A stretch of DNA of 64,000 bases, from NCBI RefSeq assembly GCF_000307105.1, contig NC_018645.1, positions 4,474,001 to 4,538,000 of the forward strand. Direction: 5' to 3'. This stretch comes from Desulfobacula toluolica Tol2 (lineage in GTDB: Bacteria > Desulfobacterota > Desulfobacteria > Desulfobacterales > Desulfobacteraceae). The notes under the pieces are model-generated. The model was not told where the DNA came from. It saw only the letters and a list, made by a program, of their open reading frames with translations, and ran no database searches. Below, piece by piece: positions 1 through 64,000 of the stretch. Within the stretch, counting starts at the first letter, position 1. The number at the start of each line of letters is the position of its first letter. The position numbers and the translations under genes were made by a program.

Positions 1-6
1 TTTTTG

Positions 7-1659
7 TTATCGCCGGTCCGGCCAGATCTGCTCTGATAATTCAGAAAGTTTAAATTTCTGGATTTTTCCGCTGGCCGTCATGGGGTAGGAGTCCACGAAA
101 TGAACATACCTGGGAATTTTAAAACGTGCGATTTTACCTCTGCAAAAGTCCTTTACATCGCTCTCATCAATGTTTGCATCCTCTTTAAGAACAATAAAGG
201 CGCCAACCTCTTCTCCGTATTTTTTGCTGGGGACTGCAGCCACCTGGATATCTTTTATTTCATCCATCCTGTATAAAAATTCTTCGATTTCCCTGGGATA
301 GATATTTTCTCCTCCCCGGATAATCATATCCTTGTGACGTCCGGTGATAGCCAGATTTCCCTGTTCGTCCATGACACCAAGATCCCCTGAATGAAGCCAG
401 CCGTCAGCATCAACAGCCTCTTTTGTGGCTTCGGGGTTGTTGTAATACCCTTTCATGATATTATATCCCCGGCAACACACTTCTCCCTGGACACCAGGGG
501 GAACGGTTTCTTTTGTTGCAATATCAATGACCTTCACCTCAATATGTGGCAATGCCCTTCCCACGGTTTCCACCCTGAGGCGCAACTCATCCCCGATCCT
601 GGTATAGGTCATGACCGGCGACGCCTCGGTCAGACCGTAACAGATGGTGATATCCGTCATATTCATTTTTTCAATAACCTGCTCCATAACATGAATCGGG
701 CAGTTGGAACCAGCCATGATACCGGTCCTGAGAGATGAAAAATCAAATTTTGAAAACATGGGATTATCCAGGATTGCGATAAACATGGTGGGAACACCAT
801 ACAAAGCAGTACATTTTTCCTGTTCCACAGAGGACATGACCATCAAAGGATCAAATCCTTCCAGGATAACCATGCAGGTTCCATGATTGACAGCGGCAAG
901 GACACCCAGCACACACCCAAAGCAGTGGAAAAGCGGAACAGGAAGGCAGACCCGGTCATGTTCGGAAAAATTCTGGTTTGCACCGATAAAAAACCCGTTG
1001 TTGCCGATATTGTAATGGGTGAGCATCACGCCTTTGGGAAACCCGGTTGTTCCCGAAGTATACTGCATGTTGACCACGTCATGGGGGCTTAATTCTTTTT
1101 GCCGGGCAAGGTATTCTTCATCTGTTGTCATTACGCCCAGGGCCTTGATTTCAGGAATGGAATACATGCCCCGGTGCTTTTCCTGACCTAAAAATGCCAC
1201 CCTTTTGAGATGGGGAAATTTTTTGCTGGAAAGACTGCCCCTCTGCTGAGTTTTAAGCTCGGGAACCAGCTCATAAATGGTGTTTACATAATCAGTGTCC
1301 TGGAACCCGTCAATCAAAAATAAGTTTTCGGTTTCAGACTGTATTAAAAGGTACTCCAGTTCCGCAGTCTTATAATTGGTGTTAACGGTCAGCAGAACAG
1401 CACCTATTTTGGCTGTTGCAAATTGCAAAGCAACCCAGAACGGAATATTGGTGGCCCATACAGCCACTTTTTCACCCTTTTGAATCCCCAACGCCATCAG
1501 CCCCCTGGCCACTTCATCCACTAAAGAATTAAATTGCCGATAGGTCAAGCGAAAGTCCCGATCCACATAAACAACAGCATCATTGTCGGGAAACCGGGCA
1601 GCGGTCTGATCAAGGATTTGCCCCAGGGTAAGTTCTCTTAACGGGCTTTCATTTTTCAT
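7..1659 (-). CDS. AMP-forming acyl-CoA synthetase (fatty or carboxylic acid-CoA ligase)
   Basis: Activates a carboxylic acid with ATP and CoA to give the acyl-CoA in the cytoplasm. At 550 residues it is full length for the acyl-CoA synthetase branch of the ANL superfamily. Visible motifs are the phosphate-binding loop YTSGTTGFPKG (about residues 199-211), YGLTEASP near 340, the hinge/ATP region SGDLG near 423, GRHKDMIIRGGENIYP near 442, and the C-terminal catalytic lysine in TASGKIQK. The ATG at 1659 is preceded by a strong GGAGGGG ribosome site. It starts 17 bases after the cupin-regulator gene, so the two are probably cotranscribed. The acid used cannot be told from sequence; medium or long fatty acids are the usual substrates of this branch. 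Confidence 0.9.
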   Translation of the reverse strand: MKNESPLRELTLGQILDQTAARFPDNDAVVYVDRDFRLTYRQFNSLVDEVARGLMALGIQKGEKVAVWATNIPFWVALQFATAKIGAVLLTVNTNYKTAELEYLLIQSETENLFLIDGFQDTDYVNTIYELVPELKTQQRGSLSSKKFPHLKRVAFLGQEKHRGMYSIPEIKALGVMTTDEEYLARQKELSPHDVVNMQYTSGTTGFPKGVMLTHYNIGNNGFFIGANQNFSEHDRVCLPVPLFHCFGCVLGVLAAVNHGTCMVILEGFDPLMVMSSVEQEKCTALYGVPTMFIAILDNPMFSKFDFSSLRTGIMAGSNCPIHVMEQVIEKMNMTDITICYGLTEASPVMTYTRIGDELRLRVETVGRALPHIEVKVIDIATKETVPPGVQGEVCCRGYNIMKGYYNNPEATKEAVDADGWLHSGDLGVMDEQGNLAITGRHKDMIIRGGENIYPREIEEFLYRMDEIKDIQVAAVPSKKYGEEVGAFIVLKEDANIDESDVKDFCRGKIARFKIPRYVHFVDSYPMTASGKIQKFKLSELSEQIWPDRR

Positions 1660-1676
1660 GGCTTTATCCCCTCCTG

Positions 1677-2246
1677 CTATTCAGGTATATAGATGACCGC
1701 ATGGATCTGTGCTTTTTCATCCCCCACACAGCTCACATAGTGAGGAACCACGGAATTATAATACACGCTGTCCCCTTCATTGAGAACATAGGTCTCTTTT
1801 CCGTAAATGACTTCAATGCTTCCTTTGAGTACGGCAATCCACTCTTCACCTTCATGGGAGGAGAGGTTCTTCTGGCTTGCTGATTCAGGAAGGATTTCAA
1901 CAAAAAAAGGTTCCATGTGGCGATCGGTTTTTCCCATGCCCAGGGAAAAAAAGTTCAGGGTTGCGGCCTTGTTTTTCTCTGCCAGCACACTGAACTGAGC
2001 GTCTCTTTGGGCGTTACGAACAATATACGGGTCAGTTGTTTCCTGGTCATCCAGAAATGTACCCAGCCGGACACCGAGCGTTCTTGCGATTTTCATCAAA
2101 GGCCCTAACGGGGGATAAATATTTTCTGCAAGCATGGTCTCAATAAAATCTTTTTCAAGACCTGTCTCTTTTGCAAGATTGTCAACGTCGATCTGCCTTT
2201 TTTCCATGAAATATTTAATACGTTGGCTGATTTTTCCAGTATTCAT
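1677..2246 (-). CDS. XRE-family regulator with C-terminal cupin domain
   Basis: A 189-residue DNA-binding regulator. The N-terminal 65 residues form a helix-turn-helix of the Cro/CI type (KISQRIKYFMEKRQIDVDNL onwards). The C-terminal half is a small cupin barrel (HEGEEWIAVLKGSIEV, then LNEGDSVYYNSVVPHYV), which in this family senses a small ligand. I chose the ATG at 2246 because GGAGG lies just upstream; an upstream in-frame ATG at 2261 lacks such a site. The gene sits directly in front of the acyl-CoA synthetase, so it probably controls that gene in response to an acid or its CoA ester. This role is inferred from position. Confidence 0.85.
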   Translation of the reverse strand: MNTGKISQRIKYFMEKRQIDVDNLAKETGLEKDFIETMLAENIYPPLGPLMKIARTLGVRLGTFLDDQETTDPYIVRNAQRDAQFSVLAEKNKAATLNFFSLGMGKTDRHMEPFFVEILPESASQKNLSSHEGEEWIAVLKGSIEVIYGKETYVLNEGDSVYYNSVVPHYVSCVGDEKAQIHAVIYIPE

Positions 2247-2394
2247 CGTTCCTCCATGCATTTTTTTTTAAAAATGTTTTATAATATATAGTCAGGGCGT
2301 TGTCAAAAAAAATGCCTTTTTAAGGAAACATCTGCAGACCTTATACAAACCCCATACAAACAAAAAACTCAATTTTTTAATTTGTCTGTTAAAT

Positions 2395-3174
2395 TCAATT
2401 TTTAAATTCATCCGGAATAAGGCAAACCGGTATGGGCTCCATTTTATGTTTATTGGCAGCATGAAATTTCTGGTAGATGGACACCACTTTTTTCTGTTGC
2501 TCGGTCAATGCTTTTTTTTGGGGGGACTCCAGGTATTGCATGGCCCATTCCAGTTCCGCATAGGTGGCACCGATCTGGCTTTCATCGGTTCGCTCGTCTT
2601 CCCATAGCCCGTCCGTGGGGGGCGCTTTCAGGATATCGTCAATGATGCCCATGGCTTTTCCCAGTTCATAAACTTCGGATTTCATCAGGTCGGCAATAGG
2701 TGAAAGATCCACTCCGCCATCTCCATATTTGGTATAAAATCCCACGCCAAAATCCTCAACCTTATTGCCGGTGCCGACCACCAGCATTTTGTGGTTTGAT
2801 GCAAAAGCATACAAGGTGAGCATGCGAAGTCTTGACCGGGTGTTTGCCATGGTCAGGCCGTCCTGTATATGATGGGGAAAGCTTTGTTTCATCTGCTCAA
2901 AAACAGGGGTCAGGTCAAGATCGGTTCCTTTGACCATATTAAATTTTTTTTCCAGCCATGCAATATGATTTTCAGACCTGGACACCTGATCTTTTGCCTG
3001 GTGAATAGGCATGTTAACGGCAAGAACCGGTTTGCCGGTTTTCGCGCACAGGGTTGATGTTACGGCTGAATCTATTCCTCCTGAGACACCAATGGCAAAC
3101 CCTGTTAAACCTGATTTTTCAAGGTAATTATCCAGCCACTGAACAATGTGATCAATTACTTTTTGAGTTTTCAT
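2395..3174 (-). CDS. nadE: NH3-dependent NAD(+) synthetase
   Basis: Converts nicotinic acid adenine dinucleotide to NAD+ with ATP and ammonia, the last step of NAD synthesis. The protein has the ATP pyrophosphatase loop SGGIDSAV near its start, followed by the NadE-type blocks GTGNKVEDFGVGFYTKYGDGG and LSPIADLMKSEVYELG. It is about 259 residues with no glutaminase domain, so it should use free ammonia. The reading frame is open upstream to 3270, but the ATG at 3174 places the first family-like residues at the N-terminus and has an AAAGG-like site nearby; the true start is slightly uncertain. No cotranscribed partner is evident. Confidence 0.88.
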   Translation of the reverse strand: MKTQKVIDHIVQWLDNYLEKSGLTGFAIGVSGGIDSAVTSTLCAKTGKPVLAVNMPIHQAKDQVSRSENHIAWLEKKFNMVKGTDLDLTPVFEQMKQSFPHHIQDGLTMANTRSRLRMLTLYAFASNHKMLVVGTGNKVEDFGVGFYTKYGDGGVDLSPIADLMKSEVYELGKAMGIIDDILKAPPTDGLWEDERTDESQIGATYAELEWAMQYLESPQKKALTEQQKKVVSIYQKFHAANKHKMEPIPVCLIPDEFKN

Positions 3175-3338
3175 AACCAGCCTTTCATAACCAGTTTTTT
3201 CATCCTTTTTCATTTTATATGAAAGTCTTAAAAAATTCATACATAGACTTTCAATCTTTGTTGTGAGCAAACCAAGGTGAAATAACAGTTTTGCCCGTGG
3301 CAGTTATATGCAATGCATTTTAAACATATTTCACGAAT

Positions 3339-3911
3339 TTAAGAACCCGGACTCTTGTTGTCAATCACCCCATGCTGCCGGACATATTCATACAAAATAA
3401 TTGAGGCTGCCACACTCACATTCAGGCTTTGGGATTTTCCAAACTGTGGAATGGTAAGGGGCCTGACCTCGGGAAACAGGTCAGGTTCAAAGCTGATGCC
3501 ATATTCTTCGTGGCCGAATATAAAGGCACTTTTAAGGGGCATCCGGGTGTGTGTTATGGACTGTCCTTTGCCGGGTTCCAGGATAAACGGGATATAGCCG
3601 TTGTTAACCAGGCTGGTATAACAGGAAAAAAAATTCTTGTGAAATACGGCCGGAACCCATTTAAAAGCACCCATACCCGGTGCAGGATCAAAAAAATCAA
3701 TGCCGACCAAATGAATTTCACGGGCACCAAAGGCATCAGCACTTCTGAAAATTTTTCCGATATTATAGGTCGGTTTTAAATGGTCCAGCACAATGACACA
3801 TTCATGAATACCGGACTTGGCCAGATAGTTCTTGTTTCTCTGCCGTCTGAAGCGCCTTTTGGCCATATCTCTTTCAGACTTCATCATCTGCCGGACTTTA
3901 TGAGGCCCCAT
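3339..3911 (-). CDS. SpoU/TrmH-family RNA 2'-O-methyltransferase
   Basis: A SAM-dependent RNA ribose methyltransferase of the SPOUT class, about 190 residues. The three SpoU motifs are clear: motif 1 NIGKIFRSADAFGAREIHLVG region, motif 2 IFGHEEYGIS, and motif 3 LTIPQFGKSQSLNVSVA, which builds the trefoil-knot SAM site. The N-terminus is basic (KRRFRRQRNKN), as expected for RNA contact. The ATG at 3911 is preceded by GGAGAAGG at good spacing and is preferred over in-frame starts further upstream. Which tRNA or rRNA position is modified cannot be read from the sequence. Confidence 0.85.
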   Translation of the reverse strand: MGPHKVRQMMKSERDMAKRRFRRQRNKNYLAKSGIHECVIVLDHLKPTYNIGKIFRSADAFGAREIHLVGIDFFDPAPGMGAFKWVPAVFHKNFFSCYTSLVNNGYIPFILEPGKGQSITHTRMPLKSAFIFGHEEYGISFEPDLFPEVRPLTIPQFGKSQSLNVSVAASIILYEYVRQHGVIDNKSPGS

Positions 3912-4102
3912 ACACCTTCTCCAACCGTTCATATTATTATTTTGCCCAACTTTCAGACTGATGGCAAAACAGGGTAAGACCCCACCAGAATTTTGCCAAA
4001 GTCCAAATTCAGGATCTGATATACAATGACAGGGCATAAATTGCAACGATTGGCAAATCCGCCAAACCTGTTTTTGTGCGGGTGTGAAGCAAAATATACC
4101 CT

Positions 4103-4134
4103 GTTATGGGTAAAAAAAGTTATGGGTAAAAAAA
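4103..4134. repeat. Perfect 16-bp tandem duplication
   Basis: The unit GTTATGGGTAAAAAAA occurs twice head to tail in the gap between bioD and the SpoU methyltransferase gene. It lies downstream of bioD, and on the minus strand it gives two runs of seven or more T. It may be a simple slippage product. Confidence 0.8.
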
Positions 4135-4182
4135 ATGGAACTGTTGTGGAAAACCAGTTAAATCATGATCTGCCGGCAAGAA

Positions 4183-4866
4183 TCAAACAGGGTTAAAAAA
4201 GTTTGAAAAATCCAGTTCATCAGGCCTGGAAAGATCCATTTCCCCCATTTCAACAATATGCCCCCCATATCCGCATTGAATCATGAATCTATGCATTTGA
4301 GTTATGGAATCATCTGATATCAATTTGTCGGTTTGCGGATATCTGTTGTACACCATGCCAACAAGCTTGATATTTCTGGTTTTCAAAGCTTCAATTGACA
4401 AAAGCGTGTGATTGATACTGCCAAGCTTTGACGATGTGACCAGTATGACCGGATAATGGTTCTCCCTGATATACTCCAGCACGGTTGAATCATCATTCAA
4501 CGGCACCTGGAGTCCCCCTGCCCCTTCAATCAAAATGGTTTTGAATCGTTTTTTCAGCTCATGGGTGGCACGGGATATGGTCAGGGTGTCAATTTTTTTG
4601 CCCTCCAGGCGTGCTGCCAGATGAGGAGATGCAGGGCGCTTGAACAGATACGGGCAGGTAAGGCCAGACAGGTCCTCTTCAAACAGTTCACACCCCATAA
4701 GCTGCCGGTGAGCCAGAATATCATCGGATGTATCTTGACATCCGGTCTGCACAATTTTCTGGGTAATGATATTTTGATTTTGTTTGAACAGATACCTTGC
4801 CATAAGTCCGGTGGCAATGGTTTTTCCAATATCCGTATCAATACCGCTGATAAAATATTCCGTCAT
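4183..4866 (-). CDS. bioD: ATP-dependent dethiobiotin synthetase
   Basis: Closes the ureido ring of dethiobiotin from 7,8-diaminopelargonic acid, CO2 and ATP, the third step of the common biotin pathway. The 227-residue protein has the BioD P-loop variant GIDTDIGKT at residues 8-16 and the second signature EGAGGLQVPL near the middle. It starts three bases after the end of bioF, as the last gene of a bioA-bioF-bioD operon. All three are read on the minus strand. A tandem 16-bp repeat follows its stop. Confidence 0.95.
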   Translation of the reverse strand: MTEYFISGIDTDIGKTIATGLMARYLFKQNQNIITQKIVQTGCQDTSDDILAHRQLMGCELFEEDLSGLTCPYLFKRPASPHLAARLEGKKIDTLTISRATHELKKRFKTILIEGAGGLQVPLNDDSTVLEYIRENHYPVILVTSSKLGSINHTLLSIEALKTRNIKLVGMVYNRYPQTDKLISDDSITQMHRFMIQCGYGGHIVEMGEMDLSRPDELDFSNFFNPV

Positions 4867-4869
4867 GTG

Positions 4870-6063
4870 TCAGCTCCCCTGATTTTTCATGTATTGAGCT
4901 ATGATATCGGCAACCGGCTCAATATCTTCAAAGCTTATGTCCGAGGTCAGGGAAAACCGTATTCTTGAATTGTTTTCCGGAACCGTTGGCGGCCTGATGG
5001 GAAAGGCAAGATATCCATTCTCAATCAAAAGATCTGACAATTCAACCGCTTTTTTGTTGCTGCCTGTGATCACCGGGATAATATGGGTGTCACCTGTATG
5101 AACAAGACCCTTTTTTGTTAAGGCGTTCCTGAATTGTTCGGACACCCGGCTAAGTTGTTTGCGCCTGTCATCCCAGTATTGCATGCGGTTGAGAATAAAA
5201 AGATTCCAGTTAACAGCTACAGGCGGAAGTGCTGTGGAATATAAAAGCGGCCTCATTGTATTGACAAGACAGGATTTCAAGGTCGGATGTGTTATGGCAT
5301 AGGCACCGTGGGATGCAAAGGCTTTGCCCATGGTGCCCAAAAGGATATCCACCCGGTCATGCACCCCTGCTTCAAAACTAAGGCCCCTGCCATGACTACC
5401 GAATACGCCTGCTGAATGGGCCTCGTCAACATATAAAAGGGCATTATGTTTTTCCTTTAACGCAACCAGCTCTTTGATGTCGGCACGGTCTCCGTCCATG
5501 CTGAAAATCGATTCCGTGATGATCAGGGTGTTGTCAAATCCGTTTTTTTCTTTTTCCAAAAGCCTTCTTAACTGATCCATATCATTGTGCTGAAAAATCA
5601 TACACCTTGCCTTGGACAGCCGGATGCCGTCCACAATGCTGGCATGGTTAAGGCTGTCGGATAAAATCAGATCATTTTTTCCTGCCAGTGCCGGAATAAT
5701 ACCGATATTGGCATGGTAGCCGCTGTTAAACACAAGGGCTGCCTTGGAACCATAAAATTCACAAAACCGTTTCTCCAGTGCCTCATAAAGGCCGGAATTA
5801 CCGGTCAAAAGCCTGGAGGATGAGGAACCCAGACCATATTCATTGATCATGTTTTCCTTGTCCATACGGCTGTAAAACTCTTTGCACAGCACAGCATCGG
5901 TTGCAAGCCCCAGGTAATCGTTTGACGACAGGTTAAGGCAGGATTTGTGTTTATAGGTTATGGTTTTGTCCTGGCGATTATCAATGTCTTTAAAGGATCT
6001 TAACAGATCGTTTTTTTTGATTTCTTCCAGTCTTTCAGAATAGGTTTTGTAAGGGTTATGCAT
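4870..6063 (-). CDS. bioF: 8-amino-7-oxononanoate synthase
   Basis: A pyridoxal-phosphate enzyme that condenses a pimeloyl thioester with L-alanine to give 8-amino-7-oxononanoate. At 397 residues it has typical length. Visible blocks are SNDYLGLA, the GLGSSSSRLLTGN substrate loop, DEAHSAGVFG with the PLP-contacting Asp, and the Schiff-base lysine in GTMGKAFASHG. It begins two bases after bioA ends and is followed three bases later by bioD. No gene that makes the pimeloyl precursor (bioC, bioH, bioW, bioZ) is recognisable in the window. Confidence 0.95.
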   Translation of the reverse strand: MHNPYKTYSERLEEIKKNDLLRSFKDIDNRQDKTITYKHKSCLNLSSNDYLGLATDAVLCKEFYSRMDKENMINEYGLGSSSSRLLTGNSGLYEALEKRFCEFYGSKAALVFNSGYHANIGIIPALAGKNDLILSDSLNHASIVDGIRLSKARCMIFQHNDMDQLRRLLEKEKNGFDNTLIITESIFSMDGDRADIKELVALKEKHNALLYVDEAHSAGVFGSHGRGLSFEAGVHDRVDILLGTMGKAFASHGAYAITHPTLKSCLVNTMRPLLYSTALPPVAVNWNLFILNRMQYWDDRRKQLSRVSEQFRNALTKKGLVHTGDTHIIPVITGSNKKAVELSDLLIENGYLAFPIRPPTVPENNSRIRFSLTSDISFEDIEPVADIIAQYMKNQGS

Positions 6064-6065
6064 AA

Positions 6066-7358
6066 TTAAACACCTGTTTTGTAAACAACTTGAGTTATCT
6101 TTTTTGTTAATGTGTCAAGGTCATGGTCTTCTATAATATAAGGTGGCATGGTATAGATCAATTTGCCGAACGGCCTTATCCAGACTCCCTGTTCAACAAA
6201 CTGCCGCTGTATTTTTTCGATATCCACAGCTTCTTTCATCTCCACGACCCCAATCCCGCCTAAAACCCTGACATCTTTCACTTGCTTGAACTGTCTGCAT
6301 TCCTGCAATCCGGATTCCAGTTTTGTTTCAAGGTGCTGAATTTTCATTTTCCAGTCATAGGAAAAAAGAAGGTTGATATTGCTCAGGGCAACACTGCACG
6401 CCAGTGGATTGCCCATGTATGTGGGGCCGTGCATAAACACCCCGCATTCTCCTTGTGAAATCACCCGGCCGATTTCCTGTGTGGCAAGAGTGGCTGCAAG
6501 GGTGAGGTATCCGCCGGTCAAAGCTTTGCCCACACACATGATATCAGGTGAAATTTGGGCATGATTGCAGGCAAACAGTTTTCCAGTACGGCCAAAACCT
6601 GTGGCGATTTCATCCAGGATCAGCAGCAATTCATACTGGTCGCACAAGGCTTTGAGCTTTTTCAGATACACGGGAGAATAAAACCTCATACCTCCTGCAC
6701 CCTGAACAATAGGTTCAATAATGACTGCGGCACAGGATTGATGATGTTGTTTGATCAACTCTTCCATGTGTTGTATATGGCTGTCATTCCATGGTTCATG
6801 AAATTTGCAGTCTGGTTTTTGTGCAAAATGGTGTTTGGGCAGAATATTCTGAAAGGCATGGTGCATACCGGTCACAGGATCGCATACAGACATGGCATAA
6901 AAGGTATCGCCGTGGTATCCTGACCTGACCGTAATCATGGTATTTTTTTCAGGCTTTCCCATGGCATGCCAGTATTGAAAGGCCATTTTCATGGCGACTT
7001 CAACGGAGACCGACCCGGAATCACACAAAAAAACCTGGGTTAAGGGGTCAGGTGTGATGCTGATTAAGAGTTTGGACAGCTCAACCGCCGGCTCGTGGGT
7101 TAACCCGCCGAACATCACATGGGACATTTTTTTCATCTGAGTTTCAACAGCTGCATTTAAAACCGGGTGATTGTATCCGTGGATGGCTGCCCACCAGGAA
7201 GACATCCCGTCTATGAGCCGTGTTTTGTCCATAAGGGTGAGATGGACGCCTTGGGCGGATTCAACCGGATATGTTTTCAAAGGCCGGGTCATTGAAGTGT
7301 ATGGATGCCACAAGTGTGTTTTGTCAAATTCCTGTAATTGTAAAATTTTATCTGTCAT
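6066..7358 (-). CDS. bioA: Adenosylmethionine-8-amino-7-oxononanoate aminotransferase
   Basis: A class III aminotransferase that makes 7,8-diaminopelargonate, using SAM as amino donor. The 430-residue protein begins with the BioA-specific WHPYTSM block and contains MSSWWAAIHGYNHP, the PLP-site DEIATGFGRTGK and the lysine region GKALTGGYLTL, followed by HGPTYMGNPLAC. It is the first gene of the bioAFD operon. A GTTAACT-N14-AGTTAAC inverted repeat lies 23-50 bases upstream and could be the BirA-controlled operator. Confidence 0.95.
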   Translation of the reverse strand: MTDKILQLQEFDKTHLWHPYTSMTRPLKTYPVESAQGVHLTLMDKTRLIDGMSSWWAAIHGYNHPVLNAAVETQMKKMSHVMFGGLTHEPAVELSKLLISITPDPLTQVFLCDSGSVSVEVAMKMAFQYWHAMGKPEKNTMITVRSGYHGDTFYAMSVCDPVTGMHHAFQNILPKHHFAQKPDCKFHEPWNDSHIQHMEELIKQHHQSCAAVIIEPIVQGAGGMRFYSPVYLKKLKALCDQYELLLILDEIATGFGRTGKLFACNHAQISPDIMCVGKALTGGYLTLAATLATQEIGRVISQGECGVFMHGPTYMGNPLACSVALSNINLLFSYDWKMKIQHLETKLESGLQECRQFKQVKDVRVLGGIGVVEMKEAVDIEKIQRQFVEQGVWIRPFGKLIYTMPPYIIEDHDLDTLTKKITQVVYKTGV

Positions 7359-7380
7359 ATTTTGCCTGCTGTTTTATACC

Positions 7381-7408
7381 GTTAACTTTTGTTTGAATTT
7401 TAGTTAAC
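7381..7408 (-). promoter_or_regulatory. Candidate biotin (BirA) operator upstream of bioA
   Basis: GTTAACT (7381-7387) and AGTTAAC (7402-7408) form a perfect inverted repeat with a 14-base spacer. Known BirA boxes are two inverted arms of the type TTGTAAACC/GGTTTACAA with a 14-16 base spacer, so size and position fit, although the outer bases depart from that consensus. The repeat begins 23 bases upstream of the bioA start, where a repressor would block transcription. Confidence 0.45.
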
Positions 7409-7541
7409 CAAATTCAATGACCAAGTCAATACCCATATAAAATTATTCCAGCAGATATATTTGCAAAATAACTCATGGCGATGATATTGAATTATAAAAA
7501 ACTTTGATATATGGTAGCCTCTATTAATGGATTCAAAAATC

Positions 7542-7580
7542 ACAAAATATTACATTTTGTTTGGATTAGTAAATCCAAAC
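7542..7580. promoter_or_regulatory. Two adjacent inverted repeats in the bioA-kinase intergenic region
   Basis: ACAAAAT (7542-7548) and ATTTTGT (7554-7560) form a dyad with a 5-base spacer. It is joined to a second dyad, GTTTGGATT (7559-7567) and AATCCAAAC (7572-7580), with a 4-base loop. The two share their junction bases and so could form alternative hairpins or paired protein sites. They lie in the 429-base gap between divergent bioA and the sensor kinase; no gene is seen in that gap. Confidence 0.55.
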
Positions 7581-7725
7581 TGTAATTGTAGCTAAAATCA
7601 AAAGAGATTGTTATCTTTTACTTTAAACAACAGGAGTGATTATTTTGTTCCGAATCCCTAACCTGTTGAAACAATCTTGACTAGTTAAAGAGACAAACAA
7701 TGAAGATAATATGGTCTTAATCTTG

Positions 7726-7751
7726 ATCAAGTAATTGATCAATTACTTGAT
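7726..7751. promoter_or_regulatory. Perfect 26-bp palindrome before the sensor kinase gene
   Basis: The half-site ATCAAGTAATTGA is followed immediately by its exact reverse complement, with no spacer. It ends 36 bases before the kinase ATG and is followed by AGGTTCTTTTTT. It could be an operator for a dimeric regulator. As RNA it would be an 11-bp hairpin with a GATC loop and a T-rich tail, so an attenuator or terminator is also possible. Confidence 0.75.
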
Positions 7752-7787
7752 AGGTTCTTTTTTACTTTTATCTGTGGATGGGTAAGT

Positions 7788-10778
7788 ATGCATGTACGAA
7801 TTTTAATTTTTACAATCCTGACATTAATAAGCTCTTTTTCCATTGCACAGGCAACTCTTCCTGATAAAATCGACATTGGTATTATGTCTTTTAAACCCCA
7901 ATCTTGTAATATTCCCCAATGGTCGGTTCTTGAAAATTATCTGAACACACAAATTCCAAAAACAGAATTTAAAATCATTTTAATGTCCAGGACTCAATTG
8001 GAAGAAGCCATTGGCAAAAAGCTGATTGACTTTGTTGTGACCAACCCGTTTCAATATACCATTTTTCGCCACAGGTACGGCTTGTCTGCTCCATTGGCAA
8101 CAGTCATAAGAGGCGGCAGCAACACAATTCCCCTAAAGCGGGTTGGAGGAACACTCTTCACACTTTCAGACTGTACTGATATCAACAACCTCAAGGACAT
8201 AAGAGACAAACAGATTGCAGTCCCGTTTCAAAACAATTCTTTTATCGTTCAAATGCTGCAGTATGAATTATTTGTAAATGATCTTTCCCTACTCCGAAAA
8301 CGCCAGCTTGTTATAACAGGATTGCCCCATGACAATACGGTTTTGGCGGTTATTAAAAATCAGGCGGATCTCGGTTATGCCAGGGCAGGTACATTGGAAA
8401 AAATGGCGTCACAGGGCAAGCTTGACCTTTCACAGTTCAAGGTCATCCACCCTCAGATACTGCCTGATTTTCCGGTTCAGGTTTCAACCGGTCTATACCC
8501 GGAATGGCCTTTTGCATCCTTATCCCATATCGAACCCGCAGATCAAAAAAAGATAATTGCCGCCCTGCTGAAAATGGAACAGACAGATTCTGTAAAAATG
8601 CCCTTTATAATACAAGGATTTTTACCCCCTGCAAATTACGATTCCGTTGAAAATTTAATGAGGACATTGCGGATTGATCCCTTCAACAAGACACCAGACA
8701 TCAACATGTCAGATCTCTGGCAGATATATAAAACAAAAATTATTTTTATCGGACTTTTTTGTTTTATAATGATTCTGGTAGGAGCTTACCTCCTTCAAAA
8801 CAGGCAGTCATTGCGCTTAACTAAAGAGCGTCTGGATATGGCAATTGAAGGAACCAATGCCGGGCTGTGGGACTGGTATGTGCAAACCGGTAAAGTCGTA
8901 TTAAACGAAAGATGGGCCAAAATAATAGGATACACCATAGATGAACTTGCACCTGTGAGTATTAAGACATGGGCTGAACTTTGCCACCCTGATGATCTGA
9001 AGAGATCAAATAATCTTATCCAAAAGCATTGGGCCAATGAAACCGGCTTTTACCAATGTGAAGTCAGAATGAAACACAAAAACGGGTCATGGGTATGGGT
9101 ACGGGATCAAGGCAAGGTGATGCAGTGGACCAAAGATGGCAAACCCATGCGTATGACAGGTACTCACATCGACATCACAAAAAGAAAACGCTATGAAATC
9201 CTGATTCAGGCAGAACATGATATGGGTTCTGACTGGCGCAGCGCAGGCAGTTTCAATGAACAGCTCAATCTTTGCCTTCAAACCGCCCTGCAGGTTTCGT
9301 CCATGGACTGCGGGGGACTTTACCTGGTGGATGAAAACGATTACAGCCTCCGGCTAACCGTACATCATGGATTGTCCAAATATTTCATTGCCCATGCCAC
9401 ATATTTTGGAGCTGATTCCAGGCAGGCACACCTGATAAAAAAGAAAAAGCCTGTTTATGCAAGGCATCTGGATCTGCTCGAGGACAAAAAAAGTGCAACC
9501 GCCCATGAGAGGCTGAAGGCTGTTGCCATTATACCAATGATATTTCAAGGCAGGGTAATTGCCTGTTTGAATGTTGCCTCCCATATATTGGAGTCAATAC
9601 CTGAACATGCCCGCAATGCCCTGGAAAGCATTGCAAATTATACAGGATCTTTTGTCGCACAGGAAATTCAGGATGAGCAGATCCGGCAAGACCAACGGAA
9701 CATGGATAACTTTTTCAACACTATTGAGGATATGCTGTTTGTACTCGACATGAACGGCTGTATCATCAAGCACAATCAGGTAGTTGCCAAACAGCTGGGA
9801 TACTCTTCAAATGAATTAATCGGCAAACACATCCGTTGCTTGCATCCGGAGGATCGTCACCACGAGGCCCAAGCTGTTATGAGCAGAATTTTTGCCGGTG
9901 AATCCGATTCATGTTCAATTGCACTTAAAACCAAACACGGCAAGCTCATACCAGTGGAGACAAAGGTTAAGCTTGGCCGATGGCAAGACAAAGAGGTGAT
10001 ATTCGGCACCAGCAGGGATATTACTGAGCGCATAGAGATAGAGCAAAGAAGACAGCAGATTGAAAAGACAGAGGGCCTCAATCGCATGGCCGGGGCTGTG
10101 GCCCATAATTTCAACAATATATTGACCATTATTCTTGGCAATCTTGAACTGGCCATGGAGGCCTTGCCGCCGGAAACATACATTTCCGATAATATCAAAC
10201 AGGCATTTCAGGCTGCTCAACGCGCTGCGGACATAAGCAGACAAATGCTTGTTTTGCTGGGTAATATTCAACCAAAATTAGAATCAATTGATTTATCAAA
10301 AACGTGCCTGCAACACTTACATCAGCTGCGTGACAACTTAATAAAAGATGTATCATTAAAAGTTGATATCCTCACACCCGGACCTGTTATTAAAGCTGAA
10401 GACGATCTGATTTGCAAAATCCTGACCGCTCTGGTTACCAATGCCTGGGAAGCCATAGATGATTTTCCCGGCACCGTTCAGGTTACAGTGGGAGAAGTTA
10501 CTCAAACAGATATTCCAAAACATAACCTTTTCCCAATTGAATGGAGCCGTTCTGATGCACAGTATGGCTGCCTGACGGTTACGGATACCGGCCGGGGAAT
10601 GAATAAAATTCAGATCAATAAAATTTTTGATCCTTTTTACACCGACAAATTCACTGGTCGAGGATTGGGGCTTCCGGTCGCCCTCGGAATTATCAAAACT
10701 TATGGCGGCTGTATTACAGTTAAAAGCGAACCTGGAAAAGGAAGCAGTTTCAGGATTTTTTTACCATTGGCCTCTTAA
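7788..10778 (+). CDS. PhnD-type periplasmic sensor histidine kinase (SBP-TM-PAS-GAF-PAS-HK)
   Basis: A 996-residue membrane sensor kinase. Order of parts: a signal peptide (1-22), a periplasmic PhnD-like solute-binding domain (about 25-300), one membrane span (about 316-337), PAS (about 348-467, ending in DITKRKR), GAF (about 471-625), a second PAS (about 634-750), a dimerisation domain with the phospho-accepting His 773 in AHNFNN, and a C-terminal ATPase domain with DTGRGM, GRGLGL and GSSFRIFLP. A PhnD-like sensor fused to a kinase is also found in tetrathionate sensors such as TtrS, but the ligand here is unknown. No response regulator is adjacent. The ATG at 7788 follows a 26-bp palindrome. 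Confidence 0.88.
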   Translation: MHVRILIFTILTLISSFSIAQATLPDKIDIGIMSFKPQSCNIPQWSVLENYLNTQIPKTEFKIILMSRTQLEEAIGKKLIDFVVTNPFQYTIFRHRYGLSAPLATVIRGGSNTIPLKRVGGTLFTLSDCTDINNLKDIRDKQIAVPFQNNSFIVQMLQYELFVNDLSLLRKRQLVITGLPHDNTVLAVIKNQADLGYARAGTLEKMASQGKLDLSQFKVIHPQILPDFPVQVSTGLYPEWPFASLSHIEPADQKKIIAALLKMEQTDSVKMPFIIQGFLPPANYDSVENLMRTLRIDPFNKTPDINMSDLWQIYKTKIIFIGLFCFIMILVGAYLLQNRQSLRLTKERLDMAIEGTNAGLWDWYVQTGKVVLNERWAKIIGYTIDELAPVSIKTWAELCHPDDLKRSNNLIQKHWANETGFYQCEVRMKHKNGSWVWVRDQGKVMQWTKDGKPMRMTGTHIDITKRKRYEILIQAEHDMGSDWRSAGSFNEQLNLCLQTALQVSSMDCGGLYLVDENDYSLRLTVHHGLSKYFIAHATYFGADSRQAHLIKKKKPVYARHLDLLEDKKSATAHERLKAVAIIPMIFQGRVIACLNVASHILESIPEHARNALESIANYTGSFVAQEIQDEQIRQDQRNMDNFFNTIEDMLFVLDMNGCIIKHNQVVAKQLGYSSNELIGKHIRCLHPEDRHHEAQAVMSRIFAGESDSCSIALKTKHGKLIPVETKVKLGRWQDKEVIFGTSRDITERIEIEQRRQQIEKTEGLNRMAGAVAHNFNNILTIILGNLELAMEALPPETYISDNIKQAFQAAQRAADISRQMLVLLGNIQPKLESIDLSKTCLQHLHQLRDNLIKDVSLKVDILTPGPVIKAEDDLICKILTALVTNAWEAIDDFPGTVQVTVGEVTQTDIPKHNLFPIEWSRSDAQYGCLTVTDTGRGMNKIQINKIFDPFYTDKFTGRGLGLPVALGIIKTYGGCITVKSEPGKGSSFRIFLPLAS

Positions 10779-10861
10779 TGTTTTTTAGGCTCAAAGGAAA
10801 TCCAATCCAAATGATTTGATTGGGAGGGACAATTTTCGCTGAACAGGTCCGTGCCGTCTTT

Positions 10862-11425
10862 TCATATTTCAGATACGAAATCCTCTGAGTTCATGACCCT
10901 AAACAGCGGGTACAAGGGGTTTTTTCTATAAAGATCCAGGCATTGTGCATGCATGGTTTCAGAAAAAGCGGTCGAGCAGTCATCCACAATAACAGCCTTG
11001 AAATTATGGCATATGGCATCCATTGCAGTGGCCAGAACACAAAAATTGGTTGCAATCCCGGCAACAGCGCAAAGGGTTATCTGCTGGTCTCGAAGAATCT
11101 TTTCAAGACCTGTGTCAAAAAAGGCTGAAAACCTTGGTTTGGGAAGCCAGAGATCTTCGGGTGCCATGTCAAGGTCAGCAACGACTTGTGCGCCCTTGGA
11201 ACCCTTGATGGCATGAGGGTGCATTTTGCCTGTAAAAAGAAAATCATCCTCGGCAAAAGCATCAGTTGAAAATATAACGGGGAAATTTTTTTTACGAAAC
11301 TCTTTGATCAAAAGGTTGATCACGGGAATAATTTTTCTGGCCAAAGGGGTGATTGGGTAATGATTTTCATCTTTAAAATAATCTTCTACCATATCAATGA
11401 TCAATAATGCCGGTTTTTCTGTCAT
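10862..11425 (-). CDS. Isochorismatase-family cysteine hydrolase
   Basis: An alpha/beta hydrolase of about 187 residues in the family of isochorismatases, nicotinamidases and related amidases. The triad is visible: Asp in LLIIDMVEDYF near residue 10, Lys in LPKPRFSAF, and the nucleophilic Cys in GIATNFCVLATAMDA. The metal-binding histidines of true nicotinamidases are not evident, so a different amide or ester substrate is likely. The ATG at 11425 has AAAGGAG upstream; the frame stays open to 11509 without a better site. It follows the terminator of the glutaconyl-CoA genes and is probably monocistronic. Confidence 0.82.
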   Translation of the reverse strand: MTEKPALLIIDMVEDYFKDENHYPITPLARKIIPVINLLIKEFRKKNFPVIFSTDAFAEDDFLFTGKMHPHAIKGSKGAQVVADLDMAPEDLWLPKPRFSAFFDTGLEKILRDQQITLCAVAGIATNFCVLATAMDAICHNFKAVIVDDCSTAFSETMHAQCLDLYRKNPLYPLFRVMNSEDFVSEI

Positions 11426-11476
11426 AGTCGCTCCTTTGGGATATTTTTTTGATAATATTTTAATGATAAGGAAAAA

Positions 11477-11512
11477 CCCATGGCAAGGGAGCTGATTAAC
11501 CCTTGCCATGGG
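11477..11512 (-). terminator. Rho-independent terminator of the gcdA-hydratase transcript
   Basis: CCCATGGCAAGGG (11477-11489) and its exact reverse complement (11500-11512) form a 13-bp stem with a 10-base loop. On the minus strand the stem is followed by TTTTTC. It is placed to end the transcript of gcdA and the hydratase before the isochorismatase-family gene. Confidence 0.85.
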
Positions 11513-11534
11513 AAATCGGAGTGATTTTTTCTAT

Positions 11535-11559
11535 TTACTCACTTAACTTACTCACTTAC
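11535..11559. repeat. Short tandem repeat after the hydratase gene
   Basis: TTACTCACTTAAC is followed directly by TTACTCACTTAC. The pair lies just past the hydratase stop codon and creates several extra stop codons on the minus strand. No function is evident. Confidence 0.6.
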
Positions 11560-11564
11560 TTAGC

Positions 11565-12335
11565 TTATTTGTTTTTCCAAACAGCTCTTCTTCTTTCTTC
11601 AAAAGAGGCAATACCTTCAAGGGTATCTTCTGTTTTCATCATGGTTTTCAAAAAATAATTGCTGACCAGATCAACGCCCTGGGCAAAACTGGTTCCAATA
11701 TGGCGTTTTACAGCTCGTTTATTGAGCCGGATAATCAAGGGACTTGCCATAACAATCTGTTTGACGTTCTTTTCCACAACGTCCTGGAACTCATCCACTG
11801 AAGCCACCTGGGATACAAATCCAAGATCCTTGGCAGCCTGGGCAGAATAATTCTGGCCGGTGGTGACAATTTCAATTGCCTTGGCAACGCCGACAAGCTC
11901 GGGAAGTCTTAAGGCAGCATAGGGTGGGAAAAATCCCAGCTTGATTTCAGGCTGTCCAAGAATGGCTTTTTCAGATGCAATCACGATATCACAGGCAATG
12001 GCCAATTCCATACCGCCACCTAAGCATGCACCGTTCACAGCAGCAATAATGGGGATATCAATCATGTTGATCAACTCGAAAATCCGGTTGAATGTGGAAA
12101 CCATAAGGTCCACATTATCCGGTTTATGATCGGCCACTTCAACACCTGCACAAAAACTTTTACCCTCGCCTGTGATAACAACGCATTTGAGTTCATCATC
12201 TGCAGCAATCTTTTCAAGCTCGGCATTCAGTTCATTCATCATGGGTATGTCCAGAACATTATGTTTTGGTCGGTCAAGAATAATTCTGGCAACCTGGTCA
12301 TCTTTTTCCACTTTTAAAAATTCTAGTTCTGCCAT
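11565..12335 (-). CDS. Enoyl-CoA hydratase/isomerase (crotonase) family protein
   Basis: A 256-residue crotonase-fold enzyme acting on an enoyl- or dienoyl-CoA. The oxyanion-hole and catalytic blocks are present: FCAGVEVADH, GGGMELAIACDI with the first catalytic Glu, and GQPEIKLGFFPP with the second. The N-terminal ARIILDRPKHNVLD and C-terminal EERRRAVW blocks recall cyclohexa-1,5-diene-1-carbonyl-CoA hydratases of anaerobic benzoyl-CoA pathways, from memory only. It lies 38 bases after gcdA on the same strand, so hydration of crotonyl-CoA formed from glutaconyl-CoA is an equally good reading. Family is sure, substrate is not. Confidence 0.85.
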   Translation of the reverse strand: MAELEFLKVEKDDQVARIILDRPKHNVLDIPMMNELNAELEKIAADDELKCVVITGEGKSFCAGVEVADHKPDNVDLMVSTFNRIFELINMIDIPIIAAVNGACLGGGMELAIACDIVIASEKAILGQPEIKLGFFPPYAALRLPELVGVAKAIEIVTTGQNYSAQAAKDLGFVSQVASVDEFQDVVEKNVKQIVMASPLIIRLNKRAVKRHIGTSFAQGVDLVSNYFLKTMMKTEDTLEGIASFEERRRAVWKNK

Positions 12336-12373
12336 ATAGGCCTCCTGTTAGTTTAAGATAATGCGGTTATTTT

Positions 12374-14107
12374 TTATCCTCTGATAGCTCTGGGTGTAAT
12401 CATATGATGCTGGGGACAGATGGATTTTGGATTCTGATATGCAGCCCCGGCAAAAGCTTTCAGGTAATCACGCAATGCGCTCATTTTTACAACTTCATCC
12501 ACCATACCGTGCTTTGCACAATAGGCAGGTCTTGAATTATCATAGTATTCTTTAGCCTGCTGGTTCATTTTGTCGATAATTGGCTCAAGGGGACGTCCTG
12601 CATCCTTTTCCTTGACAAGTCTTCTTGAAAAACTTGCAGCCGCAGCGGTTTCACCATGCATAACATAAATTTCCGTAGTACCGATACCCAAAGTAAAAGC
12701 ATTGTGCCTGTTGGCCGTGGGGCCGCCCATGACATAATGGGCTGCCGCAGTTCCTTTTCTCAAGGTGATCAAAGTCATGGGAACATCGGTTTGCTGGATA
12801 GAGTAGATCAAGGACTGTCCAAGGCCGAGAAGTTCAGCTTTTTCAGCAATATCACCAACATCAATGCCTGAGGTATCCTGGAACCAGATCAAGGGGATTC
12901 TGTCACGGCCGCAAAAGGTAACAAATTCATTCATTTTGATCAGGCCCTGGCGATACAATTTTCCGCCGATTCCGCCGTAATCAGCATACTCGGGATAATC
13001 TTCTCCCAGCCATCCCTGGTTGTTGCCGATCATGCCCACAAGAAATCCATCCATTTTAACCAGACCTGTATAAATTTCAGGGCCGTAATCAGGTTTGTAT
13101 TCCATGTGTTCACTGCCGTCGACAAGACGGGCAATGATTTCTTTGAAATTATAAATCTGTTTCTGATTAAATGGCATTAGACGGTAAAGATCTTCTGCCG
13201 GGAACCTTGGCGCTTTGGGTTCTGCTACCCTGAAAAACTTGGGATTATAGGCAGGCATATCTTTCATGTAATCTTTAAGTCCGTCAAGCACACCTTTTTC
13301 TTCTTCATATACATACCTGAAAAAACCTGTTGAATCGTAATGAACATCAACTGATCCCGGTGGTTTTTCCTTGAACTGTTTGGCGGATGCAATCAACTGT
13401 TCCGCACCTTCCAGGTCAAAATATCCCTTGGGAGACATGCCGCTTAGAATACCGCCTCCGCCTACGGCAATATTACAATCTTTGTGGGCAAACAATATGG
13501 TGGGGCTGATCCCCTGGTATCCGCCGCCTGCCGGGTTTGTACCATAGATACCGGCCAGTATGGGAATGCCCATCTGCTCAAGTTCCGCATGACGATAAAA
13601 AGTGGTGCCGCTTCCTCTTCTGTTGGCATAAAATTTTTCCTGTTCTGTCAATTTTACACCACTGCAGTTAACAAGCCATACCAATGGGATATTCAACCGT
13701 TTTGACAGGTTAGTGGCCCTGAAAATATTTTCCGGCTGTCCCGGAAGCCATGCACCTGCCATGACTTTGTTATCAAACCCTGCCACGACACACCATTTAC
13801 CGGAAATTTTTGCAAGGCCGTCAATGACATTGGTTGTGCCTTCAACATTATTTTCGGGATTAAAAATGGTGTGCAAAGGAGTCCATGTGCCGGGATCAAC
13901 CAGATACTCAAGCCGCTGCCATACCGTCATTACACCTCTTGAATTGATCTTTTCCGTAGGCAGTCCGGCATTTTTAACCTTTTCGACTTCTGCATCAATC
14001 CCGGCTTCCACTTCCTTGATATTTTTCACATTTTCTTCTGAACTTAATAATTGTCCTTTATTAAGTTCAACACCGAATTCCGTCATTTTTTCAAAATATT
14101 GTCTCAT
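12374..14107 (-). CDS. gcdA: Glutaconyl-CoA decarboxylase, carboxyltransferase (alpha) subunit
   Basis: Transfers the carboxyl group of glutaconyl-CoA to biotin on a carrier protein, releasing crotonyl-CoA. At 577 residues it matches the family's usual length near 587 and shows both carboxyltransferase domains, with blocks GTNPAGGGYQGISPT, VGGGGILSGMSPKGYF, WFQDTSGIDVG and HYVMGGPTA. The ATG at 14107 is preceded by CAGGAGT. It faces the biotin-carrier gene across a 223-base divergent promoter region. The membrane beta subunit (Na+ pump) and the delta subunit are not in the window. A related propionyl- or methylmalonyl-type carboxyltransferase is less likely because of the neighbouring glutaryl-CoA dehydrogenase. 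Confidence 0.87.
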   Translation of the reverse strand: MRQYFEKMTEFGVELNKGQLLSSEENVKNIKEVEAGIDAEVEKVKNAGLPTEKINSRGVMTVWQRLEYLVDPGTWTPLHTIFNPENNVEGTTNVIDGLAKISGKWCVVAGFDNKVMAGAWLPGQPENIFRATNLSKRLNIPLVWLVNCSGVKLTEQEKFYANRRGSGTTFYRHAELEQMGIPILAGIYGTNPAGGGYQGISPTILFAHKDCNIAVGGGGILSGMSPKGYFDLEGAEQLIASAKQFKEKPPGSVDVHYDSTGFFRYVYEEEKGVLDGLKDYMKDMPAYNPKFFRVAEPKAPRFPAEDLYRLMPFNQKQIYNFKEIIARLVDGSEHMEYKPDYGPEIYTGLVKMDGFLVGMIGNNQGWLGEDYPEYADYGGIGGKLYRQGLIKMNEFVTFCGRDRIPLIWFQDTSGIDVGDIAEKAELLGLGQSLIYSIQQTDVPMTLITLRKGTAAAHYVMGGPTANRHNAFTLGIGTTEIYVMHGETAAAASFSRRLVKEKDAGRPLEPIIDKMNQQAKEYYDNSRPAYCAKHGMVDEVVKMSALRDYLKAFAGAAYQNPKSICPQHHMITPRAIRG

Positions 14108-14223
14108 TATTTACTCCTGGTCAAATTTAATTATTATTTTCAAATCACCACCCTCCTGTCAGGAGAGTCATTCGCTTATCGTAAAATTTTAATTTTATAT
14201 TTCGCCTGCTTGGAAACACCCCC

Positions 14224-14252
14224 TTGACTTTAAACTTTTCTTTAAGTATAGA
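14224..14252 (+). promoter_or_regulatory. Sigma-70-type promoter for the biotin carrier gene
   Basis: TTGACT (14224-14229) and TATAGA (14247-14252) are separated by 17 bases, a near-consensus -35/-10 pair. It lies about 80 bases before the gcdC start, with a GGAG ribosome site between them. A CTCCTG-T-CAGGAG dyad at 14153-14165 lies on the gcdA side. Confidence 0.6.
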
Positions 14253-14330
14253 CCCAAATTATCTTGTTTAAGAAAATTTTTTTTTCTGACAAGGGAAGAA
14301 CCAAATATTATACGAACAAAGGAGAAGAAA

Positions 14331-14546
14331 ATGAGCACTGAAATTTTAGCACCAATGCCCGGATCAATCTGGAAAGTGCATGTAAAAGAAGGTGATGAAG
14401 TTGTTGAGGGACAGGAACTCTTAATCCTGGAAGCCATGAAAATGGAAAACCCCATTATTACAACAACAGCAGGCAAGGTAACGGAAGTTAAAGTAAAAGT
14501 GGAAGATAAAGTTGCCACAAAGCAACTGCTTCTGACGATTGAATAA
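14331..14546 (+). CDS. gcdC: Biotin carrier protein of glutaconyl-CoA decarboxylase (minimal form)
   Basis: A 71-residue biotinyl domain that shuttles CO2 from the carboxyltransferase to the membrane decarboxylase. The biotinylation motif EAMKMEN is present with the target lysine at residue 37, flanked by the two glycine turns APMPGSI and VVEGQEL that frame a biotinyl barrel. Usual GcdC proteins have a long Ala/Pro linker before this domain; here it is absent and the protein is little more than the barrel. It starts behind a GGAG site and a good promoter, divergent from gcdA, and is followed by a hairpin terminator. Confidence 0.9.
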   Translation: MSTEILAPMPGSIWKVHVKEGDEVVEGQELLILEAMKMENPIITTTAGKVTEVKVKVEDKVATKQLLLTIE

Positions 14547-14578
14547 TTTTCAATACCTTGAATAGCAAATTTTGTATC

Positions 14579-14610
14579 TGCAGAGGGCATCATCTTTTAT
14601 GCTCTCTGCA
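14579..14610 (+). terminator. Probable terminator after gcdC
   Basis: TGCAGAGGGCAT (14579-14590) pairs with ATGCTCTCTGCA (14599-14610) over 12 positions, one of them G-U, around an 8-base loop. The downstream sequence is only moderately T-rich. It lies 32 bases after the gcdC stop. Confidence 0.55.
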
Positions 14611-14805
14611 TGATATGAAATTGTTCATTTTCTTCTTTGTATAATCCTTTTTCCAATTAACTGAACCAGGCAGAAATAATCAGCCCGGGGCAGTGCTTTC
14701 CATCCTGATAATTCATATAATAAAACAGCATTTTCATACCGGTTATAGATTAAATAATTCCCCTCCTTTGTCAAGCTGTTTTTCAGCCATGTTGTGACTT
14801 TTTTC

Positions 14806-14834
14806 TTGACAAGTGATTTAAATTTTAGTTTATG
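14806..14834 (+). promoter_or_regulatory. Possible promoter of the IclR-dehydrogenase operon
   Basis: A perfect -35 TTGACA (14806-14811) is followed after 17 bases by TTTATG (14829-14834), a weak -10. An alternative -10, TATGGT at 14831, gives a long spacer. It lies in the 398-base stretch between gcdC and the IclR gene, where I see no convincing gene. Confidence 0.4.
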
Positions 14835-14857
14835 GTATGCATCATAACATGGAACAA

Positions 14858-14876
14858 TGTTTTGATATATAAAACA
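14858..14876. promoter_or_regulatory. Inverted repeat, possible IclR autoregulatory site
   Basis: TGTTTT (14858-14863) and AAAACA (14871-14876) are separated by 7 bases, just downstream of the candidate promoter and 68 bases before the IclR start. An overlapping AACAT/ATGTT dyad lies on its left. Size and position suit an IclR-family operator, which is inference. Confidence 0.35.
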
Positions 14877-14944
14877 CCACAAAAAGGATTAATCTTAAAG
14901 AATGCACAATAAACCACAAACCTTTAATTTAAGATAAATGGTAT

Positions 14945-15727
14945 ATGGGTCAGGATATTAAAAAGCTAAATTCCATTGAAAAAGCCCTGGAAATCATGCT
15001 CACATTCCAGGACGTTAAACCGTCATGGGGTATAAGGGAGTTAAGTGCAAAGCTCGAATTCAGTCCGGCAACTGTTCAAAGAATTCTGCAAGTTCTCAAA
15101 TCATATGAATTTGTTAAACAAGACCCTAAAACCAGGCAATATTTTATTGGTAACATATTTTATAAATTTCTTGAGTGTCTGAACAGTTCAAATAATCTTA
15201 CCCGAATCGGACGCAGATTCATGGAAGAACTGGCAGTCGGAACCCTTGAAACAACCCATTTGAATGTCATCAAAGGAAATCTTCGGATCTGTATCGACAC
15301 CATTGAATCTCCCAAAGAATTAAAGGCAGGCATGCGAATCGGCAACCAGTCACCGCTGTATGCCGGAGCATCTGCAAAATGCCTGCTGACCTTTTCCTCT
15401 AAGGATTTTCAAAACAATTATTTTCAAACCATAAACATGGAACCCATTACCGAGTTCACCATCATACGGCAAAACAAGCTGCGGAAAGAACTTGACAAAA
15501 TAAAAGAACAGGGATATGGCATCAGCCTTGGGGAGAGAACTCCGGGGCTAGGTTCATTGAGTGCCCCTGTTTTTGATTATAGAGGGCAGATCCTGGCAAG
15601 CCTGAGCCTTGCCATACCTGAAATCAGATTCAAGCAGGAGGATCATCTTTCAAATTGTATTGATATACTAACCAGTGCTGCAAAATCTTTTTCAAACGAA
15701 ATGGGATTGGGCGCTGGAAAATTTTAA
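14945..15727 (+). CDS. IclR-family transcriptional regulator
   Basis: A 260-residue regulator with an N-terminal winged helix (IEKALEIMLTF to QRILQVLKSYEFV, about residues 11-60) and a C-terminal effector domain of the IclR type (GERTPGLGSLSAPVFDYRGQI near residue 200). The family senses small organic acids or CoA-linked metabolites. The gene ends 16 bases before the acyl-CoA dehydrogenase and is probably the first gene of that operon. It likely controls the glutaryl-CoA genes, possibly including the divergent gcdA transcript. The effector is unknown. Confidence 0.88.
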   Translation: MGQDIKKLNSIEKALEIMLTFQDVKPSWGIRELSAKLEFSPATVQRILQVLKSYEFVKQDPKTRQYFIGNIFYKFLECLNSSNNLTRIGRRFMEELAVGTLETTHLNVIKGNLRICIDTIESPKELKAGMRIGNQSPLYAGASAKCLLTFSSKDFQNNYFQTINMEPITEFTIIRQNKLRKELDKIKEQGYGISLGERTPGLGSLSAPVFDYRGQILASLSLAIPEIRFKQEDHLSNCIDILTSAAKSFSNEMGLGAGKF

Positions 15728-15743
15728 CTATTTAGGAGGAACA

Positions 15744-16907
15744 ATGGATTTTAAACTATCAAAAGAACTTCAAATGCTCCAGAAAGAGATCAGAAATTTT
15801 ACAAAAAAACAGATTGAACCTAATATTGAGGAATGGGATGAAAAACATTACCTGCCTTATGAAGAGGTCATGAAACCTCTGGGAGAACTGGGATTTTTCG
15901 GAACAGTTATCCCTGAAGAATACGGTGGGGAAGATATGGGTTTTCTGGCAGCCATGATCGTTACAGAAGAGCTTGCCCGCGTATCTTCTTCTTTGCGCGT
16001 TCAGGTCAACATGCAGGTACTGGGATGTGCTTACACCATCTACCGTTACGGCAGCGAAGAACTGAGAAAAAAATATGTTGAAAAACTGTGTACGGCTGAA
16101 TATGTCGGCGGTTTTGGTATTACTGAACCCGATGCCGGTTCAGACATCATGAACATGTCCACCGTTGCCGAAGATAAAGGAGACCACTGGCTGATCAACG
16201 GTTCTAAAACCTGGATCTCCAATGCCAACGTAGCCGATGTCCTTATGTGCTATGCCTATACGGATAAATCCGCCGGTTCAAAAGGCATGTCCGCTTTTGT
16301 TATTGAGCCTAAAAATTTCCCCGGCATCAAAGTATCCTCATTAGATAAGCTGGGATCTTGGTCTTCCCCCACAGGCGAACTTTTTTTGGATAATGTAAAA
16401 GTTCCCAAGGAAAACCTCGTGGGTGAAGTTGGTGACGGTGCAAAAATTGTTTTCTCATCCCTGAACCAGACCCGTCTGTCTGCTGCAGCCGGTGGTGTCG
16501 GCCTTGCCCAGGCATGCCTGGATGAAGCAATCAAATATTGCAATACCAGAGAACAATTCGGCAAAAAAATCGGTACTTTCCAGATGAATCAGGATATGAT
16601 CGCCCAGATGGCCGCTGATATCGAAGCTGCCAGACTGATTGTCTACAAAGCTGCCTGTGCAAAAGACGACGGCAACCTGAACAATGGTTACGACGTTGCC
16701 ATGGCAAAATATCTGGCTGGTGAAGCTGCAACAAAATGCGCTAACTTTGCCATGAGAATCCTGGGTGCATACGGATACTCAACAGAATACCCGGTTGCCA
16801 GATACTACAGAGATGCCCCAACCTATTCCATGGTTGAAGGTTCCGCCAATATCTGCAAATGGATCATGGCCCTTGATCAGCTGGGTTACAGAAAAGCCAA
16901 CAGATAA
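15744..16907 (+). CDS. Glutaryl-CoA dehydrogenase, probably non-decarboxylating
   Basis: An acyl-CoA dehydrogenase of 387 residues that should oxidise glutaryl-CoA to glutaconyl-CoA. Family blocks are FGITEPDAGSD near 125-135, WISNANVADV, NQTRLSAAAG and the catalytic Glu 365 in MVEGSANI. In decarboxylating glutaryl-CoA dehydrogenases a Tyr precedes this Glu. Here it is Val 364, matching what I recall for the non-decarboxylating enzyme of Desulfococcus multivorans. Arg 85 aligns with the carboxylate-binding Arg of the family. Start chosen at the ATG after AGGAGG; the frame is open further upstream inside the IclR gene. The adjacent separate decarboxylase supports the call. Confidence 0.85.
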   Translation: MDFKLSKELQMLQKEIRNFTKKQIEPNIEEWDEKHYLPYEEVMKPLGELGFFGTVIPEEYGGEDMGFLAAMIVTEELARVSSSLRVQVNMQVLGCAYTIYRYGSEELRKKYVEKLCTAEYVGGFGITEPDAGSDIMNMSTVAEDKGDHWLINGSKTWISNANVADVLMCYAYTDKSAGSKGMSAFVIEPKNFPGIKVSSLDKLGSWSSPTGELFLDNVKVPKENLVGEVGDGAKIVFSSLNQTRLSAAAGGVGLAQACLDEAIKYCNTREQFGKKIGTFQMNQDMIAQMAADIEAARLIVYKAACAKDDGNLNNGYDVAMAKYLAGEAATKCANFAMRILGAYGYSTEYPVARYYRDAPTYSMVEGSANICKWIMALDQLGYRKANR

Positions 16908-16989
16908 TACAAAAAAAACAACGTGGACAGCTCTTCTTCCTGAACTACCGTTTGAATTGCTGTTCACGGCTTTTTTTAAGGAGGCCGAA

Positions 16990-17376
16990 GTGGACCCGAA
17001 AGAAATTGCTAAAAAAACAGGAAAAACTGCTAAACTGTACTTTTCCACTGTCAAAGAAGAGGAAAAGCCCTACAACCTGTGGAGGCATTTTGACAAAGAG
17101 CTTGCAAAAGACATGTCCCTTTATATCACAGGTCAGATGTATGCCAGAGAAAAGATTCCCCATCAAACCCGACAACTGGTCACAGTGGCTGCGTTAACGG
17201 TTCTTTCAAAGCCTGATGAACTAAAACTGCATACACATGCGGCACTGAATGTGGGGTGTACAAAAGAAGAAATTGCAGAAGTGATTTTCCAAACCAGTAT
17301 CTACGGCGGTGTACCTGCTGCAAACACGGCTTTGACGGTACTCAAAGAAGTTCTGGAAGAACGCGGCGAAGAGTAA
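16990..17376 (+). CDS. Carboxymuconolactone decarboxylase (CMD)-family protein
   Basis: A 128-residue all-helical protein of the CMD/AhpD-like superfamily. The C-terminal block from LHTHAALNVGCTKEEIAEVI to YGGVPAANTAL is the family core. Only one Cys is near the active-site region, so a CXXC peroxidase like AhpD is unlikely. The start is the GTG at 16990, since AAGGAGG lies just upstream; the open frame extends back into the dehydrogenase gene but has no ribosome site there. It follows the dehydrogenase by 82 bases and is probably cotranscribed. Its reaction in this pathway is unknown. Confidence 0.75.
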   Translation: MDPKEIAKKTGKTAKLYFSTVKEEEKPYNLWRHFDKELAKDMSLYITGQMYAREKIPHQTRQLVTVAALTVLSKPDELKLHTHAALNVGCTKEEIAEVIFQTSIYGGVPAANTALTVLKEVLEERGEE

Positions 17377-17399
17377 ATCAGGTATCAACAAAAAAATTT

Positions 17400-17444
17400 G
17401 TTAAAAGCAAAGATGCATGTGCCGCACAATTTTTTGCTTTTAAC
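17400..17444 (+). terminator. Hairpin between the CMD gene and bioB
   Basis: GTTAAAAGCAAA (17400-17411) and TTTGCTTTTAAC (17433-17444) form a perfect 12-bp stem around a 21-base loop containing a smaller TGTG/CACA stem. It lies 26 bases before bioB. It may end the upstream transcript or form part of the bioB leader; its arm spacing does not fit a BirA box. Confidence 0.5.
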
Positions 17445-17470
17445 GTTTAACTCTTGAGTGATAAAAATCC

Positions 17471-18445
17471 ATGACAGAAGAAGCCTATTTCAACCTGGCC
17501 AAAACCATCATACAGGGAAATACACCGGATTCAACACAATTTGCCAAAATTGCCCATTTGACTGATGACAAAGTATTTGAACTATTCCCTGGTGCAAATT
17601 TAATTAGATCCACTTATTTTAAAAATCAAATCCACCTTTGCACCATCTGTAACGGTAAATCAGGTAAATGTTCCGAAGATTGTACCTTCTGCGCACAATC
17701 CAGATTTCACAAGACAGATGTTGAAACCTATCCGCTTCTTTCCAAAGAAAAACTACAGCAGCCTGCACTGGATCTTAAAAATACGCAGGTTACCCGTTAT
17801 TCCATCGTGACCAGTGGAAAAGGCCTGTCCGGAAAAGAGATAAACCGCGTTTCAGAAGCGTTTTCAGAAATAAAAGACCTGCCTCTTTGCTATTGCGCTT
17901 CCCTTGGCATTATCACGGAGGATGATTTCAATCTGCTTGCAAGGTCCGGTGTCACCCGCTACCACCATAACCTTGAAACCGCAAGAAGCCATTTTAACAA
18001 CATCTGTACCACCCATACATATGACCAGCGGATCGAAACCATAAAAGCGGCACAAAAGGCTGGACTGTCCGTTTGTTCAGGCGGCATATTCGGTCTGGGT
18101 GAAACCGATGATCAAATCCTGGAAATGGCTCTTGAACTCAAGTGCCTGGATGTGGATGCAGTACCCTTGAATTTTTTGTCTCCCATACCGGGAACACCAA
18201 TGGAACATCAGTCTAAGCTTACCCCGCTGAAATGCCTTAAAATAATTGCTCTGTTCAGATATGTACTTCCTGAAAAAGAGATCATCATCTGCGGCGGAAG
18301 GGAAGCCAATCTGGGCATGCTTCACCCGTTTATTTTTTATGCCGGGGCAAGCGGCATTTTAACCGGCAACTATCTGACCACCGGCGGCAGGCAGCTGGAA
18401 AAAGATTTGAACATGCTCAATCAGCTTGAACTGACGCCACGATAG
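17471..18445 (+). CDS. bioB: Biotin synthase (radical SAM)
   Basis: Inserts sulfur into dethiobiotin to make biotin, using a radical SAM [4Fe-4S] cluster and an auxiliary Fe-S cluster. The 324-residue protein has CSEDCTFC as its CX3CX2C motif (about residues 71-78), the substrate block YHHNLETA, and CSGGIFGLGET. It is separated from bioAFD by about 10 kb and by the glutaconyl-CoA module. It may share a transcript with the CMD gene unless the hairpin between them stops transcription. Length and motifs agree with a complete, active enzyme. Confidence 0.94.
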   Translation: MTEEAYFNLAKTIIQGNTPDSTQFAKIAHLTDDKVFELFPGANLIRSTYFKNQIHLCTICNGKSGKCSEDCTFCAQSRFHKTDVETYPLLSKEKLQQPALDLKNTQVTRYSIVTSGKGLSGKEINRVSEAFSEIKDLPLCYCASLGIITEDDFNLLARSGVTRYHHNLETARSHFNNICTTHTYDQRIETIKAAQKAGLSVCSGGIFGLGETDDQILEMALELKCLDVDAVPLNFLSPIPGTPMEHQSKLTPLKCLKIIALFRYVLPEKEIIICGGREANLGMLHPFIFYAGASGILTGNYLTTGGRQLEKDLNMLNQLELTPR

Positions 18446-18597
18446 GTCATTGTTTGATTTTTTTATAAAAGTTTTTCAGAATCTAAACAGCGACTTTCAT
18501 ATTTTAGTTTCTGCCCTTTAGGGTGTTTTGGACAAACCAAGGTGACCAGATTGTAGTATAAAATGGCCAGGTCTGCCCATGAAAGTTATTCCAGGAT

Positions 18598-19422
18598 CTA
18601 TTCCAGGCTTTTCCCGAGAATGGTGTTCCAGATTCCGTCCGGGCATCGCCTCTCAATGATATGGACATTTTTTTGAGACAATGACGCCAGTACTTTTTTA
18701 GCTTCGGAATTCAAAAGCCCGGACAGAATAAACCATTTTTTTTCCAATAGATACGGGCTTTCTATCATTATCCGCATGACATCATAATGAATATTGGCAA
18801 CCAGAAGATCACAAGGGATATTCATGATCTCCTCGCCTTTTGCCTGGAAAGCAAGAATTTGTTCTTCAAATTTGTTGAGCCTGATATTGTTCAGGGTGGT
18901 TTTAACCGCCAGATGATTGAAGTCACACGCCATCACAGGATTGCAGCCCAGAACTGCCGCTCCCAGGGATAGCAGCCCGGTTCCCGTACCGATATCCAGC
19001 ACAGACCGAATCTTATGCCGGGTACACAATCGATGGATCAGATACAGACAATCTTCCGTGGTCTGATGCCTGCCGGTTCCAAACACCACTCCCGGATCAA
19101 GCTGGATGCCCTTTATGGTTTCATCATCCAAAGCAGGCCTGTTCCATGGCGGATAAATGCACAGACTCTCGACACAGTAAGGCTCAATCTTATCTCCATG
19201 CCATTGTTCTCCGGTCATTTCATATTTTTCAACCAGGCTGATGCCCTCATTTTTTTCAAGGATTTCTTCTACAACATCATCACAAAGCGAAGAGAAAAAA
19301 AGAAACGCCATTGTTTCTTCCACCCATGTGCCGAGAAAGCAATCACTGCCCTGAACCGTCTCATCAACCAACGGAACACCGTCAAAATAGTAAATATAAA
19401 GATTATTATACGGATTGATCAT
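18598..19422 (-). CDS. PrmA-like SAM-dependent methyltransferase (paralogue)
   Basis: A 274-residue class I methyltransferase of the PrmA family. It has the PrmA-type block DPGVVFGTGRHQTT, the SAM loop VLDIGTGTGLLSLGA, and the motif LLVANIHYDVM. The N-terminal 100 residues differ strongly from the second family member at 47689, which matches canonical PrmA better. It is convergent with bioB and not in an operon. It may methylate ribosomal protein L11 or have another protein or small-molecule target; the sequence does not decide. Confidence 0.75.
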   Translation of the reverse strand: MINPYNNLYIYYFDGVPLVDETVQGSDCFLGTWVEETMAFLFFSSLCDDVVEEILEKNEGISLVEKYEMTGEQWHGDKIEPYCVESLCIYPPWNRPALDDETIKGIQLDPGVVFGTGRHQTTEDCLYLIHRLCTRHKIRSVLDIGTGTGLLSLGAAVLGCNPVMACDFNHLAVKTTLNNIRLNKFEEQILAFQAKGEEIMNIPCDLLVANIHYDVMRIMIESPYLLEKKWFILSGLLNSEAKKVLASLSQKNVHIIERRCPDGIWNTILGKSLE

Positions 19423-19551
19423 TTTTTATTGTTTTATCACCTCTTTTAAATTCAAAATATCAGTCAGGCTTTAATTAATAAGTTCCACCCGGATTTTTGT
19501 CAAGATCGCTTCTCTATAAGGCCAAAATGAATTTATTATATTTTGCAAACG

Positions 19552-19567
19552 CGGTAAAATTTTACCG
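19552..19567. repeat. Perfect 16-bp palindrome
   Basis: The half CGGTAAAA is followed directly by its reverse complement. It lies 130 bases upstream of the divergent PrmA-like gene and 359 bases before the lipoprotein gene, in a 503-base stretch (19423-19925) without a convincing gene. It could be an operator or a short hairpin. Confidence 0.6.
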
Positions 19568-19626
19568 AAGTAAAGTTTAAAAATTGCCAAACCATCCGTA
19601 AAAATTTGATTGTTCACAGATAATCT

Positions 19627-19749
19627 TTTATAGAATAAGCGCAACACTATCTCTAATATGTTGATTCAAAAATGTCGAATTTAAAACTGGCGTTATGCAT
19701 CAAAATAAAGGACTAATATCAACCATAATGACATCTCTTTATAGAATAA
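19627..19749. repeat. Pair of 12-bp direct repeats in the lipoprotein leader region
   Basis: TTTATAGAATAA occurs at 19627-19638 and again at 19738-19749, with similar bases to the left of each copy. This suggests a small local duplication or two regulatory sites. Nothing else in the 19423-19925 stretch looks like a gene. Confidence 0.5.
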
Positions 19750-19925
19750 ATGCTTGGTTAAACACTTTTTATCAGCGAGTGACTCATTTTTTATACTTTT
19801 TTTAATTTGGCGAAGGTATTACCAAGAACATGTTTATTTAGTGTCTGCATGGAAAGTCAATGGTTCTCGTGCAAATGCAAACACTACTTGCTTGGAAAAT
19901 TTAATTTAAAATAAAGGAACAAGAT

Positions 19926-20456
19926 ATGAAAAAGTTATTCATCTGTTTTAGTCTCATATTGGCAACTCTATTGCTTAATAATTGTGCAAAACACCGAGTA
20001 ATGCCTTTAACATCAAGTGAAGAAAAAATCCATATTGATGTACTCTGTGACCGCGGCAATCAGGAAGAGTTGAAATCAAGGCAGTGGCAGTACCGTAATG
20101 AAATTGCTGGTTTTATGGAACCCAATCTCGTACGCCGACTGGGTGATTATGGATTCAGCTCTGCGTTAATTGGGAAGGAAACAGAATATAAAAAAGCAGC
20201 TGGCACCTATCTTTTGAAGGTGGCTATTGAGTCCTATAATCCCGGCAGTGCAGCCGCCCGCGTTCTTGTTGGTTTCGGAGCAGGAGCCTGTTCATTGAAA
20301 TGTCACTACGAGTTACTCGACAGTAAAGGCGAAACCATTTTGAGCTGGGATGACGGTATTGGTACATCTCAACACTGGAAGCGCTTACCTGTTGCCTTGA
20401 ACAAAAAAGCCGGGGCTAAACTGAGTCAATACCTTGCCGGTGTTAGCCAGAAGTGA
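19926..20456 (+). CDS. Small outer-membrane lipoprotein, DUF4410-like
   Basis: A 176-residue secreted lipoprotein. The N-terminus is a lipoprotein signal peptide ending in LLNNC with the acylated Cys at residue 20. The mature part (VLCDRGNQEELKSRQ, YLLKVAIESYNPGSAAARVLVGFGAGA) has the shape of the DUF4410 family: a short beta-rich domain with a glycine/alanine-rich hydrophobic stretch. The ATG is preceded by AAAGGAAC. It is convergent with the PagL-like gene. The function of the family is unknown. Confidence 0.7.
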   Translation: MKKLFICFSLILATLLLNNCAKHRVMPLTSSEEKIHIDVLCDRGNQEELKSRQWQYRNEIAGFMEPNLVRRLGDYGFSSALIGKETEYKKAAGTYLLKVAIESYNPGSAAARVLVGFGAGACSLKCHYELLDSKGETILSWDDGIGTSQHWKRLPVALNKKAGAKLSQYLAGVSQK

Positions 20457-20493
20457 AGGGTGAAGAGGGTAAAATATTAACTTAAAGCATCTG

Positions 20494-21093
20494 TCAAAAA
20501 TACTGGCCGAATACAAATACAATGGAATTTTGTCCCCGGTTCGATGAGCCAATACCTCCATTGGAAATATGATGCATCCTTAAGGAGATCAATTTATTGG
20601 CCTTTCCGTTTCTTTTGAATTCAATACCCATTCCAGCCTGCGGATTAAAATTAAATCGATAGTCCTGACCTTTAACACGGTAGTCGTCATACACAACACA
20701 GATGCCAGCTTCCAGATACGGCTTGATACGGTTGGTCTCAAACCTATCCAGATAGATCAATGCCAGCACTCCGGTATTTGCAATAAATTTCATATCCTCA
20801 TCATCAGGGAAAGCTCCCCCGACAGAACCTTCAACCTTAAACATAAGGTTATCCGGCGCTTTATGTTTCCAAACCCTCTCATAGTCATACAGCCTGAATA
20901 TGGATACCTGTAAAAAACATGCACCGTCAGATGGATCATAAGTATACCCTGAATTCAAAGCTATCCCGGTCTCGGTGGGAACATAGCTTTCATTGATTTG
21001 GGCGGACACGGTAATAGGGGTAAAAAAGGACACCATTGCTGTTATAAATAGACAAATCAGTTTTATTTTTTGAAATATCAAATCAAAGCTCAT
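20494..21093 (-). CDS. Acyloxyacyl hydrolase / lipid A 3-O-deacylase (PagL family)
   Basis: An outer-membrane beta-barrel enzyme that removes an acyl chain from lipid A. The 199-residue protein has a signal peptide (cleavage near VSA-QI) and alternating barrel strands, ending in Phe as outer-membrane barrels do. The PagL motif is RMHHISNGGIGSSNRGQNS near the C-terminus, with His and Ser of the catalytic triad. The position of the third residue, Glu in Pseudomonas PagL, carries Asn here. Many annotated relatives may share that change, so activity is not excluded. Its place beside a lipid-making cluster is suggestive only. Confidence 0.75.
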   Translation of the reverse strand: MSFDLIFQKIKLICLFITAMVSFFTPITVSAQINESYVPTETGIALNSGYTYDPSDGACFLQVSIFRLYDYERVWKHKAPDNLMFKVEGSVGGAFPDDEDMKFIANTGVLALIYLDRFETNRIKPYLEAGICVVYDDYRVKGQDYRFNFNPQAGMGIEFKRNGKANKLISLRMHHISNGGIGSSNRGQNSIVFVFGQYF

Positions 21094-21206
21094 TTTATTT
21101 TAAATAAATACCTTTATAAAAATTTCGGGTGTATCTCACCCATCGGTTGACCAGCCAGTCTTCAATGTAAAAAATAAAGCAAATTTAATTTGAATACAAG
21201 AACCCA

Positions 21207-21506
21207 TTGCTGTATAAAGCCCCATCACTAAAAAAAATGAAAGAGGGTGATATGTTAATACAAAAATTTTTGGCTGAAATCCGCTATTACCAAAGGCGTT
21301 ATCAGTGTTTTTTGTCCAGATGCTTATATTTATTGTTTTGCTATACTGTACAAATTTTGATATCCTCAACAGTTGGTCAAGCAGGTTACAGACTTAAAGC
21401 GGGACAGTTTGAACTGGTTAATAAAAATTTTTCCAGCACACAAGCCTCAAAACAAAGACTTCCGGAAAAGGAGTATTATACGGGGTATCCCTGCTTAAAA
21501 TGGTAA
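21207..21506 (+). other. Doubtful 99-residue open frame in a gene-poor stretch
   Basis: This is the only sizeable frame in 21094-21570, a 477-base stretch between the PagL-like gene and the lipid cluster. Its translation is basic, with one hydrophobic segment (CLYLLFCYTVQILISSTV) and no recognisable family. There is no clear ribosome site before its start. It may be a remnant of a broken gene or non-coding; I see no other gene in this stretch. Confidence 0.2.
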
Positions 21507-21534
21507 CCGTCAAACAGAAAAATTCGGTTAGTTA

Positions 21535-21551
21535 TTCTATTATTAATAGAA
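21535..21551 (+). promoter_or_regulatory. Inverted repeat immediately upstream of the lipid cluster
   Basis: TTCTATT (21535-21541) and AATAGAA (21545-21551) are perfect inverted arms with a 3-base spacer. The site ends 19 bases before the first ATG of the 26-gene cluster. A repressor binding here would cover the start of a transcript that may run through the whole cluster. Confidence 0.45.
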
Positions 21552-21570
21552 ACATCACTGGTGTTAATAA

Positions 21571-23085
21571 ATGAATAAATATGATGACATTGTCGTTGGA
21601 AGCGGGGTAAGTGGATTAACTACTGCTTTGATTCTAGGTATGAATCAAAGAAAAGTCCTTTTAATCGAAAAATCTTCTAACATAGGAGGCGCTTTATCTC
21701 GTTTTTATAAAAAAGGTATCCCTTTTGACACTGGGTTTCATTTTACCGGTGGATTTGCGAATGATTTAATTCTTTCTGATATGCTTGAAGTCTTATCAAT
21801 TAATCACGATATCCAACCAGAATTTATAAGACACCCTGAAGACAACAGATTCGTTTTTGAAAACCAGGGCAAGGCACCAGGCAAATCATTTGAATTCCAT
21901 CCTGGTTTTGAACAAACCATGCAAGATATGCTATCTTATTTCCCGGATGAGAAACAAGCAATCCATTCTTATTTTTCTAAAATGAAAAGTATTAGAAAAA
22001 ACACTAAAGCTATGAACATCCGGGCTGAATTTGAAATGCAAAAACCTTTGGACGAAGATTTTATCAGTCTGAAAGATATGCTTGATTCTCTTACTCAAAA
22101 CAAAACACTAAAAACTCTTTTAAGTGCATTTTCCATGTGTCATGGAACTGAACTTTCTAAAATCTCATTTGCAAACCATTCAAGAGTGACATATAGCCTC
22201 TATGAATCAATTGCCAGAGTAAAAAATGGTGGGAATGCTTTTATCAAAGCATTTAAAAAGAAACTTAAAAAATATAATGTCGATATACAAACAAACACTT
22301 TTATTACTTCCTGTGAAGATATTGAAAATCGAAAAGTTGGAACTTTTGTACTTAACAATGGTTCAAAATTAAAAGCAGCAAACTGTATTTTTACAATTCA
22401 TCCTAGAAAAATCTTAAAAACATTTCAAGAAAAAAATACATCCAAAGCATTTGCAGATAGAATTAATAGTTTTGAAGAATCTATTGGATTTTTTCTTGCC
22501 TTTATAAAAATTACAAAAAAAGATCAAAAACCTTTTAATCCCAGCATAACAACGCTTTATCCTGACAATGACATGAACAAAATGTTTGACCCTGAATTTA
22601 AAGGCGACCTGCCGTTAGTTATAGTAAGAAACTCTGAAGAAACTAAAACGAAAAATGTTAATGTTATAAATGCTTTTGAATTATCACATTGGGAGCATGT
22701 AAAAAAATGGGCTGATTCCACGACTGGTAAAAGAAGTTCAGAATATAAAGAGTATAAAAGAAAAACAACCAGTCGGATATGTGAACGCATAATTAAGATT
22801 TTTCCTGAATATAAAGATTGCCTTGAAGTTATTGATTCGGCATCCATGCTGACTTTCCGTGATTATCTAAACAACCCGTTTGGGTCTGCATATGGAATAA
22901 AACAAAAAATAGGACAATTTAATCTTTTTGGTCGTATTCAATATAAAAATACATTTGCAGCAGGACAGAGTGCTATCTTGCCAGGAATAATCGGAGCAAT
23001 GATTTCTGGGTTTACTATTTGCCGATACTTATTGAGTAAAGATGTTTATGCAGCTTTTATAAAAAACCAGCTAAAAGACAAATAA
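21571..23085 (+). CDS. CrtI/RetSat-like FAD-dependent oxidoreductase
   Basis: A 504-residue flavoprotein of the phytoene desaturase / retinol saturase type. The dinucleotide fold is at the N-terminus: VGSGVSGLTTALILG (about residues 9-23), then LLIEKSSNIGGALS and the DTGFHFTGG block. The C-terminus has the second FAD contact TFAAGQSAILPGIIGAM. Relatives desaturate, isomerise or saturate conjugated polyenes. As first gene of the cluster it could introduce or reshape double bonds on a carrier-bound or finished polyene. The substrate is unknown. It starts 19 bases after an inverted repeat that may control the cluster. Confidence 0.8.
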   Translation: MNKYDDIVVGSGVSGLTTALILGMNQRKVLLIEKSSNIGGALSRFYKKGIPFDTGFHFTGGFANDLILSDMLEVLSINHDIQPEFIRHPEDNRFVFENQGKAPGKSFEFHPGFEQTMQDMLSYFPDEKQAIHSYFSKMKSIRKNTKAMNIRAEFEMQKPLDEDFISLKDMLDSLTQNKTLKTLLSAFSMCHGTELSKISFANHSRVTYSLYESIARVKNGGNAFIKAFKKKLKKYNVDIQTNTFITSCEDIENRKVGTFVLNNGSKLKAANCIFTIHPRKILKTFQEKNTSKAFADRINSFEESIGFFLAFIKITKKDQKPFNPSITTLYPDNDMNKMFDPEFKGDLPLVIVRNSEETKTKNVNVINAFELSHWEHVKKWADSTTGKRSSEYKEYKRKTTSRICERIIKIFPEYKDCLEVIDSASMLTFRDYLNNPFGSAYGIKQKIGQFNLFGRIQYKNTFAAGQSAILPGIIGAMISGFTICRYLLSKDVYAAFIKNQLKDK

Positions 23086-23101
23086 GGGTAAAAATATTAT
23101 A

Positions 23102-24337
23102 ATGAGAAGAGTTGTTATTACAGGGACAGGAACCATTTCTGCTCTTGGCAATTCCATGGATGAATTAATAAATTCCATTGAGCGCAAAGTTTGTGGTACA
23201 AAACAAATGACAACATGGAATAAATACAAAGGACTGCAAAGCCTTGTTGGTGCCCCGGCAAAATTACCCGATATAAAAACAATACCGCGAAAAATGCGAC
23301 GTTCAATGGGTAGAATGAGCCTTTTAGCTGTCTTTGCAGCAAATGAGGCTTTAAAGTCAGCTAAAATAGAAAAAGATGCAATCACAAACAAGAGATATGG
23401 TTGTGTTGCCGGTTCTACAATGGGAAGTGCAGAAGCTTTGAACGATACTTTTGAAACTATGCTTCCGGATCATGATCTTACTTTGTTAACATCAATGAGT
23501 TTTTTCAAATGTATTTCCCATACCGTATCCATGAACCTTGCACAATATCTTGGAATTACAGGAAGTATCATTGCAACATCAGCAGCCTGTGCATCTTCTC
23601 TCCAGGCGATAGGCACCGGCTTTGAATTGATCCGGTACAACAAACAGGATATTGTACTTTGTGGTGGTGCAGAAGAGCTGCATCCTACAGTAACAGGCTC
23701 ATTTGATATATTATTTGCAACTTCTACTAAATTTAATGACAATCCTGAAAACACGCCCCGCCCTTTTGATAAAAACCGGGACGGATTAGTTTGTGGTGAA
23801 GGTGCCGGCATACTTGTACTCGAAGAACTTGAACATGCTAAAAAAAGGGGAGCTAATATACTTGCTGAGGTCCTTGGATATAATACTTGTGGAAGTGGTT
23901 CTCATATAAGCCAGTCAAACAAAGAGGCTATGATTCAATGCATGAACTCAACATTGTCAGATGCAAGCTTGAACCCTGAAAATATTGATTTTGTCAGCGC
24001 ACATGCTACTGCAACTTTGCAGGGCGACCATGAAGAGGCAGCAGCTATTTATGAAGTATTTGGATCAAGAATACCTGTTAACAGCTTAAAAGGATATTTA
24101 GGACATACCCTTGGAGCATCAGGTGCTATTGAACTTGCAGTTTCAATTGAAATGATGAATAAAGGTATCATTTATCCAACATTAAACCTTGATGATGTTG
24201 ATGAAAATTGCAGTATGATAAATCATGTAAAAACAAAACTGAAAAAAAACATAAACTTTATACTGAAAAACTGTTTTGCTTTTGGTGGAATAAATGCTTC
24301 TATTATTTGTAAAAAATATGAGGAATTAAATGAGTAG
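23102..24337 (+). CDS. Beta-ketoacyl-ACP synthase, FabF/ApeO-type (KS 1)
   Basis: Elongates an acyl chain on ACP by decarboxylative condensation. The 411-residue protein has a complete thiolase-fold active site: nucleophile Cys 163 in TSAACASSLQ, His 301 in SAHATATLQGD and His 335 in GYLGHTLGASG. The PFDKNRDGLVCGEGAG block is also present. It begins 16 bases after the CrtI-like gene and overlaps the following ACP gene by 8 bases, so this KS and ACP 1 are probably translationally coupled and may work together. Confidence 0.9.
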   Translation: MRRVVITGTGTISALGNSMDELINSIERKVCGTKQMTTWNKYKGLQSLVGAPAKLPDIKTIPRKMRRSMGRMSLLAVFAANEALKSAKIEKDAITNKRYGCVAGSTMGSAEALNDTFETMLPDHDLTLLTSMSFFKCISHTVSMNLAQYLGITGSIIATSAACASSLQAIGTGFELIRYNKQDIVLCGGAEELHPTVTGSFDILFATSTKFNDNPENTPRPFDKNRDGLVCGEGAGILVLEELEHAKKRGANILAEVLGYNTCGSGSHISQSNKEAMIQCMNSTLSDASLNPENIDFVSAHATATLQGDHEEAAAIYEVFGSRIPVNSLKGYLGHTLGASGAIELAVSIEMMNKGIIYPTLNLDDVDENCSMINHVKTKLKKNINFILKNCFAFGGINASIICKKYEELNE

Positions 24338-24593
24338 TGATATAGAAACAATGAATATAGAAACAATGATTAATGAAGTTTTTGAAGAATCTTTTGAAAT
24401 TGAAAAAAAAGAACTTAGACCAGAAGCTAATATATTTGAAGATTTAGGACTGGACAGCCTTGATGTTGTTGATTTGGTTGTTGCCTTACAAAAAAAATTC
24501 AGTGTGGAAATCAGAACTGACGAAAAAATAAAAGATATTAGAACTCTTGAAGATCTTTTCAAATTTATTAAAGAATTACAATTAGAAGCTTAG
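24330..24593 (+). CDS. Acyl carrier protein 1
   Basis: An 87-residue acidic four-helix carrier. The phosphopantetheine serine is Ser 43 in DLGLDSLDVVDLV. Its start overlaps the end of KS 1. The loop after helix II and helix III differs from the other two ACPs of the cluster (34070 and 36189), so each may serve a different set of enzymes. No phosphopantetheinyl transferase gene is visible in the window. Confidence 0.9.
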   Translation: MSSDIETMNIETMINEVFEESFEIEKKELRPEANIFEDLGLDSLDVVDLVVALQKKFSVEIRTDEKIKDIRTLEDLFKFIKELQLEA

Positions 24594-24598
24594 TATTT

Positions 24599-25342
24599 AT
24601 GATCTTTTTCAAGAATCTGTTGTTTTTTATTCTTGTTAGTACTTTTACAATAATTTTTTTTCTGTTTTTTGGAATAATTTTAATATTTATTCGTGTTTTT
24701 AGCTCAAAAACAATAGCTCAAAAAACTTTAAGATTCCTGATTGTATGTTACGGAAGAATAATTATATTCGGTTTTGCAAGAATACTTGTTAAAGTTAAAT
24801 TTATAGATTCATCAGAAGGCAAACAGGCTTTGGACCCTTGTGTGTATGTGGCAAACCACAGCTCAGCTTCAGATGCTTTTCTCATGGGTGTACTTCCGGG
24901 TGAATTTGTTCAAATTGTCAATTTATGGCCTTTTAAGATCCCAATTTTAGGGCTATGCGCTCGTCTTGCCGGATATTTGAGTATTCGAAGTATGTCTTTT
25001 GTTGATTTTTCAAAAGAGTGCAAACTTTTATTTTCAAATAATATTTCAATTATTGGTTTTCCCGAAGGCACTAGATCTGTCTCTTCTCAAATGGGCAAGT
25101 TCCATAGCACATTGTTCAGAATAGCAAAAGAAAATAATCTGAAAATTGTACCCTTGTGCATTTTAGGAAATAAAGACAAGCCATTACGTGGAAGTTTAAA
25201 AATAAATCCAGGAAATATTGAAATTCATAAACTCCCTGCCATTGATTATAATGAATATGAACATTTTAGTAGTTTTGAACTAAAAAATTATACTCGTGCA
25301 AAAATGCAGATATTTATTGATCAACACAAAGAGGTAATATGA
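24599..25342 (+). CDS. PlsC-type lysophospholipid acyltransferase
   Basis: A membrane acyltransferase of 247 residues that would transfer an acyl group from ACP or CoA onto a glycerol-phosphate or similar acceptor. The N-terminus carries a long hydrophobic stretch (about residues 4-35). The catalytic HX4D motif is intact as NHSSASD (His 87, Asp 92), and FPEGTRS (acceptor phosphate binding) follows near residue 153. It lies between ACP 1 and the radical SAM/hot-dog hybrid, overlapping the latter by 4 bases. It is a candidate for anchoring the cluster's product in the membrane. Confidence 0.85.
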   Translation: MIFFKNLLFFILVSTFTIIFFLFFGIILIFIRVFSSKTIAQKTLRFLIVCYGRIIIFGFARILVKVKFIDSSEGKQALDPCVYVANHSSASDAFLMGVLPGEFVQIVNLWPFKIPILGLCARLAGYLSIRSMSFVDFSKECKLLFSNNISIIGFPEGTRSVSSQMGKFHSTLFRIAKENNLKIVPLCILGNKDKPLRGSLKINPGNIEIHKLPAIDYNEYEHFSSFELKNYTRAKMQIFIDQHKEVI

Positions 25343-26391
25343 ACAATAATATAATCAATAGCATAGAAATAGATCTTGGGGGCAGTTGCAACCTTAACTG
25401 TTTTTTTTGTTATTTAACAAAGGTTAAAACTTCTGATAAATTTAACAAAAACAAACTTTTGCTTGATGAAATAATAGATTTGATAAACCAGGCAAATGAG
25501 CTTGGTGTTCAAAAAGTGATTTTATTTAACAATTCATCAAACCAACATCCTGATACTGCCGAAATTCTTAAATTAATTAATAAAAAAAACATGCAAATGG
25601 AATTTTCATTAACAAAACCGTGTAACAACCTATCTGTTAATGAAAATGCATTGATTAAGTGCTTAAAACATAAAGATTCGTGCTTCATTAATTTATATGG
25701 TTCTGTTTATCCTTGCGCTGGAATGCGATTATCAATTGGTAATATACGCCAGAATAGATTAAAAAAAATACTTTTTGACAGTGAGGTTCTTGCAAACCTT
25801 AAAAACCATGAATTCAGTATAAAAGGCCCATGTCGAAAGTGTGATAAATTTTCCAATTGTTATGGGTGTCGTGCCAGAACATTTGCTTTGACTGGTGATT
25901 ATCTGGCATCTGATCCTTTATGTCCTGAAAATCAAGATAAACTTGAAAAAATCACTTATCTTCCCATGTCAGTTGAAAAATTAGTACCTCAAAAACAAGG
26001 CATGCGTGTTGTCACTAATTTATTAACTGTTAAAGAACGTTATGCAAAAGTGGAATCTATTTTTCCAGCCAACAGCCCTTTTATTAAAAAGGATGGAAGC
26101 CTGGAAGAATTTGCGTATATGGAAGTAATGGCACAATCTGCCGGTGTAATGGATGGGTTTGAAAAATTTGATACTGGTAAGCTTAGTCCCGGAGGATTTT
26201 TAATCGGAGGTCAAAAAATTAATATTTATGCTAAAACCTTTGCCGGAGATAAGCTTATTATTGATATTTATAAAACAACTAAATTTGGAAATTTTGGCAT
26301 ACTTACAGCAAAAATATATTGTAAAGATATTTTAATTGCAGAAGGTGAAGTAAAGATTTATCAAACTGACGGAGTAAATAATGAAATTTAA
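25339..26391 (+). CDS. Hybrid protein: shortened radical SAM/SPASM region fused to ApeP-like hot-dog domain
   Basis: A 350-residue fusion. Residues 17-24 hold a radical SAM motif CNLNCFFC. The segment that should carry the SAM-binding GGE reads FNNSSNQHPD. SPASM-like cysteines follow at 126, 165, 168, 174, 177 and 195, only about 100 residues after the first cluster, where complete enzymes have roughly 200 or more. Residues about 205-350 resemble a 3-hydroxyacyl-ACP dehydratase hot dog with a possible catalytic Glu 262 in YMEVMAQSAG; the usual N-terminal LPH appears as LPM. The reading frame is continuous. The barrel looks eroded, so an Fe-S scaffold or a dehydratase with a structural N-domain is more likely than a SAM enzyme. 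Confidence 0.65.
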   Translation: MNNNIINSIEIDLGGSCNLNCFFCYLTKVKTSDKFNKNKLLLDEIIDLINQANELGVQKVILFNNSSNQHPDTAEILKLINKKNMQMEFSLTKPCNNLSVNENALIKCLKHKDSCFINLYGSVYPCAGMRLSIGNIRQNRLKKILFDSEVLANLKNHEFSIKGPCRKCDKFSNCYGCRARTFALTGDYLASDPLCPENQDKLEKITYLPMSVEKLVPQKQGMRVVTNLLTVKERYAKVESIFPANSPFIKKDGSLEEFAYMEVMAQSAGVMDGFEKFDTGKLSPGGFLIGGQKINIYAKTFAGDKLIIDIYKTTKFGNFGILTAKIYCKDILIAEGEVKIYQTDGVNNEI

Positions 26392-27010
26392 CATTATAAT
26401 ATTACTAATAATCTTTTTAATTCCTACCAGTCAACTTTTTGCTGCAGATGCTCAGATTGATAATTTTTTATCGGAAGTAGAACAAAACATGAGCCAGGTT
26501 AATACAGTTCATGCCATGTTTGTTCAGAAAAAAGAAATGGCTATGTTTGACATACCTATTATAATCAAAGGTGAGTTCTATATTCAAAACCCTGATAAGT
26601 TTGCCTGGATTGTGACTGATCCGATTGAATACACACTGATTTTAAGCAAATACAAGGTTAAAAAATGGGACAAATCAAACGGAACACAAGAGATGTCACT
26701 AAAAGATAATCCAATGTTCAAAGCAATGATTGAACAGATTACTTTCTGGTTCTCAGGATCATATTCATCGTGTAAAAATGATTATGATATCAAAGTTATT
26801 CAAAAAAACCCAGGTATCTTAGACTTTGCGCCAAAGAAACATAATCCTGCTTCAGAAATGCTCACTAATATCACTCTTACTTTTCAAAATGATAAAAGAT
26901 ATATCTCAAATATCAAACTTTTGGAAAAAAATGATGATATTACCGAACTCTTTTTTAATGATGTAATCTTAAACTCAAAAATTGACAAGTCAGTTTGGGA
27001 AACAAATTAA
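26381..27010 (+). CDS. LolA-like periplasmic lipoprotein carrier
   Basis: A 209-residue secreted protein with a signal peptide (cleavage after about residue 21, LFAAD) and a LolA-type fold: repeated beta strands with FVQKKEMAMFDIPIIIKGEF and YIQNPDKFAWIVTDP. Stand-alone LolA homologues sit in aryl polyene clusters beside an MMPL exporter, where they are thought to carry the lipid product across the periplasm. Here it overlaps the hybrid gene by 11 bases and is followed after 2 bases by the MMPL gene, so the same use is likely. Confidence 0.82.
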   Translation: MKFNIIILLIIFLIPTSQLFAADAQIDNFLSEVEQNMSQVNTVHAMFVQKKEMAMFDIPIIIKGEFYIQNPDKFAWIVTDPIEYTLILSKYKVKKWDKSNGTQEMSLKDNPMFKAMIEQITFWFSGSYSSCKNDYDIKVIQKNPGILDFAPKKHNPASEMLTNITLTFQNDKRYISNIKLLEKNDDITELFFNDVILNSKIDKSVWETN

Positions 27011-27012
27011 CC

Positions 27013-29385
27013 GTGTCTAAAAAGACTGATATAAACTTTGATAAACTCAATAAGTTTGACTTATTTTTTGATTTTATTGGAAAAAATAAAATTTATCTTC
27101 TGATTTTATTTTTCCTTCTAATCATGGTTTCTTTTGTTCGAATTGCCAAAGTAGATTTTGTTAATGATATTTCTGTTATGTTACCAGATTCCCCTGAATT
27201 AAAAAGATCTCTTGATTTTATTAATAATTCAGACATGTCTGACACTATAGCTTTTTCCATAACATGTAAAAACAATTCAAATAAAAATTTATTATCACAA
27301 ACAGAGGCTTTTTCAGACAAATTAAAAAAAGTTTCTCTGATTACTGAAGTAGTAACAGGAATTGAAAATCTTGATATTTCAAAATTGAGAAGGGATATTA
27401 CAAAATTATTACCGCTGTTACTTGCAAAAGAAGATTATAAATTATTTAAAGATATTGAAAAAGATGAGTATATTGCTGAAAAAGCAAGACAGTTGTTTAT
27501 TATGCTTACAACACCCGGCAGTTCATTTATGCAAACATCTATGGACACAGACCCTTTTGGGTGGTCTAACCATATACTCAATAAGCTTCAGGTTTTAAGC
27601 AAATCAATGGGGTTTGATGTTGAACTTAAGAACAAGCATTTTGTTGACAAAACCCATCAATATTCACTTGCTATAGCCAAAACATCCGCTCCTTTAACAG
27701 ATGCTGAAAAATCTGAAATTCTTATGTCAGCAATAAATGATATCATAAAAACGTTCCCTGATCTTAATATTGTGACAGTATGCGGGCATAAGCATACATT
27801 GAGTAACCAGAAAATTGTTAAAAAAGATATATATATTACCACTATCATTATCACTCTTAGTTTTATTGTCTTAATGCTCTTTATGTTTAAAACATTTGAT
27901 GCTCTGTCAATATTTATCTTGCCGTTTTTTGCTATTGTTCTTTCTGTTTTTATCTCCAGTTTTATTCTCAATTCTTTATCCTTTTTTATGATAGGATTTG
28001 CTGCTGTGATCGCAGGAATTTCTGTTGACTATGGGATACATTTGTTCACTGCCTGGAAGACTAACGGTTATAAAGGATTAAAAAATACAATTAAACCCGT
28101 TTGGATAGCATCTTTAAGCACAATGGGTGTCTTTGTCTCTTTTTTTATTTCATCTGTTCAGGGTTATAAGGAGCTTGCTGTTTTTTCCATTATCAGCATT
28201 GTGATTTGTGTTCTTTTATCAATAATTTTTTTGCCTCATTTTTGGAAAAAGAAAAGTTTAATCCCCAACATTAATATCCCTGCTGAAGTATCAGTCAATA
28301 AAAGTAAATTTATCTTAATTTTGTGGGGTGTAATTTTCTTTTTTTCCATAATGAGTATGATAAATTCTGATTTTTTGAAAGCAACCGACATTTCAGCCTT
28401 TGATGGAAGCGAGCAAAGTGTTTTTGATTCAGAATCACAATTTTATGGTGTTTGGGGTGGAGAAAAAAAACCAGGTGTCATTGTTACAAAAGGCAAAAAT
28501 ATTGAAGATGCCTGGCCCGATTATGAACTAATAACAAATAAACTTAAAAATAATATTGATGGGTTTAACTCGCTTGCTGTTCTTTTGCCTTCAATAAAGC
28601 AACAACAAAAAAATTTGCAGAACTTTCAAGAATTCTGGACAAAAGATAAGATTTTTCAACTTAAAGACAAATTCTTAAAAGAAACAGAGGCTTATGGTTT
28701 TAAAAAAGATTCTTTTAACAAATTTTTCCTTTTGCTTGAATCAAAAGGCCTTTCATTTGAAAATCAAATTCCGGAAGTATTACAAATATTTGAAAAGCAC
28801 TTTGTCAAAGAGATCGACTCAACTCATCTTCTCTCTTATTTTAATGACACAAAAGAAAACTTTACAAAAATAGAATCAGTTTTAACGGATTATCCAGATT
28901 CGTATATAGTTTCAAGAATAGAACTTTCTTCCCACATTGGAAAACAATTAATCCTGGACTTGAAAAAGATATCTTTTTTTGCATTTTGCTGGGTGTGTGT
29001 ATTGATTATAATTTTTTTGAGAAAGCCCAAGGATATTTTTCTATCATTACTTCCTGTTGTAACCTCAATTTCGTTTGTTTTTCTTGCTTTAAACCTTCTT
29101 TCAATCGAGGTCTCTGCAATAATTCTTATAACTTTAATTATTATTTTAGGCTTAAGTCTTGATTACGGTGTTTTTATATCAAGCGCTGATTCATTAAAAA
29201 ATAGAAAGTCTGTAATTATTGCTGCAACTTTCTCAATGCTGACAAGTATGATGGGAGCAGGCGCATTATTATTTGCTTCTCACCCTGTGATGTTTTCTAT
29301 AGGAGTAACTTTAGTAAGTGGAATTATTGCAGCTTACTTGAGCGCAGTCTTTTGTATTCCTGCTTTTAAAAAGGTGTTAAAATGA
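27013..29385 (+). CDS. MMPL/RND-family lipid exporter
   Basis: A large inner-membrane transporter of about 790 residues with the duplicated RND plan: first membrane helix at about 29-47, a large periplasmic loop to about 270, a helix bundle at about 272-410, helix 7 near 430, a second periplasmic loop to about 650, and a final bundle to the C-terminus. The repeated blocks AVIAGISVDYGIHLF and IIILGLSLDYGVFIS mark the paired fourth helices. I prefer the GTG at 27013, two bases after the LolA stop; a TTG at 26995 is possible. It probably exports the cluster's lipid with the LolA-like and DUF3261 partners. Confidence 0.85.
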   Translation: MSKKTDINFDKLNKFDLFFDFIGKNKIYLLILFFLLIMVSFVRIAKVDFVNDISVMLPDSPELKRSLDFINNSDMSDTIAFSITCKNNSNKNLLSQTEAFSDKLKKVSLITEVVTGIENLDISKLRRDITKLLPLLLAKEDYKLFKDIEKDEYIAEKARQLFIMLTTPGSSFMQTSMDTDPFGWSNHILNKLQVLSKSMGFDVELKNKHFVDKTHQYSLAIAKTSAPLTDAEKSEILMSAINDIIKTFPDLNIVTVCGHKHTLSNQKIVKKDIYITTIIITLSFIVLMLFMFKTFDALSIFILPFFAIVLSVFISSFILNSLSFFMIGFAAVIAGISVDYGIHLFTAWKTNGYKGLKNTIKPVWIASLSTMGVFVSFFISSVQGYKELAVFSIISIVICVLLSIIFLPHFWKKKSLIPNINIPAEVSVNKSKFILILWGVIFFFSIMSMINSDFLKATDISAFDGSEQSVFDSESQFYGVWGGEKKPGVIVTKGKNIEDAWPDYELITNKLKNNIDGFNSLAVLLPSIKQQQKNLQNFQEFWTKDKIFQLKDKFLKETEAYGFKKDSFNKFFLLLESKGLSFENQIPEVLQIFEKHFVKEIDSTHLLSYFNDTKENFTKIESVLTDYPDSYIVSRIELSSHIGKQLILDLKKISFFAFCWVCVLIIIFLRKPKDIFLSLLPVVTSISFVFLALNLLSIEVSAIILITLIIILGLSLDYGVFISSADSLKNRKSVIIAATFSMLTSMMGAGALLFASHPVMFSIGVTLVSGIIAAYLSAVFCIPAFKKVLK

Positions 29386-30071
29386 AATTTTTCTTACTTT
29401 TCTTCTCTCTGCTATTTATAGCTGGCTGTTCAACCATAGATGTACCTGAGCATAATCTTGTCCCACTTAACCATATAGACAAAAAAACTGCCTGCAAAGA
29501 AATAGCTCAATATAATGATTCAATTACACAAAAAACAAACATGATCAACTCAACCATATTCACGTTCAAAGGTCGATCCATGACTGCTCTCGGCATTACC
29601 AAACTTGACGGAGAAAATAAAAATTTTTCTGTTGCAGGTTTTAATCCCATGGGCATAACCCTTTTTAAAATTCAAATGGAAGATGAAAAGGTAATTTCAA
29701 GTTACGTTATTCCTCAATTCGGCGCTGATAATCTTGATAAGGCGGCTTCCATGATAAGTCAAGATATAGCACATATCTATTTTAACAGAAAAATTGATTT
29801 AAAGACTGCATCTCTTGAGCTTGATAAATATAAAGTTACAATAAATACTCAAGTGGACCAAAATGATTTTGAATACATTTTTAGTGGGCAGCCTCTAAAA
29901 CTGACAACAAAATCAATGTATAAAAATAACAACAAAATCTGGTCTGTTGATTATTATGATTATACAATTGTTAACGACAGGACATCTAATAGAGAAATAC
30001 CGTTCAAACTTTTTTTTAAAAATTATAAATATGGCTATGTCCTTGAAATAGAGACAAAAGAAATAAAATAA
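29382..30071 (+). CDS. DUF3261-family lipoprotein
   Basis: A 229-residue lipoprotein; the signal peptide ends in LFIAGC with the lipidated Cys at residue 16. The mature domain (FKGRSMTALGITKLD, FNPMGITLFKIQ) matches the DUF3261 family, a standard member of aryl polyene clusters, where it is thought to receive product at the outer membrane. It overlaps the MMPL gene by 4 bases and ends the LolA-MMPL-DUF3261 export block. A weak GTGTAT/ATACAC hairpin followed by a T-rich run lies just after its stop. Confidence 0.8.
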   Translation: MKFFLLFFSLLFIAGCSTIDVPEHNLVPLNHIDKKTACKEIAQYNDSITQKTNMINSTIFTFKGRSMTALGITKLDGENKNFSVAGFNPMGITLFKIQMEDEKVISSYVIPQFGADNLDKAASMISQDIAHIYFNRKIDLKTASLELDKYKVTINTQVDQNDFEYIFSGQPLKLTTKSMYKNNNKIWSVDYYDYTIVNDRTSNREIPFKLFFKNYKYGYVLEIETKEIK

Positions 30072-30177
30072 TCATTTGTGTATACGCATACACCCAAAAT
30101 CTTTTTATTTATTTGTTTAAAAAAACTTTATATTGATATATGGTTCGAGTTTTAGCAATCAAAGATTTGACTTGAAA

Positions 30178-30561
30178 ATGAGCTTAATAAACCAACAGAT
30201 AACTGAATTAATAAAAGAAAAACTTGAATATCAAGATGATAGTTTAAATATCCAAATTAAGTTTGATAAAAACTTTATTGGTTTTAAAGGACACTTCCCT
30301 AATAATCCGGTTTTACCTGGTGTTGTGATGATTAAAACAATGACTCTAATGTATGAACTATACAAAAAAAAAGAGGTTACATTATCTCAAATAACACAGG
30401 CTAAATTTATTGAACCTGTGTTTGCTGATACTGTTACTTGTTTTATTGTCAAAGCAAATAGAGACAAATTAAACAGAGATAAACAAACAATTAAACTCCA
30501 AGGTAAAGTCCTTAAATCAGAAAAAATTATTGCGAAAATTTCACTTATTTTGCAGGAATAA
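30178..30561 (+). CDS. FabZ/ApeI-like hot-dog protein lacking the catalytic acid
   Basis: A 127-residue single hot-dog domain. The dehydratase signature GHFPNNPVLPGV is well kept, with the active His 39. The acidic residue that completes the FabZ site (Glu in the VLILEAMAQ block) is replaced by Lys 53 in VVMIKTM. It may be a weak dehydratase, a partner of the hot-dog domain in the hybrid protein at 25339, or a binding protein. The ATG at 30178 is taken as start; a TTG at 30133 is in frame. The 106-base gap before it is the largest in the cluster. Confidence 0.75.
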   Translation: MSLINQQITELIKEKLEYQDDSLNIQIKFDKNFIGFKGHFPNNPVLPGVVMIKTMTLMYELYKKKEVTLSQITQAKFIEPVFADTVTCFIVKANRDKLNRDKQTIKLQGKVLKSEKIIAKISLILQE

Positions 30562-30622
30562 TAGATAAAAATTCTGAACAGCAAAAAAATACTCCAAACA
30601 TATTATTTCTGGAACAATAAAC

Positions 30623-31993
30623 ATGAAATGTTTTTTAGTTGATGCAAATATAGCCACCTCGCCCTATCCAGTATATCCTCTTGGAATGAGCATGGTTGCA
30701 AATGCTCTTATTAAAGCCGGCAACAAAGTTTTTCAATTTGACTTTTTACAAAATAACTCTTCTTATGAAAAACTTTTGTTTTCCATAAAAAAAGAGGCTC
30801 CTGAAATAATTGGCATATCAATGAGAAACATTGACAATGTTAATTCCATGAATGAAAAAATATATATCGATGTTGTTAAATCAATTGTTTCTCAAATCAA
30901 ATCTGTAAGCAATGCAATGATTGTTCTTGGCGGCACTGCTTTTTCAATTTTACCGGAAAAATTACTTGAGGAAATTGGAGCAGATTTTGGAATCGTTGGT
31001 GAAGGTGAAAGTTTGATGGTAGACCTCACAAGTCAAATCAAAGCCGGTAAAATACCTCCGAATAAAATCCTAAAAGCCAAATCAGACCTTAGAGGAAACC
31101 AAATACAAAAAGCATACTATGATAAGGAGATTTTAAATTATTATCTGAATAATGGTTCTATTGCCAATGTCCAGACAAAACGTGGATGTATACATAAATG
31201 TGTTTATTGTTCATATCCTTACCTTGAAGGAAATGTGTTCAGACATCGTGATATTAAAGAAACAATTGATGATATTGAATTCCTTGTAAAAGAGTGTAAG
31301 GCTAAAATGATTTTTTTTACAGATTCTGTTTTTAATGACAATCAGGGCAATTATATTGAGCTGCTTGAAGAAATGGTCAAACAAAAGGTTTCGGTTCCAT
31401 GGACAGCTTATATCAAACCTGAAAAAATTTCTAAATCTGCCATTAATCTTATGATAAAAACCGGGGTTCGCGGAGTTGAAATTGGGTCTGACGGTGCTTC
31501 GGACGAAACCCTGGCAGGATTGGGTAAATCTTTCAGATTCAAAGATATTATTGAATGTAATAAAAATTTTACTGATAATAAAATTGCAACTGCAAATTTT
31601 TTTATGTTTGGATGCCCTCGTGAGACTAAAAAGACCGTTGAAAAAGGGATTAGTAATATAATAAATTTAAACAAGACTGTCTCTTTTATATTTCTGGGGA
31701 TTAGAATCCTTCCTAACACAAAATTACATGACATTGCTATTAAACAAGAAATTATCAAAAAAGATAATGATTTGCTGGAACCTGTTTATTATATTGCACC
31801 TGGTCTTGATAAAGACTGGATGCAAACAACTTTAGATGAAAATTTTAAACCATACCGGCACTGCGTGTTCCCACCTGATGCTCTTGAAAACAGTGTGAAA
31901 TTTTTACACAAATTAGGTCATACAGGGCTTATGTGGGATCTTCTTATACCTGGCAAAGATCGACTAAGGCCAAAAAGACGAAAAAAATCATAA
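30623..31993 (+). CDS. B12-binding-type radical SAM protein A
   Basis: A 456-residue radical SAM enzyme. The N-terminal 150 residues form a Rossmann-like cobalamin-binding fold (VLGGTAFSILPEKLLE, GIVGEGES) without a DXHXXG histidine motif, as in many class B enzymes. The radical SAM cluster motif is CIHKCVYC at residues 189-196, followed by the SAM barrel (IFFTDSVFND, GVEIGSDGASDETL). Such enzymes perform methylations, ring contractions or cyclisations on unreactive carbons. It ends 2 bases before the glycosyltransferase gene. The reaction is unknown. Confidence 0.85.
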   Translation: MKCFLVDANIATSPYPVYPLGMSMVANALIKAGNKVFQFDFLQNNSSYEKLLFSIKKEAPEIIGISMRNIDNVNSMNEKIYIDVVKSIVSQIKSVSNAMIVLGGTAFSILPEKLLEEIGADFGIVGEGESLMVDLTSQIKAGKIPPNKILKAKSDLRGNQIQKAYYDKEILNYYLNNGSIANVQTKRGCIHKCVYCSYPYLEGNVFRHRDIKETIDDIEFLVKECKAKMIFFTDSVFNDNQGNYIELLEEMVKQKVSVPWTAYIKPEKISKSAINLMIKTGVRGVEIGSDGASDETLAGLGKSFRFKDIIECNKNFTDNKIATANFFMFGCPRETKKTVEKGISNIINLNKTVSFIFLGIRILPNTKLHDIAIKQEIIKKDNDLLEPVYYIAPGLDKDWMQTTLDENFKPYRHCVFPPDALENSVKFLHKLGHTGLMWDLLIPGKDRLRPKRRKKS

Positions 31994-31995
31994 TA

Positions 31996-33168
31996 ATGGA
32001 TAATAATTCTGTCTGGTGTGTCATACCAGTATATAATAATGCAACTACTGTTAAAAATATAGTTGAGCAAAGTTTTAAATATATTAAAAATATTCTTGTT
32101 GTAGATGACGGTAGCACTGATGCTAACCTTACTGAACTTCTTGATGACACTGAAGCAATAGTTATTCGCCATGATAAAAACAAAGGTAAAGGAGCAGCCT
32201 TATTAACAGCCATAAACTATCTTAAAGAAAAAAATGTCCTTTCAATGATAACAATTGATGGGGATGGACAGCATCGTCCTGAAGATTTGCCCAATTTTCT
32301 TGATGCAATTGAGAATAATCCAAATTCATTGTATGTGGGTGTCCGTGATTTAAACCAATCTTCTGTTCCAGGCTCCAGTCGTTTTGGTCGCAAATTTTCC
32401 AATATGTGGTTTAAAATTGAAACTGGTAAAGATTGTAAAGACACTCAAAGTGGTTTCAGGGCATATCCAATTAAACTGATTTCAAAGTTAAAACTTTATG
32501 GTTCATTCTATGATTTTGAAATAGAGGTAATAGCAAGGGCAGCATGGGCACAAATACCCATTAATGAGATCTCAATCAATGTTGTTTATGATCCACCTGA
32601 AACTCGTATTTCCCATTTTAATAAATTTAAAGATAATTTTCTTATTTCTCTAATGCATACGCGTCTTATTGGCCGCTGCCTTGTACCATTACCCCATAAA
32701 AAATTAGTGGCTAATAATAAAAGCCATGGATACTCTCTTGTTTTAAATCCGATCGGTTTTTTTAAAATGCTGCTCAATGAAAACACAACCCCCATGGCAT
32801 TGGCTTTCTCAGCTGCAATGGGTACTATCATAGCAGTTCTTCCTATTTTGGGTTTTCATATGATTGCAATCATATATGTAACGGCACGATTACACTTGAA
32901 TAAAATTATGGCTTTAGGCATTCAAATTCTTTATTCACCTCCTTTTGTTCCATTTGTATGTATTGAGGTAGGACACTATTTTCGTAACGGCAACTGGCTT
33001 AGCGAATTTACTTTAGCTGCATTTAAAACAAATTGGCAGGAATATATTTTTGACTGGTTTATAGGGTCGTTGGTAATGGCACCAATCTATGCAATAATTG
33101 CATTTGTTGCTGTCTATTTTATAGCACTTAAAATTCAAAAAAAAATATCAAAACATGACTATGCCTGA
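31996..33168 (+). CDS. Family 2 glycosyltransferase with C-terminal DUF2062 membrane domain
   Basis: A 390-residue membrane-associated GT-A enzyme. The nucleotide-sugar site shows VIPVYNN, VVDDGSTD and DGDGQHRPED in the first 90 residues. The C-terminal third is a DUF2062 domain with several membrane helices (AVLPILGFHMIAIIYV, ILYSPPFVPF). GT2 proteins are common in aryl polyene clusters together with an LpxL-type acyltransferase, which overlaps this gene by 14 bases. It likely adds a sugar or similar head group to the lipid. The ATG at 31996 follows the previous stop directly; an earlier in-frame start lies inside protein A's gene. Confidence 0.82.
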   Translation: MDNNSVWCVIPVYNNATTVKNIVEQSFKYIKNILVVDDGSTDANLTELLDDTEAIVIRHDKNKGKGAALLTAINYLKEKNVLSMITIDGDGQHRPEDLPNFLDAIENNPNSLYVGVRDLNQSSVPGSSRFGRKFSNMWFKIETGKDCKDTQSGFRAYPIKLISKLKLYGSFYDFEIEVIARAAWAQIPINEISINVVYDPPETRISHFNKFKDNFLISLMHTRLIGRCLVPLPHKKLVANNKSHGYSLVLNPIGFFKMLLNENTTPMALAFSAAMGTIIAVLPILGFHMIAIIYVTARLHLNKIMALGIQILYSPPFVPFVCIEVGHYFRNGNWLSEFTLAAFKTNWQEYIFDWFIGSLVMAPIYAIIAFVAVYFIALKIQKKISKHDYA

Positions 33169-34051
33169 AACAATTGAACAATCCCACAGAGGAAATAGAA
33201 TCGGCTTCTGGTTTTTTGGAATATTTCTGCGTTTTGGCGGGCTTTATGCCGCATATACACTTTTATATGGTGTCACCCTTCATTATTGGCTTTTTGATAA
33301 AATAGCAGTCAAAACCTCATCAGCTTATTTGAAAAAACGATTTCCTTCAGATTCTAAAATCAAAATACGCTTCAAAGTCTACAAATTGCTCTACAGTCAA
33401 GGCAAACAATTGATCGACCGGGTTGCACAAATATCCGGGTCAGTTAATTTTAATTTTGATTTTGTTGACAAAGATAAGCTTAATCAGCTTTCTGCATCAG
33501 ATAAAGGTTATATCATCTTGACTGCCCATGCAGGAAACTGGCAACTTGCAATGACAGAGCTTGGCCAATTAAATAAAAAAATTTCACTTGTTATTCGACC
33601 AGAAAATAATAAAGCTGTTAAAAAAGCGCTTAATATTAACGATAATAATAAATTTGGTATAATTTCTCCTGAGGAACACTTGGGAGGAATAATCCCTGTA
33701 GTAAAAGAGCTTAATGATGGCAATATTGTTTCATATATGGGAGACAGATCCTACAGGTTTGAATCTGTAAAAATAAATTTTATGGGTGCTAAGGCAAATT
33801 TTCCATATGGTGCTTTTGCAATTGCTGCTGCAACTAAAGTTCCTGTTGTAATAGCTTTAGCTTCAAAAACCGGTTTAAAAACTTATAAGGTAGACTTTAC
33901 AAATATTATGAAACCTGAGTATAAGAGTCGTAAAAATAAAAAGAACCAACTATCTGAATGGGTACAGGAATATGCTGATATACTTAATGATTTTTTTGAA
34001 GAATATCCATACCAGTGCTTTCTTTTTCATGATGTATGGGAAGAAGATTAA
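33155..34051 (+). CDS. LpxL/HtrB-type acyltransferase with altered HX4 motif
   Basis: A 298-residue membrane acyltransferase of the lipid A late-acyltransferase fold. It has an N-terminal hydrophobic helix (about 17-47) and the blocks ILTAHAGNWQ, MGDRSYRF and FPYGAFAIAAATKVPVV. The catalytic HX4(D/E) motif reads His 125-AGNW-Gln 130, so the usual acid is Gln. This may lower activity or reflect a subgroup. The gene sits between the glycosyltransferase and ACP 2, and its likely role is to move a chain from an ACP onto the glycosylated acceptor. Confidence 0.8.
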   Translation: MTMPETIEQSHRGNRIGFWFFGIFLRFGGLYAAYTLLYGVTLHYWLFDKIAVKTSSAYLKKRFPSDSKIKIRFKVYKLLYSQGKQLIDRVAQISGSVNFNFDFVDKDKLNQLSASDKGYIILTAHAGNWQLAMTELGQLNKKISLVIRPENNKAVKKALNINDNNKFGIISPEEHLGGIIPVVKELNDGNIVSYMGDRSYRFESVKINFMGAKANFPYGAFAIAAATKVPVVIALASKTGLKTYKVDFTNIMKPEYKSRKNKKNQLSEWVQEYADILNDFFEEYPYQCFLFHDVWEED

Positions 34052-34069
34052 TACTCAAAAGGAGAATAT

Positions 34070-34342
34070 ATGTCCCAAAAGCAGAGCCTTGAAGAAATCA
34101 AAGCACAACTAAAAGAAGAATTAATTGAAAATCTTTCTTTGGAAGATATAGGGCCGGAAGATATTACAAATGATGAAGTATTATTTGGTGACGAAGGAAT
34201 AGGCCTTGATTCTCTTGATGCTGTCGAAATTGTTGTGTTTTTACAACGTATTTGGGGAATAGAAATTCAAGATATGGAAGAAGGCAGGGAAATCCTTGTA
34301 TCAATTGACACAATTGCTAATCATATTTATTCAAACCTATGA
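34070..34342 (+). CDS. Acyl carrier protein 2
   Basis: A 90-residue carrier with the phosphopantetheine Ser 48 in GLDSLDAVEIVV. It has a longer acidic insert before the motif (EVLFGDEGIG) than ACP 1 and ACP 3. A GGAG ribosome site precedes its ATG. It lies between the LpxL-type acyltransferase and KS 2, which suggests that it delivers chains to one or both. Confidence 0.9.
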   Translation: MSQKQSLEEIKAQLKEELIENLSLEDIGPEDITNDEVLFGDEGIGLDSLDAVEIVVFLQRIWGIEIQDMEEGREILVSIDTIANHIYSNL

Positions 34343-34417
34343 ATGCTCCCCTCCTGAATTAAAGACTCATAAGGTGTTTCTATCAGGTCAAAGCTTAAAA
34401 TTTTATAATGAGATATT

Positions 34418-35599
34418 ATGAATAATGAAAAAATTTTCATAACAGGCATGGGTATCATTTCTGCATTAGGTAATTCAATAGATGAAACTTTTCAGGCATT
34501 ATCAAAAAATAAGATTAATACTTCGAACATTGATTTTTTTGAATGCGATATAAACAAACCTGTTTTTAAAGCAAGTTTTCTGAACAAAGCATCAGATTCG
34601 AGAATGCGTACAAAAAAGCTTGCTGATATCGCTTTTAAGCAAGCTATTGTTCAGGCTAACATAGTTCCGGCTAAAATCAACAATTCAGACAAGTTAAAAA
34701 TTGGAATTTGCTGCGGGACAACTGTTGCAAGCCAACTCAATGATATTGAATTCTACAGACAGTTTCGCTCCGGCACGGTAGAGTCTTATGATCCTGTAAA
34801 GCATTATCTTGAAGGAAATATATCAGAAGCACTCCTTTTAGAACATAATTTTTCAGGTCCTGGTTTAAATGTTGTGAATGCATGTTCTTCTGGCACTGAT
34901 GCAATTGGAGTTGCTATGTCATGGATTAAAACAGGGATTTGTGACATTGTAATTGCCGGAGGTGCAGATGAATTAAACCGTATTCCTGTTGCCGGATTTA
35001 ATTCTTTAGGGATACTCAGTGACTCAATTTGCAAACCTTTTGATAAAAACAGAGATGGATTAAATCTTGGAGAAGGAGCAGCCTTTATAGTGCTTGAAAA
35101 AGATTCTACTGCAAGGGCACGTAAAGCTTCAATATTAGCAGAATGCTGCTCATATGCAACAGCTGCTGATGGTTATCATTTAACCGCACCTCATTACAAG
35201 GGCAAAGGTTTAAAAATTGCGATTGAAAAAGCCTTGTTAAATGCAAATTTAACTCAAAATGATATCAATTTTATAAATGCCCATGGCACTGCAACTAAAA
35301 ACAATGACTTTGTTGAAGGCTATGTTTTTAAAGATCTGTTTAAAGACAAAACAAAAATTCTTTCCACAAAAGGATATACCGGACATACACTTGGTGCTGC
35401 TGGTGCAATTGATGCAATATTGACTGTATTATCACTTGAAAAACAATGGCTCCCAATAAATGCAGGCTTTTGCGATCAAGATCCTGACATTGGTTTCAGC
35501 CCTGTGACAGAAGCCACAAGTTTTAAGGCTGAATATGCTTTATCAACATCACTTGCTTTTGGTGGTAACAATTCAGCAGTTATTTTCAGGAGAGTATAA
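34418..35599 (+). CDS. Beta-ketoacyl-ACP synthase (KS 2)
   Basis: A 393-residue ketosynthase with full catalytic triad: Cys 156 in VNACSSGTDA, His 289 in NAHGTATKNND and His 323 in GYTGHTLGAAG. The block FDKNRDGLNLGEGA is present. It is followed after 2 bases by a chain-length-factor-like partial ketosynthase. A KS paired with such a factor is the arrangement that makes the polyene chain in type II aryl polyene systems, so this pair is the best candidate for iterative elongation. Confidence 0.9.
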   Translation: MNNEKIFITGMGIISALGNSIDETFQALSKNKINTSNIDFFECDINKPVFKASFLNKASDSRMRTKKLADIAFKQAIVQANIVPAKINNSDKLKIGICCGTTVASQLNDIEFYRQFRSGTVESYDPVKHYLEGNISEALLLEHNFSGPGLNVVNACSSGTDAIGVAMSWIKTGICDIVIAGGADELNRIPVAGFNSLGILSDSICKPFDKNRDGLNLGEGAAFIVLEKDSTARARKASILAECCSYATAADGYHLTAPHYKGKGLKIAIEKALLNANLTQNDINFINAHGTATKNNDFVEGYVFKDLFKDKTKILSTKGYTGHTLGAAGAIDAILTVLSLEKQWLPINAGFCDQDPDIGFSPVTEATSFKAEYALSTSLAFGGNNSAVIFRRV

Positions 35600-35601
35600 A
35601 A

Positions 35602-36183
35602 GTGAACTTGCTTGGTAAAGGGTTTGCAGATAAAAACACAAAAATAAAAGGTATAAGAAGAGCGGATATTTTTGCAAAAATGGCTGTATCTGCTTCAAAA
35701 AAGGCATGTGCAGGTTTTGACTTTGAAAATGAAAATACTGAAATTTCAATTATTGTAGCGACCTTGTTTGGACCTCATGTAACAACCTTTAATTTTTTAG
35801 ACAATCTTTTAGATTATTCTGATTCAGGTGTGTCACCAACAACATTTTCCCATTCAGTTCATAATGCCGCAGCTTCTTATATCGCAACTTCTCTTAAAAT
35901 CAACGGACAATCGCTTACAATCACCTCTTTTAATGATCCTTTTAAACAGGCATTGATTTTGGCTGATGCTTGGTTTGAATTTAATCAAGCAAAAAAGATC
36001 CTTGTCTGTTATGTAGAAGAAGAATCAGACCCTCTTATTGCTGCTCATAAGCATTGTACATTTTTATCTTATTCAAAAGATAAAATTTCTACCGGTGCTG
36101 CATCAATTCTTTTGGAAAAGGGAAACAATATGAAAATACCTGAAAAAATTCTCCATCCTTTTACTTATATTGAGGGGTTATAA
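35602..36183 (+). CDS. Chain-length-factor-like partial ketosynthase (ApeC-like)
   Basis: A 193-residue protein covering only the N-terminal half of a ketosynthase fold. The block SPTTFSHSVHNAAASYIA is characteristic of the small ketosynthase-like chain-length factors in aryl polyene clusters. No nucleophilic Cys stands at the active-site turn, so it should not condense by itself. It starts with GTG behind CAGGAG, 2 bases after KS 2, and probably forms a heterodimer with KS 2 that sets chain length. Confidence 0.8.
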   Translation: MNLLGKGFADKNTKIKGIRRADIFAKMAVSASKKACAGFDFENENTEISIIVATLFGPHVTTFNFLDNLLDYSDSGVSPTTFSHSVHNAAASYIATSLKINGQSLTITSFNDPFKQALILADAWFEFNQAKKILVCYVEEESDPLIAAHKHCTFLSYSKDKISTGAASILLEKGNNMKIPEKILHPFTYIEGL

Positions 36184-36188
36184 ACGAA

Positions 36189-36446
36189 TTGGAAAACATT
36201 ACTATCAAACATATTAAAGAAAAACTTACTGAACAGATAGCTTTGTCCATAGGTGAAGAACCGTCAAATATAAAATCAGACATGCTAATGCATGAGCTTG
36301 GTCTTGATTCACTCGGGCTTGTAGAATTGTTTGTGTTTATTGAAAAAGAATTTAAAATTCAACTTATGGAATCAGGTATTTCGCAAGAAGACATACAAAA
36401 AATTGATTCTTTATCTGAAAGTATCAGTAAGGCTATAAACAACTAA
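36189..36446 (+). CDS. Acyl carrier protein 3
   Basis: An 85-residue carrier with the phosphopantetheine Ser 41 in ELGLDSLGLVELF. It begins with TTG behind a GAGGGG site, 5 bases after the chain-length-factor gene. It is followed after 3 bases by the condensation-type acyltransferase. Together with KS 2 and the factor it forms the likely elongation set. Confidence 0.88.
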   Translation: MENITIKHIKEKLTEQIALSIGEEPSNIKSDMLMHELGLDSLGLVELFVFIEKEFKIQLMESGISQEDIQKIDSLSESISKAINN

Positions 36447-36449
36447 TTA

Positions 36450-37787
36450 ATGATTTTTTTTAACACATCCCGGCGTTATTACTTAAATGGCATTGACTGG
36501 GTCATGGCAGCCCTGGATAGAATTAATATAAAGCATACAGGGCTTGGCAATCACTCCCAACTTGTGCTTGTATTGAAAGGATATCTTGATAAAAAGAACC
36601 TAACAAATAAACTTTCTAAAAACCTGTCTAATAGTGCTTTTTTACGGGGTAAAACTAAACGTGCTTGGCATCTTGCACCTTATTGGGTTTCAGAACAACA
36701 AAATTTTGATCCTGAGGATATTCGATTTTTTAAATTAGAATCAAATAACCAAATAATTGAAAATAATCTTAATGAAATTATTCAAGATTGTGCAAGAACT
36801 CCTTTTAAAGATGACAAAACCCTTCTTGGTTTTGATCTTATTCATTCTAATAATAGCACCTATTTGATTATGAGATTTAATCATAGAATGTTTGATGCAA
36901 GGGGAGCAGAAGCATTCCTTGGATATCTTTTGGATGAACAAAAATCTGACGAACAATATACCTTGCCATCACAAGGCGCTCAACTGAATTTATGGAAAAG
37001 TCGTTTTTTATCAGGTCAACGTATTAATCGTTTTTTAAGATCAATATATTCAAAAGAAACTCAAGTCGTTCAAATTAATGATCAGTCTGATGCATCTAAA
37101 TCAGAATCAAATAATTCACATTGTTTTCATTGCTTTACCTTTTCTGAGAAACAGACCAGTACAATAGATGAAAATGCCATAAAAAAAGCAGGCTATCTCA
37201 TGAATGGCATTTATATCTTAAGCTGTGTTACAAAGAGTTTTGATTCTCTATTCAAAAAGCGCAACAGTCAGGGTAACATACTTATTCCAATCAATGTGGA
37301 TGTTCGTGAAACCAAATTCAGTACCGCAAAAATTTTTTTTAACAACGTCTCTTTTATGCTCTTTAATGTCAAACAAGGTCTATCTATAACTGATTATATA
37401 ATAAGTTTTAAAACCCAGTTTATTGATCAGATTAAGAACAAAATACCATATCATTTTATTAATGCATCTTTACTGATGCGTATTATGCCGCTTAAAATCC
37501 TTTCATTTTTTATGAATTTTAGAATGAGAAAAAAACCATGTTCTTTCTCATTTTCTTATATTTCAGAACAGGCATTCAATTTAAAATCTGTACAAAACTT
37601 TGAAGTTTTAAATCTTTTTCATATGCCTTTAGTCCCAGTCAATCCAGGCATTGGAGTGTTTTTTACACGATTTAATAAAAAAATTAATATGGTTATATCA
37701 AGTTTTGACAATAATCTTAGTAAGAAAGATGGCAAATACTTACAAGAAGAAATAATTTCAAGGATAACTTTTCGGCCCAACCAATGA
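36450..37787 (+). CDS. Condensation-superfamily acyltransferase
   Basis: A 445-residue protein of the CoA-dependent acyltransferase / peptide-synthetase condensation fold. The active-site motif appears as HRMFDARG (His 145, Asp 149, Gly 152), a form of HXXXD. A later block IPINVDVRET and the FNNVSFMLF strand also fit this fold. Relatives make esters or amides by moving an acyl group from a carrier. Such a gene is not part of the usual aryl polyene set. It overlaps the following flavoprotein gene by 4 bases. It could release the chain from ACP 3 onto an alcohol or amine; acceptor unknown. Confidence 0.68.
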   Translation: MIFFNTSRRYYLNGIDWVMAALDRINIKHTGLGNHSQLVLVLKGYLDKKNLTNKLSKNLSNSAFLRGKTKRAWHLAPYWVSEQQNFDPEDIRFFKLESNNQIIENNLNEIIQDCARTPFKDDKTLLGFDLIHSNNSTYLIMRFNHRMFDARGAEAFLGYLLDEQKSDEQYTLPSQGAQLNLWKSRFLSGQRINRFLRSIYSKETQVVQINDQSDASKSESNNSHCFHCFTFSEKQTSTIDENAIKKAGYLMNGIYILSCVTKSFDSLFKKRNSQGNILIPINVDVRETKFSTAKIFFNNVSFMLFNVKQGLSITDYIISFKTQFIDQIKNKIPYHFINASLLMRIMPLKILSFFMNFRMRKKPCSFSFSYISEQAFNLKSVQNFEVLNLFHMPLVPVNPGIGVFFTRFNKKINMVISSFDNNLSKKDGKYLQEEIISRITFRPNQ

Positions 37788-38929
37788 AAAAATTTGATGC
37801 CATAATTGTTGGAGCAGGAATAGCAGGTCTTTCTTCTGCACTGACTGCTGTTAATTCTGGAATGAGGACAGCACTTGTAGAAAAAAATCATTACTTAGGA
37901 GGTATTGCACAAGATTGCTTTCACACATATATTTGCGGTCTTTTTCAAAATGACAGGTCAAAACCTTTTCAAATTGCTAATCCTGGAATTTGTTCTGATA
38001 TTTTTAAATTTTTGCGTGAATGCTATGGTGACAAGTCTCTTGTTAAAATTGGAAAAGTTGAAACTCTTGCATTTATTCAAAAAGATTTATGGGGCTATTT
38101 TTCTAAACATTTAAAGAAAAATAATTTTACTTTTTTAAAAAAAAGCAAGTGTATAAAAGTGATGTCTGAAAATAAAAAAATTCAAAGCATAACAATTGCA
38201 ATTGAGCATGGCACTCAAAAAAAAAATATTAATCTCTATGCTGATATTTTTATTGATGCAACAGGAAACGGGTATTTTTCAGACAAAACCCTTGAAAACA
38301 ACTCCCAGCTTGGAGGATATTGTATTCTGTTAGACGGTTGTTTAAACAAAGATTTGTCTTTGATAATCCCTTATACTGCTCGAAAAATTATCAAAGAGTA
38401 CGAGCTTAATGAATATCTTAAATTCATAACCATAACTTACAATTTTCTGACAAAAAAATATATTTTGAAATTTTCCGTAAAAAACCATGAAGATGTGGAG
38501 ACATGCCAGTTTATTTATGAAAAATTAAACAAAAACATTAAAGAGTTATCCCAGTTAAAATTCATCAAAGCCTCTGAAAATATTCATTTAAGAAGTTACA
38601 GTAATATCCAGGCTAATACGTTAATTAATCACAAAACTCATGATAGAGACATAGCTGTTAAAAGTTACTGGCCAACAGAGAAATGGGATATAAACAAAGG
38701 CACTCAATATCAATATTGTAAAAAGGACAAGCCTTTTTGTATTCCAGTGTCTGCTTTAAAAGATGATAAGATTCACAATCTTTTTCTTGCCGGAAAAAAT
38801 ATCAGGGTATCAGAACAGATACATGCATCAGCCAGAGTTATGGGAGTATGTATGGCAACAGGCGAGCAAGCAGTTATTAATGCGTTAAAATATTTAAAAA
38901 CAAATAATATGAAAGCATTACGACTATGA
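37784..38929 (+). CDS. FAD-dependent oxidoreductase
   Basis: A 381-residue flavoprotein. The FAD fold is at the N-terminus: IIVGAGIAGLSSALTAVNSG, then EKNHYLGGIAQD. A second block (DIFIDATGNGYFSD) and the C-terminal LFLAGKNIRVSEQIHASARVMGVC region fit the FAD_oxidored group. The Cys-rich GGIAQDCFHTYICG segment near the active site is notable. It overlaps genes on both sides by 4 bases. It may oxidise or reduce the chain or serve one of the radical enzymes. The reaction is unknown. Confidence 0.75.
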   Translation: MKKFDAIIVGAGIAGLSSALTAVNSGMRTALVEKNHYLGGIAQDCFHTYICGLFQNDRSKPFQIANPGICSDIFKFLRECYGDKSLVKIGKVETLAFIQKDLWGYFSKHLKKNNFTFLKKSKCIKVMSENKKIQSITIAIEHGTQKKNINLYADIFIDATGNGYFSDKTLENNSQLGGYCILLDGCLNKDLSLIIPYTARKIIKEYELNEYLKFITITYNFLTKKYILKFSVKNHEDVETCQFIYEKLNKNIKELSQLKFIKASENIHLRSYSNIQANTLINHKTHDRDIAVKSYWPTEKWDINKGTQYQYCKKDKPFCIPVSALKDDKIHNLFLAGKNIRVSEQIHASARVMGVCMATGEQAVINALKYLKTNNMKALRL

Positions 38930-40416
38930 AAGTACTATTAGTCAAACCATATACTGAACTAAAAGTTGCAAAAAGACTTCAGGAAGGATTTTTACATTTA
39001 GAGCCACTTGAACTTGAGATAACTGCTGGTGGTATTAATAAAAAACATGATGCCCGCATTCTTGATCTTAGTGTAGAAAAAAAGCCACAAAAAATATTTT
39101 TTCAAACACTTAAAGACTTTAAACCGGATTTAATAGGTTTTGGTGCTTACAGTACGGCTCTTTATATTGTAAAAGACCTTGCCGGAAAAACTAAAGAGAT
39201 ACTCCCCCGATCTCATATTATTGTTGGTGGAGTGCATGCAACTTTGCGCCCTTATGATTTTAATGATAATTGCATTTCAGCTGTTGTTCGGGGAGAAGGT
39301 GCAAATGCAATATCTGAAATTATTGCAAATCTTGAAGCAAATGCTAAACTCCACAATGGTTCAAATATTCTTGATCCAACTGACCCTGATTTTGAAAAAG
39401 ATGCCGGAAAAAACCCACCGACCTATGTTGATGTTACCTCCATTCCCTTACCCCGACGTGATTTAGTAGACAGAGCTAAATATTTTTGTATCTGGACCCA
39501 TAGCGACTCAGGAAAAGCAGATAAATTATTCCCACGGGTTGCAAGCCTCAGGACGTCACTGGGATGCCCTTTTTCATGCTCTTTTTGTGTGATTCATCAT
39601 GTTATGAACAAAGCATATTTACAACGCAGCCCCGAGGATGTGGTTGATGAAATTAAAAATTTAAAAGAAGACTATATCTATTTTGTTGATGATGAGATGT
39701 TTATTAATATAAAACGTGTTACTAAAATAGCTGAACTTTTAAAAGAACATAAAATAAATAAAAAATATATCAGCTGGGCAAGAAGCGATACCATCTCAAA
39801 GCACCCGGAAGTATTTAAGCTCTGGAAAGAAGTTGGGCTTGATGTAGTATATGTTGGGCTCGAATCAATGGATGAGAAACGACTTGAGGATTATAATAAA
39901 AAAACAGGATATGAAACAAATAAAAAGGCTATAAAAATAATAAAAGATTGTGGAATTATGCTTCATGCAGCTTTTATTGTTCATCCGGATTTTGACAAAA
40001 ATGATTTCAAACGTCTTGAAAAAGATGTAATTGATTTATGCCCTTCAGAAGTAACTTTTACAGTTTTATCACCATCACCCGGCACACCACTTTTTGTACA
40101 TCATAAGGAAGAATTTATTTGCGATCCTTTTAAATACTATGATTGCATGCATACTGTCATTCCCACTAACATGACTATCAAACGATTTTACCAGCATTTT
40201 GGTCGCTTATATGCAATTGCGCTGCGTTCAAATCCTTTGCGGGTCAATAAAATCAAGGTGCCGCTCAAAGATTTTTTTCGGGCACTGCATTATGGCATAA
40301 AATATGTTTTTTCTCTTTATAGTATTTACAAAGACTACCCTGAAAGCTTGCATCATCTAAAAAAAGATGAACTTCTTGAAAAGGCAAAAAAAGAAGGATT
40401 TTCCTATGATGATTAA
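38926..40416 (+). CDS. B12-binding-type radical SAM protein B
   Basis: A 496-residue enzyme with an N-terminal cobalamin-binding-like domain (about residues 1-140; IIVGGVHATLRP and VVRGEGA) and the radical SAM motif CPFSCSFC at residues 214-221. Barrel blocks YFVDDEMFIN and VYVGLESMDEKRL follow, and AAFIVHPDFDKNDF resembles the strand that contacts SAM late in the barrel. It has a longer basic C-terminal tail than its three paralogues. The gene overlaps its neighbours. The reaction is unknown; methyl transfer or C-C bond formation is typical of the class. Confidence 0.85.
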   Translation: MKVLLVKPYTELKVAKRLQEGFLHLEPLELEITAGGINKKHDARILDLSVEKKPQKIFFQTLKDFKPDLIGFGAYSTALYIVKDLAGKTKEILPRSHIIVGGVHATLRPYDFNDNCISAVVRGEGANAISEIIANLEANAKLHNGSNILDPTDPDFEKDAGKNPPTYVDVTSIPLPRRDLVDRAKYFCIWTHSDSGKADKLFPRVASLRTSLGCPFSCSFCVIHHVMNKAYLQRSPEDVVDEIKNLKEDYIYFVDDEMFINIKRVTKIAELLKEHKINKKYISWARSDTISKHPEVFKLWKEVGLDVVYVGLESMDEKRLEDYNKKTGYETNKKAIKIIKDCGIMLHAAFIVHPDFDKNDFKRLEKDVIDLCPSEVTFTVLSPSPGTPLFVHHKEEFICDPFKYYDCMHTVIPTNMTIKRFYQHFGRLYAIALRSNPLRVNKIKVPLKDFFRALHYGIKYVFSLYSIYKDYPESLHHLKKDELLEKAKKEGFSYDD

Positions 40417-41842
40417 TAAGCAACAACGAACTAATATTGTTGATATTATAAGAAAAGAAAATTTTGAACAAAACAGTAATCTTGCTGTAACCAGATCGGT
40501 AAAAGATGGATTGAAAAATTCAATCACATATTCAGAACTGTTTAAAGAGGTTGAAAAATATAGCAAAAAGCTCTCTATAATCGGTTTTACAAGTCACGAC
40601 CGTATCGCTCTTTTTTGTGAAGATTCAATAGAATATGTTATTATGGCACTTGCAATTTTAGATACTGATGCTGTTATTGTTCCCATATCTCCTTCTCTTT
40701 CCTCTAATGAGTTAGAAATTTTATGCAATCGGATTAAAGTTAAATATATTGTATCTGAAAAAAAAATTACAACATATTCTATTGTTTCAGAAAAATACCT
40801 TGATAAACTTTATCTTTATGAAATTGATAAAAATATCAAATATTCAAAATATTATATGGAAGTTAATAGTCCTGCCTTTATTCGTTTTTCATCAGGCACA
40901 ACCGGAGAAAGCAAAGGAGTGTTATTAACTCATCAGGCAATTATCGACAGAACCTCTGCTGCTGATGAAAGGCTTAATATAGCTTCAAATGATATTATTG
41001 GCTGGTTTTTATCCATGAGCTTCCATTTTGTAGTCAGCATTCTTCTTTTTTTGCGTAAACGTGCCCATATTGTTTTATCCCAGAATAACTTCCCTACAGG
41101 TTTTATTGACTCGTTTGAGACAATTAAACCTACATTTTTATATGCTTCACCTTTTTATTATAATTTGCTTGCAACTCATAAAAATATTTCAAGCACATTG
41201 TTGTCGGATGTTCGTATGGCTGTGGTAACAGCTGTATCCCTCAATAAGAAAACAGAACGAAAATTTTATGATAAATTCAATATTCATCTTAGCCAGGCCT
41301 ATGGTATTATCGAAGTTGGCCTGCCGTTTATTAATGACAGATTTGATGATGAATATATTTGTTCTGTGGGAAAACTTTTACCATCCTATGATCTAAAGAT
41401 TAAAGATCCTGATGATAAAGGTCAGGGTAGAATTTATCTTAAAGGAAAAGGAATGTATTCTGCATACATTTCCCCCTGGAAAAAGCAAACTCAATGGTTT
41501 GATACAGGTGATATCGGATATTTAAAAAATTCTTATCTTTTTATTTCAGGCAGATCTAAAAACATTATAAATTTTGCAGGCATGAAAATATTTCCTGAAG
41601 AAGTAGAAAAAATTATTTTAAGTTATGACAACATTAAAGAAGTAAGGGTCTTTGCTGAAAGACATGATGTTTACGGACAACTACCCATAGCTGAGTTTGT
41701 ATTGGCATCCAAAGAAGAGCTTAATGTTTTTAAACTAAAAAAGTATTGTTTACAGCACCTTGATTCATACAAAATACCCAAGGAATTTATTGAAGTTGAA
41801 TCTATAGAAAAAACATTGAGTCAAAAAATTAAAAGGACATAG
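40406..41842 (+). CDS. AMP-dependent acyl/aryl ligase (adenylating enzyme)
   Basis: An ANL-superfamily ligase of 478 residues that activates an acid as adenylate and loads CoA or an ACP. Motifs are FIRFSSGTTGESKG, AYGIIEVGLP, FDTGDIGYL, and the hinge block INFAGMKIFPEEVEK; the C-terminal catalytic lysine is probably in SQKIKR. Start at the ATG at 40406, behind AAGGA and inside the end of protein B's gene. In aryl polyene clusters the equivalent ligase loads the aromatic starter. With no ammonia-lyase here, the starter may be a free fatty or aromatic acid. Confidence 0.83.
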   Translation: MMINKQQRTNIVDIIRKENFEQNSNLAVTRSVKDGLKNSITYSELFKEVEKYSKKLSIIGFTSHDRIALFCEDSIEYVIMALAILDTDAVIVPISPSLSSNELEILCNRIKVKYIVSEKKITTYSIVSEKYLDKLYLYEIDKNIKYSKYYMEVNSPAFIRFSSGTTGESKGVLLTHQAIIDRTSAADERLNIASNDIIGWFLSMSFHFVVSILLFLRKRAHIVLSQNNFPTGFIDSFETIKPTFLYASPFYYNLLATHKNISSTLLSDVRMAVVTAVSLNKKTERKFYDKFNIHLSQAYGIIEVGLPFINDRFDDEYICSVGKLLPSYDLKIKDPDDKGQGRIYLKGKGMYSAYISPWKKQTQWFDTGDIGYLKNSYLFISGRSKNIINFAGMKIFPEEVEKIILSYDNIKEVRVFAERHDVYGQLPIAEFVLASKEELNVFKLKKYCLQHLDSYKIPKEFIEVESIEKTLSQKIKRT

Positions 41843-41843
41843 T

Positions 41844-42578
41844 ATGAATGAAAATTCTGAACAGATAGTATTGGTAACAGGTGCCAGTAAAGGTATTGGA
41901 CAGGCTATTGCTGTGGAACTAGGACAAAAAGGAAGAGTTGTCTATGTAAACTTTCAAACAGATAAAAAAGGAGCCCTTGAAACCTGCAAATTAATTGAAA
42001 AAAATGGTGGTATAGCCAAAGCCCTGCAATTTGATGTGAGTAATGCAAAAGAATCTGAACAAGCTGTAAACTCAATACTCAAGACCCATGAAAAAGTCGA
42101 TATCCTTGTTAATAATGCCGGGATCAGAAACGATAAACTCATGGCATTCATGCAGGAGTCTGACTGGAAAAATGTTTTAGATACCAATCTTGCATCTTTT
42201 TTTAATGTATCAAAATTAATTGTTAAAAATATGATTACCAAACGTTTTGGAAGGATAGTCAATATTTCATCCACAGCTGGACAAGTTGGTAATGCAGGCC
42301 AGGTTAATTATTCTGCTGCCAAAGCCGGTATAATTGGAGCAACAAAAGCTTTGGCAAAAGAAATAGCCAAAAGAAATATTACTGTTAATGCTGTGTCTCC
42401 AGGATTTATTGATACTGGAATGCTTGATGGAATGCCCCTTGATGAAATCACAAAAATGATACCGTGTGCAAGACTTGGAACAGTTGAAGAAGTAAGCGCG
42501 CTTGTTGGCTTTTTATGTTCAAATCAAGCCTCCTATATAACAGGACAGGTAATTGGAGTAAATGGTGGAGTAGCCTGA
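41844..42578 (+). CDS. 3-oxoacyl-ACP reductase (FabG-type SDR)
   Basis: A 244-residue short-chain dehydrogenase that reduces the beta-keto group after each condensation, using NADPH. The cofactor loop GASKGIGQ, NNAG, and the catalytic Ser, Tyr and Lys (ISSTAGQ, YSAAK) are all present, and the C-terminal block YITGQVIGVNGG is typical of FabG. It follows the ligase by 1 base and is the only ketoreductase of the cluster, so it should serve all elongation rounds. Confidence 0.92.
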   Translation: MNENSEQIVLVTGASKGIGQAIAVELGQKGRVVYVNFQTDKKGALETCKLIEKNGGIAKALQFDVSNAKESEQAVNSILKTHEKVDILVNNAGIRNDKLMAFMQESDWKNVLDTNLASFFNVSKLIVKNMITKRFGRIVNISSTAGQVGNAGQVNYSAAKAGIIGATKALAKEIAKRNITVNAVSPGFIDTGMLDGMPLDEITKMIPCARLGTVEEVSALVGFLCSNQASYITGQVIGVNGGVA

Positions 42579-42583
42579 ATCTT

Positions 42584-43045
42584 ATGAATAAACCATATTT
42601 TAAAACAGCAAAAGATGCACCTGAACCTTTAAGAGCCATTGTAAAAACCATTACAAGATTTGAAGAAATCGATTCTATGGGTATTGCCTGGCATGGAAGG
42701 TTTGCAAGCTATTTTGAGGATGCCAGGGTATCTTTGGGTGAAAAATATAAAATCAGTTATTTTGATCTTTTTAACAATGGAATTTTAGCTCCATTAAAAA
42801 AAATTCATATTGACTTTAAAAAACCTGTTTTCTTTAGAGAAGAGATATCAATCGAATGTATTTTGCATTATACCGAGGCTTCAAAAATTTCAACTGAGTA
42901 TATAATCAAAAAACAAGATAATACAATAGCTGCAACAGGATATGTTATTCAAATGCTGCTTAACCTAAAATATGAACTCTTTTTAACCCAGCCTGAATAT
43001 TATAAAAATTTTTGTAAGATGTGGGAAAAAGGGAAAATTAAATGA
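42584..43045 (+). CDS. Acyl-CoA/ACP thioesterase, 4HBT hot-dog type
   Basis: A 153-residue hot-dog thioesterase. The YbgC/4HBT signature is visible as EIDSMGIAWHGRFASYFEDAR, with the Asp and the WHG loop of the active site. Such proteins hydrolyse acyl- or aroyl-thioesters. Small thioesterases also occur in aryl polyene clusters, where they may remove stalled chains. I use the ATG at 42584, right after the reductase stop; the open frame extends back inside the reductase gene. It overlaps KS 3 by 4 bases. Confidence 0.8.
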   Translation: MNKPYFKTAKDAPEPLRAIVKTITRFEEIDSMGIAWHGRFASYFEDARVSLGEKYKISYFDLFNNGILAPLKKIHIDFKKPVFFREEISIECILHYTEASKISTEYIIKKQDNTIAATGYVIQMLLNLKYELFLTQPEYYKNFCKMWEKGKIK

Positions 43046-44172
43046 GAAATGTTGTTATTGCTCAAACCTCTGTTGTTACATCTGTCGGCTCAGATTTGAC
43101 CTCTACTTTTCAATCTTTTTTAAATAAAAAATCAGGCATTAAGAAAATTGATCGATTTGAAACTAAAAACTATAGAAGTAAATATGCAGCACTCATTAAA
43201 GATATAGAGACACCTGAAAATAGAAGCAGTTTCTTAAATCTTACTGATTTGATCATTGACCAACTGAATGACATACCCAAAAATTGCCGTTTGTTAACAG
43301 CTACGACACAAGCATGTGTTGATCTGTTTGAAAAAAACGAAAAAAAAAAATGCTCTATAAACAAATACCTGATCCCTTCCAATATCCCTAAATACATAGC
43401 TCGAAAATTAAACCTGAAAGACAGCGGAATAAATATAAATTCTGCCTGCGCTTCCCCAACAATTGCTATTATTAAAGGCACGCAAATGATTAAAAACAAA
43501 AGAGCAGACTCTGTTCTTATATTTTGTGCTGATATTGTAAGTGAATTTGTTTTTTCAGGTTTTTCCGCGTTAAACGCACTCTCTGCATGCCCTACACAAC
43601 CTTTTGATATTAACAGAAAAGGGTTGAATCTTGGTGATGGAGGGGCGGCAATCCTTCTTATGAATGAAGAACTTGCAAAAAAAAATCATATTGAGTTTAA
43701 CACATCCATTGCAGGATATGGCATTGCATCCGACGCCACTCATATTACCGCACCGGCAAAGGACGGACGTGGATTAATCATGGCTGTCAAAAATGCTCTT
43801 AAAACGGCTAAAATAAATGCTGATCAAATTGGTGCAGTCAATACTCATGGCACAGGAACTATATATAATGATTCCATGGAAATTAATGCATTAAAAAATA
43901 TTTTTAAAGACATAAAGATACCGGCAAATTCATTTAAAGGCTCAATTGGACACACTTTGGGTGGTGCAGGCGGAATTGAAGCAGCCGTTGGGACATTAAT
44001 GCTTAAAGAACATATACTTCCTGGAACCTGTGGTTTTTCAAACCCTGAAAAAGATGCTGAAAATTTAATAAGTTCTGACAATGTATCGTTTTTTAAAAAT
44101 TATCTTTTAAGTACAAATTCCGGTTTTGCCGGAACAAATGCTGCTTTAGTTTTAAAAAGGATAAATTGTTAA
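43042..44172 (+). CDS. Beta-ketoacyl-ACP synthase (KS 3)
   Basis: A 376-residue ketosynthase with complete active site: Cys 136 in INSACASPTIA, His 269 in NTHGTGTIYND and His 304 in GSIGHTLGGAGG. It is shorter at the N-terminus than KS 1. The following partial ketosynthase gene starts within its stop codon (TAATG), so the two are probably made together and may form a heterodimer, repeating the KS-plus-partner layout seen at 34418-36183. Confidence 0.88.
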   Translation: MRNVVIAQTSVVTSVGSDLTSTFQSFLNKKSGIKKIDRFETKNYRSKYAALIKDIETPENRSSFLNLTDLIIDQLNDIPKNCRLLTATTQACVDLFEKNEKKKCSINKYLIPSNIPKYIARKLNLKDSGININSACASPTIAIIKGTQMIKNKRADSVLIFCADIVSEFVFSGFSALNALSACPTQPFDINRKGLNLGDGGAAILLMNEELAKKNHIEFNTSIAGYGIASDATHITAPAKDGRGLIMAVKNALKTAKINADQIGAVNTHGTGTIYNDSMEINALKNIFKDIKIPANSFKGSIGHTLGGAGGIEAAVGTLMLKEHILPGTCGFSNPEKDAENLISSDNVSFFKNYLLSTNSGFAGTNAALVLKRINC

Positions 44173-44918
44173 TGGATTATTATATATGCGGCATAGGTTT
44201 TGTGACTCCTGAATCATTTGGATGTGGCAGGGATTTTAAAACCTTTAATCCAAAACCTGGAAAACTTTCCCCCATAACAAGAAAAGATGTTTTAGAAAAA
44301 CCTTATAAACCTTTTGGCAGGATGGACTTTTTTTCAAAAATTGGTTTTACAGGTGCATATTTTGCCTATAAAGATGCTCAATTAATTACTGCTGAACCAG
44401 TTGAAAACAATAAAACATCCAATACTGCTATAGTTGTATCAACACATTTTAGATGTCTTGATACTGATAATAATTATTTTCAAACAATCAAATCTGAAAA
44501 TGGCAAGAATGCCAGCCCAGCCCTGTTTGCATATGCACTTCCAAATGCATTTTTAGGCGAAACTTCAATTTATTTAAAAACAACCGGTCAATGTTTTGCT
44601 ATTAATGAAGACAGTACAAATGGAATTACCGCACTTAAAATGACATTTGACATATTAAATTCCGAGGAATCTGAAATTGTAATATGCGGCGTCTGCGATG
44701 TAAACATTCCAAAAATTTTAGAGAAACAGTTAAACAACAGAGATGATTGTTTTGCAGGAAGTCTTTTTTTTACAATCAGCAAAAAAGAACAAAAACATAA
44801 TTATGGCAAAATAAAAGAAGATGAAAACGGTAATTTTTTTTTTAATGAAAAGAATATAGAAAGTCTCCTTGATCTTGCTCAAGTTTGTATAGAAAACAAT
44901 AAATTAAGGACAATTTAA
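44172..44918 (+). CDS. Partial ketosynthase-like protein (KS 4, Cys to Ser)
   Basis: A 248-residue protein that aligns only with the N-terminal half of ketosynthases (YYICGIGFVTPES at the start, IVICGVCDVN later). At the nucleophile turn it reads INEDSTNG where KS 3 has INSACASP, so Ser replaces Cys, and the region with the two catalytic His is missing. It should be catalytically dead and act as a partner or length factor for KS 3. The ATG overlaps the KS 3 stop by one base. The call rests on pattern similarity and is moderately sure. Confidence 0.65.
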   Translation: MDYYICGIGFVTPESFGCGRDFKTFNPKPGKLSPITRKDVLEKPYKPFGRMDFFSKIGFTGAYFAYKDAQLITAEPVENNKTSNTAIVVSTHFRCLDTDNNYFQTIKSENGKNASPALFAYALPNAFLGETSIYLKTTGQCFAINEDSTNGITALKMTFDILNSEESEIVICGVCDVNIPKILEKQLNNRDDCFAGSLFFTISKKEQKHNYGKIKEDENGNFFFNEKNIESLLDLAQVCIENNKLRTI

Positions 44919-44922
44919 TATT

Positions 44923-46182
44923 ATGAAAATGCAACTAATCTTTCCTGAATGGAAAAAACTCAGGCATCAGACAGTATTTCATCTTCCTCCCCATGCACCG
45001 GTTGTGTTTTCCGCAGCTCTACCAGAATACGTTGATCTTCATTTTTTTGATGAAAATGTACAAACTATTCAATATGACACGACCTATGATATTATTGCAA
45101 TCTCAGTACTTCTTTCCTGCCAGATTCCAAGAGCATTAGAAATTGCTGATAAATATAGAAAAGAAGGGGTTCCTGTGATTTTTGGAGGCATTGCAGTTAT
45201 GCTTCATCCCAAAGAAGTCATGGAACATGCTGATTCTGTATTCCTTGGTGAAGTTGAAGATGGAAGGCTTACAAAGCTTCTTGAAGACTTTAAAAATGGT
45301 GAGTTAAAAAAAGTTTATGATTATATGCAAGATCACCCTGACACCAATACAATTGGACCTGCCAGGAGAGATATTCTTGATCATGAACTCTATGCCTACA
45401 GAGGCATTCAAATGGTTGATCTTGTTCATGCATCCCGTGGTTGCAAATTCAATTGTTTTCCATGTTGCAATAATTTTTTAGGTGGTAGTAAATTCAGGCC
45501 ACGTCCCATTGATACAGTCATTAAAGAGATAAGTGAAATAAAAAACAACCGTCTTTTTATTGTGGACAACTCCCTTGCTCAGGATAAAGAGTGGGTAATG
45601 GATCTTTTTAGAGAAATGATACCCTTAAAAAAGAAATGGGTTTCACATCCTATTGTTTATGATGATGATGTGCTTAAACTTGCTGCTGAAGCTGGATGCT
45701 GGTATGTTTATCAAGCAATTGTTGATACATCAGATGTTATCAAAGACAGAATAAAACGCCTCCATGATCATGGAATCGGGGTAGAAGGAACAATTCTTTT
45801 AGGTACTGATGAACAAGATGAAGATTATATTAAGCGTTTGATTGATTTTCTCATGGAAACAAATCTTGATATGGCTGAGTTTACAATTCTTACACCTTTC
45901 CCGGAAAGTCCTATCAGAAGAAAATTTGAAAAAGAAGGAAGGATTCTGCACAATGACTGGAGCAAGTATTCGTGTGATAATGTAGTTTTCCAGCCAAAGC
46001 AAATATCCCCTGAAAGACTTGAGGCAATGTATGATCTTGCCTGGGAAACCTTTTATGCCAATGGAGGTCAGCAAACAAAAATGGGTTCGCTTTTTTATAA
46101 AGTTATCCAGAAAGAAATCAAAGATGGTACATATAGACGATATAATCCAAAAACAAAACGGGCTTTCAGGAAACTGATATGA
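44923..46182 (+). CDS. B12-binding-type radical SAM protein C
   Basis: A 419-residue enzyme. The N-terminal cobalamin-binding-like domain (VIFGGIAVMLHPKEVM, FLGEVEDG) is followed by the radical SAM motif CKFNCFPC at residues 174-181, with one more Cys directly after it. Later barrel blocks are LFIVDNSLAQD and EGTILLGTDEQDEDY, and TILTPFPESPI matches the C-terminal block of B12 radical SAM proteins. It overlaps protein D's gene by 4 bases, so C and D may act in sequence. Substrate unknown. Confidence 0.85.
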   Translation: MKMQLIFPEWKKLRHQTVFHLPPHAPVVFSAALPEYVDLHFFDENVQTIQYDTTYDIIAISVLLSCQIPRALEIADKYRKEGVPVIFGGIAVMLHPKEVMEHADSVFLGEVEDGRLTKLLEDFKNGELKKVYDYMQDHPDTNTIGPARRDILDHELYAYRGIQMVDLVHASRGCKFNCFPCCNNFLGGSKFRPRPIDTVIKEISEIKNNRLFIVDNSLAQDKEWVMDLFREMIPLKKKWVSHPIVYDDDVLKLAAEAGCWYVYQAIVDTSDVIKDRIKRLHDHGIGVEGTILLGTDEQDEDYIKRLIDFLMETNLDMAEFTILTPFPESPIRRKFEKEGRILHNDWSKYSCDNVVFQPKQISPERLEAMYDLAWETFYANGGQQTKMGSLFYKVIQKEIKDGTYRRYNPKTKRAFRKLI

Positions 46183-47639
46183 TCATGAACCGTAAAAATA
46201 AAAAAATTCTGCTTGTTCATCCTTTGGGTTATAAATCTGATAAAGCATCCACTGATATTTCAAGAATCGCTAATATTACACCACCACTTGGCATTGCAAG
46301 CATTTGCGCCTATTTGCTTTTACGACAAATTGATTGTGATATAATTGATTGCTATGCCCATCCTGATGCAGACAAGAAAATCAATAAATATCTTGAAACT
46401 GAAAAACCTGACTATATTGGTTTTTCCTGTTCAACTTCAACTTTTATGGATGGAATACGTATTGCAAAAATCTCAAAATCAATACTTTCTGACATTAAAA
46501 TTGTTTTTGGTGGCGCACATGTTTCAGCTTTAAAAGAATCAATTATAAATAATTTTAACATTGTTGATTATGTGGTCGTAGGTGAAGGAGAGCAGACACT
46601 TACTGAACTAATAGAAGCTGACAACAAGAACCTTTCCGATATTAAAAACATTGTCTACAAAAATTATGATAATAAAGTTGTTTTTACCGGATACAGAAAA
46701 AATTTACTTGATTTAGACTCCCTGCCCTTCCCGGCATATGAAAAACTTGACGGGTATCCCGAAAAATACAAACTCCCGATTTTCAACTACCCCAAAACTC
46801 CGAATTCCAGCTGTATTTCAAGCAGAGGCTGTCCTTATTCATGCAGTTATTGTGACAGATCCGTATTCAGAAAAACTTTCAGATTCAACAGTGCTGAATA
46901 TCTTTACAAACATTTTAAATATTTAAACCATAATTTTGGAATCAAGCATGTAAATTTTTATGATGATCAATTCACATTCCATAAAAAAAGAGTTTTAAAA
47001 TTTTGTGATCTTATGATTTCAGGCGATCTTAAAATGAGTTTTAACTGTGCTGCAAGAGCAGAACATCTTGATCATGAAATTGTTACGGCAATGAAGGCTG
47101 CCGGGTGTTGGATGATTAGCCTGGGTATTGAAACAGGAGATCAAAAACTTCTTGCACAACATAGACAAAATGCAAATATTGAAATGCTTCGAGAAAAAAT
47201 CACATTAATTAAAAAAGCAAAAATACGTGTAAAAGCCCTTTTGATGATGGGACTTCCAGGGGAAACAGAAGAAAGTATATCAAAAAGTAAAAAATATGTT
47301 TATTCTCTGCCAATTGATGACTTTAATCTTGCAAAATTCACTCCTTTTCCCGGCTCTCCAATCTACCAACAAATCAAGGATGGTGGCTCTTTAGGAACTT
47401 TTGATGAAAATTGGGAGAAAATGGACTGCATGGAATTTATTTTTATTCCCAATGGAATTAACAAGGAAAAAATGGAAGCACTGTTTATAGATTTTTACAG
47501 ATCTCATTTTATGAGATATAAAGTCCTTTTTGGATACTTTTCTATGATATGGAAATCACCAGATTCCTGGCGCAGATTTTTCATTGATTTTTTCTCTTTT
47601 ATGAACTTTATTAAAAATAAAAAAAGAGTTCAGACATAG
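46179..47639 (+). CDS. B12-binding-type radical SAM protein D
   Basis: A 486-residue enzyme, last of the cluster. It begins with a cobalamin-binding-like fold (KILLVHPLGY, PPLGIASICAYLL, IVFGGAHVSALKE, VVVGEGEQT) and has the radical SAM motif CPYSCSYC at residues 218-225. The barrel shows FYDDQFTFHKKR, WMISLGIETGDQKLL and LLMMGLPGETEESI, the classic pattern of this class. No DXHXXG motif is seen. Its first ATG overlaps protein C's stop; a second ATG lies two codons later. Substrate unknown. Confidence 0.87.
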   Translation: MIMNRKNKKILLVHPLGYKSDKASTDISRIANITPPLGIASICAYLLLRQIDCDIIDCYAHPDADKKINKYLETEKPDYIGFSCSTSTFMDGIRIAKISKSILSDIKIVFGGAHVSALKESIINNFNIVDYVVVGEGEQTLTELIEADNKNLSDIKNIVYKNYDNKVVFTGYRKNLLDLDSLPFPAYEKLDGYPEKYKLPIFNYPKTPNSSCISSRGCPYSCSYCDRSVFRKTFRFNSAEYLYKHFKYLNHNFGIKHVNFYDDQFTFHKKRVLKFCDLMISGDLKMSFNCAARAEHLDHEIVTAMKAAGCWMISLGIETGDQKLLAQHRQNANIEMLREKITLIKKAKIRVKALLMMGLPGETEESISKSKKYVYSLPIDDFNLAKFTPFPGSPIYQQIKDGGSLGTFDENWEKMDCMEFIFIPNGINKEKMEALFIDFYRSHFMRYKVLFGYFSMIWKSPDSWRRFFIDFFSFMNFIKNKKRVQT

Positions 47640-47688
47640 CTAAAATAATAGATATCTTTGAAGATGGGATTTTAAATACACGAAAGAG

Positions 47689-48633
47689 TTGACAACCATG
47701 AAATTCAAAAAAGTCATTGTTCAATTTGATACAAAAGATTTGATGTTGGCCGAAGAGCTGATCTGTGATATTTTTTTTTCTTTCAGCCTCAAAGGGGTGG
47801 TGTGTGATATCCCTCTGGATGAACCTGATGAAGGCTTTGGCACAAACACTTTGCCAAAACCTGAAATCAACTCCATCACAGGATTTCTCCCTCTGATTGA
47901 TTCGTCCGACATCATACTTGAAAAAATAAAGCAACAAGCGGCAAAACTGTCGAGTCTGGATATAAAAACCAATATTAAAACTCAGATTGTTGATGAAAAA
48001 GACTGGGCTGATGCCTGGAAGGACTATTTTGAAGTCACAAAGGTTACAGACAAAATTACCATAAAACCGGAATGGAAAGACCATACAGCACAAGAAAATG
48101 AAATTGTTATCCATCTTGACCCTGGTATGGCATTTGGCACGGGAACCCATCCGACAACAGCCATGTGCATAAAGCAAATTGAAACATTTCTTGTGCCGGG
48201 TTCAACATTCCTGGATGTTGGAACAGGATCGGGAATTTTAATGGTTGCGGCTGCAAAACTTGGTGCTTCATGCCTTGTTGGCATTGATACTGACGAGGTG
48301 GCCATAAATGTGGCCAAAAAGAACCTGGCCAAAAATGATATTGACCCTGAAATCTTTGATCTTCTGTGTACACCTATAGACACAATGCCACAGGATCAAA
48401 AACCTGCCCAAACCTTTGGGTTTATTGCCGCCAATATTATTGCCCAGGTCATTGTAGACATCCTGCCACAGATATCTTTGAGAATGACACACAAAACAAC
48501 AACCGTTCTTTCAGGTATTATCAAAGAGCGGCAAGCCGACGTAATGAAAGCGCTTGAGGCCAGTCATCTTGTTGTCATCCATGAAGACCATATGGATGAA
48601 TGGGTAACTCTTGCCGTTAAAAAGACCCCCTGA
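47689..48633 (+). CDS. prmA: Ribosomal protein L11 methyltransferase
   Basis: A 314-residue methyltransferase matching canonical PrmA in length and order: an N-terminal substrate-recognition domain (about 1-110, including DEKDWADAWKDYF) and a SAM domain with DPGMAFGTGTHPTTAMC, FLDVGTGSGIL and the FIAANIIAQV motif. It trimethylates L11 in known bacteria. It is 49 bases past the lipid cluster on the same strand. A second PrmA-like gene lies at 18598. The base composition is closer to the right flank than to the cluster. Confidence 0.9.
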   Translation: MTTMKFKKVIVQFDTKDLMLAEELICDIFFSFSLKGVVCDIPLDEPDEGFGTNTLPKPEINSITGFLPLIDSSDIILEKIKQQAAKLSSLDIKTNIKTQIVDEKDWADAWKDYFEVTKVTDKITIKPEWKDHTAQENEIVIHLDPGMAFGTGTHPTTAMCIKQIETFLVPGSTFLDVGTGSGILMVAAAKLGASCLVGIDTDEVAINVAKKNLAKNDIDPEIFDLLCTPIDTMPQDQKPAQTFGFIAANIIAQVIVDILPQISLRMTHKTTTVLSGIIKERQADVMKALEASHLVVIHEDHMDEWVTLAVKKTP

Positions 48634-48759
48634 TTCCCATATTAATTTGAGGATCAGTTGAATAACATTGGAAATTAATGATATACCCGTATGCATAAAT
48701 TATTATCTTAACTTTTGAACTTAAACTATAACAAAAGGGTTATTGTAAGGTAAGCACAT

Positions 48760-49884
48760 ATGGCATCCCTGCCGGAATTTACTGTGTCAAACAAGGATAA
48801 TACAACAATTATTTGTCTTATCGGTAAGCTTGATGCAAAAGGCGCATCCAGCATCTGGCAGGATGTCATCCACGCTATGTCTGCCGGTAGTACGGCAAAC
48901 CTGATCCTTGACCTTGAAAAGTTAACATACCTGGATACGGCAGGGGCCACACTTATTCATCACATGGAAATGCTGGTCAAAAACCTGGGGATAAAAGAAA
49001 TCAGCATTGTCAATCTTAAACCGGAACATTTGCCTCTTGTTGATCTTGCAAAAACCATAAAACTAAAAAATATCTATTCTCCCTTGAAAAAACTTTCCTT
49101 TGTTGAGAATAAAGGGAAAAAACTGTCAGAGCTTTTATCGGAAACAACAGAATTTATAACCTACACCGGAGAAATCACCTGGGCATTGATTCAAAGCCTT
49201 ATCCATCCCAAAAAAATTCGATGGTCCGACACCTTGCAGGTTGCCGAAAGGGCCGGGGTTGACGCCCTGCCCATCGTTGCCCTGATCAGCTTTATTGTGG
49301 GCCTTGTCATGGCCTTTCAGGCAGCCATTCCCATGCGCATGTTCGGGGCGGAACTTTATGTGGCCGATCTTATCGGAATCGCCATGGTAAGAGAGCTTGG
49401 CCCCTTGATGACCGCCATTATCCTGGCCGGAAGATCGGGTTCGGCTTTTGCCGCTGAAATCGGGACCATGCGGATCAATGAAGAGATTGATGCATTAACG
49501 GTCATGGGAATTAATCCAATACGGTTTTTGATTGTACCAAGGATCATTGCCTCAACCATCATGACCCCTTTGCTGACCATATTTTCAAACCTTGTGGGAA
49601 TGCTGGGCGGTGCCCTTGTGATCACATCCATGGGATATCCTATTATTTCCTATTACAACCAGATTGTATCCTTTGTGACATGGATTGATTTTGCAGGGGG
49701 ACTGATTAAATGCTTTGTGTTTGGAATTCTGATTGCCGCAACCGGCTGCATCCGGGGATACCAGACCCAAAGCGGGCCGTCTGCCGTCGGGATTTCAACC
49801 ACCCGTGCCGTTGTCACCGGCATTATACTGATTGCCGTGTTTGACGGTATTTTTTCAATTATTTATTATACCCTTGGAATATGA
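48760..49884 (+). CDS. mlaE: MlaE-type ABC permease with N-terminal STAS domain
   Basis: An inner-membrane permease of 374 residues for phospholipid or related lipid transport between membranes. Residues about 1-105 form a STAS domain (IICLIGKLDAKG, LDLEKLTYLDTAGATL), which in Enterobacteria is a separate protein (MlaB). The rest is the MlaE fold with five or so membrane helices; ELGPLMTAIILAGRSGSAFAAEIGTM is the family signature. It is the first gene of a four-gene operon and overlaps the ATPase gene by 4 bases. Confidence 0.9.
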   Translation: MASLPEFTVSNKDNTTIICLIGKLDAKGASSIWQDVIHAMSAGSTANLILDLEKLTYLDTAGATLIHHMEMLVKNLGIKEISIVNLKPEHLPLVDLAKTIKLKNIYSPLKKLSFVENKGKKLSELLSETTEFITYTGEITWALIQSLIHPKKIRWSDTLQVAERAGVDALPIVALISFIVGLVMAFQAAIPMRMFGAELYVADLIGIAMVRELGPLMTAIILAGRSGSAFAAEIGTMRINEEIDALTVMGINPIRFLIVPRIIASTIMTPLLTIFSNLVGMLGGALVITSMGYPIISYYNQIVSFVTWIDFAGGLIKCFVFGILIAATGCIRGYQTQSGPSAVGISTTRAVVTGIILIAVFDGIFSIIYYTLGI

Positions 49885-50684
49885 AACAGACTCAAACCGC
49901 CATAAAAATAAAAAACCTTTTTGCTGGGTATAACAATACCGCAATTATTGAAAATCTCAATTTTGAAGTGCTTAAAGGCGAAGTGTTTGTGATTATCGGC
50001 GGGTCAGGATGTGGAAAAAGCACTTTGTTAAAGAATATGATCGGACTTTTACCACCTATTTCAGGCAAAATTATAATCCTGGGAGAAAACCTGTCCGATG
50101 CCTCTGGACAAGACAGAAACCGTATCCTTCAGAACATCGGGGTAGCCTTTCAGAGCGGGGCCTTGTTCGGCTCCATGACGGTGATGGAAAATATTACCCT
50201 GCCGTTAAAAGAATTTACTCGCCTCCCCGGTTCAGTTATGGAAGATATTGCCTGGTTGAAACTCAAACTGGTCGGCCTTGAAAACTCTGCTTTTCTCATG
50301 CCCGGAGAATTGTCCGGCGGCATGAAAAAAAGAGCTGCACTGGCCCGTGCCATGGCTCTTGACCCCTCCATTATTTTCCTGGATGAACCCTCTGCAGGGT
50401 TGGACCCGATTACATCGGCAGAGCTGGATCATCTGGTCATGGATCTTGCATCATCCCTGGGAATCACATTTGTGATTGTCACCCATGAACTGGCAAGCAT
50501 TGAGGCCATATCCGACAGGATCATCATGCTTGAAAAAACGGCAAAAGGCATCATTGCAACCGGCACACCTGAACAACTGAAAAATTATCACACCAACCCT
50601 TATGTCCATAATTTTTTTAACCGGACCACTGATTTAAAAAAAACTGTTGATTTTAACCGGACTAATGACAAAGGTGAACAATGA
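49881..50684 (+). CDS. mlaF: MlaF-type ABC transporter ATP-binding protein
   Basis: A 267-residue ABC ATPase that drives the Mla lipid transporter. The Walker A loop is GGSGCGKST (about 38-46), the signature is ELSGGMKKR, and the Walker B is IIFLDEPSAGLDP. The switch His is in VIVTHEL. It overlaps the permease gene upstream and the MCE gene downstream by 4 bases each, which implies coupled expression. Confidence 0.93.
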   Translation: MKQTQTAIKIKNLFAGYNNTAIIENLNFEVLKGEVFVIIGGSGCGKSTLLKNMIGLLPPISGKIIILGENLSDASGQDRNRILQNIGVAFQSGALFGSMTVMENITLPLKEFTRLPGSVMEDIAWLKLKLVGLENSAFLMPGELSGGMKKRAALARAMALDPSIIFLDEPSAGLDPITSAELDHLVMDLASSLGITFVIVTHELASIEAISDRIIMLEKTAKGIIATGTPEQLKNYHTNPYVHNFFNRTTDLKKTVDFNRTNDKGEQ

Positions 50685-51769
50685 CCCAAAAAACAAATTT
50701 CTTTAAACTCGGCCTGTTTATAATTATTGCATTCAGCCTAGGTACGGTATTTTTAATCATTTTCGGAGCTGGAAAATTTTTCAAACAAGAGCTGCTCGCA
50801 GAAACCTGTTTCAATGAATCGGTCCAAGGCCTGAGCATCGGCTCCGAGGTAAAGTACAAAGGAATTAAAATCGGAACGGTCAAGTCCATTACCAGTGCGG
50901 CCCGTGTATACCAGACCAAGTCGGATTATGTGCTGGTGATCATCGCCCTTGAAAACGGCATATCCTTAGGCCAGACAGGTAACTCTTCAACGATCCGAAT
51001 CAGGAACGCCATCAAGGACGGCCTGGTCATCCGCCTCTCCTTTAAGGGACTTACCGGCGTAGCCTATCTTGAAACCGATTATTCAGTACAAAATCCCGAT
51101 GATGTGCTTGATATTTCCTGGTCCCCAAACAACATCTATATTCCTTCCCAGCAAAGCAATATCAAACAATTGGGCGATACCCTCAACCTGATTCTTGATA
51201 ACCTGGCAGACATCAATCTGAAAGGGATTACAACTGACATTGATCTGCTGTTACAGACCTTGAATCAAAAAATAAATACCATTGACATGGAAAAGATCTC
51301 CGGTCTTACAGCCTCCCTGCTGACAGAACTCAAAGATACCAACCAGAAGATCAGCAAAATTATCGGATCAGACAAGGTCAAACACCTTCTGGATGATGCA
51401 CAAGCCTCTTTTTCAGAGCTGAGAACCATTGTTGAGTCTTCAAAAATACCGTTGAACCAGGCGCTAAACGATTTCCAAAAAGCCGCCGGCAGCACAAAGA
51501 ACATGACCCGGGATCTTGAAACCCGGCTGCCACCAAAAATTGACAGCCTGTCGTCCAACCTTGATCAATTGATGCAAAACCTTGCAGGTACATCCGAACA
51601 AGTGGAGAATATCATCTGGCTCAATTCCGATAAGATCAAGCTGATTATTGACAATCTTGAAACCACGTCTGAGAATTTAAAACAGATGAGCCACGATCTG
51701 AAACAATATCCCGGCAGGCTGCTTTTTGAAAAGCCGCCCCAAAAAATAAATACGGAGAAAAAAAACTGA
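50681..51769 (+). CDS. mlaD: MlaD-type MCE-domain protein
   Basis: A 362-residue protein anchored by one N-terminal helix (about 8-30), with an MCE domain at about 35-115 (VQGLSIGSEVKYKGIKIGTVKSI, IRNAIKDGLVIRLSFKGLTGVAYLE). The remaining 240 residues are mostly helical and likely form a coiled tube or needle. MCE hexamers bind lipid and pass it between the membranes. It is longer than E. coli MlaD, closer to MCE proteins with a helical extension. It overlaps its neighbours. Confidence 0.88.
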   Translation: MTQKTNFFKLGLFIIIAFSLGTVFLIIFGAGKFFKQELLAETCFNESVQGLSIGSEVKYKGIKIGTVKSITSAARVYQTKSDYVLVIIALENGISLGQTGNSSTIRIRNAIKDGLVIRLSFKGLTGVAYLETDYSVQNPDDVLDISWSPNNIYIPSQQSNIKQLGDTLNLILDNLADINLKGITTDIDLLLQTLNQKINTIDMEKISGLTASLLTELKDTNQKISKIIGSDKVKHLLDDAQASFSELRTIVESSKIPLNQALNDFQKAAGSTKNMTRDLETRLPPKIDSLSSNLDQLMQNLAGTSEQVENIIWLNSDKIKLIIDNLETTSENLKQMSHDLKQYPGRLLFEKPPQKINTEKKN

Positions 51770-52413
51770 TGCGGCAAAACTATTCCATCATTTTAACCGG
51801 ATTACTGGTTTTCCTGACCGTCCTTACCGTCATTTCGGTCTTTTCAGGGTGTGCCGGCATACAGACAAAGCCTGCCGACAAAAATTATTTTGAATTGCAA
51901 ATCACCGTACCTGCATCAGCCCCCAACAGCTTTTTCATTGGTGATCCCCTTCTTGTCAGAACATTTTGTATCAACCCTGCATTTGATTCCCATTCTTTTG
52001 TTTACCTCATTGAAAAAAACGAGTATGTAACCGATTATTACAATGAATTTATCTATTCTCCAACCCGGCTTATCACAGAAAAAATTGCGGAAAATCTTTA
52101 CAACTCAAACCATTTTAAGCCTGCCCCCACCGACAGCAGACAGGACATCACCTACCTTTTATCCGGTAAAATCACAAGGCTTTACGGAGATTTTCAGGCG
52201 ACAAATGATCCCAGTGCCATAATTGAAATCAGAATGATTCTGAAAAAAAATACAGGCAAAGCTTTCCAGGTTATTTCCAGCAAGACCTATCTGGCCCAGG
52301 AACCCATTTTATCCCGCAACCCGGCTCACCTTGTTTTTGGCTGGAACAAAGGGCTTGCAAAAATCATGGCACAATTTATCAGCGATTTTTCAAAAACAGG
52401 TCTTTCAAAATAA
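51769..52413 (+). CDS. ABC-type transport auxiliary lipoprotein (PqiC/ABC_trans_aux family)
   Basis: A 214-residue outer-membrane lipoprotein; the signal peptide ends in VFSGC with the lipidated Cys at residue 28. The mature domain (LVRTFCINPAFDSHSFVYLI, YNEFIYSPTRLITEKI) is the family that accompanies MCE transporters and receives their tube at the outer membrane. It overlaps mlaD by one base. It ends 16 bases before the convergent priA gene. Confidence 0.82.
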   Translation: MRQNYSIILTGLLVFLTVLTVISVFSGCAGIQTKPADKNYFELQITVPASAPNSFFIGDPLLVRTFCINPAFDSHSFVYLIEKNEYVTDYYNEFIYSPTRLITEKIAENLYNSNHFKPAPTDSRQDITYLLSGKITRLYGDFQATNDPSAIIEIRMILKKNTGKAFQVISSKTYLAQEPILSRNPAHLVFGWNKGLAKIMAQFISDFSKTGLSK

Positions 52414-52429
52414 ATTTTTCCAATCCATG

Positions 52430-54868
52430 CTACATTAAAGAATACGGATCAACATCCACAATCAGCCGCATCCCTGACTTGGGCTTTGTCTTGGGATTAT
52501 CCATCATGGATTTTATCAGCTGGTTTAACATTGCTGAAGAAGGGCTTTTCACAAGAATCTGCCATCTGAACCGTGAAGAAATTTTGGGAATACTCGCCTC
52601 AATGGGTCCCAAAACCTGAACCAGATCCTTTTGATTTTCCTGAGCTTCAACCATGGCTTTGAGAACCTGTGCAACAGTGGCGGCATAGACTTTTACCTTT
52701 GCCGCGCTGTTTCCCGACAGTTTCAACTGAATCATCCGCGAGAAGGGCGGATACATCAAGGCTTTCCGATAGGGCACTTCATTTTGAAAAAATTCAAAAA
52801 AATCCTGTTTCCTGGAGGCTTCAATAATAAAATGTTCGGGATTATAGGTCTGCATAATCACTTTTCCCGGCGTATCCCCTCTTCCTGCACGACCGGCCAC
52901 CTGGGCCAGAAGCTGAAATGTTCGCTCCCCTGCCCTGAAATCCGGAAGACTCAAGGACAAATCGGCACAAATCACGCCCACCAGGGTGATAGAGGGAAAA
53001 TCATGCCCTTTGGCAAGCATCTGGGTTCCCACAACAATATCGATATTCCGGTTTCGGATACTCTTCAATATTTTTATGGTGGCCCCTTTTTGGGATGTGG
53101 AGTCCTGATCCATCCTCGCAAGCCTTGCATCCGGAAACAGGGCCTTTAGCATGGATTCAACTTTTTCAGTTCCAAACCCCAACAGCTTTATTTTTTTAGA
53201 CCCGCACTCCGGGCATTTGATGTTGACGGACCGGGCATAACCGCAAAGATGGCATTGATATTCATTGTGCCCTTTGTGCATGGTCATGGTAATATCACAA
53301 TATTTACAGGACAAGGATTTGCCGCAGTCCATGCAGACCGGAAAGGTTGCAAAACCCCGCCGGTTCAGAAAAATCAATGCCTGCTTTCCTTGATCAAGAC
53401 AGGCCCTGATCGCTTGCGCAAGCGTTGGCGTAATGATCCGGTCACTGCCCCTGGCATCTTTATAATTTTTCAAATCCACAAGGATGATCTCCGGCAGGGG
53501 ATGACGGTTGATACGGGTTTCAAGTTTTAATTCTTCGAACCGCTTGAGAACCACATTCTGATAGGATTGCACCGAAGGGGTGGCAGACCCTAAAATCACG
53601 GGGCAGCCGTTAAGCTTTGCCCGGACAACGGCCAGATCCCTTGCATTATATCTGAGACCTGTCTCCTGCTTGTAAGACCCGTCATGCTCCTCGTCCACGA
53701 TAATGACCCCGATATTTTCAAACGGTGCAAACACGGCAGACCTGGCCCCGATAACAATCTTTACTTTTTTTAAAACGATTTTTCGCCACTGGTCCAGCAG
53801 CTCACCCTTGGACAAGGCAGAATGAATCACGGCAACCTTATCACCAAACCTTGCCCTGAACCGTCTTTCCGTCTGGGAGATCAGGGAAATTTCCGGCACC
53901 AGCACAATGGCGTTTCTCCCCTTTTCAATCACATCCCAGACCAGCCGCATGTAAACTTCTGTTTTGCCGGAACCTGTGATACCGGACAAAAGGTAAGGGC
54001 TAAATCTTTGGCCTGATTTGTCCTGTACCTGCCTTACCACCCGTTCTTGTTCCGCTGTCAGTTCCGGTGGTCTGTCCGGCTCAACAGGATCACCCAGGGG
54101 GTCTCTGAAAACCTGGCGTTGAATGATTTTGACATATCCGGCCTCGGCCAATGGTTTGATCAATGCTGGCGCAGTGGGAATCTTAGCTTTCAACCCGGTC
54201 AGGGAAATTTCTTGTTTCTTTTTGACCAGTGCAAGGAGCTTTTCCCGTTTTTTTGACATGCGAAGAGCTGTTTTAGGGCCATCCCCACAAAGGATGAACT
54301 TTTCTTTTTTTATGGTGGCCCCGTCTTTTTTCAAAACTGCTGAAACCGTTATCAGATCATTTTTTTCCATCCGGCGGATAAGGGCATTGATGGTGGTGTT
54401 TTTACTGTTTTTCACCAATTGTTTCAGGGTACACGATTCTTTTTGCAGAATAGATTCAAGGACCTGGGCTTCCCCCGGCGTTACCTTGGCATTATTCAAG
54501 CTATGCCGCCCCTGCCGGGTCACAAACACACAGGAGACATCATGACGATCAAAACCCGAAGGAAGAGCTGTTTTAATAACATCCCCCAGAGGATGGATAT
54601 AATAATTTGAAATCCACTTGAAAAATGATATTTGTGATTCAGGGAACAGGGGATGATCATCCAATACATCCAGAATCTTCTTTGCTGTAAACCCGTCACA
54701 GCTTTCCTGCCCGGAAAGGATATATCCGGTCACACGTCTTCTTCCGAACGGAACCAGGACTCGCATTCCCGGGGAACAAACCGCTTTCAGTTGATCCGGA
54801 ACCCGGTATGTATAGGACTGCATTACAGGAAGAGTCACGGCAACCGATATGTAAGGTGTCTTAATCAT
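52430..54868 (-). CDS. priA: Primosomal protein N', replication restart helicase
   Basis: A 3'-5' DNA helicase of about 812 residues that reloads the replisome at stalled forks. Order: an N-terminal DNA-binding domain (VLVPFGRRRVTGYIL), Walker A GITGSGKTEVY, Walker B DEEHDGSYKQE, the zinc-binding insert with paired cysteines (CMDC, CKYC, CHLC, CPEC), and helicase motifs RMDQDSTSQKG and QVAGRAGRG. I use the ATG at 54868; a TTG at 54886 is also in frame. The gene is convergent with the Mla operon. Confidence 0.93.
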   Translation of the reverse strand: MIKTPYISVAVTLPVMQSYTYRVPDQLKAVCSPGMRVLVPFGRRRVTGYILSGQESCDGFTAKKILDVLDDHPLFPESQISFFKWISNYYIHPLGDVIKTALPSGFDRHDVSCVFVTRQGRHSLNNAKVTPGEAQVLESILQKESCTLKQLVKNSKNTTINALIRRMEKNDLITVSAVLKKDGATIKKEKFILCGDGPKTALRMSKKREKLLALVKKKQEISLTGLKAKIPTAPALIKPLAEAGYVKIIQRQVFRDPLGDPVEPDRPPELTAEQERVVRQVQDKSGQRFSPYLLSGITGSGKTEVYMRLVWDVIEKGRNAIVLVPEISLISQTERRFRARFGDKVAVIHSALSKGELLDQWRKIVLKKVKIVIGARSAVFAPFENIGVIIVDEEHDGSYKQETGLRYNARDLAVVRAKLNGCPVILGSATPSVQSYQNVVLKRFEELKLETRINRHPLPEIILVDLKNYKDARGSDRIITPTLAQAIRACLDQGKQALIFLNRRGFATFPVCMDCGKSLSCKYCDITMTMHKGHNEYQCHLCGYARSVNIKCPECGSKKIKLLGFGTEKVESMLKALFPDARLARMDQDSTSQKGATIKILKSIRNRNIDIVVGTQMLAKGHDFPSITLVGVICADLSLSLPDFRAGERTFQLLAQVAGRAGRGDTPGKVIMQTYNPEHFIIEASRKQDFFEFFQNEVPYRKALMYPPFSRMIQLKLSGNSAAKVKVYAATVAQVLKAMVEAQENQKDLVQVLGPIEASIPKISSRFRWQILVKSPSSAMLNQLIKSMMDNPKTKPKSGMRLIVDVDPYSLM

Positions 54869-54956
54869 TTGTCCTATTGACCACAAAAACCGAAATATTT
54901 CAACATAAGACTGGCTTGAAACAATTACAAATCATGTCAAATCAGACAAAAACCTC

Positions 54957-55394
54957 TTAAATCGATAAAACCGCCCAGGATACAAACAAATACCGCAAAA
55001 ATTTACCGACGCTCACAAGAAAAAGGAATACAACAAAATTTATTTTCAGCACGCCTGCTGCCACGGTTAAGGGATCTCCAATAACAGGAACCCATGCAAA
55101 CAAAAGACTGAAAACCCCGTATTTTTTAAACCGTTTTTCAGCCTGCCCCATTGCCAGGTCTGATAAGCCAAAAATTTTATAAAAAGATATCCGGCTGCCC
55201 AAAATTCCCAAACCATAATTTACGACAGATCCCAGCACATTGCCCGAAGTCGCTGCAAAAACCGTTATATAAGGACTCAGATCATGAGTTAACAAATAGC
55301 CCAGAACCACTTCGGAACTCATGGGGAGAATGGTTGCGGCAAGAAACGAAGCAAGAAACAGTCCCCAATAGCCGTATTCACTCAAAATTTCCAC
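54957..55394 (-). CDS. DedA/YqaA-family (SNARE-associated) membrane protein
   Basis: A small membrane protein of 145 residues with about four hydrophobic segments. The blocks YGYWGLFLASFLAATILPMSS and LFAWVPVIGDPLTVAAGVL match the YqaA branch of the DedA/VTT fold. DedA proteins are linked to lipid carrier recycling or proton-coupled transport, but the YqaA role is not settled. It starts 5 bases after the dehydrogenase gene, so the two are probably cotranscribed. Confidence 0.8.
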   Translation of the reverse strand: MEILSEYGYWGLFLASFLAATILPMSSEVVLGYLLTHDLSPYITVFAATSGNVLGSVVNYGLGILGSRISFYKIFGLSDLAMGQAEKRFKKYGVFSLLFAWVPVIGDPLTVAAGVLKINFVVFLFLVSVGKFLRYLFVSWAVLSI

Positions 55395-55399
55395 AGGGT

Positions 55400-56278
55400 C
55401 TATTCAAACAACTTAAAAAGTGCCTGGGTTCCCTTGTTTTCATATCCCATTTTGACTGTTTTTTCATACAGGGACATGGCAAGATCAAGCCCAGGAGTTC
55501 TGAGACCCGAACGACTTGAAGATGCTATGGCAATCTTCATGTCCTTTATAAAATGTTTGATATAAAACCCAGGTTCAAGGTCACCGGCAATCATACGGGG
55601 ACCCAGATTGTTCAAAGACCATGACCCTGCAGCTCCCTGCCCTATACTCTTGAATACGGTTTGAGGGTCAAGGCCTGCTTTTTTTGCATAGGCAAGGGAC
55701 TCACAAACCGCGACCATTCCGGCGGCAATGGCAATCTGGTTCGCCATCTTTGTATGCTGGCCTGATCCTGCTTTGCCTTGAAATACAATATTTTTACCCA
55801 TCACTTCAAACAAAGGGATCATTTTATCAAAAATCTTTTTATCCCCACCCGCCATAATGGAAAGTGTAGCGTTCAAAGCCCCCAGGTCACCGCCGGACAC
55901 CGGTGCATCAAGACATTCAATACTGAACAACTTTGCCTGTTCATAAATCCTGACTGCAAGATCCGGGCTGGATGTGGTCATATCAATCACAACAGTACCT
56001 TTTCCTGCATGGTTTAAAATACCGTCCGGCCCCAGGTACACATCTTCAACATCAGCGGGAAATCCTACCATGGTAATAATCACATCACATTTTCTGCTCA
56101 AGCGCCCCACTGTATCTTCCCAGACAGCACCTTTTGAAAGGATTATTTCAGCCTTCTGCCGTGTACGGGTATGGACATGCAGCTCATATCCGGCATTTAA
56201 AATATGGCCTGCCATGCTTTGCCCCATGACACCCAATCCGATAAATCCGACACTGGTTTGTCCCGGTTCGACACTCAT
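55400..56278 (-). CDS. 3-hydroxyisobutyrate dehydrogenase-family oxidoreductase
   Basis: An NAD(P)-dependent beta-hydroxyacid dehydrogenase of 292 residues. The cofactor loop GFIGLGVMGQSMAGHIL is at the N-terminus, the substrate loop DAPVSGGDLGALNATLSIM is in the middle, and the catalytic Lys lies in GQHTKMANQIA. The family oxidises 3-hydroxyisobutyrate, tartronate semialdehyde or succinic semialdehyde; the sequence does not decide among them. It is divergent from the TRAP transporter genes. Confidence 0.85.
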   Translation of the reverse strand: MSVEPGQTSVGFIGLGVMGQSMAGHILNAGYELHVHTRTRQKAEIILSKGAVWEDTVGRLSRKCDVIITMVGFPADVEDVYLGPDGILNHAGKGTVVIDMTTSSPDLAVRIYEQAKLFSIECLDAPVSGGDLGALNATLSIMAGGDKKIFDKMIPLFEVMGKNIVFQGKAGSGQHTKMANQIAIAAGMVAVCESLAYAKKAGLDPQTVFKSIGQGAAGSWSLNNLGPRMIAGDLEPGFYIKHFIKDMKIAIASSSRSGLRTPGLDLAMSLYEKTVKMGYENKGTQALFKLFE

Positions 56279-56530
56279 TTTTAATATCTCCCAAAAAAAT
56301 TAAATTTCCCTATTAATGACAGTTTTTTAAGGGTTAATCAATACGATGTAATTTCCAATAGACAGCCAAAGTTATGATCAACCCCAAAAACAAGTAAAAC
56401 TATGAATTTTGTAAGAAATTTACCTACACCAGAATCAGAAATCCTCCAATTGATTCATTGACGCCATATTTGATATCCTTTTAACGGCAAAGATAGATTC
56501 TTTTTAAACACCAAAAACAGGAGGATCGTA

Positions 56531-57538
56531 ATGAAAAATAAGGGGTTATTAATAATCATTGGAGCAGTTGTAATTGTCCTGATTTTTGCAGGACTCTATA
56601 TTTCGGGTATATTCAAAAAGGCACCAACGGTTGTTGAAAAAAAAGAAACAAGTAGAATCGTTTTTGGTGGCGGCCCTGCCGGTGGGACATTCCAGGTGGT
56701 GGCCAATGCCATCCAGGTGTATAAACCCATGAAAGCTGTTGCAGAATTTAAAGTACAGGCACAATCTTCAGCCGGTTCAGTGGAAAATTTAAGAAAAACA
56801 GATTCCGGGGCTCAACAGATGAGCGTTGTGTACTCAGGTCATGTCTACCTGGGTCGAAACGGCATGATGAAAAATGATACAAAAAAATATGAAAATGTCC
56901 TTGCTGTTGCATGGCTCTATGGCGCTCCGGCTCAGCTGGTTACACGAAAAGGTTCAGCAATTAAAAGCGTAAAAGATCTGAAAGGCAAAAAAGTCGGGGT
57001 CGGCAATGCCGGTTCAGGTGCGTTTGCAAACTGTGAACTGTTTTTTTCCCACATGGGAGTCTGGGATGAAATCGAAAGAAATGCAATGGGGTATAATGAT
57101 GCGGCTCAGGCATTTGGCAACAACCAGCTGGATGCTTTCTGGCTGTTCACGGCTTTTCCCAGCGGTGCCGTTATCATGGCGGCCCAGACAAATGACATTG
57201 AACTTATAAATCTTGATGAAGACGCTAAAGCAAGCGGATTTTATAAAAAATATCCTTACTTTGCAAAACTTTCCATCCCTGCAAATACATACAAGGGTGT
57301 AGAGTATGACTCTCCCTCGTTCCAGGATTCCGCTCTCTGGGTGGCAAATCCAAAAGTGTCTGCCGATCATGTTTATAAAATGCTTTCCCTGATCTTTACG
57401 GATGAGGGGCTGGCCCACATGAGATCACAGAAAAAGACCTTCAAATATATGGCAGTTGAAACCGGTGCCGATGGTATCGTAACACCTTTCCATCCGGGTG
57501 CTGAAAAATTCTGGAAAGAAAAAGGGGTTTTAAAATAA
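56531..57538 (+). CDS. TAXI-family TRAP transporter solute-binding protein
   Basis: A 335-residue periplasmic binding protein for a small organic acid. An N-terminal hydrophobic helix (about 5-26) acts as signal or anchor. The TAXI pattern is visible: FGGGPAGGTFQVVANAI, LKGKKVGVGNAGSGAFANCE, and the final third with WVANPKVSADHVYKM. An AGGAGG ribosome site precedes the ATG. It is followed 57 bases later by the fused permease, so the two form one transporter. Ligand unknown. Confidence 0.9.
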   Translation: MKNKGLLIIIGAVVIVLIFAGLYISGIFKKAPTVVEKKETSRIVFGGGPAGGTFQVVANAIQVYKPMKAVAEFKVQAQSSAGSVENLRKTDSGAQQMSVVYSGHVYLGRNGMMKNDTKKYENVLAVAWLYGAPAQLVTRKGSAIKSVKDLKGKKVGVGNAGSGAFANCELFFSHMGVWDEIERNAMGYNDAAQAFGNNQLDAFWLFTAFPSGAVIMAAQTNDIELINLDEDAKASGFYKKYPYFAKLSIPANTYKGVEYDSPSFQDSALWVANPKVSADHVYKMLSLIFTDEGLAHMRSQKKTFKYMAVETGADGIVTPFHPGAEKFWKEKGVLK

Positions 57539-57595
57539 GTTAATCGTTAAAATAAGTTAACAGGGCTATTAATTTAAAAAACAGGAAGGCAAATC

Positions 57596-59326
57596 ATGTA
57601 CGAAAAGCTAAACAAATTTGAGCAAATCGTGTTTGATGCATGCTCGGTGATCCTGGTGGTTTTTTACTCTTATGCTGCGGTGATCCAGCCCATGGCAACC
57701 CAGTATCACAGGGGGGTTTATGTCATTATAACCTATGTTCTTGTCTTCCTGCTGTATAAAGCCAAATCCAGAATCATGAGGTTTGTGGACTATATCCTCA
57801 TTATTCTTTCCGTTCTGTCCATTGGATACTGGATTTTTATGTTTGAGGTCATTAATTATAGGACAGGCGCTGAAACAACCACGGATATGTTTTTTGCCAT
57901 TATCGGCGTGTTAATTGGTGTGGAATTGGCCAGACGGGTGGTAGGCGGTGTGTTTGTCTTTTTGGGTGTCATCATGCTGACGTACGGTGTTTATGGATAT
58001 CTGGCACCGGATCTGGTTTCCCATGCAGGTGCCCCGTTCACTGAATTGTGTGTCAGCATATTTTACAAAAGCGACGGCGTCTTTGGGATAATGGCCAATG
58101 TTCTGGCAACCTATGTGATTTTGTTTGTACTCTTTGGTGCATTCCTGGAAAAATGCGGTGCTCAGAAATTTTTTATTGAATGGCCCCTTGCTGCCGTAGG
58201 ACATAAAATCGGCGGGCCTGCAAAAGTGTCGGTTATTGCATCAGGACTGTTCGGGTCCATCTCGGGATCAGCCATTGCAAACACGGTTTCCACAGGCATG
58301 TTCACCATTCCCATGATGAAAAAAGCAGGATTCAAACCTCATATTGCCGGGGGAATAGAACCGGCCGCTTCCATAGGCGGCATGTTCATGCCCCCGATTA
58401 TGGGGGCGGGAGGATTCATCATGGCGGAACTGACAGGTGTACCTTATTCCACAATAATGCTGGTGGCCATATTTCCGGCCCTGATGTATTTTTTTTCTGT
58501 TTTCTGCATGGTCCATTATGAAGCTAAAAAATATAATATTGTGGGTGAAAAATCAGAATTTTCAGCCACACAGATTTTTAAGAAACAATGGTTTTATATC
58601 ATCCCATTGGTTGTCATCACCATTTTTATGCTATATGGATTTTCTCCCGGATATTCCGCCATTTTGGGTCTTGTATCCTGTATAGCCATAAGTTATGCCA
58701 GAAAAGAAACCAGGATCGGTCCCAAAAGATTTGTTGAAGCGGCAAGAGAAGGAACTGAAAACAGCCTTAAGATTGGTGCAACAGTGGGTATTATCGGTAT
58801 TATCATCGGCGTGTTGACCTTCTCCGGTCTGGTGCTGACCTTTGCCGATATTATGATAGAACTGGCAGGAGGTTCCTTGTTGCTGACCATAATGCTGGTT
58901 GCTCTTGCATCCCTTGTGCTGGGAATGGGCGTGCCGGTAACGGCTGCCTATCTCATCACTGCCGTGGTCGCTGTTCCGGCCCTGACTCACTTGGGTGTAA
59001 ATGAGATAGCTGCCCATATGATTGTTTACTGGCTGTCACAAGACTCCAATATCACCCCACCGGTCTGCATTGCGGCATTTGCAGGTGCCACAATTGCAAA
59101 AGCAAACATGTGGAAAACCGCGTTTACCTCATTTAAGTTTGCAAAATTTTTATACCTGGGGCCTATCCTTTTCGGCTATGTCCCTGGGTTCTCGCTTGAC
59201 GGCAGTTCAACCGACATTATTAAAGCATTTGTTTTGATTTTCTTCGGCACCTGGGCCTATTCATGGTTTCTCAGCGGTATCTGGATCGGCGACATAAAAA
59301 AACTTTTCAAAAAAAAACCAGCATAA
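57596..59326 (+). CDS. TRAP transporter fused permease (DctQM type)
   Basis: A 576-residue inner-membrane permease combining the small (about residues 1-100, four helices) and large TRAP subunits. The large-subunit blocks are GSISGSAIANTVSTG, EPAASIGGMFMPPIMGAGGFIMAEL broken here as family landmarks, and GMGVPVTAAYLITAVV near the C-terminus, with SQDSNITPPVCIAAFAGA. It works with the TAXI binding protein directly upstream, using the ion gradient for uptake. Fused permeases are the usual partners of TAXI proteins. Confidence 0.92.
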   Translation: MYEKLNKFEQIVFDACSVILVVFYSYAAVIQPMATQYHRGVYVIITYVLVFLLYKAKSRIMRFVDYILIILSVLSIGYWIFMFEVINYRTGAETTTDMFFAIIGVLIGVELARRVVGGVFVFLGVIMLTYGVYGYLAPDLVSHAGAPFTELCVSIFYKSDGVFGIMANVLATYVILFVLFGAFLEKCGAQKFFIEWPLAAVGHKIGGPAKVSVIASGLFGSISGSAIANTVSTGMFTIPMMKKAGFKPHIAGGIEPAASIGGMFMPPIMGAGGFIMAELTGVPYSTIMLVAIFPALMYFFSVFCMVHYEAKKYNIVGEKSEFSATQIFKKQWFYIIPLVVITIFMLYGFSPGYSAILGLVSCIAISYARKETRIGPKRFVEAAREGTENSLKIGATVGIIGIIIGVLTFSGLVLTFADIMIELAGGSLLLTIMLVALASLVLGMGVPVTAAYLITAVVAVPALTHLGVNEIAAHMIVYWLSQDSNITPPVCIAAFAGATIAKANMWKTAFTSFKFAKFLYLGPILFGYVPGFSLDGSSTDIIKAFVLIFFGTWAYSWFLSGIWIGDIKKLFKKKPA

Positions 59327-59368
59327 ACACCCTTTTTTTTATTTCGTCCAGGCCAGTCCTTCCAAAAA

Positions 59369-59420
59369 AACAATCAAATCCCCTTTGAAATCAGGTTATT
59401 TCACAGGGGATTTGATTGTT
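59369..59420. terminator. Long hairpin after the TRAP permease gene
   Basis: A perfect 16-bp outer stem (59369-59384 with 59405-59420; arm AACAATCAAATCCCCT) continues after one mismatch into a 6-bp inner stem TGAAAT/ATTTCA with a 6-base loop. It lies 42 bases past the permease stop. A run of T follows the stem only on the minus strand (complement of 59364-59370). It may act as a bidirectional or antisense terminator. Confidence 0.65.
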
Positions 59421-59511
59421 CAAGCATTATCCTTCTAAAAAAATAGTTGCAATGTCAACGATTTTATACAATATTAGCCAAAAAGGTTTAGAATTAAATA
59501 CAAAATAATAT

Positions 59512-59531
59512 TTACACATTAATCTGTGTAA
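59512..59531. promoter_or_regulatory. Candidate MarR operator
   Basis: TTACACA (59512-59518) and TGTGTAA (59525-59531) are perfect inverted arms around a 6-base spacer, 32 bases upstream of the marR-type gene. A 20-bp dyad in this position is the usual arrangement for MarR autoregulation. Confidence 0.55.
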
Positions 59532-59563
59532 TATTTTTAATATGGGAAATAAAATAGATCTAA

Positions 59564-60016
59564 ATGGAAATATTCAACAAACTTATTGATTCATCAATTG
59601 CATATTTAGTGGGCCGCACATCCCGCTCAATCATAAAAAGACTGACTAAAAAATTTTCTCAAAGCGGTTTTGATGTAAGCTATGAGCAATGGAGCATCCT
59701 TGTTCATCTGTACAGGAAAGACGGACAGACCCAGCAGGAGCTTTCCAATATCGCAGTAAAAGACAAGGCCGCTATTACACGTCTTTTGAATGTCCTGGAA
59801 AAGAAAAATATTGTGTTAAGGGTTCCTGATAGAAATGACAAACGAAGCAAATTGGTCTATCTTACCAATAAAGCCAAAGAATTTAAAACCGAGTTGATTG
59901 CCATTGTCGAAGAATTATTGGAAGAGGCGGAACAGGGCATTTCTTCAGAAGAAATCAACCAGTGCAAAACCACTTTAAATAAAATATTTTTAAATTTTGA
60001 ACAGCTCGATCAATAA
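59564..60016 (+). CDS. MarR-family transcriptional regulator
   Basis: A 150-residue winged-helix regulator. The DNA-binding region is YEQWSILVHLYRKDGQTQQELS through DKAAITRLLNVLEKKNI to the wing RVPDRNDKRSKLVYLT. Family members are dimers that bind short palindromes and are released by small ligands. It lies 237 bases after the TRAP permease and may control that transporter as well as itself through the TTACACA dyad. The ribosome site before the ATG is weak. Confidence 0.9.
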   Translation: MEIFNKLIDSSIAYLVGRTSRSIIKRLTKKFSQSGFDVSYEQWSILVHLYRKDGQTQQELSNIAVKDKAAITRLLNVLEKKNIVLRVPDRNDKRSKLVYLTNKAKEFKTELIAIVEELLEEAEQGISSEEINQCKTTLNKIFLNFEQLDQ

Positions 60017-60174
60017 TTTATTTGATTGCCCTACATGGTTGTTGCCGGAAAAATATCCGGCAATGCCCCTTGTTATCCTCTTGATTTATATGAAAGAATT
60101 TTTAAACTGCTGAAATTAAATATCTTTCATTATTAGTTGTGGCAGAGTGATCTGCCATGGCCGTTATTGCGTCT

Positions 60175-62040
60175 TTATACTAAAGCTGCCAGCTCACCTA
60201 CCATAACTTTCATCTGCTGTGCGTGACCGCTTATTTCCGAAGAGGTATTGGCCGACTCTTTAGCACTGTCGGCATTCCGCCGTGTCACCTTGTCCATTTC
60301 CAATACAGCTTTGTTCACCTGTTCTATTCCGGACGCCTGTTCATTGGAGGCTGTGCTGATTTCATTGAGCAGAGCCGCCACATCAGAGATGCTTTCAGTC
60401 AGATGGATGAACACTTCACTTGCCTGAGAGACCATTGCAGAACCTTCACCAATAGTATTCACCGTTCCTTCAATCATCTGGGAAGTGCTTTTAGCAGCTT
60501 GAGCTGCCCGCATGGACAGGCTGCGAACTTCATCGGCCACCACCGCAAATCCGGCACCTGCCTCACCTGCCCTGGCAGCCTCAACTGCAGCATTTAATGC
60601 CAGCAGATTTGTTTGAAATGAAATTTCATCAATGGTTTTAATAACATTGGATATTTTCTCACTGGCCGTGGAAATTTCATTCATGGAAGTGTTTAAGTTG
60701 GTAATGGCCTGATTGGCCTGTTTTATCACCTGGTTGCCTTCCTGCATGAGAAGATTGGCCTTTTGTGCATTGTCGGCGTTTTGTTTGGTCATCACAGACA
60801 TTTCTTCGATGGATGCAGAGGTTTCCTCTATAGCGGAAGCCTGGCCGGATGATCCCTCTGCAAGGGATTTGCTGTCAGATGAAATTTGAATTGCTCCGGA
60901 TGCCAGCCGGGAAGCGCTGTCGGACAATCCGTCAACAACCTTCAGTATAGGCCTCACAATTCCTTTGGAAATTTGAAGGGAGCCAAGAATGAATAATGAG
61001 ATGCCAACAAGGGCAACTCCAATGATCCAGGTTTGAACTTTTCGTTTGGCTGCAAGGCCGGAATCAATCAATGTCTGTATTGTGCTGCTCACATTTTCTT
61101 TGGGCACACCCACTAAAACGGAACCTAATTTTTCTCCGTCAAAGGATGTCAGCACTGAACATTTGGTGAGATATTTTTTGTCTGCAAGCAGGACTTCACG
61201 ATAAATTCCATCTGGATTACTTAGAATATCCTTTTGTATATCCGGGTCCAAGGCCAGTCGGGACGCTTCATTGGGTGCGGCTTGCTTTGACGGATCAAAC
61301 CCTGCAAACACCAGGGGAATACCTTCAAAATAAATCGCACTTGCAGAATCAATAGTTTTAAATAATTTTTTTAATGGATTATCAGAAAAATCATTTAACA
61401 GTTTTCCATTAATACAAACCCCGACAGGGCCTCCGAAATCATCCAGAATAATATCTGCCGACAGGATGCCTATGGTTCCTTTTCCTGAAACATCTTTATG
61501 GCTTAAATTAAGCGCTTTAAGAAAATCAGCCGTGACTTTTGCCATGAGTCCGTTTTTTAAAACAGCATCCTTATCCTTACTGTTGATAAGCTCCTTTATA
61601 AGAGGGCCGTATTTTGACTCCTTATAATAATTATTCAACCAGCCTTGATCCGCGTCTGCTGGAAAAGTAGCGATACAGCCGCCCTTTATATCAAGCACAA
61701 CGGAATAGTCAATTGCCTTTTGCTTGCCTATTTCAGCCAGTTGAAAACTCAGCGGTGTCGCCAGAACCATTTCGACAAGACTCCGAACAGAAGAATTATT
61801 CGAAATTTCTTTGGTCGTCGTTCGAACATTTTCTTTAACATCATTAATAAAAAGATCCAGAACTCTGCCATAGCTGGCGATAGTTGCATTATTTTGATTG
61901 ACAAGCCCATTGCTTATTGCTACGGCTTGCTTTGTAATACTGTTGTCTAACTGCCAGGATACAATTATGCCGATGGCAGCAACAATTAAAATCATTACAA
62001 TACTGTACTTTACAAGCATTTGAACCTTAATGGTTTTCAT
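60175..62040 (-). CDS. Methyl-accepting chemotaxis protein
   Basis: A transmembrane chemoreceptor of about 621 residues. It has a first membrane helix at about 9-30, a periplasmic sensing domain of about 300 residues (Cache-like by layout: [18 protein letters not shown] and [12 protein letters not shown]), a second helix near 337-357, a HAMP-like linker, and the cytoplasmic signalling hairpin with tip [20 protein letters not shown]. No C-terminal pentapeptide for CheR docking is seen. I use the ATG at 62040; a GTG two codons earlier is possible. No other chemotaxis gene is adjacent. Confidence 0.92.
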
Positions 62041-62338
62041 AATCACACCCGATTTTACAATAATTAATAATGGAGAACCTTCAAGAGCCTCTCCGTTTAA
62101 GATATATTATCGTCATACGATTTTTTTTAAAAGTTATGCCTCCGATGCTGATGATGAGGTTAAAAATTCCGATAATTTTTTAATATTTTCATATAACAAC
62201 ATAATAATTTTTTTCCTCTTTTCTAGTTTATTAAATTCACACAATAATTAAAAAAAAGAAAACTTGTCAAGTGAATTTAAAAAAATCGGGCAGATGCATG
62301 TGGCGATGAAATCAAAACAATCTTATTAAACCAATACG

Positions 62339-62977
62339 TTATAATTCAACCAGCTTGTTTTGAATGGCATACCTGGATAACTCGGCATTATTTCTTAAAT
62401 TAAGTTTTTTTAAGATTCTTGACCGGTAGGTGTCAACGGTTTTTACGCTGATATTATATGATGTTGCAATTTCCCTGTTTGTCGAGCCCATGGCAAGTTT
62501 GCGCAATACTTGAAGCTCGCGCATGGACAACGATTCCGTGAGTGTTTGGCTTTTATTTCCACGGATAACCCTGAGGGCCAGAGCTTCACTGGCTTTTTCC
62601 GTCAGATACCGCCGGCCTTCATGAATTTTTTTTACGGCAGCCACAAGCTGTTCAGGAGCGGACTGTTTGGTGACATATCCCATTGCGCCAGCTTCTATGG
62701 CTCTTATAACGTATTGCTCTTCATCATGCATTGTTAAAATAAGAACAGGAACATCCGGGCAGTAACTGTTCAATCGGGTCGTCACCTCAAGCCCATCCAT
62801 TCCCGGCATGGAAATATCAATCACCGCCACATCGGGCTTTTTATTCATGGCTTCGTCCAAAGCGGCCTGACCGTCTGCTGCCTCGGCTATCACTTCAATC
62901 TCATTGCTGTCTTCCAGAACTTTCCTTAACCCTTCCCTGACAATACTGTGGTCGTCGGCAAGCAGCACTTTAATCAT
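62339..62977 (-). CDS. NarL/DegU-type response regulator
   Basis: A 212-residue two-component regulator with an N-terminal receiver (acidic pair Asp 8-Asp 9, phosphorylation site Asp 54 in AVIDISMPGMDG, Lys in GYVTK) and a C-terminal LuxR-type helix-turn-helix (LSMRELQVLRKLAMGSTNREIA, SVKTVDTYRSRI). It starts 3 bases after the histidine kinase gene ends, so the kinase at 62981 is its partner. Target genes are unknown. Confidence 0.93.
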   Translation of the reverse strand: MIKVLLADDHSIVREGLRKVLEDSNEIEVIAEAADGQAALDEAMNKKPDVAVIDISMPGMDGLEVTTRLNSYCPDVPVLILTMHDEEQYVIRAIEAGAMGYVTKQSAPEQLVAAVKKIHEGRRYLTEKASEALALRVIRGNKSQTLTESLSMRELQVLRKLAMGSTNREIATSYNISVKTVDTYRSRILKKLNLRNNAELSRYAIQNKLVEL

Positions 62978-62980
62978 GAA

Positions 62981-64000
62981 TTATCCTTTAATTTTTACTT
63001 TACAGCAAACGGTTGTCCCTTCCGACAATCGGGAAGATATGTCAAGTTTTCCTTCGACAAGATCGGCCCTTTCTTTCATTCCCTCCAGACCGAATCCGGC
63101 AAATTCTTTATCATTAAACAGATCAAAACCACATCCGTTATCCTGTATGGTCAAAACAATACCGGCTTCATCTGTTTTCAATTCAACCGTAATGGTTGTG
63201 GCATTGGAATGCCGAAGTGCGTTGGTTACAGCTTCCTGACCGATCCTGTAAAGTGCCGTGGCAAGGGTGTCGTCAATTTTCGGAATTTGGCCGGCCTTGA
63301 ACACACAGGAGATATTGGACCGCTTTTCAAAATCCGAGAGCAATGATTCCAGCGCATCCACAAGCCCAAGGTCATCCAGCACCCTTGGCCTTAAGCGATA
63401 GGCCATGGCCCTTACATCCGTAATGGTATCATCAATCAGGGAACACATTTTTCCAGCCCTTTTCCCGGCGGCTTCATCAATGCCAGTTAAATATTTTTCC
63501 ACCCATACCGCATCAAAGCGCAGGGCGGTAAGCACCTGCCCCAAATGATCGTGAAGTTCCCCTGCTACAACTGCTTTTTCCCTTTCCTGGGAATCAATAA
63601 TGTTCTTTGACAGATTTTTCAAATTATCCCGGGTTTTTTCAAGCTGAGCAGTCCTCTTTTTTACCTGTTGTTCCAAGTCATGAGAATATTGCGATAATTT
63701 TTCTTTTGCGATCTGAAGATCTTTTTGCGTGCGGTTTTTTTCCGTCACATCCACGCTAACAGCAAGGGATCTGACAATATCGCCGTTTTCATCCTTGACT
63801 CCGTAGCATGACAACATGATATCCAAAGTTTCCCCATTTTTTTTAATATATGTATAGGGGATATTTTTACAGAATCCAGTACTGAAAAATCGGGGAAAAA
63901 CAACATTCACGGCATAGTTTTTGGACTCAGGCGTAAAAAAGCTGATGAGCTGCCTGCCAATAACATCCTCGCGTTGATACCCCATTACCTCCACCCAGTG
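62981..64000 (-). CDS. PAS-domain sensor histidine kinase (HisKA_3 type), 5' end beyond window
   Basis: Partial at the window edge: the frame is open through base 64000 (codons before the first visible Met read HWVEV), so the true start lies outside. Visible parts are the end of a PAS domain with its PAC segment (NGDIVRSLAVSVDVTEKNR), a coiled coil (KEKLSQYSHDLEQQVKKRT), the phospho-acceptor block VAGELHDHLGQVLTALR, and an ATPase domain with YRIGQEAVTNALRHS, DNGCGF and GLEGMKERA. It matches the NarX/DegS class that pairs with NarL-type regulators such as the next gene. Confidence 0.9.
   Translation of the reverse strand, partial: HWVEVMGYQREDVIGRQLISFFTPESKNYAVNVVFPRFFSTGFCKNIPYTYIKKNGETLDIMLSCYGVKDENGDIVRSLAVSVDVTEKNRTQKDLQIAKEKLSQYSHDLEQQVKKRTAQLEKTRDNLKNLSKNIIDSQEREKAVVAGELHDHLGQVLTALRFDAVWVEKYLTGIDEAAGKRAGKMCSLIDDTITDVRAMAYRLRPRVLDDLGLVDALESLLSDFEKRSNISCVFKAGQIPKIDDTLATALYRIGQEAVTNALRHSNATTITVELKTDEAGIVLTIQDNGCGFDLFNDKEFAGFGLEGMKERADLVEGKLDISSRLSEGTTVCCKVKIKG

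Follow-up and report, generated by a model that had tools for sequence, protein, structure and literature searches.

Within the window, the 64,000-nucleotide stretch of Desulfobacula toluolica Tol2 analysed here, 26 open reading frames lie on the plus strand between positions 21571 and 47639; the ORF list gives intergenic gaps of −64 to +75 bp, and the genes form one operon-like block (Table 1), as the 26 contiguous same-strand genes of the preliminary description had implied. Much of its inventory also stood: all three ketosynthases (KSs) keep the active Cys and both His motifs, two of the three acyl carrier proteins (ACPs) pass the PP-binding profile and the third (34070) is recognized by its DSL sequence and by orthology, and Pfam bears out the single ketoreductase (KR; SDR type), the dehydratase-like protein (FabA/ApeI-like hotdog), the thioesterase (4HBT), the CrtI-like flavoprotein and the four B12 radical SAM proteins, which all pass PF02310 (B12-binding; cut-off 32.1 bits) and PF04055 (radical SAM; cut-off 29.5 bits). 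From the proposed export set, Pfam supports LolA and DUF3261; the RND/MMPL protein has no Pfam match and stays below the NCBIfam cut-offs. Two genes had been missed: one encodes a radical SAM/SPASM remnant joined to an ApeP-like hotdog, the other a condensation-fold protein. The real start of the glycosyltransferase gene probably lies 3' of the listed GTG.

Table 1. Genes of the operon-like block, in window coordinates, with the matches and motifs behind each assignment.
Feature	Coordinates	Strand	Evidence
CrtI/CrtD-like FAD oxidoreductase	21571..23085	+	PF01593 53.2 bits, over cut-off; top NCBIfam match CrtD, 70 bits, well short of its cut-off
KS1, active ketosynthase	23102..24337	+	PF00109/PF02801; PRK09116 452 bits (cut-off 470); Cys/His/His
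ACP1	24330..24593	+	PF00550 43.8 bits; DSL serine
LPLAT-type acyltransferase (ApeD-like)	24599..25342	+	PF01553 55.6 bits
Gutted radical SAM core (residues ~1-91) + SPASM (107-195) + ApeP-like hotdog half-dehydratase (~208-344)	25339..26391	+	
LolA-like periplasmic carrier	26381..27010	+	PF03548 63.4 bits; flexirubin LolA2 107 bits (cut-off 125)
RND/MMPL-type lipid exporter	26995..29385	+	No Pfam match; sub-cut-off HpnN (55 bits) and HAE3 (53 bits); conserved as a neighbour
DUF3261, LolB-like protein	29382..30071	+	PF11659 28.2 bits (cut-off 22.3)
ApeI-like hotdog half-dehydratase, His-bearing	30133..30561	+	PF07977 31.6 bits; PF22818 ApeI-like 23.8, below cut-off 28.5
rSAM1, B12 radical SAM, TIGR04072 'rSAM_ladder' equivalog	30623..31993	+	TIGR04072 653.6 bits (cut-off 360); PF02310 62.2, PF04055 47.5 bits
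GT2 glycosyltransferase + DUF2062 membrane domain	31933..33168	+	PF00535 75.6, PF09835 44.3 bits
LpxL-like acyltransferase; ApeJ-like pair with the glycosyltransferase	33155..34051	+	PF03279 59.2 bits
ACP2	34070..34342	+	No Pfam match; DSL serine; orthologs kept beside KS2
KS2, active ketosynthase	34418..35599	+	PF00109/PF02801; Cys/His/His
CLF2, CLF-like partner of KS2	35602..36183	+	PF13723 48.0 bits; without active Cys
ACP3	36189..36446	+	PF00550 26.3 bits; DSL serine
Condensation-domain-fold protein	36450..37787	+	No Pfam match; HxxxD kept; model pLDDT 87
FAD-dependent oxidoreductase	37784..38929	+	PF12831 120.3 bits
rSAM2, B12 radical SAM, HpnR-related	38926..40416	+	PF02310 54.1, PF04055 75.5 bits; HpnR 234 bits (cut-off 650, not reached)
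AMP-dependent acyl ligase	40367..41842	+	PF00501 172.9 bits
FabG-type ketoreductase	41844..42578	+	PF00106 193.6, PF13561 200 bits
4HBT-fold thioesterase	42515..43045	+	PF13279 46.3 bits
KS3, active ketosynthase	43042..44172	+	PF02801 95.4, PF00109 53.1 bits; Cys/His/His
CLF3, KS-like, without active Cys	44166..44918	+	PF00109 22.8 bits, barely over cut-off
rSAM3, B12 radical SAM, no named subfamily	44923..46182	+	PF02310 34.2, PF04055 33.0 bits
rSAM4, B12 radical SAM, BchE/HpnJ-related	46179..47639	+	PF02310 80.8, PF04055 79.9 bits

All 26 genes are collinear in two other genomes (G051 and G076), the ortholog of the CrtI-like gene included, which in a third (G075) can be followed up to the contig end; since most of the genes are, moreover, kept in other phyla, the cluster is more than a chance assembly. 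Its patchy occurrence (2 of 26 congeners) and a GC3 far below that of its flanks make it look acquired by the window genome.

In support of the preliminary description, the radical SAM genes stay linked to the synthase across phyla, and the TIGR04072 assignment of rSAM1 ties it to a named family of the anammox candidate set; both results argue against radical SAM proteins of unrelated families with no tie to the synthase. Among the cluster's most conserved proteins is rSAM3, whose counterparts next to rSAM1 in other phyla and families are about 56-68% identical; it adjoins rSAM1 in 56 of 69 named loci (at 400 bp or less in 35/42 type-A and 21/27 type-B loci), and 12 of the 15 whole genomes chosen encode it. 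Some rSAM1 relatives lie without synthase neighbours (L076, L132) or with a KR alone (L125), and rSAM2 relatives of 34-36% identity sit outside such clusters in G300, G162, G440 and G244. A KR was found within 10 kb of rSAM1 in none of the 18 type-A loci with full flanks; it may therefore come from elsewhere, and the picture of a closed pathway may be valid for the window clade alone.

The two hotdog proteins resemble the halves of an ApeI:ApeP-type dehydratase. The 30133 protein, which has the GHFP His and lacks the Glu motif, matches the ApeI chain 6qsr_A (E 0.0016, second among nine weak matches), and the SPASM-hotdog protein matches the ApeP chain 6qsr_B. Among records above 100 and 300 bits, two of which in each set duplicate a contig already counted, the GHFP motif occurs in 29/30 dehydratase versus 0/26 fusion records, and the Glu motif in 26/26 fusion versus 0/30 dehydratase records; judged by these matches and motifs, the two proteins are a candidate heterodimer. 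The fusion retains CxxxCxxC and the SPASM cysteines, and its structure model has three barrel strands and a cysteine loop with pLDDT below 50. Missing about 130 barrel residues compared with intact relatives, it does not qualify as a catalytic radical SAM/SPASM enzyme; its relatives in Nitrospirota and Omnitrophota have kept the whole barrel.

Together, these features suggest that the operon probably turns an ACP-bound polyunsaturated acyl chain into an outer-membrane (glyco)lipid, similar to an aryl-polyene lipid without the aryl starter and tailored by B12 radical chemistry. The analysis demonstrates gene content, motifs, split-dehydratase homology, conserved linkage, foreign base composition and distribution; the chemical steps that follow are all inferred. 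The AMP ligase and/or KS1 would load an ACP, KS2:CLF2 and KS3:CLF3 (pairings assumed from gene order) would elongate the chain, and the KR would reduce it before dehydration by the ApeI-like His half and the SPASM-fused ApeP-like Glu half. Because no enoyl reductase is present in the 26-gene block, double bonds would be retained, a saturated product being possible if a housekeeping enoyl reductase joins in. The CrtI-like protein, which could be a polyene desaturase, isomerase or saturase, and the four radical SAM enzymes would then introduce C-methyl groups and/or C-C ring bonds; the LPLAT, condensation-fold and LpxL-like proteins, with the glycosyltransferase (GT), would attach the head group, and RND/LolA/DUF3261 would transport the lipid to the outer membrane. 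By its structure model, the condensation-fold protein is probably an acyltransferase: Foldseek recovers NRPS C domains, AzeD, PapA5 and WS/DGAT (best E 7.1e-20), and the Condensation Pfam weakly matches 4 of 20 relatives. The highest TM-score belongs to AzeD, which is titled a dehydratase, so that another role may apply.

The resemblance to aryl-polyene (APE) clusters claimed in the preliminary description holds for the core and is weakened for the aryl part, as no aryl-starter gene was found within the block. APE clusters (apeA-R of E. coli, as listed in the available text of PMC8253772, and ApeI:P of X. doucetiae) share with the window KS and CLF, split dehydratase, ACPs, KR, thioesterase, acyl- and glycosyltransferases and LolA-RND-DUF3261 export, the assignments in the window covering the KS-CLF, KR, ACP, export and transferase genes of that list. 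An ordinary APE cluster with extra tailoring genes would account for all of these, for the LPLAT and for the AMP ligase, yet is improbable: four B12 radical SAM, one condensation-fold and two FAD enzymes fall outside the E. coli list in that text, and among the 26 proteins Pfam finds neither an ammonia lyase nor a chorismate lyase nor a class I methyltransferase domain. The fusion of a dehydratase half to SPASM is a further difference from APE clusters.

Overlapping with the polyunsaturated-lipid pathway is a somewhat unlikely alternative, in which the B12 enzymes are mainly HpnR-like C-methyltransferases that form no ring and the product is a branched or methylated long-chain lipid. No experimentally tested relative of rSAM1 or rSAM3 is known to us; the nearest family to rSAM2 is HpnR, the hopanoid C-3 methylase, but with a score so far under the cut-off that its identity as HpnR was rejected. 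The available text of PMC13142503 describes the cobalamin-dependent subclass as predominantly associated with methylation, but names as non-methylating BchE/HpnJ, to which rSAM4 is closest. At 187 and 180 bits against cut-offs of 481 and 578, rSAM4 was itself rejected as BchE or HpnJ.

How ladderanes are made is a long-open question. Clusters of the window's kind have been labelled 'ladderane' in genome-mining papers, and the family was already touched on there and by Rattray 2009. That the operon is a bona fide ladderane-type pathway, in which radical SAM enzymes would fold a polyene to give concatenated cyclobutanes, the scheme put forward for anammox bacteria, draws on the TIGR04072 assignment of rSAM1, the synteny reported by Rattray 2009 and an anammox block (L218-L220) that fits the kuste3335-3352 gene list, with KS1/KS2-like, CLF-like, SPASM radical SAM, TIGR04072 radical SAM, ACP, RND, CrtI-like and GT genes, and a KR mapped in L218. 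However, among 25 anammox genomes identified by hydrazine synthase, many of them drafts, a TIGR04072 ortholog occurs in 5; the syntenic block, which 3 of the 8 genomes first confirmed as anammox carry, is absent from G616, G711 and G742 despite main contigs of 4.03, 4.08 and 3.46 Mb. The near-universal anammox enzyme, the kuste3608-type radical SAM (23/25; 8/8 plus 15/17), lacks a clear window ortholog: in the window genome two best matches draw level, rSAM3 at 31% and another locus at 28%, and across 15 genomes searched from the anammox side rSAM3 comes first in 8, shares first place in G000 and is outscored in 6. In a limited tree, rSAM3 groups with the kuste3608 type (100/100). Four of 34 candidates were potentially gained at the anammox origin, the figure naming kuste2805, 3603 and 3605-3606 (PMC9387917). 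D. psychrophila, a reported carrier of a syntenic anammox-like cluster, yielded C31 polyenes, which none of the literature consulted here ties to the cluster genes, and no ladderanes. The ladderane connection drawn in the preliminary description is weakened, while its family link to the anammox candidates is supported; because the radical SAM family common to the window and anammox bacteria is missing from most anammox genomes examined, the operon is probably not a ladderane pathway, an identity we regard as highly improbable, and the comparison suggests a sister of the anammox pathway, not an identical one.

Extended across phyla, the outer-membrane lipid pathway becomes more tentative: anaerobes might make undescribed polyene lipids of the outer membrane, carved by the rSAM3-rSAM1 pair, and the 'ladderane' label would be a misnomer. 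In this wider reading, the radical SAM/SPASM-dehydratase fusion with intact barrel would tie dehydration of the carrier-bound chain to radical chemistry. The anaerobes concerned are relatives in Desulfobacterota, Nitrospirota, Omnitrophota, Verrucomicrobiota and others. The distribution separates two modules, one shared with sulfate reducers, whose radical SAM is missing in most anammox genomes examined, and the kuste3603-3608 type, which is the better ladderane candidate because it is near-universal in those genomes. It also exposes a conserved, uncharacterized rSAM3-rSAM1 pair and the radical SAM/SPASM-dehydratase fusion, and their product would be directly testable in a cultured sulfate reducer.

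Compared with known systems, the type-B clusters of Geobacter/Desulfuromonas relatives share rSAM3-rSAM1-rSAM4, KS2/CLF2, KS3/CLF3 and export genes with the window, but their hotdog protein stands alone, and condensation-fold, FAD oxidoreductase, rSAM2 and AMP ligase genes are unmapped within 10 kb of rSAM1 in 31/31 loci; 14 of these loci extend 9 kb to either side. The kuste3335-3352-type cluster of Kuenenia and its syntenic Desulfotalea counterpart (Rattray 2009) have in common with the window the TIGR04072 B12 radical SAM, SPASM radical SAM, CrtI-like, KS/CLF-like, ACP, KR, hotdog, RND and GT genes; the window adds rSAM2-4, KS3/CLF3, the condensation-fold protein and LolA/DUF3261, lacks the SAM methylase of that list and, unlike that cluster, has its SPASM protein gutted and fused to a hotdog. 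Finally, the kuste3603-3608-type operon of Kuenenia, whose radical SAM is about 31% identical to rSAM3 and has closer homologs elsewhere, resembles the window in its ACP, FabZ, KS (375-385 bits with the KS1 profile), second KS, CrtI-like and B12 radical SAM genes.

The window genome is a single contig of 5,197,905 bases, within which the genes of the cluster are separated by gaps of −64 to +75 bp (Table). As put forward in the preliminary description, four of its products combine B12-binding and radical SAM domains that both score above curated Pfam cut-offs (rSAM1–4, among which rSAM2 is HpnR-related and rSAM4 BchE/HpnJ-related), and the three ketosynthases (KSs) described as active all retain Cys-His-His. 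The ketoreductase (KR), thioesterase (TE), LolA, DUF3261 and CrtI-like flavoprotein on the same list are each recognized by Pfam or NCBIfam, and the putative RND/MMPL exporter was accepted as an RND-type protein with no Pfam match. The block additionally encodes two CLF-like proteins; an ApeI-like half-dehydratase (DH), the reference for comparison with aryl polyene (APE) clusters being the E. coli gene table of PMC8253772; a GT2-DUF2062 and LpxL-like pair; a radical SAM/SPASM-hotdog fusion whose radical SAM barrel has lost ~130 residues; and a condensation-fold protein, the predicted model of which (pLDDT 87.0) matches NRPS C domains, AzeD, PapA5 and WS/DGAT in Foldseek. Alignment A1 omits locus L012, which has one internal stop; the fusion ORF of L022 reaches the end of the fetched stretch, and L099 and L111 are truncated at contig ends. 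The idea that rSAM4 substitutes for the gutted SPASM enzyme is unsupported, because in genome G317 the core is gutted too and rSAM4 is absent from the 40 kb fetched. A promoter scan upstream of the block gave three matches against 2.9 in shuffles, that is, no excess.

Table. Coordinates of the cluster, its flanking genes and two loci from other genomes
Sequence	Feature	Coordinates	Strand
Window	PrmA-family methyltransferase gene, upstream side	18598-19422	
Window	DUF4410 protein and PagL-like lipid A deacylase (strand given for the latter), just upstream of cluster	19926-21093	−
Window	Cluster, 26 ORFs	21571-47639	+
Window	Radical SAM/SPASM-hotdog fusion	25339-26391	+
Window	DH	30133-30561	+
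Window	rSAM1 (TIGR04072 'rSAM_ladder' equivalog)	30623-31993	+
Window	PrmA-family methyltransferase gene, downstream side	47689-48633	
Window	Mla-type lipid transport genes (MlaE with STAS, ATPase, MlaD, unknown), after PrmA and just downstream of cluster	48760-52413	
G075, L023	46% rSAM2-like gene inside cluster, adjoining CrtI-like stretch	10093-11508	reverse to cluster
G490, C367 (Lentisphaerae)	Five radical SAM paralogs in ~13 kb, 33-35% to anammox kuste3608-type enzyme	43234-56283	

Conservation of this arrangement was followed in 80 named loci, a non-random sample consisting of the best 80 of 567 relatives, from which L129 and L162 were omitted for lack of a called rSAM1; the remaining 78 were split at an rSAM1 profile score of 590 into 47 of type A and 31 of type B (Geobacter and Desulfuromonas relatives). 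Across 121 loci, mapped with gene profiles derived from these same loci, the recurrent type A order is KS1-ACP1-LPLAT-SPASM/hotdog-LolA-RND-DUF3261-DH-TE-KS3-CLF3-rSAM3-rSAM1, continuing with GT2-LpxL-ACP2-KS2-CLF2-ACP3-condensation-FADox-rSAM2-AMP ligase; solitary rSAM1 loci are few (L076 and L132), and in L125 it is accompanied by a KR only. Among the best 80 of 567, rSAM3 lies less than 400 bp from rSAM1 in 35/42 type A and 21/27 type B loci with more than 1.3 kb upstream. In the 18 type A loci of this set that have 9 kb on both sides, the genes found within 10 kb of rSAM1 are LpxL and DH (each 18/18), rSAM3 (17/18), KS2 and RND (each 16/18), CrtI-like (1/18) and KR (0/18), the last two counts being partly due to reach; the 14 type B loci with the same flanks contain rSAM3 in 11, KS2 in 12 and rSAM4 in 9 cases. 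When 15 whole genomes were selected, 12 also proved to carry rSAM3. The proposed association of B12 radical SAM enzymes with the synthase therefore extends across relatives: because the radical SAM genes are conserved beside the synthase in the mapped loci, they do not behave as members of unrelated families without such linkage. A reading of these proteins as tRNA- or peptide-modifying enzymes was ruled out, since none of those NCBIfam families comes near its cut-off and the synthase linkage is conserved.

All 26 genes are collinear in a congener (G051) and in G076. At E≤1e-60, rSAM2 is found in 6/86 genomes of the window's family and 2/26 of its genus (window counted; many genomes partial); at E≤1e-80 it is found in 7 of the 395 genomes of the phylum sample, where G317 is the only one besides the window to carry it in a cluster of this kind. 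In G370 the surroundings of rSAM2 differ and comprise LolA, RND, condensation-fold and rSAM1-like genes; the 34-36% relatives located in G300, G162, G440 and G244 have no synthase in the stretches fetched. TIGR04072 exceeds its cut-off in 84/395 genomes of the sample, from whose list 20 loci were fetched for context, and in 0/14 controls. At 32.6%, the GC content of the block is lower than that of the remaining window (42.7%), and the third-position GC (GC3) of 15 cluster genes is 0.22-0.26 against 0.40-0.53 for 16 flanking genes, both measures lying much below those of either flank. This low GC and GC3, combined with the patchy occurrence, points to a probable horizontal acquisition of the block as an island-like unit.

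The genes on either side of the putative island include two of the PrmA family (Table). The downstream Mla-type transporter was considered as part of the cluster; no such linkage was seen in nine relative loci, against which tblastn of flanking proteins returned one 31% ATPase match only. In addition to the rSAM2-like gene inside its cluster, G075 has a 77% rSAM2 ortholog on another contig.

Beside the observed parts, motifs, folds, linkage and distribution of the cluster stands a proposed pathway, in which a starter would be loaded and KSs would pair with CLF-like partners; because the block has no enoyl reductase, the outcome would be a polyene. A radical step is envisaged as well, and the lipid would be anchored and exported.

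Synteny between Kuenenia and Desulfotalea was described by Rattray 2009 (PMC2649909), which reports C31:8/C31:9 hydrocarbons and no ladderanes in D. psychrophila. We considered these C31 polyenes as product of the cluster and saw no gene link; a word search of PMC6463001 returned no mention of D. psychrophila. Expression of Kuenenia candidate genes in E. coli is reported to have yielded no detectable ladderanes (Javidpour 2016, PMC4790861), and in a Cariaco Basin study clusters labelled 'ladderane' are recorded for Desulfobacterota as well as further phyla, their function being left open (PMC9902471). Among the open-licence papers listed on TIGR04072 or ladderane-like clusters, and on aryl polyenes combined with ladderanes and radical SAM enzymes, none was found to describe the fusion or to treat the cluster family as a type.

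Anammox bacteria in general are known as producers of ladderanes. Two of their modules were compared with the window, a TIGR04072 block (kuste3335-3352 type) and a near-universal operon (kuste3603-3608 type), kuste numbers being assigned by matching gene order to the published table (PMC4790861). HZS-alpha matches occur in at least 76/392 genomes of the Planctomycetota sample, and from those listed 25 anammox genomes were chosen by eye for frame length and low copy number, excluding G535, G781 and G808, which have similar frames and more numerous copies; in all 25, HZS-alpha matches the G582 protein with 61-100% identity along 771 residues or more. The TIGR04072 ortholog is present in five (G582 itself, or 61-65% identical to it) and missing in 20, of which 11 have no match at E≤1e-60 and nine just a 32-34% paralog; at the three paralog loci inspected (L221, L222 and L224), the 20 kb fetched contain no further mapped gene of the cluster. 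The orthologs of G582, G662 and G752 each belong to a block. In G582 its genes are arranged as KS-KS-(357-aa ORF)-KS-CLF-(435-aa ORF)-SPASM rSAM-TIGR04072-KR-ACP-hotdog-RND-CrtI-GT, which corresponds to kuste3352-3335 in that table.

The second module, an ACP-FabZ-KS-KS-CrtI-B12 rSAM operon, is collinear in 8/8 anammox genomes, and its rSAM (kuste3608 type) recurs with ≥74% identity in 15 of the 17 others, including a fragment in G856, hence in 23/25; the remaining two, both small drafts, have a 59% (G700) and a 38% (G884) relative. Independently, kuste2805, 3603 and 3605-3606 are named where PMC9387917 deals with gene gain at the origin of anammox. Many of the 17 genomes also contain a second rSAM, ~51-59% identical to the kuste3608-type enzyme (for example G689:C59 and G647:C31), which is perhaps the kuste2803 counterpart. 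Across eight anammox genomes (L218-L220, L239-L246), both CrtI-like genes occur in three and the kuste3607-type alone in five; the additional CrtI-like gene of G752 is broken by stops.

In a tree of selected families, rSAM3 and the kuste3608-type rSAM share a branch, with rSAM3 on one side (100/100). The closest matches to the anammox enzyme (39-40%) are at or beside type-C loci of the Desulfobacterota genomes G463 and G348, and in each of these two (L083, L084) both anammox modules are represented at or close to a single locus, by several KSs, a SPASM rSAM, TIGR04072, KR and ACP, together with a kuste3608-like rSAM. Simple orthology between rSAM3 and the kuste3608-type rSAM, as the limited tree suggested, is not supported by the matches obtained from the anammox side. 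Because rSAM3 is the top match to the kuste3608-type query in 8/15 genomes, is beaten in six and in the window genome ties with an unlinked protein (31% and 28%), these sequence comparisons show the window as related to the near-universal anammox module and not as clearly carrying it.
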